Below are positions 1-64,000 of a stretch of DNA of 64,000 nucleotides, piece after piece. A model generated the notes under the pieces. The model saw only the letters and a list, made by a program, of their open reading frames with translations. It searched no databases and was not told the origin of the DNA. The position numbers and the translations under genes were made by a program. Numbering within the stretch: position 1 is the first letter of the stretch; each line of letters starts with the position of its first letter. This DNA is from Blastomussa wellsi (lineage: Eukaryota; Cnidaria; Anthozoa; Scleractinia; Plerogyridae): positions 9,481,308-9,545,307 of the forward strand of contig OX393564.1 of NCBI GenBank assembly GCA_947652115.1, given 5' to 3'.

Positions 1-769
1 AAGGGAAGTGCTTTAAATTGAATCATAGTACTTTTATAGCTAGACATGGCTATGGGTGTAACCAATAGAAAAGTGCCATGATGTAGATCATGCTGTGATA
101 AGTCTAGACGATCTTGTGCACCACTTGAGATAATAAAGCATTCAAGGATCTCACCCGGTCTCTGTGGGTGCCAAAAACAATTGAGAGCATTGTAAGATAG
201 CTAAATACAGCAACTAACTTGCACATAACGCTCCATTAACTGCATTTTACTGCTTGTGCCATAAACCTTTCTTCAAATCACCAGTTATACTAGCTAGTTA
301 TCCTTCTTACTTTAAATTTCTTACATTTATTCGATCACTGGAGGCCTTGCCGGGTTATATTCTATTTCTTTAGTGTAATTTTTTACTTAAAAACCTGAAA
401 TCCGGACAGTACGCGACACTTTTCCCGGGTAGTCAAGCCAAAGTGTTTATATGAGAAAAAGTTGTCCGGCCTGCCATGGTTACCCTAACTGCCAAGACGA
501 GACAACTCGCCTACTTGAGTACTCGCCAACTCAGGTAGGATCATATAAACGGTTGGCAGAATTTTTCAACATTTTAGTGAAAAGTTAGCTCGCACAGGGT
601 AACTCAGGGGCGGGGGTTGTCTCAGGTACCCGAGATCATATAAATGGGGCCTAAGGCTACTGAATGGACTCACAAACAATATTCTTTCTTCTTAAGATCA
701 TACAGTATTTGGGAGGAGAAAAACGATTATTGCCCTATCACATTCGGAAAGATTTTGAGAACAGAAGTA
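1..769. other. Left flank without recognisable gene
   Basis: I see no coding exon or RNA gene here. The short open frame at 644-889 runs into a DNA transposon that starts at 770, so it is treated as chance. The stretch may be intronic or 3' to the minus-strand gene whose first exon lies at 1904-2083, because the remaining exons of that gene must lie to the left. Confidence 0.5.
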
Positions 770-1731
770 CAGTATGTTGCCCTATTTTCCGGACACCCCT
801 ATTTCCAGACACTTCGACTTAACGATTACGTATTTCGTTTAAACAATAAAACAAATCCGATCGATATGTTCCAAAGACTTATTGACTAGTCAGCTTTCGT
901 TTGATACCTTTGTGGCCAAGCCACGCTCCGTTTAGGCGAGAACATTCATTTTCAGTCGAGGTAGGTAAATTTTGTTTCTTCTTAAATGCGAGTTTTAGCG
1001 CACGTCAAATTAACCATGTACAGTTATGCGGTCTGTTCTTGCAAAATAAGATACAGATTAAACCTTTTTAGGACATAAGTAAAGCTTAAAGGACTAGGTT
1101 TGTCAGCATATAACAATTTTCTGTTTTCAGTTCACAAAAGAGTTTATTTGCATTTTTGGTGAGGTGTTCCTATTTCCGGACACCCAACGATAGCAATCTA
1201 GTCTCGTTTTATAACTCCCTTTCATAATTTCAACTCACCTGAAATAATTATTTGGAAAAAAATACTTGAGTGTTGTTTTCCAAGTCCAGTCCAGTAACTA
1301 ATAAATCAGTCGCCAGTTTTCCTCGTCTTGCCGTGATACACAATCAAATATGGCGGCTTGTTGGCCGGTTTCAAAACATTGATGACTTCTTCGCTAAATA
1401 ATCGAAAGAAAAAGCTTTCAATTTCGGACAACAAAAAGTAATCTTTTAAATGAATGTTTCTTTATTCAACTTTTATAAGATATATTTTGCCACAAGGGAG
1501 ACTAATGTTTCCAAGAAAAGCGGGGTATTTATCTCGTAACGATCGTCCGGAAATAGGGCATCCAATTCGACGAACTCTTTCCAAAATTACGAAGGCTCCA
1601 AAGAGTTTCAGGCGATGAAACTTTACAACCTGCTTACTAGACGTGGAAGTTAACTTGTGGCTGCTTGCTTTGTTTTGAGGTAAGATATTACGGTTTATGC
1701 AAAAAGTGTCCGGAAATAGGGCAACATACTG
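770..1731. mobile_element. Non-autonomous Tc1/mariner (pogo-like) DNA transposon, copy 1
   Basis: The element is bounded by inverted termini CAGTATGTTGCCCTATTT and its complement, each next to a TA dinucleotide (768-769 and 1732-1733), as expected for Tc1/mariner insertion. There is no transposase frame inside. A second, nearly full-length copy lies at 9677-10638 with long colinear similarity. The motif 'gtccggaaatagggc' recurs inside near both ends. Pogo/Tigger affinity is inferred from the CAGT start and the TA target. Confidence 0.75.
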
Positions 1732-1903
1732 TACTGTTCAAAAATCAGTTATCAGTGATCCTCTTTCTGATATTTGGGCATTTTCAGTCTTTGAGACAAA
1801 ACGAAAGCGGTTTTGCGGTCTAGGGCCTATAATAGACCCTCAACATAGGCCGACAACTTTACAAGCTTTTTGATAAATTCAACGGCAGACAAAAATGGCC
1901 TAC

Positions 1904-2083
1904 CAATGACGGTAAAATTGGGTCCTTTTCTCCTTTTGCGAACCAGTTTCCCCAACCATTTTGTGAGGAGGAATTAGAACTTTGGCTGCTTTGAATACTT
2001 GCCGAGGATGACGAGCCATTTTTCGATCTTGATCCAAAAGAAGCGAAGTCTTTTAAAGCAGATATTTTTCCTTCCAAGTCCAT
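1904..2083 (-). CDS. First coding exon, SFT2-domain-like membrane traffic protein (partial)
   Basis: A minus-strand ATG at 2083 opens exactly 60 codons that end at a good donor (CATTG|GTAGGC, phase 0). The peptide begins MDLEGKISALKDF, continues through a Ser/Asn/Gln-rich linker, and ends in NWFAKGEKDPILPSL. A short soluble N-terminus ending in a Trp-Phe segment and a D-x-x-LPSL-like motif just before the first membrane helix is a pattern of SFT2 family proteins (SFT2D3 type), which act in vesicle fusion at the Golgi. The membrane helices are not in this exon and should lie left of the window or unseen in 1-1900. The family call is from memory of the motif and is tentative; that this is a real first exon is more secure. 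Confidence 0.42.
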
Positions 2084-3500
2084 ATTATTTTATGAATGTA
2101 ATCGCGGGCTCACGAAATCTGGGTACCACTCACGCCCCATATTACTGGGGAGCATTAGCAATGGCGACGGCTAGGACGATATTTTACGCACGAATCTCGC
2201 AATTGCCTTGATGTATTCGGTGCATCTATCGCTTTCAAACATAGTTCTTGTAGAAAATATAAAGACGGCGTTTATTTTCAAACAGAAAAACGGAAATTTA
2301 GCCGTCGAGGTTCACGTTCTCCAAAGCACTCAGAATTTGGTCATTTCACGTTGTTGTTTTGCAGAGGACGGCAGAGAAATGTACGAAGAATTAGAACGCA
2401 CGTGCAGAGCTATTGTACTGCTAATTAAATCTTTTGTTTTGCGACGTTCTCGTTGACGTTGCCGTCGTGGTTTGCTTAAGCTCCCTGTTTTCACCCCCCC
2501 CCCCCCCCCCCCCACCTCGCTGGGAGAACCCAGATGGATAGTTATACCGGCCGGTCTTTCGTGATCGCTGTTTTCGAAGCATTCCCCAACAAAAACCGGG
2601 CTAGCATCTGTACGGACATGTGTCTCCCTCGCATAGCGCTCGCCTGCGAACAGGCTCTCCAGTGTCCTGAGATATGTTAGCTGTTTTTGATCGACGTCTC
2701 CTATTTTTCTTCTTCTACTTCTTTCATACCAGGTGTTCACCGCCATCTTTTTGCGGCCTTACTTGATCTGCGGCCCTTACTTGATCTGTTTCGTAGCGGC
2801 GTGCCAACACTGCACCAGAAGGCACGCCACGCTTGCTTTTGCGTTTCTCCAAACTTTACCTTCAACGAACGATGAATAGTTTGTGTATCTTCTCGGAGCT
2901 TTTCCAGGTTCTGGACGTGTCGATACCAGCGATCGTTACAACAGAAGACATCCTGTTGGCGTATCGGTGATTCATTCGAACAAGTTGAACAAGTTGCTGG
3001 TAATCGAGCCTGGTTTTTCACCTTTCACGAGGTACACTGTACATAAATGGGTTAGACTTTCTCAAAGTCGTTCGCTTCTCATTTCCGGTTTGGTCATGCT
3101 CGCTTTCACTCTGAGAGCTTGTAGTTAAGTCGGCGCGTGTGTACATTTGGAGCGAAATATTAAAGAGAAATTTCACATCCGGTGACATCTGAGAACGCAT
3201 AAATTATTTTTTTTCAAATACGTCACAGACATGGATGGCCCCTGTTTAGCCGTCTCTTCTCGGGTAGGAACGAAGACCGGACTCGAGAGATCAGAGCGTC
3301 GGAAATCGAGACTATCCGATTAGCTGTTCAACCGGAAGTACTTTTCGCGCCATGTGCATGTGGAACAAACTGACTAGACTGCAAAAACCGTGTGCGAAGA
3401 TCCTGCTTGATTGAACGTTGGATCTCGCAGGAGATCTAATCAGCCAAACTTGAAAAATTAATAAACGATGATAAGTCAAAGACTTCTGCAATGCTGAAAC
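2084..3500 (-). other. Upstream region of the SFT2-like gene, with a possible Cys-containing exon
   Basis: Minus-strand frames at about 3021-2737 read a Cys-rich start (CSTCSNES) followed by a charged, helical-looking segment (NLEKLREDTQTIHRSLKVKF). Two GTAAGG donor-like sites follow in a short direct duplication near 2780-2800. This may be an exon of an unrecognised gene or an old repeat; I cannot assign it. A 20-base C run at 2494-2513 sits inside an overlapping frame at 2330-2746, which is probably spurious. Confidence 0.25.
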
Positions 3501-3503
3501 AAC

Positions 3504-3558
3504 GTGATATATTTTGAGCAATATTTCGGCTGGCCAGACCAGCCTTCTTCAGGTTTAG
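3504..3558 (-). ncRNA. Hammerhead-like ribozyme motif of a Penelope-like element
   Basis: On the minus strand the order is CUGAAGA, a 6-bp hairpin GGCUGG/CCAGCC, then GAAA, which resembles the hammerhead core (CUGANGA, stem II, GAAA). Penelope-like retroelements are known to carry minimal hammerheads in their terminal repeats. This copy lies about 220 bases beyond the end of a Penelope endonuclease frame on the same strand, where one would be expected. One unpaired A between the core and stem II departs from consensus, so activity is not claimed. Confidence 0.5.
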
Positions 3559-3777
3559 ATGTTACTAATTTTTTGACATGAAATTTCAATATATTATGGT
3601 GATGTCGCAATACGTATTTCGAAACTTATAGGAGTGGCGGAATTACGTCTACAAGATGATTCCAGAGAAAGATAGAAACATCTATATAAAATAAAAATGA
3701 AAATAGACTGAGAGCTACAAAGCAAACATGAATTATAAGTTGATATAAATATAACATTTCTTCGTTAGTTACAAGTT

Positions 3778-4200
3778 TTAAGATTCATCGCGTCTATTCA
3801 GTCCATGGGGCTCTAATGTCCCCGCTAAATCTATTAAAAAGGACTCTCTGGCTTTTCTGATTGAGTCACGTGAGGAGTGAATTAGTTCAAGTGGGATTAG
3901 TTGCATGTCAGTGTGACAGTGGTTAGGATGAGAAAGAAAATGTTCGGCAACAGTATTGGGTTTGGATTTAATGTTAGTTTTGTCGACTGAGCGTCTGTGT
4001 TCGTTGAATCTGTCTTTGAGACGTCGCTTAGTTTCAGCTATGTATTGTAAATGACAGCGGTTACACTGAATCATGTAGATTAAATTTTTGGTGTTGCAGG
4101 TTATGTGTGATTTGATGTTTCGGACTTCGCCAGTGGAAAAGAAAGTGTAGTGTTTTAGACCGTTAGTAATGTAAGGACAAGTAGCGCAATCTTGTCCACA
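3778..4200 (-). pseudogene. Penelope-like retroelement, GIY-YIG endonuclease end
   Basis: Reading down the minus strand, an open frame gives a Cys-x2-Cys-Pro start (CATCPYI), then STGEVRNIKSHITCNT, IYMIQCNRCHLQYIAETK, RLKDRFNEHRR and GTLEPHGLNRR. This is the C-terminal GIY-YIG endonuclease of Penelope-like elements. The second GIY-YIG block reads YIAETK where Gly is usual (YIGETK/R), so a conserved Gly is replaced. Only this end is present; no reverse transcriptase is found upstream because a MITE begins at 4229. This is a truncated, probably dead copy. Confidence 0.82.
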
Positions 4201-4228
4201 GCGGAAGGATGTGATGCATGTGGAAGGT

Positions 4229-4434
4229 CATTCTCGTCCCCAGAGGCCGCGATCCTTTTGGTCAGCACCAAGGAATCGAGACCTCTGGCCACCCCAGCTT
4301 GTGAGCATGCGCAGAGTACTCGTTCTGTAGTTTTCAGCCAATCAGCATTGTCAGATTCGACAATGAGTCCGTGATTTGCGGACTAAGGCCAGAGGTCGTG
4401 ATTCTTGGTGCTGACCAACTCTGGGACGAGAATG
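4229..4434. mobile_element. MITE with 'CATTCTCGTCCC' termini, copy 1
   Basis: Imperfect inverted arms: the left reads CATTCTCGTCCCCAGAGGCC and is followed by TTTGGTCAGCACCAAG; the right contains CTTGGTGCTGACCA and ends GGGACGAGAATG. Related elements lie at 50660-50860 and 58826-59046, sharing 'GGTC(A/T)GC(A/G)CC' near both ends. It inserted next to the Penelope fragment and about 320 bases before the Roco-type start codon. Confidence 0.65.
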
Positions 4435-4752
4435 GTGGAAGGTAGCCCAGTACATGACGTCATTGGAAAGGCTAATGACAAACATGGCGGAAAACCTGGA
4501 TGTTGTTGCTGTGTGCAGCCAACTATATTTGACGGAATTTTGTACTTACGGAAGTGCGAGCTAAAATAACTTCGTAATTGATTATTTTTTCTTGCTTGAC
4601 CGTCACTGCAAATAAAATAGAATAGAGGCAATCGACAAGGAGACGCCTACAAGAGTGCTTGAAATCAGTTGAAATGAACACTGAAATGAATGAGAACGAA
4701 GTTTGCTGTCGGGATTTGCGTGCATGTTAATTGCAAGATTCTTTGATTCGCC
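4435..4752 (+). promoter_or_regulatory. Putative promoter and 5' leader of the Roco-type gene
   Basis: A perfect CRE palindrome TGACGTCA lies at 4455-4462, directly followed by ATTGG, an inverted CCAAT box. A 26-codon upstream reading frame runs 4484-4564, starting in a good context (AACATGGCGG). An in-frame TGA lies three codons before the ATG at 4753, so that ATG is the first start available to the long frame in this exon. No TATA box is clear. The regulatory role is inferred from motifs only. Confidence 0.4.
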
Positions 4753-5252
4753 ATGCAGATTTTCCTGAATTTATTAAACGCAAAGAAGATTGCGGTGGAG
4801 GTGAAGCCTTTGGATACCGTCGAAACCCTGAAGAAGACGATCTCGCAAGTGACTGGACTTCCACTGGCTGTACAATCGCTCCATTCGCAAAGTGGCGCAA
4901 AGATTGAAAATAACTGCCGCATTTATCTGGGGGACTTGATAAAGCCAAATACCTTTATCAATTTGGCTTATAAGCAGGATACGTCAACGACTTCCTTTTA
5001 TGTGAATGCTGTGACGGGAAGTGGAAAAGTTTTCACCGTGACTCCCGAAGGAGGGAATTTATCGAACGTCCATAGATTGAGAAGCAGCTTGTCAACACTG
5101 CTTGATCTGCCAGCAGAGGGCTTGTTTCTGCGGCTGGTTGACATGTCGCGGTTTGTGAATAAGGGTTTAGCGGCATTATTTAATAGTTTGGAGGAGTGTG
5201 GTATAAGCAATGGTTCTGTTTTGTACGTGCAAATTCATCCATGGAAAGAAGA
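4753..5252 (+). CDS. Roco-type gene exon 1: two tandem ubiquitin-like domains
   Basis: The exon starts MQIFLNLL, like ubiquitin itself (MQIF), and residues 1-75 show the beta-grasp pattern ([14 protein letters not shown], then [13 protein letters not shown]). Residues about 80-166 repeat the pattern ([45 protein letters not shown]). No C-terminal diglycine is present in either, so they are built-in interaction folds and not conjugated modifiers. The exon ends in a split Asp codon (GA|T, phase 2) that leads straight into the SH2 Trp. Confidence 0.8.
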
Positions 5253-8200
5253 GTAAGTTTAAAATATTCATTATAAAGTTCAGTGTGTCTGCATGGTACG
5301 TGACCTGCTGAATGCAAATTTATCGACAGGTGACTTTGTTCATGAGAAAAGTGATTTATTTTCTTTAGGTGGCCAAAGAGCCATGATGTATGGTGGTCCA
5401 TTGTTCTCACAGAAAAATTGGGCCAAATTCTTAAATATCCAAAGAAAAAGCGAAGAAATAACCATTTTTTTCTTTGAATAAAATTTGGATCATGTGTATT
5501 TTATGCACCCCTTCAACTGATATATCAGTGATACTAACCTAGGTTAAATTACGTCTGCGACGCAAGCTATAGTCACCAAAAGACAAGTAGCAGTGAAGTA
5601 TCGGCGGAATGTCGGTAACCTATCGATCAACATGTTGGCCGACAATCGGACAGCCACTCGGTTGACATATCGACTGATACATCGGTCGATACTCGACCGA
5701 TATGTCAGTCGATACGTCGACCGACACATCTCGGTTGATATATCGGTCGAGGGGTGCACAAATTTTATATCTGAAAAAATAAAAGGGATATATTACATAT
5801 GTTTTAAGGTGGCTCAATACCCAACATACAACTTTTGCTCAGAATCAAACTTAATCAGAAGAGACCACCATCATGCAATTTGTTGCCATGAATGATGACA
5901 AACACAATGAAATTTGGGTCTCTTGTTGCCATGGAAACGGTACAAGCTTTGGTAAAGTGCCCCAGAGGGTGCTTTTCTTATAACAATAATTGAGAAAAAA
6001 AACACCAATTCATTCAGAAAAGAAACTATTTTTTAAAAATCATGTTTACAGTGCTCTATGCAATGAACCAAAAATGGTTGGCTGGCATTCAATACTTGCA
6101 GAGAGAAAAATCTGAAAAGTTGCAAATTGCAAAAACAGGCCATTCTGGCAAATACCCAGCACCAGTGTTTTCCATGTTGTGGCAAAAGAATTTGCCAGAT
6201 AAGCATTATCTTGCTTCATTGCCCAGAGTGTTTATCAACCTTCAGTCTCAGCCCCAGAGGCCTGGAAAAGTTAAAAGCATGGAAAAATAGAAATGTTACC
6301 ATTTACCTCTTCCGTGCAAGTGTGAACATCAAAACTGCATAGGGTTGAGAAAAAAATTCCTAAGGCTAGGTTCTATCATTTCTATAAGAAATCGTGCTGC
6401 ATAATTATTTGTTTTGCATTGAAACAACAGAGGAAAATAGATGGTAGCACCATGCTTTTTCTAAGAATACATAGTTAGAGAATGGAGATTGCAGAAAAAC
6501 AGCATACCAGCTCCAAAACAATGCAAGGATTTCATGCAACTCTTACCTCACAAGCAAACAGTGTGAACACGTCTTTCAATGACTCAGTCATTTAATCACA
6601 GGGTAAGCATTACAAAACAACTCTTCTGCTTTCAACTCAAATACAAAGTTCGGCCAAAAAAGTCAAACACAAGCCCAAGTAGTTCCTTTTTAGAAAGCAA
6701 CCTCAACCAAGCAGCAACCAGCAGGAATCTGACCGCATTGCATCCTGGGAAATTTGACTTCTCCTTGAGCGGGAAAGACCTACCTACAACCAATGTAATT
6801 TTTTTTATACAGTCACCAGGCTTCAATAATATACTAAAAGTTTTCCAGCCACTTCCATCATTGATTGAAACTTCCATATTTGCCAGTTGAAGCCTGGTGA
6901 GACACAACTTCGTTCCCAGGGTCTCTCTCTTCCCGCCCCCGGGGGCGAGAGAGAAAGACCCTGGGACAGGCTGGTCACGTGTCTCTTGGACAATTGAGAA
7001 CTCTAGGGAGGGGTCCTCTAATGTCAGGAAATTTAGTGCGTTATTTCAAAGCGAGGGTTTCGCATGTGATCTAAAGGTTTAGCAAGTGATTGTCTTGAGT
7101 CAATTTATGTGGCTGGGATGTTATGTACAACCAACAGCATACTTCAAGTCAATCATATTTTGTCTTCTTCCTTTGCTGTTTAATACTCGACATAATTGAC
7201 TGTGATCGCCTCTGAACAGTGCCATATATGTGAATCCCGTCATTTTTCGATGCTCTAATCGTAGATCAGATCAGAAGGCCCAATGAATGAAATTTCAGTG
7301 CAACTATACTTATAAACGTGGAGAAAAAAGCGAATTTGAAACTCAATTTCCGGCAGCAAATATGCAAACCCCTCGCAGAAAGACATACAAAATAGAAATA
7401 TGACTATCTTCTTCGATAACCATTCACCAACGAGTGTCACTAGTTGTTTTGCCAATGGCCGGTTCACTATTAAATGTAGGAAACAAGGAACAGACTTTTT
7501 CCAAACAACAATATACGTCTAAACGGAATATTTACGCGACGCGATAGATAACAACTGAATGTAAAATGTCAGATGAGGTGCATAATTTTGTAAACAACAT
7601 ATCATGAAGACAAAAATTGTATAACGAGCAGAGTGGACGAACGAATACTGTGGCAATATAAACATATTTCCTTTCCTAACCTTCATTTTCTGTTGAACAT
7701 TGGACACCAAACACGTTGTTCATCGGCAGCGGCAGCAAAAGTCAGACAAGGAAGACTCTTCCTATTTCTGTCATCGCTCGCCGCGCTCTTCTGAGATGGT
7801 GAGATCTTTTCGACCTTTCGCTCCTTTCAAAGCAACATTGACTTCGGTGATCATGGCCCCGATTGCTTTGAAATTATTTGAATTGTCTTTCATGAGGTAG
7901 AAATGGTAGATGTGGCCATTGCGAGGTCAAGACCTTCTGCACAACCTTGATCGCGGTTTTCGCAATTCCTGATAAGCCTTCCTCCTTTCTGAAGAATTTT
8001 TTAAAATGTCCATCGAGGAAATATACGACCTAATCACGGATATCTGCTATCAGACAATGTATTAAATTTTTTGGCGTTTACAACAGATTACCAATGGAAA
8101 CAATTTTGCCGTACTGTGTTTCTTTTGGTGGCAACACTTTCCGCGCACCTGTAGTCTCAGTATATACAAAATTCATACTGAGCGGCCGCTCCCTCTAACG

Positions 8201-11200
8201 ATTTTTTTGTCATCTCCCAGATTCTGGGAGACACGTGACTAGCCTGTGCCAGGGTCTTTCTCTCTCGCTCCAGGGGGCGGGAAGAGAGAGACCCTGGGAA
8301 CGAGGTTGGGTGAGACAAGGTTCATTTGCTTCATGGCCCCTTGTCCATGAAGAACAAACTGCCAGTAGCTGCCATCGAGCATATGGTCGAAGTTTGTCAC
8401 ATTCACAGTGCCAATAAACAGTTCTTTGGAATTGGCAAGGTTTAAGCCATCTCAGCCCTTGATGATGAGCTCCGGCACCAGCAAATGTCCCAAAACAATG
8501 AAATTTGGGGCAATTTTTGCCCCAAATTACATTCATTCTTCACACGATTCTGCTGAGCAGAAGTCGAATTCAAATAAGCTGAGTATGGTCATGTTACCCG
8601 CTGTCATCACACATTAAATATGCATGTCAGACCCAGAACCAAAACATTTGCAGAAAACAGAGCCTTTATATAACCTACCCCCACCCTCTAGTTTTAAGAT
8701 AAACTGCTGATTCTCATACATTCCCTTAGGGTATTGAGCCACCTTAAAATAAATTTATTTTTTTGGTTTAAATAATTAAAAGCGAAAGAAAATAATAGAA
8801 TAAACATGAATAATAGAAGAAACATGTTTCGGAAATGAAAAAAATTAACTAGAGCATATATATAAAAAAAACAGTAAATAATAATAATAATAATAAAAAC
8901 AATGAATAAAATCAGAGTTTTGATTTCAATACCAAATACAGTTGAATTTTGAAAATGCTGTGAGGAGACCGGTCGTTCTCGTACAATAGTCCATGGACTA
9001 TCCAAATGAACTACCCAATTGGACTACCTTAAAATGGTCTACCCCTAAAAACTCTCTAAATGTTTTTAAAGGTAGTCTATTTCATGGGTGATCCATTTTA
9101 GGGTAGTCAAAAATGGACTACCTTTAAAGTTTTTGGGTAGTCCGTCAGGGTAGTCCATGGCCTGGGGTGAGCATTATGTCTACAACCAACAAATTATTTT
9201 AAGCCTTGGTCTGTAATTATGGAATAGAATGCGTTATCTGTAGCTAACACTAGGGTATAAACTATGCTCCTGAGATGCCTTCAAGTTCTGCTTTCCCAAA
9301 CTGTAAGCATTTTCAAGAAAATGCCAATGAACTATTGAAGTCCAGAATCCTTTCACCTGAGATTTTTCATAACACAGCACACTAGATCTGACTTAAAGCT
9401 GTTCATCGTCCTCCCAGTCACTGCTTCGGATCGACCTTTCCACCATCTTTGGTTAGAAGAACACTGATCATTGTTATAACGGGCTATATGAGAACACTCA
9501 GCCATCATCAAACATTTTGTTTTGAATTACAATTTTGCACAAGAATGACCGGCCTTCTCATGGCCGGTTGTTCTCACAGCATTTTTTTAGAATGCAAATG
9601 TATTTGGTATTGGTATTTTATTCTTTGTTTTTGTTTTTGTTTTTTTACTTAGTGTTTTTTTATTAATATATATATAGTATGTTACGCTATTTCCCGGAGA
9701 CCCCTATTTCCGGACACTTTGACTTAACGATTCCGTATTATGTTGAAACAATAACAAAAATCCTATTGATATGTTCCGAAGACTTATCGACTAGTCAGCT
9801 TTTGTTTGATACCTTCATGGCCAAGCCACGCTCTGTTTAGGCGGGAACATTAAAGTTTTCAGTTGAGGTAGGTAAAATTTGTTTTGTCTTAAATGTGATT
9901 TTTAGCGCACGTTGAATTACCTATTTACAGTTAAGCTGTCTGTTCAAGCAAAATGCGATACAGATTAAACCTTTTTTTGGACATAAGTAAAGCTTAAAGG
10001 ACTAGGTTTGTAAGCATATAAGAATTTTCTGTTTTCAGTTTCGTAATCTTTGAACTTCACCACAAAATACTTTACTTGCATTCTTGGTAAGGTGTGCTAT
10101 TTACGGACACCTAACGATAGCAAACTAGTTTCTGTTTTAAATACAATGTTATCGACGAGTTGTTGAAACATTTTTATAACTCCCTTTCGTAATTTCAACT
10201 TACCTGAAGTTGGAAAAAAGACTTGTGTGTTGTTTTCCATGCATTCCAAGTCCAGTCCAGTAATCTAAAAAATCACTCCTCTTCCTCGTCTTACTCGTGT
10301 TACCATGATACAAATCAAATATGTCAGCTTGAGTGGTTTCCGAACTATGGATGACTTCTTCACCAAATAATCGAAAGAAAAAGCTTTCGATTTTGGACAA
10401 AAAGTATTCTTTTAAATGAAAGTTTCTTTATTCAACTCTTATAAGATATATTTTGCCACGAGGGAGAAGAATGTTCCCAAGAAAAGCGGAGTATTTATCT
10501 CGTAACGACAGTCCGGAAAAAGGGCGACCTGTCCAGAAATAGGGCACCCAACTCAACAAACTCTTTCCAAAATTATGAAGAATCCAAACAGCTTCAGGCG
10601 ATGAAACTTTACAACCTACTTACTAGGGCAACATACTGTACTGTACTTTTTTTTCATTTCCAAAAAGTGTTTCTTTATTTTTTAACTATGCTTTTCTTTC
10701 GTTTTTATTTATTTAAACTAAAAAATGTTTTTTTTGGAAAAACATACATGTATTTAATATATTTATTTTTCAGATATAAAATTTTATGTAAAGAAAAAGA
10801 ATGCTATTTTTTCGCTTTTTCTTTGGATATTTAAGAGTTTGGCCCAATTTTTCTGTGAGAACAATCGGCCGCCATCATGATGTTCAGAAAATGAAAAAAT
10901 TCTTACCACTTAGTTATTTCATTGGCACAAGAATTATCAAGAGCCAATTTTTCCCCCAAAATAAGGCCATCCCTTTTTTCTCCGCATTAGTCCAACCGAC
11001 CAAAATTTTCGTGTTATCAAAAAAAAATGTTAGGAGCAAGATAATTTGACCCAGTAAAACACTTTTTCACTTTTAATCTGAAATACAGATATTGTTTTGC
11101 CCATACAGATTTTCAGTGCAGAGAATACGTGTCACACCCTCCCACAAGAGAGGCTATGGAGTTCCATCCCCGCCAAAGTTCGATTTTTATATTTAACATG

Positions 11201-13153
11201 CTACTTCTTGTATCGTGGGTTACATTATTCAATGTTATATTCTACTTTTTACATTCTTGATTTAAAATTTTGGATTTTGTATTGTACCTTTCATTTTTGA
11301 CATTTAACATTATGCTTTCGGCACGCAACATTGGCAATTTCTTTTGCGTGAGATCAGAACAGGAACTACATGTATTTTACATTCAAGTTTTCATTTTCAA
11401 CAATGCAGAGCACACCTTTTATAATTATTCTCAACTCTTCCTCAGTCTTACCGTCTCTATTTGGATACAGCAATTTTTCAACATGCAACTTTTTGTATTC
11501 TGCTACATGCAACATCCAACTGTAATCCAGGAAAGGAAGATGTTGTGGGGGAACACTACCCTAGACCTCTACTGAAGAGTACAGAAATCCCTCTAGGGGA
11601 GTAAAGTGGGGAAAAATTACTCTACCCCTTGACAGTCAAGTCTCCATGGTCACATGAACAATCTCCTACCTGCCTCTGCACACTGAACAGCATGTTCTCT
11701 TGAAGGCAGCGGATCGACTGGTTGCTCTTGATGCATTCTAATTAATGTTGTTTCTGGTACCCCTTATTTCCACAGGTTTGCTTGTCCCAGTTAACAATCT
11801 TTGCTTTTGACAACAAAATTAATGTAATTGGAAATCATCTGATTTCTACATACTGCATTGTAACTGTTTCAGTGTTCTTTTTTGCTTATTTTTAACAGTT
11901 GGTTCCATGGAAAAATAACTCGCGATCAAGCTGAACAGCTCATGTCTACTGCTGCTGATGGACAATTCCTTATCAAAGAGAGTGTGAACTTTCCTGGTGA
12001 CTATGTTCTCTTTGTTTGGTAAGTTTGTCTGATTATTTTTATACTTGCTTACTATAATGATAATAATAATAATTTAATTGTAAACTTGTACTGCACATAT
12101 TCTATAAAATGATCAAATACACATTACAATAATTTATATACATGTCTAATTTTTAAAAAATATTGAAGATATGAATTAAAATACTACATTAAATAAAGTT
12201 CATTTAAATAAAAATTGACGCAAATAATAAAACTGCAACTAAAAGCAAGTTTTTGAGATAAAAATTAGCGATAAAAAGGCACGACATTTCGATCTCTCCG
12301 AGGTCATTTTCAAGTGAGTAAAAATTTTCTAAATTGTCATAAATATGTTTATGCTAATTTTCTAAATTAGCATAAATATGTTTTTTAACATATTTATGCT
12401 AATTTCAAAAATTTATAACCTCGGAGAGGTCGAAATGTTGTCTTTTTATCCCTAATTTTTATCTCAAAATCAATCTCTAAGAAATTACTTATTAAAAGCA
12501 AGTTATCAGAGTTAAAATTTGTCATGACCATTCTTGCTCAGCTTGATGGCACAAGAAGTCATTCCCCTTTCTTTTATTGTGCCCAAAATGAAGCTAACTC
12601 AGTCTGGGCCTTTGTGCTTGATCTCTCTGGCAGTTGGTAAATAAAAACAAGGACCTTGTGTTTTCTTTTTAAAGATAACGTATACAATTCACAAATGATG
12701 ACTGATTATTAGTAGGTTGATTTTAAATCTGTTTTATATAGTGATGAAGGTAAAAGCAAGCATTACAGAGTGTTTTGTAAAAGGAATATGATGTTTACTC
12801 TCAATGAGCGGGAGTTTTTTGACAGCATCAGTGAGATGGTGACGGTAATAGACAATCTTTTATTTATTCTTAAGATACTAGTGTTTGTACAAAGTAATGC
12901 ACAGAGCATGTAGTACAGTTATTCTCACACACTGAATGCCATTTGTCTGCTACACATGATACGAGATGCATTGTCATGCTATTCTTGGTTTGCACTGTCA
13001 CGCAATAGAAAATTAAATCGAAACCATTTGGTGGATGAAGTCAAGAAATTGCGATATTATAGAAGATAATTAACGAAGTCACCTCTCCAAGTATTAGGTC
13101 CGTATGTGATTCTAAACTTCAGGAATTCGTCGAAATGTTGCGCACAAATTTAT

Positions 13154-13186
<33 letters not shown>

Positions 13187-16100
13187 AACTTTGGTACACC
13201 AATATGGCAGCTGGGAAATGGTGCAAACAGCTGGAACTTACTTTGGTTATCTAAGCAACTGATTATCTGTACTGAACATACAAACATTTACATAAACCCT
13301 TTTCCTAATGCTTTTACTTCTCAAGTGGCTAAAAATCCAGAGATAATGATATATTTTTTGACAAATGCGATCATAAGTTTATGTCACGCACCGCCATAAT
13401 TCTGAAATTCAAAATGCGCTGGTTTCCAAATGAAGCATGCTGTTGAGCTGAAAAATTGTAAACAGATATAAAATTGGCACCACTTCTGCCTGACAATAAT
13501 AAAAACTTTGGTGGCTCTTTCATTTTGGATTTTAGATTTTCATGACGTCACATGCAAGCCAAGAATTGTAGCATCACTTTAAAAAGCTGTCAATGCATCA
13601 ATGCATAGACAGTTTTGTTGTCAAAGATGATAGTACTACCTTGAAACTTGACTTTTGTATGCTCTTACGAATGACGAAGATGGAAGTGGATTGAACCTTG
13701 AAAAAATTAGTTTGTTCAATTTGTTCAAGTTTCCAAGCTGTGCAATGAAAAAGTCACTAAAGAATATTATGGTTTGCATTCTTCATGCGAATTCTTCAGG
13801 AGCATTTTATGCATAATAACAGGCACAAGACAATGATTTTTGCAGAATTGAACTCAAAACCGCAAAATCCCCCGTGACAGTGCCCCTTTAAACAATGCAT
13901 GGATATGTTGTAGTTCAACTTTACCCTTGGCATAATTGGATGTTTATTCATCATTTTAAATTCATTAGATCATTTTATATTTCATAAGATCATTTATTGT
14001 CACACATGCGCAAGAACAGAGGAAAATACCCAAATGTACCAAGGGTAAAATTGAACCACAACATAATCATACAATTTATAGTGTTGTTCACTGTGAATTG
14101 TTGCAATATAGTTGACAAAGTCAATTGATCAATCAGTGAGTCAGTGAGTCAGTCAATTAACTGTCACTTGTTTCTTATTATGACTATCAGATTACAGGCA
14201 CCAGTGATTCTTTAGTATTCAATATTATGAGGGAAGAGGTTAATAAGTGGGTTCCAAGGTGACCCTGTGATAGCTTAGTATGCCATGATACAGAGGGAGT
14301 AGAAATACTGTAGGCTAAGCTAATGCCTGGTCAGGAGTTGAGCGTATACTTAACATGTACATGAGCTATTTTGTTTCTCATGGAGTTGTCTTGGTGTATT
14401 TTCTTTTTGTTTAATAGTTTTACCAGACCAACACTGGACATTTGCCAATCAGACTGACAGAACCTGTTAGTAGGTGTGAGTTTACTAACAGCAATGCTGA
14501 TGACTCCTCATCGCATACAGGAGAAGGTAATAATTAAAAGAATTCCAAAAATTCCATCACTACACAGTCCATGCACTAACATCAATGATTCAGGGCCAGC
14601 TGTCAATTCTACTGTTTTTTTTATGGGAATATAAATAAAAACAACTGATTACAGTGTGTTACCCAGTTTCCGGCCAAAAAAATATTGCATCAGGTATTTT
14701 CTCGGGGATTTGAATTTTCATCCGCCTAAACATTCTGCCATAAAAAACAAACATTTCAGCTACCAATTGATGGTTTTGGCAAGGTTTTGGATAAAAAACA
14801 ACTGAGGAATGGCAAGTTCTGTGTAGTTGAGTTATTGATAAGCGACTAATTTTGGTGCTTTCCATTCCACATCAAAGCTGCCGCACACAAACAGATAGAC
14901 TAGCTCGTTTCATAGAAAATATTTGAAAGAACTTTTTTAAGGGTAGCAGCAAACAAGACAGCTCGAGCAGGGCGTAGCATGATAAAGTACAATGAATTTG
15001 TATTTATTCACAGGGATGTAGCTAAGGGCTGGCTACCGCTAATTTCACCGGCTGAAAGAGAGCTTATCACCAGCTTAAAAGCCAGCTGAGCTTGTTTGTG
15101 AGCCGGCTTTGTAATTTCTTAGCTACATCCCTGTATTCGGAGCTGTTGATTAGAAGATTAAACAAGACTTACCTGTAGGTTGAAGTTTGATTTAAATTCT
15201 GTCACAGCATCACGAAGTGTAAAGGGATCACATGAGATTGCGCCATCCAATCCCAGGACGTGCATTGACTTCTGGGATTGGGTGGTGCAATCTCATGGGA
15301 TCCCTACACTGAGGATGATGGGATAGAATTTGATCTTGTAACCAGAAAATTATAATGCTAATGGGTCATTGAAGGCACACATAATTTGATTGTTCCATAA
15401 AATGGCAGTTGAGAAAGAACAACCGAATAACTTGTATTGAAACTTACTTTGTCTTATCCAAGGGGCTGACAAATCAGTTTAAATCAATGGGTTACAAAAA
15501 ATGTGTTTTATGTTGATGGCTGGAAACTGGAGTACATGTAGGTGGTCAGACTTAATTGCTTTGCGAAAAGTTGCATAATTTCTTTATTAATACTTGAGAA
15601 ATGTTGCCAACCTTTGTACATTTTAGAGGTAAGTAAATTAACTGTCTTTGATATAAATCTGAGAGAGTTTTGATGCATTTAAAAGAAGTTATAGCGATTG
15701 CAAACTAAAGTGGCTTGGAGAGTAAAGTGGAGATGTGGTAGCAACCTATAAAACTGATCATGCAAAGCAAAAAAGTTGATTTCCAAAGTACATGTTGTTC
15801 TGCTACCTATGTCATCTGGCATTGTTGCCCGGCTGACAACTTAGAGAAAAAATGAATGTGGATCCATGATGTTCCAACACAACTTGATCTCTAGCAGCAT
15901 ATCTATACACTGTAAAGGCCATATTGCAATAACATTATCAAGGTTTGCTTATAGAACATCAGTTTATTCATTAAATAACCTTTTGGTGTTTTGCTTTATT
16001 CACAGACAACACATTGCCAAGAGCTCGACTTCAAACAAGTGCATCTTCAGAAATCCAGCTTCGTGTGATAATGGGGCCAAAGACATTCTCTCTTCTCACA

Positions 16101-19100
16101 AGTCCTCTTAATCAAGTCCATACCCTCAAAGAGCAGATAGAGGAATTGAGTGGAGTGCCTGTAGATTGTCAGTTATTACAACTGGATGGCAAACCACTAG
16201 TCATGAATACTTTTCTTCTTGGTGACTATCATGTCATGGACAACACAACAATCTTTGTTCAAGTTCATCCCTGGAATGAAGAGTAAGTGTGATAATTGCA
16301 TTACAGCGTCACATGAATTGTACATGTTTTCTGTCAGACATTTTATGTCAAACTTATATGTAAGTTTGTTCATTTTTGTTATCAATTTAGAAAAATCTTG
16401 AGTATTTCTAAGATAAACAGCTTTTACTTTCAATATAATTTTGGTGTTTGAAATTACAGCACTCGTATAGTATTATTTTTTCTTAACTATTTTCAATTGG
16501 AATTAAATTCTAAATGAACAGCAGCATTCAGTAGTAACATAATGCATATCAACAAGGGGATTAAAATGATTCCTGTCTATGACAAAAGTTTAGAACTGAT
16601 AATCATACTTCTAGTGAGTGGAGCTACAAGTACTTTATCATCTCTTCCCTTCTTATTTGTTTGAATTTAAGCTGGATTGGTTTGTATAGCAGCACATTGT
16701 CAAACTTAATACGATGATGATGCACAATCTCTTTTTTTTATTCAGTTGGTACGTTGGTAAAATGTCAGCCGGTGATATCGAGTCTATAGTCAAGGAGCTC
16801 GGTGATGCTACAGATGGAATGTTCCTCGTCAGAGAGAGCATCACGTATCCAGGAGATTACGTTCTTTATGTCTGGTGAGTTAACATCATGGCATGTATCT
16901 TGAGAGGAAAAACTTTTAGGGGAAGTCTCAGATACCGGATTTCTCCCACTTGATTAATTTGAATTCTTACTTCACACGTAGCCTAACTGGCCCAATGTTC
17001 TAAAATATCCTGGAATCACCACTAAAGGACTCAAGTCAGCCTCCACCATTTTCAATGCCATAAAATTTATGAAAATTGCTTTGTGACGCGAAATCTTATT
17101 GCATCTGTTAAATTATCCTTAGCAGTTTCACGGCAAATTCTTTCGTTTAGACGCGCTCAGCATGAAATAGAAAACCGAAAAATTCAACAAACACAAAGGC
17201 GCAACTGACTAGGGTCCAACTGACTAGGGTCCTTGGATTCGCTCCGACGAAGGGCTAACGCTCGAAACGTCAGCTCTTGAATCTCTTTACGGTGGCCAAT
17301 TGACATTATCAACCCAGTTGATAAAACCAAATTATATCCTTTAAGCTGCTACTGCTACAGGTCTCGTGCAATTTTGAACACCTTTTGCTGATTGTATTGC
17401 TGTATCTACAGGTACAAAGGCAAGTCATATCACTATAGAGTGCTCAACAAGAAAAACTCTTTCTCTGTTGATAACAAGCAGCAATTTGGCAGCTTGTCTG
17501 ATTTGGTTGAGGTGAGCATTGAAGTTTATGGGGCAAGAAGTACATAATATTTATCTTAGGCAAAACCCAAACAGTGGCAAGAAAGGGATGTCAAGGTGAT
17601 CCAGGAAAAGTAAACTGATAATATAAGCTGGGAGAGAAAGATGGATGGAGTGTGTGAGAGAAGGACCCAAGCAGACGAGAGAGGGAGGGAAATGGTACAT
17701 ATAAAGTATTCATTAGAGTTTTTTACCTTGAGTATCATTATAGGAAATCGCACGACGTTGAGTACAATTCGTGATTAATAGGTACGAGTGATATTTTGAA
17801 AGTTCTCAAAATTGCGCGAGCCTTTAGGCGAGTGCAATTTGAGATTGCACGATTGTTATATAAGGCTCTTCAAGTAATAATTGACATTGATGTTAAACCT
17901 TAATATGTAGATATCTATAAGGAAACGGATCACTATTCGTTTAGACATAATGATAAGTTAACTCTTAACTATTGGTAATTCCCTGGTAAAAGAACCTGTC
18001 ATAGATTTCCGTTGAAACTTGGCACATGTTTGCAACAAGTCAAGAAAATTATAAAAATGTAATAAAAAGTGGGGGTCACCGTGCTCGTTTCCACGTGACA
18101 GTGCTGACGAATATGGCTATTTACGCTTCTCTGGCAATAGTCCATATTTTCCTTAAAGTCTGCAGCATCTCACAACGTTTGACTTGGCTATTGTGTATTC
18201 ACCAATGTACCAAAACAATGTCTTTGAACACATTTGTTTTTACTTTACGCTCCAAAATAGACTTATTTTTCATATGCCCTGTTCGGCCCTTTATAGCTGA
18301 ATCCATGCAATTTAATTCAATTTCCAGAAAACTGGCCATAGATTTCTGGCAATTTTTTTCTTATTGAAAGAAAACACTATAATCATTAAAATCATGAAAT
18401 AAAATATGGGGGTCACCGTACTCGTTATCACGTTAGAGCCGCAGAATGTGCGCACGACCTGCATTTTTCTGAATTTGGAGCGAAGACTGGGGCGAGTTTT
18501 CAAACTGTCATATGGTTTTAAGACTCTTGAAAGGTGGAAGACAGCATCGAAGAAAATATTTTTAAGAATTTTCATTGAAATACGGCAATTCGGACGTTAT
18601 ATGATAGAGTAGGAGCTTAAATGCCAATGTAGTGGTTCATTATAAGTTTAACAGCCATCCTCGGTAAGTCGAACTCAACAACTAACACTACCACTTTATA
18701 CGTTATACAAATTTTGAGACATCAAGACTCATCTTGGCCAGAAAACTTGCCTACCGACATTTTCATTAACGTTTACTCTTCAATCGACCCCATTTAATGA
18801 TCTTTCTGCAGAAACTCCTTTTTGGCCACCATTTTGTTATGCGCAGTGCAAAACTATTGAATTACCTTAAGACAAGATATGCAAGAACGAATGTCCTCAA
18901 GTATACTTACTTTCATAGAGTTGTGGGAACATGGAACTCCCTTCCATTCGTGAAGCAACTAGTGTAAATTCTTGTAAAAGCTTTAGTCAAAAAGTTTTTT
19001 ATGGATTAATATATTTTTTGTACGTTATTTACTATTACTATAATTCTGATTTGCATCATTTTTATTTTAGTACCATTTGTGATCTGCTTTAATATGGGGT

Positions 19101-22100
19101 CTTGTCTCTTTTGCATTTCATCCTTTGGCTTGTATGCCATAAATTTTAATAAATAAATAAATAAAATAACTTTAAAAACATCACAAGTACCTATCAATCA
19201 CGAATTGTACGAGAAGGTCATGCGATTTTTTGTTTATAGTACATTCAACAAAATTAAAAGAAAACAGACCGCATAATATCGCATAATATCGCTGAAGAAT
19301 TTTGTCGAGGTCTTCCGCCGAATATTCTCCAAGATTAGGGTTAAATTTGTGCTCTTCAGCCCAGCTGTTTCTAGTCTCCTTCGCAGCTGTTATTAGGGTC
19401 GTCACGCAATGCTCCTCCCCACTGACGGCTGCTGAAACCTGAACCACATTCCTTTCCCTTTGTTTAGACTTTGAGTGATAATTTCAAACTACACCAATCG
19501 CACGTTACTTATTATTATCGCTAAAACCAGTCACGTATCAGTAATAGTTTGTCAATGAAGCGCCAGTTTTCATGAATTTAATGGCTCCTTCGCGAGATCT
19601 CAGAGATTTCCTGTGGATATATAAACTCCGAGAAAAATAGTCAACAACAGCTCCAGGTACTTCAATTGTTCGTTGCCTTCTAAAGAATAACAAAATTTTT
19701 AAATTTGGGAAAAGTTCACTCGAAGTTCTCGCCATTGCTGAAATAATTCGATCTTCGCTGTCGTCTGTAGAGCTTGCGTCAAATGCTAGCGATATATATT
19801 GATAAAAATTCATCGAGCATCAGATTTTATGAAACAACTAAAGAAAGAAATTGAAGAGGTATTCAATACAAGAGAAAAACCCAGGACAAAGCGACTTCTA
19901 CAACCAGATAAGACGGATAAGAAAGACGACAAGGAATCTAAATCGCAACGAAATGTCACGAAAAGCGGAAACACTATTAGGAGTTTCATTTGTCCGTTTT
20001 CGAGGTCGATGTTTAGTCATGTCTTCAACAGAAGTATCAGAGGACTTTTATTTTCTAAAACTGTGTGAATTGAGCAGTTTTTAGAGCAATACGATTCACC
20101 AGAAGACAGCGTAAACAACCCCACTATAAACACGCACCAGACCAAATGCCAAATAAAACAGGAAATTGAACTTACCAACCATCATTCAATCTAATTAGTT
20201 TGTGGGAAAGCGCGGCTCATCATGAATGGGTCGCCAATAAAACTCGAGTTGTGATTGGACAATTTGTCTTGGCGTGACTGACTCAGGAATATGTGAGCCA
20301 ACTTGTGACTGGCTAATCCGCGGAAAGGAATGTGGTTCGGGTTTAAGCAGCCGTTAGTGGGGAGGAGCATTGCGTGACGACCCTAATAACGGCTACGAAG
20401 GAGACGAAGCTGTTCCATTCATTTATCCAGGTTTGTGTGCTTTTCTTTGTATTTTTGTTGGTTGCTGTTTCTTAAAGGTTTTGAAGCTCGTTCTCGTCAG
20501 AGAAAGCAAAATGACTGTCGGCCATTTTGTCTCACCATTTCAAATTTGCCTCGCTTGCCCTTGTTGCTATAGAAACAATACAAACTCTGCGGAGTACAAT
20601 TTGGGATTAATTGCACTGCTCTCGTCCAATCAGAATAAAGTAATCTTGTTGAGTGTACTATGACTATAAAAATACTCATTGCTATTTCCCTTCCAGTATT
20701 ACAAACACCAGCGTGGTTCTCTGAAAACACAACTGACTAAACCTGTGAAGTTTGACAAAGAACAGAGAGGTAAATACAGAAATAACATGTCATTAGCCAG
20801 CATAATCAGACTACATGGTATCCAATTAAATTTGGCGCTGTGTCTTGTGTTACTTCACAGACATCCTTCTTCCAAATGTCCACCTTACAATTACTTTGAA
20901 CTTCACTGCTACTTGAGCAGCTGTATTTACTTGTAAAAGCAATGATTAATTGAACAAACAAGCAAACAAATGACTTAATGCAAGTGTTCAGGAGTAGTTA
21001 TATTGTCAAACAAACGGCAGTCAGTATGTAATAAAGCTAGGAACTCACTCATTCAGTATTGTTCTTTACCCAGGTGTTATTCCACCAGCCATTTTGGCAA
21101 GAGGCAGCAAAGCCAAAGCAGCCTACAGACGAGCATTAGAGCATGGTAAAACATGCGACATCCGTGTGCGAGTTATGTTGATTGGACAGGACCATGCAGG
21201 CAAGACAAGTGTTAAGAGATCCCTCAAGGGTGACAAGTTCAACAAAGATGAAGCCAGCACAGCTGGAGTGCAGATGGATCCCCCATTGTTAAGGGTTGGA
21301 ATTCAGCCTTGGAAGCCAGTTTCCCAGTCTGATGAACCCACCACTGTGTTTGATCACAAGAGTGCTCAGCTGGTGGCCAGGCAGCTGTCAGGGGGTTCAG
21401 ATGAGCTGCAAGACGATTCGCCCACCAAATCCACTGCTTCTGGTCTGCTTGAGGAATGCCCTACAGGGAAGAAGTGTCAAACTAATGGAGTAGAAAGCTC
21501 TGGATCTTATGTCGATCTAGAAAAGCTTCATTCTCAAACCAGTGCTCAATCCAATGGGATAAGATACTCTCAAGACTCCCCACCGTCCCAACGCAAGGAA
21601 GGTAAATATCACATTTATTTAAAATGAAGAATCAAACCTTTAGAGTACGGAATGACCAGGTAAAGAGGCATCCTGGTATTATAATAAGTTGCACGTTACT
21701 CGGTACACGTATGTGTAACTGTAAGTCCCACAGAGCCTCTCCTTAGATTTTATGAAATTACTTTTAACTTGTTTGCCACCTACATTAATTTCTCCTTGTC
21801 TCTAGCAATGGATGAAAGAAGTCTTTTAATAGCGCCTTCTTCACCACTTCTTCAAGACGAAGTTTTCACCAGTGAGTCTGAGTCTTTTGGTAATCTGCCA
21901 CAGGAGATCATCAGCCTAGTAGAAGGTATCCTCTTACAAGACCACCAATCCAGTGTCGTTGATGAAATATGGCCAGTGATCTGGGACTTTGCAGGCCAAT
22001 CGCTCTATCATGCCATTCATCCTATCTTCATGTCGTGGGAGGCTGTGTATTTACTCATATCTGACCTGAGCAAAGACCTGTTCCAGAGAGCAGAGACTCC

Positions 22101-25100
22101 TATGAAACAGTCTCACCAACCCGCCGAGATGTCAAACAGGGGCGAATCAAGTCTTGATCATCTGATGAGATGGATGGATTTGGTTCATTCATTTAAGGAT
22201 CCCAGCAGTGTGGAAGCCTCCGGCATTTCTCAACCTCCCGTCATCTTAGTTGGAACTCATGCCGACAAAGTAGCCGGAGATCCATGGGACATCATGAATG
22301 TCATCTTGAACAGCTTTGAAGGAAAGGCATTTTCATCTCATATTGTTGAAGAGAAGTTTGTTGTTGACAACACTCGAGCTGGCCAGCCATTTCAACATGA
22401 GGATCTAAATGTTCAAAGGCTGAGGAAGAAAATTCTTTCTGTGGCATCAACATTACCTCACACAAAGCGGGAAATTCCCCTGCAGTGGCTTCGAGTTGAG
22501 AAAGTACTCCATCGCTTAGCCAGTAGTGGATTGAAGCACATCACTAAAACAGAATTTAAGGCGATTGCTAACAAAATTTGTCAGTTTGAAGTAGAAGAAG
22601 ACAGTGAAGAGCTGTTGCATTTCTTGTGCGATTGTGGTGCAGTTCTTTATTTCCAGGAGTCCAGTCATTCTAACAGTGTGGTCATCCTGGACCCACAGTG
22701 GTTAATCAACGTATTTTGTCAAATCATAGCAGTTGTACCCCACAAGAAAGAACCTATGCGAATCCGTGAACATCGCCGAATTCTTGCTAAAGATGGCATG
22801 GTGTCAGAAGAGCTTATTAACTATGCTTGTCAAAGCCTTAGCCTTGAGCTTTCGCAAGACTCACTCATTTCCATCATGGAAAAATCTAACTTGATTTGCC
22901 GCTGGGTTGTCCAAAGTGGCAAAGTCGTCTATCTTGTTCCATCAATGTTGACAGCTAAGCCAGATGAGGAAATATCTGGATTAATTGGTCAGGGATCGGT
23001 TGGAGCAATTTACATCAAATTCCACACTGGATATGTCCCTTATGGCTTGTTTTCAAGATTTCTTGTGTTGTTTGGTCAGTACGCATCTCACGAGCTTTCT
23101 GCCAGACCTCCCAAGCTTTTCGCAAATGCAGCCAGGTTTTTCATTGGCAAGAAAGACAACTACAATTTAACATTTGCGTGCTTCAAGAGCGTGATTACGA
23201 TTCATTTGGTTCATGAAGGCAAGTCAGAGGATGGAACAGAGACTGTCGCCATATGTGAGCAAGTTTGCAGGTATATTTTACAGTAGTATGTATACAAGTA
23301 GCGATAAAAATAAAACTTCACGGTTGTTAGCAGAGCCCAAAAGTAGTAGTAGTAGTAACAGTCAGACTCCAATTGTGATTTTGTCCATTGGCCTCCTCAC
23401 CCTCATGCAATGTTGACAATTAACATTCATCTGCCACCCGAGTCTATTTTACCGTTTTCCAACATTGAAAGGAGGAACAAGGGTACATTTACCTTATTAG
23501 TTGTTTTGTTGTTTAGTATCACTGAGACTTTTTGTGCCGTATTTTGACGAGCCCGTAGGCCGAGTCAAAATGCAAAAAAAAAGTAAAATTTTTCAGCGAT
23601 ACTACACAAAAAAGTCTAATAAGAGATTTTTATGTATGTGCGGGCAAATTTCTAACGGGTTATCTGGAGTACAAACACCGTGTGATATTTGTACTCGTTT
23701 TGGGCGTTATTTGTACTCTATGAAGCACAGCTGGATAAAATTGAAACTGATTTTTATTCCTCCCACCAATGTGGCCCGGGTTCGATTTCCGGACCTGGCC
23801 TCATATGTGGGTTAAGTTTGCTGTTTGGTTCTTGTCCTTGCTCCGAGAGATTTTCGCCGAGTACTCTGGTTTTCCAAATTTCTAAATTCCAATTCGATCT
23901 GGAATGCACGGTCACGCAACCTCGTTCCCAGGGTCTCTCATCTTCTCGCCCTCCCTGAGCGAGAGAGGAGGGCGGGAAGATGAGAGACCCTGGGAACGAG
24001 GTTGACGCTCACGTTTAAATGAGCTCCAGCTCATTCATAAAATGGTACCGTGGGTAAACAAATTACATTTACAACGTTTTGTCATCATAATTTCATGTTT
24101 TTACCAGTTTCCCAACAAGCTATGTCCATGGTTGTGGATCAAATGTTATAAAAGTTGTCCTAGGTGACCATTCGTCTCTGTTTTGATGTGATATAAATTC
24201 TTTTCAGCAAAATTTCTTCTCTTCGTCATCTTTATGTTGAAAACATTAAGCAAACATTTTAGTAAGATGGATCCGCCTTCGTAAAGTGCACGTTTTACTG
24301 GGCTACCAAAACATGCACTCCCCCGCAGGGAGCAGAGGAGTTATGCTTGAAACATCAATAAAAGAAACGTCTTACCTTCGTTCTTGTATTTATTCTCTTA
24401 GTTAAAACCTCATTTGCGAACCAAACATACGTATTCATATGCGATCGATCGTTTCGAACCGCCATCATTCTGAATAGTGTACTTCCGCCACTAGTATGTT
24501 GCGGTGCACATCGTGCGAAAAGCCAACTGTCAACACGAAATGAGCGATCGCCAAAGGCCTGTTTCATGAATCCTTTCATCGTAATGGTTTAGGTAGCTTA
24601 AAGATGACGTAAATGCTATGCCTAATCCAAAAACTGGGGCTCGTTTGTTGAATATGTAGCGAGTTATTGGGGGACGAAAATTCGACCGAAATCTGTTTCA
24701 TCCCTTGTCTCTATTCTTACTGCTGTGGCGTCTTTGGCGCCCACAGTTCGTCCAACTGAATGCTGCTCCCTGTGCTCTCCCCATAATTTGTTACCCTCCA
24801 AAAGTGCCAAGTGGCGACAAAGGTTCCTGAGGTTGAAAAATCGAAATTCGCTTAATAACTCGATCTATAAAATGCCAAACTAGAATTTAAAAAAGTAAAT
24901 GGAAATCAGAAAGTAACAACCTTATTATTACACAAGGTTGATTAAGTAATTTTTCGCTTGTTGCTGTTTTGTTCTTTGTGGAAACTTTTCTGTCCTAGTG
25001 TCACTAACATCTTTTACAGCAGTTTTTGAAACGTGGTATTTTCTGTTGAAATGGGTAGAAATATTATTGAATGTTATTTTGATTTCATTCCCGTCCTCTG

Positions 25101-28077
25101 AAAGTCTTACGTGTATGTATTGTCTTCCAGGAGGCCGGCCTATCAAATAAAAAAGCTGATACAGTTAGTAAGGGCTTTTTTGTCTTATCATCGTTGACTA
25201 TTGTGTCCTTCAGATTTGTTGAAGACATCCTAGCCTTTCTTGGTACGCATTGTCCGTGGTTACACTCCATGTCTTGGCAGCTGTGTGCTCGGTGTGATCT
25301 GTGTGTTGGCGAGGATGAAGATCCTGAAGGCTGTTCATGGCATCATGTCCACTCCTGTATTCATCCCGACTGTGCACACTTCATTCCGTTAGCCTTACAG
25401 CCATTGAGGTGTGAAAAGACCTACAAGCTTAACTCCATGCTTGTTGTGGACAAGCTTCAACCCTGGATGAAGGTACGTCAAAATTTGGCCTCCCACGCAG
25501 ACGTCCTTTGGGCTTCGTCACGCGTTCCTTCCCCACGGATGTCTGCTGAATCGAACGTCCACTTCCGTTCACAGGCCTTTTAATCCAATTAAAGAAAACA
25601 ATCAGTATTGACTCATTGCATGACAGCTACCCTATCACATGCTGCGAATCGTTTTCTCAAAACTGGAAAGTTACCTCTCATTGGTTCGTAGCCGTGAGCT
25701 AGTTTTTGAGTTATTAGCAGTTAAAGCTAAAATTAAGGTTGTTTTAAGCAGATCATGTTGTTTCTATGGTAACCTTTTATGTCACGAAAATGATAATGAC
25801 GTGTTCACCAATGATTGGGCAGTTTTTTGATTCCATGATTGTAGCATCAACTGATAAAGAGTGGTTATAATGACCCATCAAATTCTAAGTCTTTGAAAGT
25901 GCTGGAAACTGTTTTGAGCCACCTTATCAATTGAAGCCCAAAACCGCTTTCAGCTCTTGCTAGATTAAATAACCTTTCAATAACTTCTACTTAAAAGTCA
26001 AAACCTGGGTTAAAATTGTCTGACGTTACCTTGCAATCGAGGAAAATACAAAAAAACTTGAAGCTTTCTTTTTCTCTATTTAAGCTGTCTTCATTCTGAA
26101 CAAATGGAAGACTCACTGAATCTAATAATTTGTTCACACCAAACCAGATGTCCATTTGTTACACAAAACTGTGCGCCGTATTTACCCGAAGTTAAAATAA
26201 ATTCCATTGTAGTTTTATTTGGAGAAATCTAGTCAATTAAGCTTCGTTAGCAATAATGTTGTCACACGAGTTGATATGACGTTCTCCTCTTGTCTCGTTT
26301 TGTCCTTGGAAGGAAATTCGCTGTTCTGGCGTCGTCTTTCGTCTTAATAGTTCTGAAAAAGTATTTGTTGGTCTATTAACGGTTCACTAATAAATTTTTA
26401 AAATTTGTTTTCTCTTCCTTCCGCAGCATTTCCACTACAGAAATCAGGACACAGGTAAGTTGGCAAATGCAAGTTGAAGAAATATTTATTTGGGAATAAA
26501 ACGAATGAAAGCGTTAAAATGCAGGATTTGCTTTAGTCCACTGGTTTGGTTATACTAAAAGGTATTAGTATATTCTCAGCTCCGACTATTGCATTTCTAG
26601 CTTTTTGATTGGCTAAAAAACTCCGACTATGAGCCAATAGTCGGAGTTTTACGTCATATGGAAAGTCGGGAGTCGGGGCGCGTGTGACCGGAAGTTGTAT
26701 GCTCTTCCCGGACGCTTTCTAAAATTGTGGAAATAAAAATCGGCGGCAAAACCCGGTTTGAGAATTTACTAAAACAATTATTCCATTCGCCCTTGTTGGA
26801 TATGAAGTGATTATAACCAACTCGCGCTACGCGCTCGTTGGTTATTTTATCACTTCATATCCAACGCGGGCTCATGGAATAATTGTTATATAGTTGGCAC
26901 AAAGTAAGCAGTAAAGGAAAGATCGCTTCGAAAGAGTTTGGTTTGTGCAATTTTTCAAATTCGTTATTTTCTATCCGTCTCAATCTTCTCCATCCTTAAA
27001 AATTCTTGTTCCATTTTGGTTTAGTGCCACCTCTTTAGGGTTTTTCTATCTTAGTAAACTATTATTTGGAGATTACCTTCATTTTTAGGTGAATTTGTTA
27101 ATTGTTTTTGTGCTGTTTTTCTTTTCTTGTAAATCTGGCAAAATAAAATGATTGATTGTTGTTTAATTTGGCTCGTCGCCAAAATTACTCGTTTGGAGCG
27201 ATGATCCGATTCCTTGAAGAATATTTGTGCATTCTGAAATACACCTTTTTCGCTTGGGCGGTTTGTTGCCCCATTACAGACCATTACAGTGATGACACTC
27301 TTGAGAATTCTTGCTTTCAAATTTTCAAACATTTGCGTGCATATGAATAAATAATGTTGGCATGGATAAAAGAACAATTCCCTAGAGAATGTCACATGGT
27401 CTGTAATGGGGCAACAAACACGCCCAAGCGAAAAAGGTCTATTACAAAGTGGGTCAACTATGCTGCAAGAAATAAATTCAGAACTATAGCTGTGATATAA
27501 TATCTCGGCTACATGAAAATAAATCGCTTACACCGTTTCCAATCATTAGACGTTTAAACTTGCCGTTGCATGTACCACTACTTTGAATCAAAACTCCTAC
27601 GAATAGTTGGCGATAGATTAATGACCTTGTATGGAAAGCGTTTGTTAATCAGACCCTTCGAGGCGTTTATACAATCAAACCTTTCCGTATGAGGTCGTAA
27701 AAAATTTTGATTGACGGAAGCCTATCGCCAACTTGTCGCAGAAGTTTAATCAGTTTTCTTTTTTCGCAGACCTGCTTCAGTTTAAGCCTGGTCGTGTGTC
27801 ACGTGATGATCTGCTACTCATAGCACGTGACGTTGGCAAACAGTGGGATGTGTTAGGTCGCATTCTACTGGACGAGAAGGAACTGGAACACATTGATTAC
27901 GACCAGAAGACGTTGTATGACAAGTGTTTCGTCATGCTGACTCGGTGGACAGGAGCTCAGGGATCCAAAGCCACATACGCTGCATTAGGAAAGGCGCTAA
28001 TGCAACATTTCCACACAGAAGATCTTTGTTCAAAGTATTGCTTAGAATCACAAGGCGTGCTGGAAAGTAGTGTCTAA
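4753..28077 (+). CDS. Ubl-Ubl-SH2-Ubl-SH2-Roc-COR-Death protein (Roco-type), 13 exons
   Basis: Exons by GT-AG sites and phase: 4753-5252, 11899-12018, 12742-12844, 14418-14526, 16006-16282, 16746-16874, 17412-17511, 20697-20769, 21074-21601, 21806-23270, 25214-25472, 26427-26454, 27770-28077. They join without a stop into 1332 codons plus TAA. Order by residue: two ubiquitin folds (1-166), SH2 (168-260), third ubiquitin fold (293-369), SH2 (371-465), Roc GTPase (about 500-865), COR (about 868-1115), Cys/His-rich segment (1159-1201), Death domain (1235-1325). Roc motifs are GQDHAGKTS (508-516), DFAGQ (707-711) and THAD (797-800). Roc-COR-Death resembles the tail of DAPK1, but there is no kinase and no leucine-rich repeat here. 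Role inferred: a cytosolic GTPase scaffold coupling tyrosine phosphorylation to a death-fold output. No transcript evidence is available; small extra exons could be missed in the long introns. Confidence 0.88.
5590..5757. repeat. Degenerate palindromic satellite, motif near TATCGGTCGA
   Basis: Within intron 1 the motifs TATCGGTCGA, TCGACCGATA and close variants repeat about every 10-14 bases on both strands. CpG dinucleotides are dense, unlike the AT-rich surroundings. The pattern keeps several frames open on both strands, which explains the short spurious frames here. Confidence 0.7.
5808..8743. mobile_element. TTAA-flanked DNA element, 2.9 kb, TIR GGTGGCTCAATACCC
   Basis: The left end reads TTAA-GGTGGCTCAATACCC (TTAA at 5804-5807). 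The right end reads GGGTATTGAGCCACC-TTAA (TTAA at 8744-8747), so both inverted termini and the duplicated TTAA are intact. No transposase frame is seen. A second TTAA element with a related terminus (GGTGGCTTACTAC) lies at 42007-42768. TTAA targets are typical of piggyBac, but the GGTGG ends are not the classical CCC start, so the superfamily is left open. A smaller inverted-repeat element (6911-8306) is nested inside. Confidence 0.7.
6911..8306. mobile_element. Nested element with GTTCCCAGGGTCTCTCTC arms
   Basis: The left arm (about 6911-6990, from GTTCCCAGGGTCTCTCTC to GGTCACGTGTCTC) and right arm (about 8220-8306) are inverted copies of each other. Each arm is itself nearly palindromic around a GGGGGCG/CGCCCCC centre. 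The same arm sequence forms a stand-alone palindrome at 23917-24004. The interior of roughly 1.2 kb shows no recognisable coding sequence. It lies wholly inside the 5808-8743 element, so it inserted later or arose there. Confidence 0.6.
8952..9587. mobile_element. MITE-like element with AAATGCTGTGAG ends
   Basis: The left end AAATGCTGTGAGGAGACCGGTC and right end GGCCGGTTGTTCTCACAGCATTT form imperfect inverted termini. Inside, 8986-9160 is filled with direct and inverted copies of GGTAGTCCATTTT-like words and TAGTCCATGG at both borders, probably a second palindromic unit nested inside. There is no coding content. Confidence 0.5.
9677..10638. mobile_element. Non-autonomous Tc1/mariner (pogo-like) DNA transposon, copy 2
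   Basis: Colinear with the copy at 770-1731 over nearly its whole length, with scattered substitutions and small indels. The left terminus is slightly degraded (AGTATGTTACGC); the right reads GGGCAACATACTG-TA. It lies in intron 1 of the Roco-type gene and has no transposase frame. Confidence 0.72.
10639..11898. other. Intron 1 remainder, no gene seen
   Basis: T-rich sequence between the pogo-like copy and exon 2. The short frames here (10601-11575) are low complexity, rich in Phe, Leu and Tyr codons, with no domain signal. The branch and acceptor region before exon 2 reads TTTTTAACAG. Confidence 0.6.
11899..14526 (+). CDS. Roco-type gene exons 2-4: first SH2 domain
   Basis: Exons 11899-12018, 12742-12844 and 14418-14526 give [47 protein letters not shown], and [17 protein letters not shown]. 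The pattern is close to the CSK-type SH2 (WFHGKI..., FLVRES, HYR). The invariant phosphotyrosine-binding Arg of FLVRES is Lys here (K193), while the HYR motif is kept. Phosphotyrosine binding may therefore be weak or lost. Exon phases are 2, 0 and 1 at the three ends. Confidence 0.85.
12249..12475. repeat. Inverted repeat of a Penelope-like terminal segment
   Basis: The left arm reads GAGATAAAAATTAGCGATAAA...GACATTTCGATCTCTCCGAGGTCA; the right arm is its inverted copy (ACCTCGGAGAGGTCGAAATGTTG...TTTTTATCTCAAAA). The arms enclose ATTTATGCTAATTT palindromes. The CCTC...GAGGTCGAAATGT block looks like a stem II-GAAA segment of retroelement ribozymes, but the CUGANGA box is not clean. It lies in intron 2 of the Roco-type gene. 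Confidence 0.5.
13904..14065. mobile_element. Palindromic MITE, TATGTTGTGGTT family, copy 1
   Basis: The ends TATGTTGTAGTTCAACTTTACCC and the inverted GGGTAAAATTGAACCACAACATA bracket an AT-rich middle, about 162 bases in all. Two more members lie in ABCF3 introns (35429-35589, 36791-36953). Confidence 0.65.
14237..14335 (+). mobile_element. Truncated SINE tail
   Basis: Sequence from 'GGTGACCCTGTGATAG' to 'AGTAGAAATACTG' matches the 3' half of the fuller SINE copies at 39664-39926 and 44046-44334. No tRNA-like head is present here. Confidence 0.55.
15011..15133. mobile_element. MITE with perfect 16-bp TIR
   Basis: Perfect inverted termini CAGGGATGTAGCTAAG and CTTAGCTACATCCCTG enclose about 90 bases rich in AGCC/GGCT words. 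It lies in intron 4 of the Roco-type gene. The CAGGG start suggests a hAT-like origin, but a target duplication is not clear. Confidence 0.7.
15215..15310. repeat. Near-perfect hairpin repeat
   Basis: The left arm AGTGTAAAGGGATCACATGAG...CCAATCCCAG and right arm CTGGGATTGG...CTCATGGGATCCCTACACT fold on themselves with a short loop. Probably a MITE fragment. Confidence 0.55.
16006..16282 (+). CDS. Roco-type gene exon 5: third ubiquitin-like domain
   Basis: After a short linker, residues 293-369 read [44 protein letters not shown] and [13 protein letters not shown], a clear ubiquitin-like pattern with the LxxLDGKxL turn. The closing HPWNEE followed by a split Asp codon (GA|T) mirrors the HPWKEE end of exon 1. 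No diglycine is present. Confidence 0.85.
16746..20769 (+). CDS. Roco-type gene exons 6-8: second SH2 domain
   Basis: Exons 16746-16874, 17412-17511 and 20697-20769 give [58 protein letters not shown] and [17 protein letters not shown]. The FLVRES Arg is present (R399), so this SH2 should bind phosphotyrosine. Exon boundaries fall at the same domain positions and in the same phases (2, 0, 1) as in the first SH2. Confidence 0.87.
17231..17335 (+). mobile_element. Penelope-type terminal segment with hammerhead-like motif
   Basis: Contains CCGACGAAGGGCTAACGCTC GAAACGTC followed by TCTCTTTACGGTGGCCAATT and AACCCAGTTGATAAAACC. The same block recurs at 54505-54609 (plus) and 30151-30257 (minus). 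It resembles a hammerhead core, but this copy has CCGA where CUGA is needed. Confidence 0.5.
18026..18640. repeat. Degenerate tandem duplication, unit about 345 bp
   Basis: 'AATAAAAAGTGGGGGTCACCGTGCTCGTT' at about 18061 and 'AATAAAATATGGGGGTCACCGTACTCGTT' at about 18401 start two diverged units spaced about 345 bases apart. No gene is supported. Confidence 0.35.
18845..19170 (+). mobile_element. LINE 3' fragment (CR1/L2-like)
   Basis: A plus-strand frame reads [20 protein letters not shown], the R-x2-W-NSLP motif found at the C-terminal end of many LINE reverse transcriptase ORFs. It is followed by an AAATAAATAAAT tail. The frame is then broken. This is a dead 3' fragment in intron 7 of the Roco-type gene. 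Confidence 0.55.
19366..20411. mobile_element. Inverted-repeat element in intron 7
   Basis: The left arm (about 19366-19455: TCTAGTCTCCTTCGCAGCTG, then GGGTCGTCACGCAATGCTCC) and right arm (about 20329-20411) are inverted copies over about 80 bases. The interior has short frames on both strands but no recognisable transposase. Confidence 0.6.
21074..23270 (+). CDS. Roco-type gene exons 9-10: Roc GTPase and COR
   Basis: Exon 9 (21074-21601) carries [20 protein letters not shown], a canonical P-loop, then a long Ser/Gln-rich low-complexity stretch. Exon 10 (21806-23270) carries [28 protein letters not shown], and the COR segment with [17 protein letters not shown] and [13 protein letters not shown], typical of Roco proteins. 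About 190 residues separate the P-loop from DFAGQ, far more than in a standard Ras-like fold, and an intron falls inside that insertion. The G5 region is not obvious. Confidence 0.88.
23335..23357. repeat. (AGT)n microsatellite
   Basis: Short run of AGT repeats just inside intron 10 of the Roco-type gene. Confidence 0.7.
23917..24004. repeat. 88-bp near-perfect palindrome
   Basis: CAACCTCGTTCCCAGGGTCT... and ...AGACCCTGGGAACGAGGTTG are inverted with a small centre. Same arm family as the ends of the 6911-8306 element. RNA from either strand would form one long hairpin. Confidence 0.75.
24005..25213. other. Intron 10 remainder, no gene seen
   Basis: AT-rich sequence with short unconvincing frames on both strands. 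Nothing beyond the acceptor CCTTCAG before exon 11 is recognised. Confidence 0.5.
25214..26454 (+). CDS. Roco-type gene exons 11-12: Cys/His-rich segment
   Basis: Exon 11 (25214-25472) reads [35 protein letters not shown] and LRCEKTY. Cys 1159, 1162, 1165, 1175, 1183, 1188 and 1201, with several His, could ligate zinc. I do not recognise a named zinc-finger family. Exon 12 (26427-26454) is a 28-base microexon (HFHYRNQDT) flanked by CCGCAG and GTAAGT; including it keeps the frame into the Death domain exon. Confidence 0.75.
26774..26889. repeat. Palindromic repeat in intron 12
   Basis: AACAATTATTCCAT...GGATATGAAGTGATTATAACC and its inverted copy flank the centre CTCGCGCTACGCGCTCG. A separate smaller hairpin built on CTCCGACTAT/ATAGTCGGAG lies just upstream at 26579-26651. 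Confidence 0.65.
27243..27438. mobile_element. MITE with ACCTTTTTCGCTTGGGCG ends
   Basis: Inverted termini ACCTTTTTCGCTTGGGCG and CGCCCAAGCGAAAAAGGT, followed inwards by GTTTGTTGCCCCATTACAGACC and its complement. AT-rich centre. Lies in intron 12 of the Roco-type gene. Confidence 0.7.
27770..28077 (+). CDS. Roco-type gene exon 13: Death domain and stop
   Basis: The terminal exon encodes about 102 residues: [56 protein letters not shown] and [18 protein letters not shown]. The six-helix Death pattern is clear: L-x2-IARD-x-GK-x-W at the start, L-x-W in helix 5 and ALGKAL in helix 6. TAA lies at 28075-28077. A Death domain at the end of a Roc-COR protein parallels DAPK1 and could recruit death-fold adaptors. 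Confidence 0.88.
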
Positions 28078-28643
28078 ATGAACATGCGCTCGTTCAACTA
28101 AAATGAGACAAATGCAGCGATCACACACATTTGCAACTATCTGAGAGGCGAATATTTATTTAAGGGTATAGGTATGTTTTTAATACTACTTGCCCAATCA
28201 ATCAGTCACCCGAAAGAACATTTCCGATTAGAAATAATATTGTTTCACTCCTCTTTCTAAATTTTGCACAACAGTTACACACAGTTCCACGAGAATTAAG
28301 AAAGGAGAGGATACAAGTCTGACTTTTTCCCTTGAAGATGTAATATTCACTGTACAATAACGAGTAACCTTGGAAAGTTTACTCATGCTGCTTTATCGAA
28401 TTTTCCTAAGTTATTAATACAGGGGCGACTATGATTTAAAGAACTTAGACAAAGATCTTGCCATTATATCGAGCAGTTAACATTTCTCTATGTTTTTCCT
28501 GTCGTGTATGAACGTGAGATATTGTGAGCCAAAGTTTTGGCACCATCTAACTCTTCATCAAAGTTATATAGAAATGCATGCAATATTGGAACTGCGTTTG
28601 GAAAAGAAAGAACTGCAGTTTCTGACGTTACGTCTTTCCAGTT
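28078..28643. other. Intergenic, 3' of the Roco-type gene
   Basis: No clear AATAAA was found close to the stop. No coding signal seen. Confidence 0.45.
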
Positions 28644-28934
28644 GGAGCGGTTTTCAATTGAGTGTCGAAAATAATAGCGAATTGCTTTGGTTTTGCATTA
28701 CTGCGCTCAGTGATTGGTTTAAACATCTCACGCCACTTTTTCAACCAATCAGAAGTAAAACCAAAACCAATCGTGACTCACGAGTGCACGTTATCCCGCG
28801 CTTTGTGTCGGCGACGTGTAGTCCGTGTAATTACTTCCAGTTTTGATTGGTCACCAGATTGTCTCCGTCCTTTGTGAGTAGTAAATTAAAGCAATTGCTT
28901 GGTTTTGGTTTACGACTCTCAATTGAAACTCGCT
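28644..28934. mobile_element. MITE with GAGCGGTTTTCAATTGAGTG end
   Basis: The left terminus GGAGCGGTTTTCAATTGAGTGTCG and right terminus CGACTCTCAATTGAAACTCGCT are imperfect inverted copies, and 'TTGGTTTTG' words occur near both ends. The short open frames inside (28490-28877) are chance. Confidence 0.55.
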
Positions 28935-30104
28935 AACACATAAACAACATTTCCTTTATTGATGCGAAGTATATACAATCGTTAGTTGGTTATTAACACA
29001 CATGTAAAACCTAGAGGAAAGGAAATAGATGTAATTTCTGGTAAGTGATTTATTTCCTAAATGCTTTTCACACTTTATTGCTGGCGAGCGAGCGTTAGCG
29101 AGGCAGCACACTATTCTTGTCAACAGGGAAAAAAATCCAAATTTTTTTCGGATGTAAAACTCGAAGCCTGCGCAGTAGACTAATATCCGGGACAATTGAA
29201 ACGACAATCATGCGCACATCACATGGCTGTCATATCATCCGAGATCCACGCCTGAGAGCACTTTGCATGTGAGAATTTTTCGCACGCTGTCAGACACTTC
29301 CGAGATGCCGTTGACGTTGCCAATTTTTCCATGAAACAAGTAGATGAGCATTTTCTAATTCATTTGCTTAAAGTTTATTGCTCTTTCACTATCATCATCT
29401 TCAGTTAACATTTCCTTTTTCAGGGAAACGTCTTTAAATTCAATTCTCAGGCTTCAAACTGAAAGCTTCTTGTGTCTTCGCGGCACGTGATGAATTTATT
29501 TGTCAGCGAAATGTTAACGCACACAGCAAAATTTTGACCAGTTGTTGACACTCAATACGTCCCAATTAACTTTAGACGCGTTTTGGGGTATCACTTTTCT
29601 TAAAATCGCGCTGGGGTGCTAATTAATAATACAAATCGATGCCCGGCCGACGACATGAAAATATGTTCGCACTAAAATAGAAGACAAATACTCAGCAGAT
29701 GGAAATGTTCATTTCCAGAAATTGTGTATTTCAGTTACGAAGATACATTTTGCGGGGAAAGCGGCACCAACTCCAAACTGCAGTGTTCTGACCAGCGAGA
29801 TGTTGTTTTAAAGTCATTGCGTTACGCACTCATGAAATGGTTACACTCGAAATGCGGGTCGAAGTGTTCACAGCTAGCCGTTTAAAAATTTCCCTCAGCC
29901 GTTCAGCCTTTTTGCTCCAGCTCTAACGCCAGCAGTTACTTTCACATTGAAACCCCTAGTATAGACTATATATGTTTCCTTGCAGCTATTTTTTACTCGA
30001 CCCTTTTCTCGTTCTTTATGATCAGCTCTATGCCATCTTTTCCACGCTCATCATCCACTTGGTAAGGGTGTCGAAAAGAACCATGTGATTACGTAGAGGG
30101 TGTA

Positions 30105-30141
<37 letters not shown>

Positions 30142-30150
30142 GTATAACAA
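28935..30150. other. Intergenic, no gene seen
   Basis: No domain, tRNA or TIR pair was recognised in this stretch. Confidence 0.45.
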
Positions 30151-30490
30151 TATAATTTGGTTTTATCAACTGGGTTGATAATGTGAATTGGCCACCGTAA
30201 AGAGATTCAAGAGCTGACGTTTCGAGCGTTAGCCCTTTGTCGGAGCGAATCAAGGAATTGTGAGTCGTGTGTTGTTTTTTACAGAAAGATGGAGCTTCGC
30301 TATTGGTTGGTGCCTGGTAACGTGAAAACAACGGAATAAATTAGTTGAATATAATGAAAAGCGTTCGTTGATACCGTGAGGATTAAGAGTGCCGATTTGA
30401 AAAATAAATTTTTGTTCTAGAGTTTTGCGACTTTTCGTGCTTCCTTGGTGATTCTCATAGTTATTTGTTGTATTCATCTTCACATGCATC
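30151..30490 (-). pseudogene. Penelope-like element fragment, endonuclease end plus ribozyme-like terminus
   Basis: Minus-strand frame 30492-30250 reads QGSTKSRKTLEQKFIFQIGT followed by LNPHGINERFS, the C-terminal end of a Penelope GIY-YIG endonuclease. Directly beyond it (30257-30151) comes the hammerhead-like block and the GGTGGCCAATT tail also found at 17231 and 54505. The core reads CCGACAAAGGG and so is mutated. Everything upstream on this strand is cut off near 30490, where another fragment in the opposite orientation begins. Confidence 0.75.
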
Positions 30491-31266
30491 ACATGTCAAG
30501 AATTCCATTCCTTATTCTCAGTTTCTTAGACTTCGCCGTCTTTGTAGTGTCGACTCTGATTTTTCCTTTGCAATTTCTTCGACAAACGCGGCTATCCTGC
30601 TTCTGTTGTTCAAGCGGGCAATCATCGCGCCCAACAAATTGATCGACAGTCAGCACTACAAACGTCACATAGAGAAAACAACGATAGAATTCCATTCACC
30701 CTCACATTTCACCCTCACAACCACGCGGTAAAATCCATCATTCTCAAAAACTTTAAATTACTTCAGAACGATCCCGACACTGGTAGAATCTTTTCGCAAC
30801 CTCCTTTAATTTCATTCAAACGCGACAAAAACATAGGTAACTTTTTAGTCAGAAGTGCATTCCAAACAAGTGATCAACCCGGAACTTTTAAATGCGCTCG
30901 CGCACGATGCAAAACATGCCCTTTCATTCACAACGTCGACAAAATATCTGGACCCAAGCGATCTATCAAGATCACTGATTATTTCACCTGTATCCTAAGC
31001 CAATGTCATCTACTGCATAACTTGCACTCTTTGCAAAAAGTTATACATCGGCGAAACAGGGAGACGACTAGGCGACCGATTCCGAGAACACCTTCGGGAC
31101 GTAGAGAAAGACGACAAAAATGCATCGAAACCGGTCGCGAGACACTTCAATCTCCCAAATCATTCTAAGCAACATATGGCAGTCTGCGGCCTTTCCCTTC
31201 ACCAAGGAAGCACGAAAAAAGCAAGGGCTCAATTATTTGTAGTAAACTTTGATCTTTCATCACGCT
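30491..31266 (+). pseudogene. Penelope-like element fragment, RT end and GIY-YIG endonuclease (broken)
   Basis: Plus-strand frames give IPYSQFLRLRRLCS, then after a frameshift PLISFKRDKNIGNFLVRSAF, FKCARARCKTCPFI and ITDYFTC. After another frameshift come KKLYIGETGRRLGDRFREHL and VARHFNLPNHS, then a stop at about 31266. These are the reverse transcriptase tail and GIY-YIG domain of a Penelope-like element. At least two frame breaks make it inactive. It lies head to head with the fragment at 30151-30490. Confidence 0.8.
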
Positions 31267-31970
31267 AGAGTAACTTACAAAGACAGAAATATTTCCCCGG
31301 GAAAACTTGCAAGCCGTAAAAGTTTCGTTGTGTATGACTTCTGTAAGGTGTATGCAACAGATTTATAGGCCCTTGATTGGCTGTATTCTGGGAAAATCGG
31401 TTGAACATTATAAAATGGTGCCAAAAATATCAAGTCAGAGAAACACGTTCAACTCCTCAGGTCATCAGTTTGACATTTGACAAAACAGTGTCAAAATAAA
31501 AGACTTGTACCTTTGCTTAATCGAGCTTTGCAGACAGCAGAGGAAACTGGGAAAGGGAAACTTAAAAGTTGCAAACAACCCGCCCCCCCCCCCCCCCCCC
31601 CCCTCAAAAGGCTCCTCAATATGTGCACATGGCAGTGCCCGTCCAGCGCGATAACCATTAGGCCACCGCGCCTCCCACCTCAGAAGAAATAGGAAGAAAC
31701 GAGACCTCCGGGACCAAAAGAGAGTTTACCAACGTTCTTCGAAAAGCTTTTGAAGTATTTTATACTAATTAACACCCTGATAAATTTATGCGTTTGGGAT
31801 TATTTAAAAAAATTCAAGAATGTAAAATTCGCAAAAAAATCGCTGATAGCTGCGTTGGGAGGCTTGGAACAAGAGTACTCTCCCTGACTGATCACATGAA
31901 CAATTTTGTTTTCATGTTGTTTACCGCTCTATTATGCTGCGGGCTCAGTTGATGGCGAAATAATTCTAAC
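31267..31970 (+). other. Region upstream of ABCF3
   Basis: Contains a 21-base C run at 31583-31603 and no recognisable gene. The last 100 bases form the presumed promoter and leader of ABCF3; the start context is TAACATGGCGG. No TATA box is evident. Confidence 0.45.
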
Positions 31971-34900
31971 ATGGCGGACGGACTTGATACCTGCCGGCAA
32001 ATTCTTTTGAAAAGATTTCCTTCAATAGACGATGATCTTTTCCAGTACGTGACAGGTAAATATTTCTCTTGCTATTTCTGCTAAAGCCTATATCACTACT
32101 TCTGTTCTTCTTGGGAATGGTATTAACGTTACGTGTAATCTTTGATTAAGAGTCGTTTCTAAACTCGTACAATATGTCGCGTTGTTTCGATCGCTTAGTA
32201 GTAATTTTAATTTCGTAGCTTAGTGATCAGTCTGTGAGCGCTAAGGATATTGTAGGGGTGTAGGATCCGCGAGATGGTTTCGGACATGCTCTTTAATTGT
32301 GTGGTATATGTAGTCGTAGGAGTTAAGTTGCCGTGTGCTTCGATAATTACAGTAGGTCTAGTGAAGTTGTCATTGTAGTGCTAGTTGTTCCAGGAAAAGA
32401 CACGGTCAAGGTATTTGTTTTGGTCGGATTAACTGTATATTGTGTTGCAAACTAGTTGCACTCGTCTTCTTAAAGTCCTGATAGTCATAGCTTTGTGAGA
32501 TGTCGGGTTGTAGGATATGACTTGTCTAGTAATCTATCGGTATGTGTTGGTTTCCTGTTAACTGTTGTCCATGGTTCCTGTCACTGTTTACCAGGTAGTT
32601 TAGAATTTCCATCTTCTTCAGCTTCTCTGGTGAACTGTATGTTGGAATTCTGCACATTAAGGTGGTCATGGAATGCGTCAATTTCATCTTTGTATACGCT
32701 GGTGACTGTGTCGTCAGCATAGTGTAACTAAAGTGGTATCATTGATAAGGAATGTGTGTGCATCAGTTACAAATCCACGGGAAGTGAGGGAGAACCCAGG
32801 CATGTCCTTTTGGGCTAAAGTTATTTGCTTGAGAGGGATCAAAAATACTTCTTGGACCCCTTCTTTTCTGAAAAAATAAATATTTATAATAAGTCACAGG
32901 CCCTTTAGTTTAGCTGACAAGGATTGCTGTCAGTTCTTTAGGGAACATCTAGTTGTCATTACCATGAAATGATGTTTGTCTTTTGGGAAACTGCACTTTA
33001 AGAAAACCGTGAACACCAGAAATATTTATAGAATGTTATTGTATTACAAGGAAAAAGTCAATCAGTTGTGAGAAAACCAAACTGTAAACAGCAACAGTAA
33101 TTTGTTTTTAGTTATGAGGCTTGTTCACATGACTTTTGTGCTGAACTGTATTGTGATTAGTCACTACACAATCAACATTCCTGAAATATTTCAGGTGTTC
33201 ATGGCATCTTGAGTTCATACAGTTTTATAATTAATTGATTATTTTTTTACCTTAAAGTTTATTACAGTATTTGTCTCAGTTCAGTACCAAGCAGTGTGAC
33301 GGGTAACTGTCACTGAGGAAAAAAATACTTTGAATAAATAACCTAGTTGAATAATTTATATACTATCAAATATCTAGAAATTACAATTATAAACCATGCA
33401 GGTTAAACTAAGCCCTGACAATTCTTGTGGGCTTAGTAATAAAACTAGTTAATTGACCAGTCTTGTTATAAGTTGTGACTGTTTACAATAAAATTCATTT
33501 AACCAGTGTTGAGAGAATATGATGGAAATAATTCAGTGAATTTGTAACAAGGTAAAAAGTGCTATTTGCACATACCCTGGGCGCAACAAAAAGGCTTTGT
33601 GATAGCACGGAACAGGTGTAAAGATTGTTAGTGCCTTCTTGTTGCAGGATGCACAAAGTGGACATTAGTGGCGTGTGTGGTTTTTTTTATTTTTTTCTGA
33701 TGGAAAACTTCTGACATTTGTATTTAGCAGACAGTCCGTAAGAGAAAGTGAAGTGATACAGATCTTTTCCTAAGATAAAGATAGGCATAAAATTTAAGCA
33801 ACTGAAATAAAAGAATTAAAAATGACATTTTTCATGCTAGCTCCTTAGAGATTTGTGCTAATAAGGAGGGTCCCCTATACCCCTTGCAAAATCGAATCAA
33901 AAAAATATTTGCCTTTTAACACGTCATGAATAATAACCACTCGGAAGGCGTTATATCATTGAAATTTGATTTTAGCGTATCACATTTCATGGGAAAATAA
34001 ATAGTTCCAATCATGTTTCGCATAAGAAGTATAGGAGACCCTCAGTAAGATCTCACCCTGATACTGATTGTGTGGAATGTTAACTTCAGATGTTCTTGAA
34101 AGTGGATCAGATGATTTTGAGAGTGGTGAGGATATTCATGATGCTGTGGGAAGTATTCTAGCAGAGGTGGCTGGAGATGAAGGGGAACACGACATTATTG
34201 ACATCTGTAATCAACTCATGAGTGCTTTGAAAGGGTATGTTTAAACAAATAATTTAGTTATTGTATTATATACATCAATAATAGTAGATGATATTTTTGT
34301 TAAATATTTCATTTACCCTCAAATCATACAAATCCTACATGTAATACTTTCTTTTTTCAGCTTTTAACATGGCAAAAATACTTCACATTACATAATTACA
34401 CGTCACATTACATAATTATATCTACATAACTATAAACTATGACCTAATCAACAAAATTCTAAGTTGGTGGCAAGTGTCATGCAAACGTGTACATGTATTA
34501 AATGTGAGCATCAGAGCACTGTAGATCTGCTAGATACAAACTGTCAGACATTGCATCTTTCAGTAAAAACAGTAAGTTACGCTAATGTGCACAGAATGTA
34601 GTACATGTAAATTCATTTACTCTAATAATGTTACTAGAAATTCTCTGTCAGGGTGCATTCATGATCAAGAAGGTATATTCATCATGATGCATTGATAGTT
34701 GACATATCATGAGAGGTGTAGATGGCTACCCCGTTTATTTGCTTTCTGTAGTGATATGTGCAATGGCACGACCACAGGTCAAGGCAGCCATAAATTGCTC
34801 CATGCTCCTGTTAATATGAAGCAGATGGCACAAAATTCAGGTAAGACCACTGATAATTCAAAAGAAGTGAAAAAGTACTTGAGATGCACACATGTACCCA

Positions 34901-36788
34901 TGTATATTATGGCAGCGCCACCAGGCAATATCAGAGACTCCAATCTTTTGAAACAGAAAAATGGGTTTCAGAAGCCACTAAGCCATAAAATGAGCGCCGA
35001 AGATGCAAGCCCCTAGAGGTGTTCATTCTCCCTCAGAAAATTAATTGAAAATATGGGCCTCTAAGATACCGTTTTCTGCATTTTGAGTTAATATTAAGAG
35101 GAAAATTAGCCTGCCAAAACCACAAACAAATGCAACCCTCGCACAAAGTTGAGGAAATTCAGTGCCCAAAAAATGCAGGCGTGTGCTACGATGCCCCAAA
35201 GGTACAACACAAAAACAGCAAAAGACCATGCTAAAAATACTAGTGAAGCAGGGAAAACAATATCTCCCTTTGCCAGAGGAAAATTGCAAAAGAAAAGGGA
35301 GAATGTTGAGCGAAAACCGGAAATGATCACTGAAACGTGGAAAAAATGGGAGGGTTAAGATCTCTGCAGTATTTACATGGAATAAAAACTTTGCATTAAA
35401 CTTTTGCTGCAATACCACTCTGTGTGGCTATGTTGTGGTGCAATTTTCCCCTTGGTTCAATTTAGTATTAATAATTATTTCTTTGTTGTGTGTGAAAAAT
35501 ATTAATTGATCATAATGAATAATTATAAAAGAAAAGAATTCAAAATTCCAAAATTAATAGTACTAAGGGTAAAATTAAACCACAACATCTGACCATATGT
35601 ACACTCTTTGAGATCTTTGGCACAACAGTTACTATAATATTAATTTCCCCTATACAGATCTCCCAGTCAGAAAATAATTAAAACGCTGTCATTTTGTTAT
35701 AACTTACAGAGCCCCAGGAAGATGGCATGTCAAGTATTTGGATAGTAAAAAAGGAAGCCAACACAGTAAGTTGTACTACCCAAGGATTCATTTACAAAAT
35801 GTTAATACCTCAACTTACGTTAATTCTCATTCAATTCAGGTTGTAGATCAGAAAAAATTGCAAAAAGCTGAAGCAAAAATAAAAGCAAAGCAGGAGAAAC
35901 GTGCACAAGATGGTGAACCCATTAATGAGATACGAGGGAGGTAAGATAGGGCTTGTAAGGTATTCTTGTAATGATGTATTTTTTAAGTCTGCAATCGAGC
36001 CAAAGTGGTTCATCAAGCCGGCGTTTATCTCAGGTTTCCGTAGAGTGAAGTGACTAGGAGTATTAGGACTAGGATGGGATGCTAGGTCATCGCAGGGTTA
36101 CCCCCAGAAGTAAATTCGCTGGTACCCATTTATACACCTAGATGGAGAAAGGCACTGAGAGAGTAAAGTGTAAAGAACACTAACTGTTTTAAATGGAGGT
36201 AAAGTAATCTGTAATGTAACAAGTGATTCTTACTTTCTGTCTGCAGACAAATAGATAATGCGTCAGCTTCCCAGAGCTCAAACAAAAGGGAGAACAAACT
36301 AGAAGCCAGTGGTACAAACAAAAGTCGTGACATCAGAATAGAGAACTTTGATCTCTCCTATGCAGACAGGTAAGCCTGGAAAATAGGATACCAAAATTTT
36401 GATACAAAATTTTGATACAAAAAATGTACCAAATCTCATCTGAGTTTGATTGATGTCTGTAATATTTTTCCAGAGTTTTACTGAAAGAAGCAGACATGTC
36501 GCTAATCTTTGGTAGGAGGTATGGCTTAGTTGGAAGAAATGGGATTGGAAAGACAACACTGATTAAAATGATTTCCAGGTAATACATATGTTCCGCTTTA
36601 TTCTTATTTTAGTTACATATTTACATAGCTTGAGTAATGTATGCTAAGAAGTGGAAATCGTAAATGAAAATTCATTATAACAGTGAAAGGAAGATTGACC
36701 TGTAAATGAGATGGTAATGGTGGCTCATCGTGCCGTGTAGGCCAGTGTTTTTATGCTTGTGATTTCTGTAGTGTAAAGCAACTATGGG

Positions 36789-36822
<34 letters not shown>

Positions 36823-39800
36823 AAATTTTTAAACCAGTTTGATTTTTATTTCCCTTTGTCTCATGTTGATTAGCATAATCTGAAACAAAGGGAAATCAAT
36901 ATCAAACTGGTTTAAAAAATTTTAAACCAGAGATAAATTTAAACCACAACATATACACCTTATTCCAAAATGGCTACCATCTTAACATTCTTTTGTTGGT
37001 ATTCAAATTAGCCCTTCTTGCCTCGTTGTTAAGCTCAAAAATCAAAAGAATATTTTATCTTGAACGAGGCAATAAGGGCCAATTTGTATGTGCATAAATC
37101 AGTGGCCATTTTGGAATAAGGTGTATGTATAGGAGACTGGGTGAATGCATGGATAGGAGACTGCGTGACTGCATGGATAGGAGACTGGGTGAATGCATGG
37201 ATAGGAGACTGGGTGAATGCATGGATAGGAGACTGGGTGAATGCATGGATAGGAGACTGGTTGAATGCATGGATAGGAGACTGGGTGACTGTATGGATAG
37301 GAGACTGGGTGAATGCATGGATAGGAGACTGGGTGAATGCATGGATAGGAGACTGGGTGAATGCATGTATAGGAGACTGGGTGAATGCATGGATAGGAGA
37401 CTGGGTGAATGCATGGATAGGAGACTGGGTGAATGCATGGATAGGAGACTGGGTGAATGCATGTCCATTGATGGTGAAGTCAGGAAGGTTGAATAATGAA
37501 ATGTAAGGTTTACCAAGACATACAATCTGCATTTGTAACTGATTTTGGTGAAATGTTTCCAAAATCCTTCTTTTCTATTTTCAAATATTTACTGTGCTAT
37601 AGAAATCATGGTAAAAATGACAATTGAAATTTAATATCATAGTTAATTGTTGAGGACACTGAATGAGGTCTTTCTTTTATAACAGACAAAATGTAATGGA
37701 TTCTATATCTTTTAGATAGAGTTGCCATGACATTTAACAATCAGGGATTGATATTAAAATTATTTGTGTAATTTAAACTTTGTTAACTCTCATATAAGAC
37801 TCTGCTTTTTACCCGCAGACGAGAGTTATTTGTTCCTTCCCACATTTCTATTCTGTGTGTTGAACAAGAGGTATGTGTATTGGAATTTTTGATTGATCTA
37901 TACTTTGAAAAAGGTGCAGCTGAAACCTAGTCCTGTAGACTGCAATAGTGCTACCAGTGTCTTTACAACATGAATACAATGTCATTACGAGACATAACAA
38001 CAAAATCCGCAGAACAAACAAAAATATTTTTTTAGCAAAATGTCAATAAAATTGATAAATAAATCTATACATTAGTCATTTTTAAGAGGTTCAGACACTG
38101 ACAGCACTATTGTAGTCTACAGAATTAGAGTTTAGTTGTTCATTTTTTTCAAATTAATGATTACTGATTAATGGATCAAAAATTTAATCAGTTTACTGCA
38201 CTGTTGAATTTTTTCGTAATGCAAAAAAACTCTATCATCTACATGTATGGTAATGTCTTGCTCAGCAAATAATTTTCATTGATCAAAACTTAATGATATT
38301 AATAAATGTAATTTTTGTATATCTTGTATCTTTGTGTCATTAGAATAATATATTTTGTATTCATTATTGTAATTAATCTCTGTAATTTCCTAATTGTTGT
38401 ATATTTTTTATGTCATTAGAACTATATTGTATATTGTAATAGTCATGTCTACATACTACCTGCCTCGATTAGCTCCGCTATTGCAAGTAGTCTGTATTTA
38501 CAACTTTCTTTTATTGTGAATATAAACAATAAAGCTTGTTGTTGTTGTTGTTGTACATGTATCTATTGTCCAACACTGCTACTGACATTCATTACTACAA
38601 CTACATATTCGGGCTTTAATTGCATACCAAGATTTTCTGTAAATTCAATTGGCAGGTGACTGGTGATGAGACACAAGTTCTTCAGAGTGTTTTAGAATGT
38701 GATACTGAGAGAGAAAAACTGTTGGAAGAGGAAAGAAAACTACTTGCACTCACGGGACATGGAAGGTATTCAGCATGAACTCACAAATTAATATGCGACG
38801 CTCCACAGGACTTTGATGCAAAAGGTGAAAGCACGCTCACAACACGCTTCCACTTGGAAACAAAATAATCCCTTTTAGCACGCTTAAGCATGCTATGACG
38901 TCTGCCTCACTAGCGATTGCCTTTGTTTTTTGCAACACGCTAAACACAGAAAGTGTGTGAGATATCGAACAATGAAGCGTGATACATCGAACAATAAAGC
39001 ATGCCAGTGTGGAAAACAAAAGCTGCATACACATGCGCGATAAACAACATGCTATGCATGTTAGCTTGTTAGTAACGCACACAAAGTGTGTTGTGCTGCA
39101 AGGCAACCCTGAACACACATTCACATTTCAAAATAGTTTTCTATTCCCTGAAATCGCTCACATGGTCTGTTGAGGTTCTTCTGTCCTCAAAACAAACAGT
39201 AAAAGATTTGATGAAGGAGAATAATAATTGCTGCCCCATTAGGGGCAGCAGACATGTTCTGGAAGCATTTGAAAGAGAATTTTGGTTCCATGGTCCATAG
39301 CCGGGATATTTATTTCAAAGAACTACCAGTAAATGTTGCCTAATCATAGGCTTGCTGTTATGAAGACTTTAAAAAGTGTATTACCGGTAAATGGCATCTC
39401 ACACAGCCTTCCTTCTGAATATTCAAGACAATATTTCTCTCCTCTTGCAAATACGAAACACTATTTGGGAAACAGTTACTCTACTCAAACCAGCTACCTA
39501 CTTCAAGTTTTATTGTAAAGCTTCCTTAGCTAGCATCTGTAGTCATAAGTCGTAATGACTGCATTCCCGCTACAGTCCTTTCAGAGATGCAAGATGTACC
39601 AGTATCTCTTGTGATTGGTGTGTGGTTTCAATTATTTTACAGTTATTTCATGACAGGTTTGTGGGTGGCGTGGTGGCTTTATGGTTAGTGCGCTGGACTC
39701 CGGATCGGACAGTCTGCATTTGAGCCTCGGCTGGGGCATTGCATTGTGTTCTTGGGCAAGACACTCACAATGTCTCTCTTCACCCAGGTGTATAAATGGG

Positions 39801-42800
39801 TACCGACGAAATCATGCTGTGGGTAACCCTGTGATGGCCTAGTATCCCATCCAGGGAGGAGTAGAAATATTCCTTGCTACTTGCTGGGATAAGCTCCCAC
39901 AGTATGTTCTGCTTGGCGCAAGGCTTACCTTCATGACAGGTTTTAATTTAATATCCAACTGTCACCTTCATTTCCAGTCTAACATCTGACACAGCTGACA
40001 ATACTAGTGGTAGATTGGCACAGGTATGAACCAATTTCCTATAACTCTGTTCTTTTTGTCACTGCCTGTTTTTATGGTTTTATGCATGGACTAGTAGTCT
40101 ACTATTAATCCTATCTACATCTACATGTAGGAGGAAACAAAAAGGTATTATAATTACTGTTTACCATTGTTGTGGTAAATTGAAATTGCAATCTGCAGTC
40201 TTTTTGAATTTACCTTTGCACTCATGATTTGTTTTAGCATGCTGCCATGGGTCAATCATTAACCACCTAGAGTGATAAGTTTTCCATGCCCTGAAACAAA
40301 CTTGCCGAAAACAATTACTTGAATAGTGAAACAGTCTACTAATGTTATTATTATTTTTATTACTACTTTATATTAATATAAACCTGAATTAGGTTTATGC
40401 AAGAATGCAAGAAATAGAAGCAGATAAAGCTCCTGCAAAGTTAGTATTGGAAAGTGTTCTGTGATTTTTTACCATATTTCTATGTTGTTGTTGTTTTTTT
40501 CACTTTTATTTTATTTACTGTTAATAATTGAACTAATAATTGAAATAATTAAGGGTTAGTTAATTAACTACCATATAATGCTTAATAATCAATATAAGAT
40601 TCCCAAGCCACTATCATGCAGAATATAGCTATAATTATGTTTTATAATTACCAAAACCTGTTGAAGTTTTACAGTGCGACCCAGAAAACCGTGAACACCT
40701 AAAATTATTTCTGGAATATTTATTGTTTCGTGACCAATTAGATGCAAAATGAAACCACAAGACGTAACCACAGAAAACCACAAGAGTAATTAGCTGTAAG
40801 GCTCGATTAGTCTCGCAACAACGTGTTGGCTTTTTCTTCCATAATTTTACCGTTAACAATGCTGAAATTGTTATTATTGTTCTTTTTGCGATGTTATGCA
40901 TTAGCAGAGAATACCGGTAACTGCAAATGGTGTTTTACTGATAAGAGATGTTGAATCAAACTGTCAAACACAATCAGACACAGCAAGACAGGATGTCTGA
41001 GAGCTACTTGAATGTAATCAAATGCAGCATCTCTTTTTAATAAAATATCGGCCATGATTATTCTTTGTTTATGCATAGGCTCAGAAATAGAACAACAGTG
41101 TCAATAGCAGTATTTTATCGTGGAAGAAAAAGCCAATTTGTTCTTCCGTGACTAATCCAAATCTTTGTGGTCATGTCTTGCGGTTTCATCTTGCATCTGA
41201 TTGGTCTTCAAACAATAAACATTCCAGAAATAATTTTAGGAGTTCATGATTTTCGCGGTTGCACTGTAATGCCTGTAGGAAAAAAAAAATGAAAGTTATT
41301 TTCTTTGACTTTGTTATTTCAGAGCTTCTTTAATATTGGCTGGACTCGGTTTCTCAACAAAAATGCAGAATCAACAAACAAGGTATAACCTCTAAACATA
41401 CTTTAATTAGGTCAATAAGTAGTACAAAAGCTTGTTAATCTGTCATCTTTTCTCACTTACATAAATCATAATGCACTTTAAATCAAATGTTATATTATTA
41501 ACTGCGTACACACGTGCGAGCACAGCTCTTGCACTGCACTGACTTTTTTATTCGTTTTGTCGGTTACCAGGATATCATCTATCCTCTGATTTAAACCTCA
41601 ATTTACAATAATAACACGACAGCCAGAAATACCTTGCATGCTTGCACAAAACTTACATGTAAACAAGACACTTGACCTCATGATTCATGTACTAGTATCG
41701 TATATCGTATGTCGGATGTCATGTTTCATTATAATGCAACAACGGAAAATAATGTTACAAGGCCGGTTAATATAAAAGCCATGGGGGTTAAACAACAAAA
41801 GTGCAGCAGTTGAATTAAATATGTGGTAAATTTTATAGTGTAGTTTCAAGATGTCTATCATCTTCTTGTTTTTATTTGTAGAGAACTGTCAGGTGGTTGG
41901 AGAATGAGGCTTGCTCTTGCAAGAACACTATTTAGCAGGTAAGGCAACACAGGAAACTCAACTTATTACTGTGACTTAATTCTTTCAAAGTTTTTCTTGT
42001 AATTAAGGTGGCTTACTACAGTTTTTACGAGCCTCAAGAGCGTGCTCTGCGACTTTCTGCCTGACGTTGATATTGCTCGTGCAGACAAAAATTGTGTTAA
42101 CAACTCTGAAAAGACAAAACAATTTTCAGCAATTTTATCGCTTTAAAGCAACCTGGTATACAAGAAAAAAATTCAATATACTTTCCAACTTGTACTTAAG
42201 CCTCGGACGGGTAAAATATGATTAGAAAGTTCGATAAACAACCAGCAGAGAAGTTCTAAATTTGTCTTTCTTGAACGCATGCGACGCATGGCGTCACATG
42301 AACGCGTGCTTAAATAAACGAGCATGCGCAATTCAATTCTCGTCCAAGGTTGTAAAAACCTGTTTTTGACTCACAATTTCTCAAAACCAACTGTACAGCC
42401 GATGATGAAACTTTCACAATTTATCTATGTGTGTGAATCACGTCCACAGCCAAAAAAAATCTGATTTTTATTTTATTTTGCGTGAAAGTTTAATTAATGC
42501 TAAGTTTTAATTTGTGGAATTTTGAGGTAGGGTCATACGGGCAGATTTTGAGCAAAATGACATTGAAAATGCTAGTGCCCAGTCCACTCTGAAATGCTCG
42601 GTCGTTCATTTTGGCTGTTTATTAGCATGTTTATTGTTCAAATGGTGTACTTGATGGTTGTAGGCTGTAAAACATCATTAAAAGGAGACAGGTAAAACAT
42701 TTTTGAACATTTTATAAAAGATTTTGATGCTGAGTTCTTTTAACCCCTCAAAACTGTAGTAAGCCACCTTAAATGAATCAGGCTGAAAGATATTCATGTA

Positions 42801-45800
42801 TCTTATTACTAAGCTCATCCCCTTTATAGAAACATTCACAAACTTATCTTTAGAATTTTGTGATTTGTTGATCATCATCATTACTATTATTATTCTTATT
42901 CTGAACGTACAAATAACATTGTGAGCAGTTTCGTGGTTACTGTAGTTTACATGATCGTGCAATGTTGAAGATGCGGTAGATTTAATAATGTCATTTTACA
43001 TGTACATGTAGTAATTTTTAATTTTGCATTGTATTTTTAGACCAGATCTTTTACTTCTTGACGGTGAGTTTTTTTTTCTGTTTTAAAATCAGTTAATTAT
43101 GAAAAAGTTTGATGTTTACCCCTAATGGTGTTGAAATTTACTGCTTAAATTACGAGGAGATGATTGGTATTTACTTGTACAATAATCCAATTCCCCTAAA
43201 AAAGATGGCTGGAATTTAAAAGCTGAAAGGACTGTATCATACACTCAAGCACTCTAAACCATATTTAATCCAATGGCCATGCTTGTTATAGTGTATCTAA
43301 ATTTGGTCTCAGAATGTGGTCTGTGTGAACTGCAGCTTGTCCTTTCTTGTGATACAATTGTAGGAAATATGTTTATTTTTAAGCAACATTTTTGTCTTTG
43401 TGTAGAACCTACAAATATGTTGGATCTTAAAGCTGTCTTGTGGTTGGAAAAATACCTTCTGGTGGGTTGCTGTAAATTTCTTAATTACCAGTATATGTAA
43501 CAGTAGCATGATGCATAGAAGACAGACATGTCAAACCAACTTTTCCAAATTAATGTTGTTCCCTTTATACAAAAATTGCAAAGGTTACTGTCATACCTGA
43601 CCACATTTTGTAATTTAAAGGCATTATTTTATGGAAACTAAACATTTGGAAAAACCTAAATATTTTTTACAGTTCATTCATACAATGGAGGTTCTAGGTA
43701 TATACATAGGTTTTGTATTTTCTTATTGATAGAATTGGCCATGCACCCTGCTTGTTGTATCACATGACCGCACATTTTTAGATGCTGTGGCTACAGACAT
43801 TATTCACGTGCACTCACAGAGACTGGAGTCATACAGAGGAAACTATGAGGTACACAAGATGTATGTCAAATATAAAATTAATGTACAGGGAGGGAAATGA
43901 GTATAAGTTGTGGCTGTTCACAAAAAGCCCCATATTCATATGCCTTATGTGGCCAGCACATGATATGCCAAAAATGTGTGCATAGTACTTACCTAAGGGT
44001 TCCATCTATTTTATGACAACTTCTCAGCCTTCTTCACAGCCTTGAGAGGCATGGTGGCCTAATGGTTAGTGCACTGGATTCCAGATCGGACAGTCCAGGT
44101 TCGAGCTCTAGCCGGGGCACTGCATTGTGTTCTTGGGCAAGACACTTTACTCTCACAGTGCCTCTCTCTCCACCCAGGTGTATAAATGGATACCGGCGAA
44201 TTTACTGCTGGGGGTTAACCCTGCAATGGGCTAGCATCCCATCCAGGGGGAAGTAGAAATATACTGCTAGCTGCTTAATGTTACAGAAACTGGGATAAGC
44301 TCCAGCAGTGTGGGCCACTAGACAGGAGGCTTTACCTATTCACAGTCTTCACATTATCATCCATAACAGTAATTATTATCAACTTGCAGCATTGTAGATT
44401 GAAAACAGAAAGAGTTTGGATAACTGAACTATGCAAACCCACTCGCTGATCATGCACTGATATGTTTCCATTGTTCTCAGAATTTTGTTAAAACCATGAC
44501 AGAAAAACTAGCCAATCAGCAACGGGAATACGAGGCTCAGCAAATGCACAGACAACATCTACAGGTTTGGAAATCTGCTGCTCACATAAAAATATGGGGG
44601 GGGAGGGAGTGTGGCATTTGTTAAAATTATTTCTATACCAACTGACTTAGTCATGCAGAATCAGCGACCAGGACAAATGACAAGTCAGTAGTGCATCGTG
44701 GAAATGGACTTTCACTGAGAACTGGCACTTGTCAGGGATTAGAACATTACCGAGAAGGTCTAGTGCCCGAACTACTTGAATACTGATGCAAAAAGATCTT
44801 CCATAAAGCAAATTAGAGGAAATGCTAGCATGAAGTTTCACCACTGGTAAAGATTTAATAGCAAGATAAAACCACTGCTAAATCAATAAACTTAAATTTG
44901 ATAGATAATTTTAAAAAGCAATGCTGATTTCTTCAGCTTTCTGTGTTAGCTATGAAGATTTAACCAGTAGTCGGGAGGCAAGTTAATTCAAATAGAGAGA
45001 GCATCAAAATGAACAAACAAAAGCTATACAAGAATCTGAAATTGTGCTGTTGTTGTTTCAGGCATTTGTTGACAGATGGAGATATAATGCAAAAAGAGCA
45101 TCGCTTGCACAAAGTAGACTCAAGGCTCTGGAGAAATTGTGAGTTGATCCTTTACAGCTAAAATACTAATTAAAGTGCTTCATTGGCTTACCTGTGTACA
45201 AGAAACTGCCAGAAATTACATTTAACTTCACTGGTATTTTAATTAGTATAGCATGTATCAAGCTTTCATGGAAAATATTGCCATAATGTACGGTACTTGG
45301 AATTTGTTTTAATTCTGTAATAAATCAACACAAATAAAGACTAATTGCATTATACTGACATTCTATAAAATACGGGAAATTGATTGTGATTGTTGTTGGT
45401 TTTTAGACCTGATCTGCAGCCTGTTGTAGTCGATCCACCTGTTGTACTCAAGTAAGTTGACTTTTATTCATTTTAATTTTGTATCTTACCATTACTGCTT
45501 GAAACTACAGGGACCACAGAGCTGTGTGTGGGAGTGGGAGGGGGGCATTGCCAGGAGGCTGAATAATAATATGGGAGATTACAGCATTACTGCTGTCAAA
45601 GATATGCAATAATGAAATCATTCATTGTGTGTGGTGTATTGGGATGCATTTTTAGCCCTTCTGGGAGCATTCTCTTTAAAAATTTTCCTGGGGAGAATGC
45701 CCCCTGAGCCCCTAGATGGCTTGCGCAGTCGGTATGCGCTACAAATGTCCGCGGTCCCTGCACTATACTTGATTTAAGTTACTCTTCCTTATGGTGGCTT

Positions 45801-48800
45801 ATTTTTAATAATTTTATATCTGCTGTAGATTTCCAGAGTGTGAAAAACTCTCCCCTCCTGTATTACAGTTGGATGAGGTATGGTGCTTTATCAGTCCTTG
45901 CCTTACGTGAATCTTCTTTCTCTTACAGCATTAAAGGCAACACCTTTCAACATAGTTGTCTTTCTTTAGCGACCAGTTTTAAACTAGGAACCGGGTATTT
46001 TAAGTTTCAAGTCAGTGTCTTTTATTGACGTTGAAACTTACTTCTCAAACTCATTAATAATTCATTACATTAAAACAAAGGAAATCAGAACCGTAACTGT
46101 GGTTTGGAAATGTGATCTTAATTAGCATATATTTTGAAGATTTTATTTCTTCGTTTTCTCCGTAGTTTTAGGTTCGATTGAGAAGATATATCAAACACTT
46201 GAGACAGTGTTTCATCACATTTCCAAACACCTCGAAGTTCGTCAAAAATACTCCGCTGCGCGTCGTATTTTCAACTCTCTTCTCGGTGTTTGGAAATGTG
46301 ATGAAACACTGTCTCTCGTGTTTGATATATTACTTTAAAGTTTTTTTGTGCCACTCCAGACTAACATGTCAATACAAATTTTACATGTACTGCTTTGTTG
46401 AGCTGCTCGTCCGTTTAAACATTTTGTCAACTTAACTACTGAAATAAAAGTTATTATTATAGTAGCTTCAAAAGAAAGCCTAGAAAAAGGATTTCTACGA
46501 AAAAGGAGATAGAGTTTGATTCAACCGTGTTGACATTGCAGACAGTTTGATGCCAGTATTGAACTGTTTAATTGCTTTCTGTAGGTGACCTTCTACTACG
46601 AAAAAGGAAAAGTTGTTCTCAATAAAGTTAGTCTTTCTGCAAATCAAGAGTCAAGGATTGCTCTGGTAAGTTTGACATTCTTTGAAAGTGAACTTGTGAT
46701 GGTAATCAGTCTCAGTGCTTCATGTATTTGTTTTTAGGTTGGTGAAAATGGCCAAGGAAAAACCACATTACTAAAGCTATTACTCGGTGATCTGGAGCCA
46801 GTGTCGGGACTCAAGTTCTCTCACAGGTAGGCAGTTTGGTTTGAAATTTGTTTTAACAGTTCCTATGACACCAAAAGAAGAGATAACATTGCATGGAAAT
46901 AATAATAAATAATAATAATAACTTTATTTAAGTGTCAATGTATTTAGCACCACTGTGCTAATTGGGGACACTGTAAATACGTAAACAAATATTGTAAATG
47001 AAACAGAAAGTTCTTAAAAATCCCAACTGGCAGGAGGCAGACCAGTTGGCTATTTACAAAGCGTGGAGGAGTTGAATTCGGGACCACCGAAGACAAATCC
47101 GTTTTAGTGGCAGGGAGGAGGACTCGAACCCGGGACCACCTGATTACAAGTCCAGCGCCCTGACCACTAGGCCACGCTCGCCTCCTGAGGCGATTGATTA
47201 TGGTTCCCTTTGGACTAACACCTTGCTTTCTTGAGAACAAGATACATTAGCAGATGAACAACCGTAGGGGACACATCTTAGGAAGATCGTAACTTCAAGG
47301 AAGCCTTGAATCTGATCAATGTAGATCACGTTTAGAATAATACTTAAATGTTATCACATTTTATTTTTTCCTATTTGACAGGAATTTAAAGATTGGTTAT
47401 TTCAGTCAACATCACGTGGATCAGCTTGGTTCAGAGCATTCCCCGCTGGAACTACTCGCTTCCAAGTTCCCAGGTACAAACTACGAATTCCTACTGTCGC
47501 ACAAGCTGTCTTTTCGGTGTAGGCTTTTCCGAGTGAACAACTCCCGTTTCTATTTAACAATTGCGTACACTATCGAGTTTTATAAAATAACTTGGATATT
47601 TCGTGCGCTGTCACTGGTCGATAGGTGTGTTTACATTCGCGCATATTTTTGAGAAATATTTTATAAAAGCAGTAGAGAACTTTTTCGTTTTTATATAGCC
47701 TCATCTAAGCACTCGACACTTCTTGAGTGCTTTGAGTGCTGGGTCATTTGGACGTACATGTATCTTAGGTCTGCTGTAGCGCGGTGGTGGATGTTAGTCT
47801 GACCGCCGTGCGACACCTCGGAGTTCTTTTTTCCTAATAGTTTGTGCAATTTAACGAAAAATATAAAATTTTATATTATATTTCTCGCATGTAAGTTTGT
47901 TTTTTTTTTCATACAATGCTAGAGTGTAACTTCAATGTTTTAAGGTTAAATGTGTTCTTGTACAGGACAGCACGAGGAAGAGTATCGGCGTCAGCTGGGT
48001 AGCTATGGAGTGATAGGTGACTTGGCTCTCAGACCTGTTAAGAGTTTGTCAGGTGGACAGAAGAGTAGAGTGGTTATGGCTGTGATGAGTATGATAAGGT
48101 AGGGCAATCCAGCTTATGAATTACCGTGCAGATATCTTCTACTTCCACCATGACCTCCAGTGTTAGTAGTCACCTTACCTCTTAGGGACGGACCATTTTA
48201 TTTTTCAGGGGGGAGGGGGGTTGGGCAATTACCAAAAAACATTCCTGCACATGCAAAAGCGCAAAAAAAAAATATCGTGCAAAGGGAGGCGAAAAAAATC
48301 AAGCACGCACTTTCTACTCTCCAGGTTCTGTGATGATGTTAAAAACTCTTCCAAAGGCTCACAGTCCAAAAAAAATCTTGCTCAACTTGAAGGTGAAAAA
48401 AATTCTTACCCAGAAAAATTGCCCAACACCCCCCGCCCCACCCCCTTAAAAATAAAATTCCGCCCCGTAATTTATAAACGTTCTAAAGTAGAATTGTTCT
48501 TTCATTCCATAGACCGCATTTCCTCATTCTTGACGAACCAACAAATCATTTAGATGTTGAGACTATAGACGCTCTTGGAAAAGCTTTAAACAATTATAAG
48601 GTGATTTTGTTGGTAGTGGTGGTGGTGACAAGTTTGCCGTTGAACCGGGAGTTGAATTATGAAATTTTTAAATGTCGCTATTCACAGGATTTCAATCACA
48701 TCCTTACAATATTCATCTGTAGACAAAGAGGTCTTCTGTACGTTGGAATTAGGTGTTAATTTAGACTACAATCTTGAACTTTTGTCTAAAATGTACTATT

Positions 48801-49043
48801 TACAGATGTTGCAAGGGTGTTCATGTAGGTTGCTTTTCCACATACTAAAAATGAAAACTTCAATGTTCATATACGAGTGTTGTTGTGTTGCAGGGTGGTG
48901 TTGTCATGGTAACTCATGACGAGAGACTAGTACGAAGTGTATGTAAAGAAGTTTGGCTGTGCTCCAGTGGTTCGGTCATTAGACAAGATGGCGGATTCGA
49001 CCAATACAGAAAACTACTGGAAGATCAGCTTCGAGATTTGTGA
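31971..49043 (+). CDS. ABCF3: ATP-binding cassette subfamily F member 3, 26 exons
   Basis: Exons: 31971-32055, 34090-34234, 34752-34840, 35710-35765, 35840-35940, 36247-36369, 36474-36578, 37819-37870, 38656-38765, 39978-40023, 40393-40439, 41323-41382, 41882-41938, 43041-43063, 43406-43461, 43733-43849, 44481-44564, 45062-45138, 45407-45451, 45829-45877, 46585-46665, 46738-46826, 47382-47473, 47966-48098, 48513-48600, 48894-49043. All phases agree; product 719 aa, close to the vertebrate length of about 709. The N-terminus ([15 protein letters not shown]) matches the ABCF3-specific region. Cassette 1: GRNGIGKTT (220-228), [37 protein letters not shown]. Cassette 2: GENGQGKTT (538-546), [27 protein letters not shown]. 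There is no transmembrane segment, as for all ABC-F proteins, which act with ribosomes and translation. The 23-base exon 14 and 28 kb-scale repeats in introns do not disturb the frame. Confidence 0.96.
32056..34089. other. ABCF3 intron 1
   Basis: About 2 kb without recognisable gene. Near 33003-33020 and 33190-33210, AAAACCGTGAACACC and AGGTGTTCATGG resemble the termini of the TA-flanked element at 40672-41266, so a decayed relative may lie here. Confidence 0.45.
35429..35589. mobile_element. Palindromic MITE, TATGTTGTGGTT family, copy 2
   Basis: Ends TATGTTGTGGTGCAATTTTCCCC and inverted GGGTAAAATTAAACCACAACAT around an AT-rich centre; in ABCF3 intron 3. Confidence 0.62.
36047..36171 (-). 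mobile_element. Partial SINE, minus orientation
   Basis: The reverse complement contains CTCTCAGTGCCT...TGTATAAATGGGTACCAGCG and ACCCTGCGATGACC, matching the middle of the SINE copies at 39664 and 44046. In ABCF3 intron 5. Confidence 0.55.
36791..36953. mobile_element. Palindromic MITE, TATGTTGTGGTT family, copy 3
   Basis: Long inverted arms TATGTTGTGGTTTAAATTTA...AAACCAGTTTGAT and the complement; the best preserved palindrome of the three copies. In ABCF3 intron 7, immediately before another inverted-repeat element. Confidence 0.72.
36955..37124. mobile_element. MITE with ACACCTTATTCCAAAATGGC ends
   Basis: Inverted termini ACACCTTATTCCAAAATGGC and GCCATTTTGGAATAAGGTGT. Inner words CCTCGTT/AACGAGG and TTGCC/GGCAA continue the palindrome. 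It abuts copy 3 of the TATGTTGTGGTT family on the left and the minisatellite on the right. Confidence 0.72.
37125..37460. repeat. 24-bp minisatellite, 14 units
   Basis: Fourteen head-to-tail copies of ATGGATAGGAGACTGGGTGAATGC (shown here as ATGGATAGGAGACTGGGTGA plus ATGC), 336 bases exactly, with point variants in units 1, 2, 6, 7 and 10. Because 24 is a multiple of three and few stops occur, most frames on both strands stay open and give artefact peptides such as repeated MDRRLGEC or HAFTQSPI. It lies in ABCF3 intron 7. Confidence 0.93.
37461..37818. other. ABCF3 intron 7 remainder
   Basis: AT-rich sequence with nothing recognisable before the acceptor ACCCGCAG. Confidence 0.5.
38310..38554 (+). 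mobile_element. LINE 3' end with (GTT)n tail
   Basis: 'CTGCCTCGATTAGCTCCGCT' followed by a TTGTGAATATAAACAATAAAG stretch and GTTGTTGTTGTTG is a typical CR1/L2-like 3' untranslated end with a microsatellite tail. No coding part remains. In ABCF3 intron 8. Confidence 0.55.
38766..39663. other. ABCF3 intron 9, left part
   Basis: Contains repeated words such as AACACGCT, ACACGCTAAACAC and GCATGCTATG suggesting an old repeat, but no clear boundaries or coding potential. Confidence 0.35.
39664..39926 (+). mobile_element. tRNA-derived SINE, copy 1
   Basis: The head GTGGCTTTATGGTTAGTGCG resembles an A box and TTTGAGCCTCGGC a decayed B box. It continues through GTATAAATGGGTACCGACG, ACCCTGTGATGGCC and CTGGGATAAGCTCC. 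The copy at 44046-44334 is colinear. Confidence 0.75.
40672..41266. mobile_element. TA-flanked MITE with 45-bp TIR
   Basis: TA-CAGTGCGACCCAGAAAACC...CTAAAATTATTTCTGG on the left and CCAGAAATAATTTTAG...GGTTGCACTG-TA on the right. TA target and CAGTGCGACC start point to a Tc1/mariner-type non-autonomous element. No transposase. In ABCF3 intron 11. Confidence 0.75.
42007..42768. mobile_element. TTAA-flanked element, TIR GGTGGCTTACTACAG
   Basis: TTAA (42003-42006) then GGTGGCTTACTACAGTTTT; at the right AAAACTGTAGTAAGCCACC then TTAA (42769-42772). The 762-base interior has no coding frame of note. Its terminus is related to that of the 5808-8743 element. In ABCF3 intron 13. Confidence 0.75.
44046..44334 (+). 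mobile_element. tRNA-derived SINE, copy 2
   Basis: A-box-like GTGGCCTAATGGTTAGTGC and B-box-like GGTTCGAGCTC, then the shared body (TGTATAAATGGATACCGGCG, CATCCCATCCAGGG). Better preserved head than copy 1. In ABCF3 intron 16. Confidence 0.8.
46185..46330. mobile_element. Palindromic MITE in ABCF3 intron 20
   Basis: ATATATCAAACACTTGAGAC...CACATTTCCAAACACC and the inverted GGTGTTTGGAAATGTG...GTGTTTGATATAT surround a short centre with CGCTGCGCG. A partial related word (GTTTGGAAATGTGATC) lies just upstream at about 46102. Confidence 0.7.
46898..47190 (-). mobile_element. tRNA-derived SINE, minus orientation
   Basis: On the minus strand the head reads GTGGCCTAGTGGTCAGGGCG (A box), GGACTTGTAATCAGG and GGGTTCGAGTCC (B box), then a body ending in an (ATT)n-type tail at 46898-46930. 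It is a different family from the 39664/44046 SINE because the body and tail differ. The tRNA-like head is not a working tRNA gene: the acceptor stem is not closed. Confidence 0.72.
48185..48480. repeat. Decayed element with C/G-rich ends in ABCF3 intron 24
   Basis: 'GGACCATTTTATTTTTCAGG' plus GGGGAGGGGGG on the left and CCCCGCCCCACCCCCTTAAA plus AATAAAATTCCG on the right look like inverted ends. The general pattern resembles the 62368-63090 element. Boundaries are uncertain. Confidence 0.4.
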
Positions 49044-49063
49044 CGAAATCCCGTAGATTTATA

Positions 49064-49069
49064 AATAAA
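49064..49069 (+). terminator. ABCF3 polyadenylation signal
   Basis: AATAAA 21 bases after the stop codon of ABCF3, in ATAAATAAATGATAAA. Confidence 0.55.
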
Positions 49070-49219
49070 TGATAAATTTAATTACTCCTCAACTGCAGTC
49101 TAAACATAAAGACGTTCCACAATGAAAGGGACGATAGCTACAACTGACATATTTCGGGTTCAAAATAACAATTTCAACATCCTGTACTGCACGACTCAAA
49201 CGTCCTGTAAACAAACGTC

Positions 49220-49741
49220 ATGAAAACGAAACGCGACACTGAGAAAAGTTTCTTATTTTCCACAGGGCCTTCTTCGGTTGAATTTAAAGAAATTCCGTTT
49301 CAAAACAAAAAGGGAAGTCACCGGCTAATTCCAAAAAAACAACATATTACGATAGCTCGAGCTGATAAATCTGGGTGGATTACAGGTCTTCCAAAAAATA
49401 TCTCACTGCAGAGGTCCGCTGGGTGCCTCCGGGTATATACACTTCGACTTGGGATTGGTTTTAAGAGTAAGCTGTTTTATATGGAAACTTCAATGTACAA
49501 GACTATGAAAGAATTTCGGGATATTGTGACCGGAGAGTACCTTCATCCAGGGGTAGAGATGAATGAGTCATGGAAAGGAGGTTATAGTTTATTTAACTTG
49601 GCTCATTGTTGTGGAGGAAAAATGTTGAATAACCTGATCACATTTATGGTTAGACATACTGCGCATTTGCAGATTAACCCATTGGCTCCCGTGCCGGCCA
49701 AAACCGGCCGTGACAAACATTGTGCTTTGTTCCGCTTCTGA
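49220..49741 (+). CDS. Unassigned ORF, 173 codons, 3' end overprinted by a transposon
   Basis: A single plus-strand frame without introns, starting MKTKRDTEKSFLF. It includes ITGLPKNISLQRSAGCLRV, MKEFRDIVTGEYLHPGVEM and LAHCCGGKMLNN. I recognise no domain. Its last 20 or so codons come from the TTAA-flanked element that begins at 49678. The frame could be a small gene, an old pseudogene or chance; proximity to the ABCF3 stop (177 bases) also allows 3' UTR. Confidence 0.25.
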   Translation: MKTKRDTEKSFLFSTGPSSVEFKEIPFQNKKGSHRLIPKKQHITIARADKSGWITGLPKNISLQRSAGCLRVYTLRLGIGFKSKLFYMETSMYKTMKEFRDIVTGEYLHPGVEMNESWKGGYSLFNLAHCCGGKMLNNLITFMVRHTAHLQINPLAPVPAKTGRDKHCALFRF

Positions 49742-50044
49742 CCATTCTCGTTCCCATAGCCCTTTCTCTTAGCCGGCAGGGCCTTCGCACGAGAAACGAA
49801 GGGCGCTGGGGACATAGGATTTTCAAAAATATTCGAATTTTCTTCATTGGCTGGTTGAGAACAAAGAAACCTTAAACGGAAGTCAAAATGTTCGCCGACC
49901 GCCATATTACAGCACACAACATGCAGAAACATCAATACTATATACATGAAGTCCGGAAGTTGTAGAATCTCGACCAGAGCCTTTCTAGTGCCAAGGCCCC
50001 GCCGGCAAAGAGAAATGAAAAAGGCTACGGGGACGACAATGGCT
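49740..50044. mobile_element. MITE nested in the piggyBac-like element
   Basis: ACCATTCTCGTTCCCATAGC...AGCCGGCAGGGCCTT on the left and AAGGCCCCGCCGGC...GGCTACGGGGACGACAATGG on the right form imperfect inverted arms. Confidence 0.55.
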
Positions 50045-50659
50045 TTTGACGTCGTCATCTTTTTACCAAAAAAAGGCATCACTTATACTCAATCTCTGCA
50101 AGAGGAAAAGATCTTTCCAATGATACCGAGATCAGAATGACAGAGTTAATTGAGCATGAAATTTGAGTGAAAACTCGGAGGAACTGAAATTGCCTTATAA
50201 CTAAACTACCCTTGGCTACACCCTCGTACCCAGGGTCGGTCGGGAAACGAGCGACCCTGGAAAGATCCGATTTGAAGTCCGAAAATATCGGACTTTCGGT
50301 TGAAATGCGCATGCCTACTTTTCAAAAGCTTGACCCAACGAACTACATGGTATTTTACTTCTGGCCATTTTTATTGTTTTGAAAACCAATCAAAATCGAT
50401 CCTGCAAGACTCGAGGTACGAGGTTGTCCTTGGCCACTCCATGGGAAGAATTTCCTGTTTGGATGACGCTTTCTCAGGAATTTTTGGACTGAAGGCAAGC
50501 CCACTAGAAGGCCAACAACTGCAGCAGAACGACAAGAAAAGGAGAAGAGGGAAAAGCGCAAAAATGGAAAAAACAAAAAAAGCCCAAAGACATGTCACTT
50601 TTTAATCCAAATTAATTCCCTTTTGCGCATGCCCGGGCAAAAATGTCATAAAACACGAC

Positions 50660-50860
50660 CAATCTCGTCCCCAGAGCCTGCTTTTCTTTTGGTCAGCACC
50701 AAGAACACGGACTCTGGCCAGGACTGATCCCGGAGTCTGCATTTCACGGACTTCCGGCCGTTCTGCGCAAACTCAAAACTTTTTCGCTTAATCTGATTGG
50801 CCGAGAATCAGAACATTGAACTATGCGCATGCTCCAAAGGTGCTGACCAAAAGATTGAAA
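50660..50860. mobile_element. MITE with CTCGTCCCCAGAG terminus, copy 2
   Basis: Left AATCTCGTCCCCAGAGCCTG and TTTGGTCAGCACCAAG; right GTGCTGACCAAAAG. Related to copies at 4229-4434 and 58826-59046. Right boundary uncertain. Confidence 0.5.
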
Positions 50861-51009
50861 ACACGACGCGTGAAAATACATTCATGTTTTCATATTGCAA
50901 AGGAGGTTATTGAGTATTTGGGAGCAGTTTAGCCCACTACTGACCATAAAATGTCGTAAATGTCCAAAAAAGTGCTTTTTCCAAAAATCTCCGGGTGCCA
51001 ATGGGTTAA

Positions 51010-53522
51010 CGACAAAAATAAAAGAACTGCTTATTCAATAAGTCATTTGACTGAAGTAAAAAAAACTACGCAAATATAAAATGTAATATAAGTGACTTGG
51101 TAATAAATAAATGTTGTTGGGCTTATGGTCGTTTTGTATTGTGCTAGTTCAGGAAACATCCCATTTGTTTTGAAATCCTTACAGGGTGTTTTAATGTGAC
51201 GTTTCCAAACCAAAAACGGCGGCCATATTGGTGTTCCAAACCAATCGTCCGGTAATTGAAGTCTATTGTTATGAAAATACCATTTTTTGTTCCAGCAATC
51301 CAATATGGCCGCTTGTCTCGTGTATGACTCTATATTAGCATTAGAGTCAACATATATTTCATTAATTACTCTCCTCCTGTTTTAGCAGTTGGTTTCTTAA
51401 GGCGTTGGCAAACGGACACGTTGTTGCTTATGGCGATTTGTTGCGCGCGCAAACGCGGAAACATTTGTTGCGGACAAAATGTTTCTGAATAAAATCAGAA
51501 ATATTTTTTGTGTCCGTAACAAAAATGTTGCGCGGGCGGACAAACAGGGAAACATCTGTGTCCGCCAAAATGTCCTCGTTTGAAATAAAAGTTGTCGAAC
51601 GATTTTTTGAAACTTACTCTGAAAGTTGCCTTCCAAGCACCGTGCCCCCAAAAGAGATGTGATGGGCCAATCTCACCCCATTTTACGCCTGCAACGGTGC
51701 TAATAACGCGCGTTACTTTATCGTTTCACGGTACATCTTGTGGTAGCTGAAAGGAAAGATTATTTATAACGGAATACTTGGCAAAAAAATTGATAGCTAG
51801 CAAGTCTCGATTCTATGGAAAATTGTAACATAATTTATGGGACTCAACAATCCCTCGAGTCGTTCGCAAGGCCATAATTCTACACCAAAATTCTGTAACA
51901 AAAATATAGGTCACCTTGCTTGTCTACAAGAATAACGACGATTTACTCGCTCGTGAGCAAATCCGTATAGAAAAAGCCCCCATAAAGTTTATGTGCGCGC
52001 GCTAATCACTCATACATCCTGTGCAGTAAGGGTGCGCAATGCAATACTAACGCGGTAATGCTTTGTACAAGTCGCTTTCAGTGCGGAGCAACAAGATTAA
52101 CATGTAACCTTGCTTGCTAAGGCTTTCCTGGCGCAAATAAAATTGAAAATACCTTTATTTTCAACAGTGCTGTACATTATTCCCATCTACAAAAGAGGTC
52201 GTACTATGATAAATTGTTCAATAATTATTGTAATTTATAACTATACCCAGTCCCCTGACCAAGACGAGTTGGCTAAAATCAAACGATATTCCGCAATATT
52301 GAGCAGGATAATTGTTTTATTATTCAACAAATTGTCAACGAGGCGCATTTTACAGCTATAAAAGTTTGTTTATTTGTTTGTTTAGTTGCCGTTATGCGGC
52401 GCTTTGCGAGACTTCGGAGGATACCGGTCAAGTACAGATGACAGATGACAATCGCTTTGACCACAACCACATGCAGGCAACGCGACAATTTGTTGAATAA
52501 TAAGTCATGTTAGTTACTCCTTAGCAATGAATAAATCAACGAGTTTGAGCGTCCAAACTGTTACGATTGCAACAAGGCAGCTAGAAGGAGACTAAGCTGA
52601 CTTGTATCCCTTACCACATCTGATGTCTTAAAATATTATCTCAAACTTTCTGGCCTTCTTTGCTCTTACACGCATTTATCGTTTTGATAGTCCAGTGGTG
52701 ATCTTACAACTGTAGAATGTTTTACTTATAACCATTTCAGTGCCCAGGTCACCATGGAAATTCTCGTTACCAGTAGTGCACATTTTCTTTTACTTCTCTA
52801 TTGGAGAATGTGATTTTTAATCAGGCCTTCTCCACATTATTCATCAAATGTTGTAAGGAAAATAAGGTAGTTTGATTGCCTTACTGAGGTCGAGCTGAGC
52901 ATGAAATAGTGGATGAACAAGAAAAGTCACGCTCACGAGTGTATGCCTGTGGTGGCTTATGTTGTAAACTAAAAGTGCCTGTATGATGAAATATAATAAT
53001 AAACATCATAGTTATGTATATATACACCTCGAAAGCCCATGGATTTACGACATTTAAAAATTCTAAGCACCAAATGTGCAATTGTTATTTCAAGTTTTTT
53101 AGCGTTTACCTCTAAGTCTAAAAAATCTCAGTAGACCTTAACAAACACTATTGCCAGAAGCGAAGTGTCCACAAGTGAATGGCAATTATCTGTAATTCTT
53201 CCACTTATGATGCTAATCTCCTGTCAAAAATAAACTGGAATGAAACATTCAGCAACTTTGCCATACTTACTACATTATTTACAGTAATGTTGCCATGACT
53301 ACTGCAATTGGCCTTACTTCTTTTCACTTCCGTGGTCCCAAGGTGAAGCTAGCTGGAGAATTTCTCTATAACAATATGCACGCCTTGCAGTCGGAAGAAC
53401 CACAGACGATTACTGAAAACCTTCGTACCTAGACATGTCCACCTTTTTATTAAATTTGATCTAATGCCTAATCTCGTGGTGAGCATTGCTCGCACGCGAT
53501 ACCATTCACTTAAATAAATTAA
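51010..53522. other. Intergenic between ABCF3 and the acidic-protein gene
   Basis: No supported gene. 51405-51600 is CpG-rich with repeated words (GTTGCGCG, GGACAAAATGTTTCTG, AACATTTGTTGCGG), probably an old DNA element. 51960-52060 has CGCGCGC words. Short frames at 52110-52500 and 52881-53081 are unconvincing. Confidence 0.45.
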
Positions 53523-56500
53523 TTAGTGCTCGTTTTGATTATAATTAATATTAGAATCAGCAGATTTCAAAGCTCTGTCATAAGTCCTTTCCTGATGGGG
53601 TTGTCCCTGACCTTGGATTGGTCTGGCCTGTTGTGGCGCCTGCTGTGGTTGATGTTGTTGGTGGTGTTGTTGTTCTTGTGGTGAATCTTGAGGCTCTAAG
53701 ATGTCGCTATCTTCTTCATCAGCATCATCAGGATCTTGCTCTGTGTCATGTTCTGTGTCAGCATCTTCATCGTCATTATCAGCTACACAATGAGAAAAAC
53801 GTCAAACTAATTTAACGTTTACGGGTTTTCACCTCGACAGCAACTCAAGATTAAGGAATCAAAAACGCAACAGCAATGGCTTGACTCTGTCACTGAACAA
53901 TACGAGAATACAGTAGACAGTAGTCGTGGAATGTACGACTTTCAGCCACTTAACAGCCGCGAACAAGACTTGGTTGAACAAGGGTGACCTTAATGCCTTT
54001 AAGTTAGACTGCTCACAGACGCTCTATTTTTTCAACGCAAAAGAAAGCGCGCGAGCAAAAAACACAGAGAGCGAAGCGCTAGGGGGTGGGGGTGGGGAGT
54101 GAGTGAAAGAAAAAATAGAACGGCAGTGGACATCTTTGTTAAAAAGTGGACTTATTAGACTCCTCCCCCTATTATCGCCTTGTCGTTATCCGCCCCTCGA
54201 CCTATTAATCCTATGGCGTTATATCCCCACCAAAATTCAAGCTACTCAATGCAACATTCGTGATCAGAATTTGTGCTCGATTTTCCAATCCAACATTCAA
54301 CTTCTGTCCTTTCACCATTGAACATTCATCTTTTAAATTCAGTGTGTTTTATTAACAAGCAAGATGTTGCGGTGCATGATGCGACATGCTCGTATCCCAT
54401 TCCAACATCCTTGTTTTCCACATTCACAAACCAACATCGATTTTCTAAATTCAATATTTGATGTGTAGAGTGCGATATGCTTGCAGCGCAATCCAATATT
54501 CTTGTTCCGACGAGCTGACGAGGGCTAACGCTCGAAACGTCAGCTCTTGAATCTCTTTACGGTGGCCAATTGACATTATAAACCCAGTTGATAAAACCAA
54601 ATTATATTGTTGTAATGTAGCTGACCGTTTTATACTTCTGATGATGTATGTAGAAACGTTAAATCCTTAAAATCAAAATTTTTACAACATGCGTTGTTTT
54701 GTCCTGTTTGTGAGCGCAGTTTGCTTTTTATTTCTACTCAAGCTGAAATGGCCGAAGAATAAGAGTTTCCACGATTTGGCTCAAAGCGAGTTAACATGGT
54801 ATCAAATCTCAAAACAATTAGAATTACAATTACCGCGAGGTGATACAGTTACTTGTCGGCAGACAGAGATATTCTTCATTGCGCTATTGGTTCCACACGA
54901 GACAAAGAGCGAAGAGGCTTCATAGGGTCATGTAACTCAGAAAATAAAAGGTAGTCTAGAGCATATTAGAGCTCGAGTGCCAAGTTAAACGAAAGATCTA
55001 CTTTACCCTTTGTCACTGCAAAAGGAAGCACAAATTCAAGTTCCATCACTGAAGTTAAGCCCTGTTGGGCAGGGCTAGTATTGGGATGGGTGGAAGACAG
55101 GAATAACCCAATTGTTGCCTTTTCCTTTGATCTTTTTTTTTTGCCTTTTTTTTCGTATTTTCCAATGAATATATCAGCGACATTTTAGATCCTGTGTGAC
55201 GCTTTGTCCTTCTAACGGCTTCTTGAATTACACTTTTTGTGTAATCGACTAATCGTCCAAAAAGCGCAATCAAATCAACAATCGTCGTTTCTTGTTACTT
55301 CGACATTTTGTTGGGCTATCATGAACTTGACTCGGGCTCGAACTTAATTGACTCGTGCTACGAGGAAACTCGCTTTGAAATGATTTAAATATAAAAATGT
55401 GACAACAATAATAACAAAAATTAAACTATTTAAAATTCCCATTTCCGGTTCCGGTTCCGGATTCCTTGTTTTCCACACGCCCCTATTTTGAGCCCACATA
55501 CCTTGTACAGCGGAGTACATCCTCAAGGTCAGTTCACTCAAGCGTGAAGTTCGATGTCCGAACAAGAATATTGGATTGCGCTGCAAGCATATCGCACTCT
55601 ACACAGCAAATATTGAATTTAGAAAATCGATGTTGGTTTGTGAATGTGGAAAAAACAAGGATGTTGGATTGCGAGGCAAGCATGTCGCATCATGCACCGC
55701 AACATCTTGCTTGTTAATAAAACACACTGAATTTAAAAGATGAATGTTCAATGGTGAAAGGACAATGTCGAAATACAGAAGTTGAATGTTGGATTGGAAA
55801 ATCGAGCACAAATTCTGATCACGAATGTTGCATTGAGTAGCTTGAATTTTGGCGGGGATATAACGCCATACACCACAGGTACATTCTGAAATATGATGAG
55901 CTCTTCTCGTTTTTACTTCAAATGGCTTCTTGGAGAGCAAATAACCTTCACAATGCTAAGAATTTTTAACAAGAGCAGGAAACTTTAAAATTGAGGTTCG
56001 TGACACTGAAAAATATTCCTGGACATATCTTGCCGAAAACCGACAACAGTTGAAAAGTAATGATATAGAAACCTTACGGAGAGCCACAAGAAGATTTCTA
56101 CATCGGTGAAAGGTAAAATCGAGTTTCACAGAACAAGAAATATTCAAATTACCTTGGCTAGTTTAACTGGCTTGTCCATCGTGTAAATATGGCGGATGAA
56201 AGAGAAAGAAGCACGTGGTCAAAGCGGCTTTCATGCGCGCGCTGAATACTGGGAACGTAATTGGGCCCTGGGAACGAAATTGTTGTGAAAAAAGTGAGAA
56301 NNNNNNNNNNNNNNNNNNNNNNNNNNNNNNNNNNNNNNNNNNNNNNNNNNNNNNNNNNNNNNNNNNNNNNNNNNNNNNNNNNNNNNNNNNNNNNNNNNNN
56401 NNNNNNNNNNNNNNNNNNNNNNNNNNNNNNNNNNNNNNNNNNNNNNNNNNNNNNNNNNNNNNNNNNNNNNNNNNNNNNNNNNNNNNNNNNNNNNNNNNNN

Positions 56501-59406
56501 CAAGTGTCAGTTGGCAAAACAACAACACGTGAAACAGAATTAGAACAACACGAGCGTTCGTTGTTGAGGATGTCGTCTGAGACAAAGCCTACACAATTTA
56601 TCAACGCGAGTGACGGAGGAAATATACGAATAATTAGTGGGCTGTGAACAGTCTATGAGACGTAATTTTAGATCTTTTCAGTGTTCGATGGCTGTGAACC
56701 AGAGGAATAATGCATGCTCAGTATGAACTAACAACAATAAAACAGTCGCGGTCGATAGGATTTATCACTATAATCATCAGTGTCGAACAAACAGTGAATA
56801 CCGTATTCATAAGTATTCGCTTTACTGATGTTTTAATAATAAAGAACAACTCTTACCACGTCTCTACAATGTGACACTCGTCAACTACAAGGAGCGAGAC
56901 AATCGTGCAAGGAGGAATATTCTTTCTTCAAATTATTCTGAAATTTTGGATCAAGAAAGTCCTCCGCTGTCTCGCGATCGACTGAAGCACACTTGCATCA
57001 TTTGTCGACAAAACGACGGCAGGAACACGCAGCTCTTCCATCTCTTGAATCTGTTCATTCATTATATACTCTTGAGCGGGAAACCACGAGAACAACAGCA
57101 TTCCGATAAAGTTGTAACTCCATGGCCGCTGAGAAGAGCTGACAAATAAGACCTTTTTTTCCGAAACCGGTTGGCAGAATCGCCACAACGTCCCTCGACT
57201 GAAGGAGATGTTTGACGGCGTCTTTCTTTTCATCTTTGAACGACGACACGTGAGGGAATCTTTCTAGACAGAAATCTATGAGCCGAGTGATGACAACTGC
57301 TTCAAACCGCAAGACGCGCCAGGAATCAATCATAATCGGCCGGGAATTTTCCGTTTCTGGAGAAACGGGGAATTCACTTTTTCTCGAAGATGTCCACAGT
57401 CCGTCTATTTTTTTTTGCTCGCCGCCCCCTACCCCCTCGTTCCTCACGTTTCGCGCCGGAGTCCAGTTCTCTCGCGATTCATTCACCGCGTTCGCCGATC
57501 GAGGAAAAATACGAAAAAATAGCGGACTGTGAACAGTCTAGAGTAAAGTGTGAACTGAGCAGAATAAACTTGCAAACATCGCGCTGGTGCTGCCAACTCT
57601 TATCGAGATTTCAAGAACGTTTTAATCTAAAAGTTATGTGCCAAGGCTCCACTGACCCTGGGCCAGTGAGAAACAAAGATAGGACACTTACTGACAACAC
57701 ACACCATGTACCTACCGTCTAATTGATCAATGCGTTCCTCTGCTGGTACATGGACGTCTTGTCTCTGCCTCACAGCAGCTATGGGAGCCACATGTTGATA
57801 CGCTGGCTTATGTCTTATTTCACCACCTTGTTCCCGCGGAAGAGGAATTACCTCTTGCTGTTGCTGTTGTTTCATTTGCTTCTCATCGTAGTTTTCTTGC
57901 ATTTCAGACACCCGCTTGTTGATATTTTTGCGTGATAAATCACCCTCCCGTTCACCTTGATCCCTTTCGTGATCTTCCCCTTCATCGTTGTCGTTTATCT
58001 CTTGTTGATTGTCTGCATTCCTGTGGTCATACCGTTCTTGGGCTCTCTGCGCATTGTCGCCTTGATATTCCTGTTCCTCTTGTCTGACATTACTGACTCG
58101 ACCTGCCTGATCCACGGGTCTACCAATCCGTCCATTCGTCTCCTCGCCAGGCTGTCTTGGGTTATCATTCTCCAGCCGTCGGGAATTGTCATTTCCCACC
58201 TGTTTGTAGTCATTAACTGATCTTTTGCTTCTTCTGTCTTCACTCTGCTCTTCTTCTCGTTCCTCCTCTTCACCTTGGTTGTTATCCTGTCTTTTTCCTC
58301 CTTCGGGTGCATTACCTTGCTGTGCAGCCTGTCAAGCGCAAGCACTACAATAAGAATGTCGTCTGAATTTGGAGCTAAGGAAGGGGCGTTCTTTTTCATA
58401 GTAATGCTATTTGATATAAGGGAATTAACCTCCCTAGCCATTTTATTTTTACGAAGCAGGGTTGTAGTTACGTTTTTGTGGAAAGGTGCCAAGGGGTCAA
58501 ATTCCCACTGTTCAAACAAAAATTTATCATGAGAAGTTTTTGTTTGGTCAGAAAGTTGACCCTGTCGGGTTTCAATGCCTGGGACCCCCCTCTAATCTGG
58601 AATACTGTGGAGGGTGTATGATTGAAACGTGACCTGTCCAAATGAACAACGGCGAATCACTTACCTCTATCAAGTTCAATTTGATAATAGAGTTCACAGG
58701 ATACAATGGCGCATTACGAATATGAATAAACCGCGAACATTCAACAAGTGAAAATTATTGACGTCGTTGGTGGGATTTTTTATGTCACTATATAAACAGC
58801 GAAAACAAGGTCGATCTGCATTCTACTTGAAAGCCATACTCGTTCCCAGGGCCCACGATCCTTCTGGTCTGCGCCAGGGTCCAACACCGGAAGTCCGCGA
58901 TTCACGGACTCATTGTCAAATCTGACCAATCTGATTCGCTGAAAATTACAGAACGAGTACTCTGCACATGCTCGCAATTAGGAGGAGACCTCGATCTCTG
59001 GCGCAGACCAGAAGGGTCATGGGCTCTGGCGACGAGAAAGCTTGAAGCCGTCCATAAATAATTATTTAGCATTTGAAGAAAATATGCAGTTCGAAATGGC
59101 GATATTAAGAGATTCAATTTGTGAGATAAAAGACGAGAATTATACATTAAAGATAGAAGTGTCAAATTACCTTGATGATATTTGCCCACTTGTTCATAGA
59201 ATTCTCTGTTGGCGATACAACTTGGATCCCAGGCTCTCTGCCCGTCGCACGTTTTATTTCTTCATTGCTATCTCTCAGCGGAACATTCTCGTTTATTTTG
59301 CTCTCTTCTCCATTATCACGTCTTTGCTCTGAGTGGCTTTCGCTATAATCATCTCGTTTTTTCTCATTATTATTCTCATCAAGTGGTCTCTCAGCCTCAT
59401 CAGAAT
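53523..59406 (-). CDS. Acidic, Gln-rich protein, C-terminal three exons (GOLIM4/GOLM-like?)
   Basis: Minus-strand exons 59406-59171, 58328-57716 and 53782-53523 (stop TAA at 53525-53523) have correct GT-AG borders and matching phases (0, 1). They encode about 370 residues extremely rich in Glu, Asp, Gln, Arg and Asn: DSDEAERPLDENNNEKKR, then EEEREEEQSEDRRSKR, MQENYDEKQMKQQQQQ, and a final acidic stretch DNDDEDADTEHD followed by His/Gln runs. Such tails occur in the lumenal part of GOLIM4 and GOLM proteins (type II Golgi membrane proteins with a coiled coil), but composition alone is weak evidence. The N-terminal membrane and coiled-coil exons would lie to the right and were not found. The frame is also open upstream of 59406, so that exon may be longer. 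Confidence 0.55.
54505..54609 (+). ncRNA. Penelope-type terminal segment with intact hammerhead core boxes
   Basis: Contains CUGACGA, a 4-bp stem GGGC-UAAC-GCUC, then GAAAC and GUC: all boxes of a minimal hammerhead core in the right order. The flanks GAGCU and AGCUC are complementary, but the first overlaps the CUGA box, so stem I is not standard. Homologous copies are at 17231-17335 and 30151-30257 (minus), both with a damaged CUGA box. Confidence 0.5.
55043..55120 (+). pseudogene. 5S rRNA-derived fragment
   Basis: CACTGAAGTTAAGCCCTGTT followed by GGGCAGGGCTAGTATTGGGATGGGTG matches the internal control region of eukaryotic 5S rRNA (CCGAAGTTAAGC...GGTTAGTACTTGGATGGGTGAC) with several changes. 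The 5' third and the closing stem are not recognisable. It is either a 5S pseudogene or the head of a 5S-derived SINE. Confidence 0.6.
56301..56500. other. Assembly gap (200 N)
   Basis: Exactly 200 N, the usual placeholder for a gap of unknown size. Open frames drawn across it are meaningless. Confidence 0.98.
56857..57486 (-). pseudogene. RecQ-like SF2 helicase, N-terminal fragment with frame breaks
   Basis: Minus strand: a start at 57333 (MIDSWRVLRFEAVVI), FPHVSSFKDEKKDAVKHLL, DVVAILPTGFGK (motif I), QLFSAAMELQLYRNAVVLVV, then after a frame change NEQIQEMEELRVPAVVLST, and further on, in another frame, VVDECHIVETW (motif II) running into a donor GTGGTAAGAG at 56857. Motif I reads GFGKKGLI where GFGKSLI or GFGKTxxI is expected, so the Walker A Ser/Thr is lost. 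At least two frameshifts follow. A decayed copy of a multicopy helicase, inside the last intron of the acidic-protein gene on the same strand. Confidence 0.75.
58826..59046. mobile_element. MITE with CTCGTTCCCAGGGCC terminus, copy 3
   Basis: Left ACTTGAAAGCCATACTCGTT, CCTTCTGGTCTGCGCCAG; right CTGGCGCAGACCAGAAGG, GACGAGAAAGCTTGAAG. It lies in the intron between the first two exons of the acidic-protein gene seen here. Confidence 0.68.
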
Positions 59407-61448
59407 CTTTGAGAACGAGAGAAAATAACAGTGCATGAATGTACATAAAAATAAAAATTTGGCAATTTATTGCTCTTCTTGAAGTTTCTATTTCTGAAGT
59501 ATCTACTTCAGAAAAGGAAACATTCTCTGGAAATTCACGAATCTGATTGGTTCTCCTATTGCTTGCATCTGTTGAGTAATAGATCACCGATGAGGTCAAA
59601 ATGTGGTAACAACAAAAAAGTGGCACACGAGTCAATAGCCACTTATCTTCTTACCACATTTTGACATCTTCTGCGATCTCTTACTGAACAGACCCACAGC
59701 GACATGGAATCTGTCTGTTTTACAATAAAGAAAACAAAATATAAACTTCACCAATGCGTGTCCTCAAATAGATCATTGGTAGGAACCAATCAAACTGCGT
59801 CCACAATTGAGCTTATTATCTAATCAGTGATAGCAAGATCATTAAAGGGGAAATTTTTTCTTGAGTTTTGGCTTGAAAAGTGAGAAACGCTGTGGCCTCC
59901 ATGAAAACAATTAGATTTCTTGCTCTTATTTTCTATAAGTGAATAGTTATCTCAGCCGCACCTTGTCGACTATTTGCTCAAGGCATGGAAAACAAATGCA
60001 AGTAGTCTAATTGTTAAATAAAACTGAGTATGGCTTCCAGCGAGAGCTTTCTAACATTTTCAGTCTTGATCATAACTATAACAAAACTCTCGAATCTGAT
60101 TGGTTCTTAGCACGCCCTATTTTTGACCAAATTGAAGCGTGCGCAGCTACATGTAGTGTCCAATAACAAGGTGTCCAAAAACAAGGTTTGTGTGCTGCGC
60201 ATGCACACGCTTTTTCTTTGGTTACTTAAGAGCGATCGTCCCATTTTTTCGCCTGGGGGCGTGCAAAATAAAAAAAATCGAAAATCCCCAAACTTTGCCA
60301 GAACATAGGTCCCGGTGAACTATCTCTAGAACTAGAATACTTTGAGTTCGATTAGATTTTTATTTTACGCGAACGGAGACCAAATTGGTTTTGTGGCTCT
60401 CAGAGCAGTTTTCACGGGGTTCATCCAGCCCATAACTTGATCGCCGCTTAATAATAAACAAAACAATAAAACTGACCACTGAACATACTGATGTAAAGAA
60501 CGCATATTTACGAAGAGTGTGAAGGGTTATTTGTTCAATTCTGCTGCGAACTGATTTTGAGGATTTTTTTAATTTTGCAATATTTAACCGATTTTGGCAG
60601 GATCAGAAATTAGCAAAATTGAGAGGTTAAAATCGACCTTTGGTACATGGCTTGGCGTTATATCAAGCAAACCCGGAGAAAGAGCAAGGCTTCTTCTACA
60701 AATATCTGCCATAAAATTTTTGGGCCACTGAAACCGCGATTTTTGGGACGCCAAACAAAAGTGACACTAAGGTCAAAACATGCCAAGCCTCGTCACGCAC
60801 AACAAAGTGTAAAATCAACAAATGTGTTCGAGAACAAAGTAATCTGCCGTTGTTTCGCCAGTAATCATTAGAATTTTAGTTTTAGCCAACCAATGTCCTG
60901 TTATCTGTGTGATTCAAATCATCTGTTAACATTAACAGACGCGATATGCAGATTTGTCTCGAACACTTAATACTATCATTTCTTAAATAAAATGATCAAC
61001 TAATACAATCTATATTTTTCCTGAAAAAGAATTCAGTAGACAGAAATCCTGAAGTTACAGTAGCAGGGTGGGGTAGGGAAGTAACGAGGTCAGTATGTGT
61101 AGGACCGGAGACGGGGAAGCGGATTTGCAGGCAAGTGCCTTTTGGCCTGCGTAGCTGGCGGGATTCGCGGCGAAGTGCTTTTGTTTTTGGAGAGGCCGTC
61201 GTGGGTGCGGCAAAGCCTCGTGGGCTTCGCCCGCGAATGCTGAGTGAGTAGCTCGCACCCTCAAATCCCGCCGGCTACGCAGGCTAAGTGCCTAAAGGGA
61301 TGGACCCTGGGTACCAGAGGTTTCCTCGCGGCACGGGGGAAACTTTGTTTCGGGGAGCCATGCGAAAAAAATCTAGCAAGCACTTTCTTCTGTAGTCCAG
61401 GTCCTTTTTGTTAAAAATTCTTGCACAAGCTCACAATCCAAAAAAATC
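59407..61448. other. Region right of the acidic-protein exons, no secure gene
   Basis: Minus-strand sequence 59590-59470 keeps the downstream exon's frame open (DASNRRTNQIREFPENVSFS) and might be a further exon, but no good donor was found. 61130-61290 is GC-rich with inverted words (GCCTGCGTAGCTGGCGGGAT / ATCCCGCCGGCTACGCAGGC), a palindromic repeat. Otherwise nothing recognised. Confidence 0.4.
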
Positions 61449-62366
61449 TTGATGATGGCAACGTGCGGCTACTCGGAGCTTGTTGGAGGGCCCTGTGGAT
61501 GCAGTAACTCCAACCCCGCAAATGCTACATCAGGACGAAAACACTTTGCAAGGTGGGGGGAAACGTTGCATCTACCGAAAACCAAAAACGAGAACGGATT
61601 GTTTTCCTGTCCAGTTGAAAGTTGTGTGCGCACTTTCTATCGTCTCCGTAACCTGGAGCGAGAAAGAAGATTTCCAAGCTCAGTGTCCCTGTGTTGCGCA
61701 TGATATGTAATCACTTTGATGTGGACATTTAGAGTTTTCACTAAGGCTAAACAAGCCGTACGTTGAATTAATCGAAGAAATAGTGAGGTCGTGCTCGTGC
61801 AATTAACTAACTTGCATTTAATTTTGATGTACACCCACCGCCACTCAGTTTTCTATCGTCTCCGTAACCTGGAGCGACACATGCATTATGGCAAGTGTAA
61901 ATTTGTCGAGGAAAGACACACTCTTCTCGAAAGGGTCCAGCGCACACCCCTTTATTTCTGGTTCTGTACTTCGGAACAAAGTGTTGAGTTATCACAACAG
62001 CGATGGGCGTTACGATCCACCAAGAAGGCTGTCCGTTTCACTTCCAAACAGAAAGTGTACCTAGACGAGAAATTCAAAATTGGGGTGCAGACTGGACACA
62101 AAGCAGAACCAGCACAGGTTGCTGTGGATATGTGGCATGCAAGAGGCAAGAGGGAAGATGGCGACCGTAGATTCAACATGAATGCATTTCTCTCACAAAC
62201 AAAATCGTACTTCTCAAGGATGGCGGCAAAATTGCGACAAGGAGGTCACGAAAATCTGGATGAGCGGGACCTTCAAGCGATGGAAGAGCCAAACGCGCAT
62301 TCCTCTGTTCGTGCCCACGTACATCCAGTGTCAGCTGAGCCACCTAATTACATGTGGTCTCTATAA
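61449..62366 (+). pseudogene. C2H2-type zinc-finger gene of a cnidarian multicopy family, disrupted
   Basis: The first part reads LFSCPVESCVRTFYRLRNLE; the continuation, after a break, reads FYRLRNLERHMHYGKCKFVE, then WALRSTKKAVRFTSKQKVYL, DEKFKIGVQTGHKAEPAQVA and FNMNAFLSQTKSYFSRMAAK, with a stop at 62364-62366. One zinc finger followed by a 'WALK...RF..KQ..YL...F..G..TG.K..P..VA' block is a pattern I associate with multicopy invertebrate genes of unknown function. The 28-base stretch TTTCTATCGTCTCCGTAACC... occurs at 61634 and again at 61850, so 216 bases, including a stop, separate the two halves. Confidence 0.6.
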
Positions 62367-62367
62367 C

Positions 62368-63090
62368 GGACCGATCATTTATTACGTCCGAGGGGGGAGT
62401 GGTTTTTTTAAAAAGTGTGGTGTTTCAAAAATGTACCCCCAAAAATAATTCCTTAAGAAAATTATACCCCAATTCGCAATCCTAATTTAAAAATGTATGC
62501 CCCTCATGACCATGTTTTAAATAATGCAAAATTCTTCGCTTCGTTTCTCATGCATACATATTTTTATCCTATTTATCCTATTTTCTCTCGACGTTTTTTT
62601 GTATTTTCTACCTTGATTAAAATACGTTTAGCTTCTTTTTGTGATAAAATTGCTATCATTCTTTTTTATAGTTATATATGCCTGTATGTAATCTGGTAGG
62701 TTATGGGTACACACATTTAACATGGCGACTTCCCAATGAGGTGGAGGAACCTCTGAATTGCAGAGTTAGAGATTCCAACCCTTAAAATAGAAACTGAGAA
62801 ACAAGGTAAGTTTTGGGAGAGAGCATGAGCGCAAAAGGCGCGGGTCTGTGGGGGGTCTGGGGGCTTGCTTCCCGGTAGATTGTCTATAAGTGTAAGCCTC
62901 TAAGATGCCATTTCCTGCAGTCGGAAAGGTAACAAGGATATCGTCTCAGTTGTAAAACTTTTTATACTTCCGCTGCTGTGTCATAAAATTTGACCCCCTC
63001 ACGTTTCTTGCACGATAAAAATGTGTCCCTCAAAATGGATCCCCCCTTCCTCCAAAGGACGTAATAAATGACGTAATAAATGATCGGTCC
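62368..63090. mobile_element. MITE-like element with GGACCGATCATTTATTACGT ends
   Basis: Left GGACCGATCATTTATTACGT; right ACGTAATAAATGATCGGTCC with a 12-base local duplication (ACGTAATAAATG twice). C- and G-rich tracts follow just inside each end. No transposase. Directly follows the stop of the zinc-finger gene. Confidence 0.7.
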
Positions 63091-63228
63091 TTAACCTATT
63101 CTTGGTTTTCACGTGACGTCACAGGCCTTTCCATATTTGGGCGTCCGCCATCTTGGTGTCCCTCAGAGTGATAATTCCCTTTGTTTCTTTGCCATTCTTA
63201 AGTCTTCTGTGAAAAAAGCGAGTTTTAT

Positions 63229-64000
63229 ATGGATGTGCAGGGAGAAAACACTAAAAGTGAGAATGACATCCTAGACAAATGTGTGCCTGTGCTTTCGGAG
63301 TACGCTAAAACTCTCGAAAGCCTCGTAAAGAAGCGTTATGTTGAGAAAATATCGCTGGTTGGAATTGACCCGTCGAGTATCCCAAGTGAAGAATACGACC
63401 CGAATGTTTGCCGCCGATTGAGGCTACTGATTTAGTAAGTTATCTGGTCTTGGAGACAAGCTACTATACAAAGCAAAAATTTAAAGCGTTCAAGAGTTTA
63501 GAGGCGTATAACCAAATGGTTTCGGGGTTTGTTACTTCGGTGAGAGGACGAATCGTATCGGGAAAGCATGTTGTAGTCGCAAAGGTGAGACATTCCCAAC
63601 GAATGAATGACCCCCTTGTGAACATATGGCTCATAGCTGAAAGCGATGGGACGATCCTCTCTTCGCATTGTCTGGGCTGCAAAGCGGGTTTGGCCGAATC
63701 CTGTTCACACATCGCAAGTGTACTGTTCTACATTGAAGCGTGGACTCGCATTCACGGAAAACTCGCGTGTACTCAGGTGAAGTGTACATGGTTGCTGCCC
63801 ACCTATGTAAACGAGGTACCGTACGCCAGGGTAAAAGACATCGATTTTACGTCTGCTAAAAAACTGAAGGAAAAGATGGACATGAAAATCGACTCATTGG
63901 AGGCATTGCCAGCGTCTTCAAAGGAACAAATGGTGCCTCGCGGTGCCACCTCTAGTTCCCCTTCAGTAAAATTAACAGAAATGACAAATTTGTATGCTCA
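63229..64000 (+). CDS. SWIM zinc-finger protein, N-terminal part with frameshift (runs off window)
   Basis: Start ATG at 63229 (MDVQGENTKSENDILDKC). The frame reads to DPSSIPSEEYDP near 63400, then continues one frame over as PPIEATDLVSYLVLETSYYT, FKAFKSLEAYNQMVSGFV, HCLGCKAGLAESCSHIASVL and CTWLLPTYVNEVPYARVKDI, and stays open to the window end. CLGC...CSH is a SWIM-type zinc motif. In cnidarians this N-terminal type is often followed by a YqaJ-like nuclease domain, which would lie outside. The shift corresponds to one missing base near 63400, either a real mutation or an assembly error. Confidence 0.7.

Follow-up and report, generated by a model that had tools for sequence, protein, structure and literature searches.

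A predicted Roco gene with a ubiquitin-like/SH2 front end and a C-terminal Death domain in the coral Blastomussa wellsi

Does a chain of exons in the genome of the coral Blastomussa wellsi, running from ubiquitin-like (Ubl) and SH2 modules through a Roc GTPase to a Death domain, form a single gene, and what might its product do? We analysed a window of 64,000 nt (positions 9,481,308–9,545,307 of contig C5, OX393564.1; genome of 367.8 Mb in 124 contigs), for which a first-pass annotation had proposed a Roco protein of apparently unreported architecture and a candidate role in immunity or cell death. Our best explanation, with a probability of about 0.57, is one animal Roco gene with a Ubl-SH2 input and a Death output that acts in death-fold signalling.

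Exon chain and domain content

The overall observation of the first reading, an exon chain and its domain content, was confirmed. Thirteen exons on the forward strand (4753–28077) again joined in frame, giving 3999 nt and 1332 residues with the sole stop at the end and GT-AG borders at every intron (Table 1). An in-frame TGA (4744–4746) lies upstream of the ATG at 4753, with two codons between them. Relative to all GT or AG sites at 100–31000, scored with a simple consensus, the chosen donors and acceptors fell in the 88th–100th percentile; the sites were picked by eye, so this ranking is a check rather than proof. Both splice sites of exon 12 were at the top of the ranking, and this exon and the second half of exon 4 are without homology support. 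Between the stop codon and about 30200 (2.1 kb scanned) no AATAAA was found, the only related signal being ATTAAA at 28885. We read the gene structure as being of animal type. The domains follow in the order Ubl, weak Ubl-like stretch, SH2, Ubl, SH2, Roc, COR, Cys/His-rich stretch and Death.

Table 1 Exons of the predicted Roco gene, and loci elsewhere in the genome where Death or GT4 follows COR
Feature	Position	Strand	Evidence or remark
Exon 1: Ubl1 (aa 1–78) and divergent Ubl2 (aa 80–166)	4753..5252	+	Ubiquitin 31.5 bits for Ubl1 (segment alone; Pfam cut-off 25.4); Ubl2 weak
Exon 2: SH2a, first part (FLIKES)	11899..12018	+	Pfam; genome SH2 match C5:9493207
Exon 3: SH2a, second part	12742..12844	+	Spliced frame; cassette alignment
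Exon 4: SH2a end and linker	14418..14526	+	Alignment column and phase of start as in exon 8
Exon 5: Ubl3	16006..16282	+	Ubiquitin 43.3 bits (segment alone; Pfam cut-off 25.4)
Exon 6: SH2b, first part (FLVRES)	16746..16874	+	Pfam; genome SH2 search; solved-structure match
Exon 7: SH2b, second part	17412..17511	+	Spliced frame; cassette alignment
Exon 8: SH2b end; donor phase 1	20697..20769	+	Spliced frame; cassette alignment
Exon 9: pre-Roc linker (IPPAILARG) and Roc P-loop; acceptor phase 1	21074..21601	+	3dpu alignment; phase comparison
Exon 10: remaining Roc (DFAGQ, THAD) and COR	21806..23270	+	Pfam; 3dpu match; paralogue alignment
Exon 11: Cys/His-rich stretch	25214..25472	+	CxxC pattern in 4/7 fetched paralogues; tblastn matches in 5/7; no Pfam match
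Exon 12: 28-nt micro-exon	26427..26454	+	Keeps frame between exons 11 and 13
Exon 13: Death domain and stop	27770..28077	+	Death 24.7 bits (exon alone; Pfam cut-off 22.6)
Death after COR	C2, at 9.0 kb	same strand	Profile search
Death after COR	C23, at 2.5 and 8.5 kb	same strand	Profile search
Death after COR	C20 (5591710), at 5.4 kb	same strand	Profile search
Roc-COR then GT4	C19:15590579-15596295	same strand	Profile search
Roc-COR then GT4	C22:9827808-9835686	same strand	Profile search; COR below cut-off
Roc-COR then GT4	C20:7606792-7610178	same strand	One 1147-residue open frame holds both

Several repeats lie in and around these exons. Most of intron 1 consists of transposon-like insertions, with 97-nt inverted arms (5390–10875; 5.3 kb apart, 89%) enclosing a second inverted pair (6893–6985/8228–8320). 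A foldback or MITE-like element occupies 19374–20405 in intron 7; its 84-nt inverted arms are 94% complementary, with 864 nt between them. Direct repeat pieces, 85–93% identical, occur upstream of the gene (753–1640) and in intron 1 (9658–10626), and the 102-nt arms of an inverted pair, 12.8 kb apart and 98% complementary, lie in intron 6 (17236–17337) and in the downstream flank (30150–30251). Elsewhere in the window were a reverse-strand open frame at 3781–4227 with a weak GIY-YIG match (21.1 bits, cut-off 22.6), perhaps a retroelement remnant; another at 59165–59650 that weakly matches Piezo TM1-24 (E 0.0046; 15.9 bits, cut-off 28.8) and may be the margin of a further gene or a chance match; and a tandem repeat of short period, open in several frames, at 37035–37588.

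By its core, the predicted protein is a Roco. Pfam Roc matched in two stretches (4e-12; 46.8 bits, cut-off 27) and Pfam Ras matched over the P-loop part (1.1e-4); the P-loop, WDFAGQ and GTHAD motifs were all intact, as the first-pass annotation had it. COR-A was equally clear (8.7e-18; 65 bits, cut-off 35.3). Roc-COR matched the solved Chlorobium tepidum Roco, 3dpu (1.9e-13), and the pre-Roc linker also aligned with the C. tepidum Roco (PPAILARG against PPEIVKQG). COR-B, the C-terminal half of COR, is its dimerising part. Its profile (PF25497) was not listed by Pfam for the window protein at E ≤ 1, a correction to the proposed COR block, although it was found at C23 and the region aligned with paralogues.

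The Death domain scored 19.4 bits in the whole-chain Pfam search, under the cut-off, and passed it when the exon was cut out alone (2.6e-5, Table 1). It also matched the solved structures of RIPK1 (1e-3) and TRADD (7e-3), which bears out the Death assignment, and a capacity for homotypic assembly is predicted. Single-sequence folding was poor for exon 13 (pLDDT 43), as it was for exon 1 (pLDDT 36). Pfam returned no kinase, ankyrin or leucine-rich repeat (LRR) match in the window protein, and it is the flanks of the predicted chain that set it apart from DAPK1, LRRK and MFHAS1.

Ahead of the core, the spliced protein matched Pfam SH2 in two stretches (9.1e-40) and ubiquitin in two stretches (3.4e-17). 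Ubl1 and Ubl3 each exceeded the ubiquitin cut-off when scored alone (Table 1). Ubl2 alone gave no Pfam match at E ≤ 1, and in a shuffle test its score was reached by 8/2000 shuffles against Ubl3, 189/2000 against Ubl1 and 702/2000 against human ubiquitin, a weak likeness to the first, hardly any to the second and none to the third. It is taken as a divergent Ubl because it heads a duplicated unit (see below), so that of the three ubiquitin folds originally described two stand firmly and one weakly. Neither the Ubl1 nor the Ubl3 fold ends in Gly-Gly, and they are therefore not released modifiers; a cleavable ubiquitin precursor was ruled out on the same ground.

The description of the SH2 domains as CSK-like is a fair one, since the best single-stretch solved matches were CSK for SH2a (79.5 bits, among the best 60 of 291 matches) and CHK/MATK for SH2b (65.5 bits, among the best 60 of 273). 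Among the matches listed, the closest solved relatives come from kinase pathways (CSK, CHK, PLC-gamma, SHP2). The Arg of the FLVRES motif in an SH2 pocket normally holds the phosphate. SH2b keeps it (FLVRES), whereas SH2a has Lys in its place (FLIKES). Phosphotyrosine binding by SH2a would thus be weak or absent, and the phosphotyrosine reading that had been placed at the front of the protein is expected of SH2b only.

Roc-COR relatives in the same genome and a proposed working

Profile searches of the genome, which count single exons and give lower bounds for large families, returned 44 matches for SH2, 17 for COR-A (13 of them above the cut-off), 48 for Death, 30 for ubiquitin and 18 for the GT4-conflict model. 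Only one of the 17 COR matches, that of the window, had an SH2 or ubiquitin match within 40 kb. By chance, ~0.012 same-strand SH2 matches would fall in the 12 kb to one side of the 17 COR matches combined; the window locus has 2. An SH2/Ubl front end as a general trait of the subfamily was rejected at this count. Outside the window the profile search placed no SH2 match within 40 kb of a ubiquitin match, and so revealed no separate locus from which the cassette could derive.

The window Ubl and SH2 parts had no tblastn match at E ≤ 0.05 in any of the seven fetched Roc-COR loci. Pfam scans of the 7.7–9.7 kb upstream of loci C19, C20a, C20b and C2a, with C2b, C16 and C12 left out, found no SH2 or Ubl; upstream of Roc they gave a reverse transcriptase at C20b, a sub-cut-off DUF5893 at C20a and no N-terminal module at these two or at C19. 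A multicopy or retrocopied locus was likewise rejected, as the 38 genome matches listed (35 of the 69 first-look candidates scored) included no further copy of high identity to the N-terminal exons.

What the other loci carry is varied. Death lies downstream of COR, on the same strand and within 9 kb, at 3/16 other COR matches (Table 1); the window's own Death exon was missing from the 48 genome Death matches and was found by protein search instead. At C23:8691245-8696535, LRRs, Roc, COR-A, COR-B and a CxxC pair share one open frame, followed by a Death exon 42% identical to that of the window. The Roc-COR of this locus is distant, falling outside the 38 genome matches listed and on a long branch in the tree. 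At C2, TPR precedes Roc and a Bcl-2 match lies further upstream; the Bcl-2 match, TPR, Roc-COR and a Death match 9 kb on occupy one strand of C2:33789900-33803600, as one gene or as neighbours.

GT4 adjoins 3/17 COR matches (Table 1). Of these 17, four score under the family cut-off, including that on C22 (GT4) and C20:5591710 (Death). The locus on C19 is the nearest paralogue of the window (47–48% identity, among the matches listed) and its sister in a nine-row tree (support 84/86, below the tool's star level); its GT4 scored 277.7 bits with the conflict model against 67.1 with the general GT1 model. The GT4-conflict model also matched 14/14 control prokaryote genomes over the cut-off and is therefore not specific to conflict systems. 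On a further contig, C4:1449011-1477699 holds four GT4-conflict matches with Death matches nearby (1432575, 1474675), a possible Death/GT4 gene cluster. The Roc-COR paralogues of this one genome thus carry swapped effector modules, namely GT4, Death and TPR.

A pattern scan with the seven-sequence alignment yielded a single relative among 379 matched stretches of prokaryote genomes (a Bacteroidia MAG, 21% identity) and 0/29 among viral contigs. Within the limited sensitivity of its two short peptide patterns, this gave no sign of recent transfer.

In the predicted chain, a duplicated Ubl-SH2 cassette and one more Ubl replace the repeats usual before Roc, and Death is C-terminal. In a cycle linked to GTP and GDP, Roco proteins alternate between monomeric and dimeric forms, according to the portions of PMC6337361 available. 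By analogy with these domain families, SH2b would dock on a tyrosine-phosphorylated receptor or adaptor, while SH2a and the non-cleavable Ubl folds would position or regulate the chain. Clustering could then move the Roc-COR GTPase from one of its two states, monomer and dimer, to the other. The change in Roc-COR might expose the Death domain and let it seed a death-fold assembly of the RIPK1/TRADD type, with cell death or NF-kB-like signalling as the outcome. Taken together, these steps are a tentative proposal, and one or more may well prove different.

The same architecture could instead serve a scaffold that has no part in apoptosis, such as one in tyrosine-kinase signalling during development, with Death as a plain interaction module and the GTPase as a slow timer. 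Such a role would suit the kinase-pathway origin of the closest solved SH2 relatives listed and a front end that differs from the repeat modules expected of pathogen sensors, and the 14/14 control matches make the GT4 evidence for a conflict role unspecific. We consider it rather unlikely, however, as sibling Roc-COR loci carry GT4 for which the conflict model is the best, on C19 by a wide difference in bits, and the genome has several Roco loci with Death. The suggestion of an immune or cell-death role has accordingly gained somewhat from the GT4, LRR plus Death, and TPR modules of related Roc-COR loci, within the limit set by the unspecific GT4 model. Death-fold signalling is the preferred output of the predicted Roco protein.

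One gene or two neighbours

The genomic anatomy of the locus, taken alone, makes it very probable that exons 1–13 are one gene, as first proposed. Over 159 positions Ubl2-SH2a matches Ubl3-SH2b with 36% identity (E 1e-36), and the junction VQ(I/V)HPW(K/N)EDW occurs in both. In a MAFFT alignment of both cassettes, the three internal exon starts fell on identical columns (89, 132 and 167) with phases 2, 2 and 0. Identical intron columns and phases in both copies indicate that an ancestral Ubl-SH2 cassette was duplicated together with its introns, which ties exons 1–8 to one another; with the copies only 36% identical, this duplication is old.

The alternative of two neighbouring genes concerns the step from exon 8 to exon 9. 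It would make a Ubl-SH2 adaptor of exons 1–8 and a Roc-COR-Death gene of exons 9–13, with a first exon unseen in intron 7 or 8. Both of these introns contain AATAAA signals, intron 7 is 3.2 kb long, and the lack of an N-terminal module upstream of Roc at C19, C20a and C20b suggests that Roc-COR may do without one. Nevertheless, we judge two genes to be improbable. Phase 1 is found at both ends of the second cassette (exons 5–8) and again at the start of the Roc exon, and just 304 bp lie between exons 8 and 9. Exon 4, to which exon 8 corresponds, is moreover an internal exon.

The acceptor of the Roc exon is shared beyond the window. A phase-1 AG lies 11–23 nt before the conserved I.ARG in 8/8 loci (the window and seven paralogues), at exactly 11 nt in six of them and at 17 nt in the window and C19; an AG in another phase also occurs within 45 nt of I.ARG at 4/8 loci. 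Because this phase-1 AG is found in all eight, the Roc exon looks internal across the whole family. The first Met in the frame of the Roc exon comes three residues ahead of the P-loop, and that of the Death exon at residue 56 of 102, within the domain, so that neither is a normal first coding exon. A short Ubl-SH2 isoform that ends before Roc is possible, given the AATAAA signals in introns 7 and 8.

Least probable of all, and very much so, is a decaying gene or an assembly chimera: introns 1 and 7 do contain inverted repeats of transposon type and SH2a has lost its Arg, but none of the 13 exons interrupts the reading frame, the GTPase motifs are intact, the splice sites rank at percentiles 88–100, the locus lies inside contig C5, which reaches at least 28.9 Mb, and the low identity of the cassette copies bespeaks an old duplication.

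Comparison with known Roco and Death-domain systems

Among known animal proteins, the DAPK1 type (kinase-ankyrin-Roc-COR-Death) resembles the single predicted Roco gene in that Roc-COR is followed by a C-terminal Death domain, as described in the accessible parts of PMC6320773 and PMC6337361. It differs in its kinase and ankyrin repeats, both lacking in the window protein, which has the SH2/Ubl front and a Cys/His-rich stretch before Death. Proteins of the LRR-Roc-COR (MFHAS1/MASL1) type and the C23 locus share Roc-COR with the window, and C23 also shares the CxxC stretch and Death; N-terminal LRRs stand in them where the window has Ubl and SH2. The LRRK and MFHAS1 families carry LRRs before Roc, with a kinase as well in LRRK, and the window protein is without either. 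The Roc-COR-GT4 loci on C19, C20 and C22 belong to the same Roc-COR subfamily as the window; they have GT4 after Roc-COR in place of Death, and no SH2 or ubiquitin match within 40 kb.

If expressed as modelled, the gene would let a single polypeptide read tyrosine phosphate, switch through a GTPase and signal through a death fold, and would offer a route, open to testing, by which tyrosine kinases could reach cell death through one chain. These three functions are usually spread over separate proteins.

Elements of this architecture have been described before. For Trichoplax, the accessible part of Civiero et al. 2014 (PMC4104024) reports a ROCO set whose members include proteins carrying death, CARD and TPR domains; that text mentions neither 'SH2' nor 'ubiquitin'. 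The available sections of two other papers describe the shuffling of LRR exons in Roco genes of brown algae (PMC11378527) and Roc-COR joined to TIR proteins in Aplysia (PMC9334734). Death-superfamily domains occur with varied partners, including SH2 and polyubiquitin, in the TRADD-N/Death-like immune proteins of marine invertebrates (PMC8195603, in part), where SH2 and polyubiquitin belong to different clades and no Roc-COR is named. 'SH2' does not occur in the accessible text of the Roco papers PMC4104024, PMC11378527, PMC6320773 and PMC6337361. We found no published SH2-Roco protein in a literature searched without most subscription journals, and protein-database entries may well show the architecture.

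The claim that the architecture was unreported, animal Rocos usually having LRRs, ankyrins or kinases, therefore needs narrowing. As judged from the portions of these sources available, death, CARD and TPR Rocos (PMC4104024) and SH2 or polyubiquitin TRADD-N/Death-like proteins (PMC8195603) were already described, so that only the joining of SH2/Ubl to Roc-COR is unusual. With that restriction the predicted architecture is real and unusual, a Roco-family core with a front end unmatched in the literature searched.

The closest parallel to the genomic setting is bacterial. In the AP-GTPase (Roc-COR) conflict systems of Kaur et al. 2021 (PMC8195603, in the part available), a constant Roc-COR switch is combined with interchangeable effectors that include GT4, as here; those systems are prokaryotic, have N-terminal LRRs and, in the same part of that source, are without an SH2/Ubl front on Roc-COR. 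The Roc-COR set of this coral genome resembles them, with a putative defence role, and the Roc-COR-GT4 loci are a possible animal counterpart of the bacterial AP-GTPase-GT4 systems. The phase-1 junction common to the Roc-COR loci is a likely place of module exchange. A further-reaching and doubtful reading is that the animal keeps bacterial-style, mix-and-match Roc-COR receptors, in which the input would be swapped via the phase-1 junction and the output would be Death or GT4; in the window, a phosphotyrosine reader might then gate GTPase-controlled death-fold assembly within one chain. The interest of the locus lies in its SH2/Ubl input and in this setting of exchangeable Roc-COR modules, which points to an animal parallel of the AP-GTPase conflict systems, with one Roc-COR switch serving different sensors and effectors.
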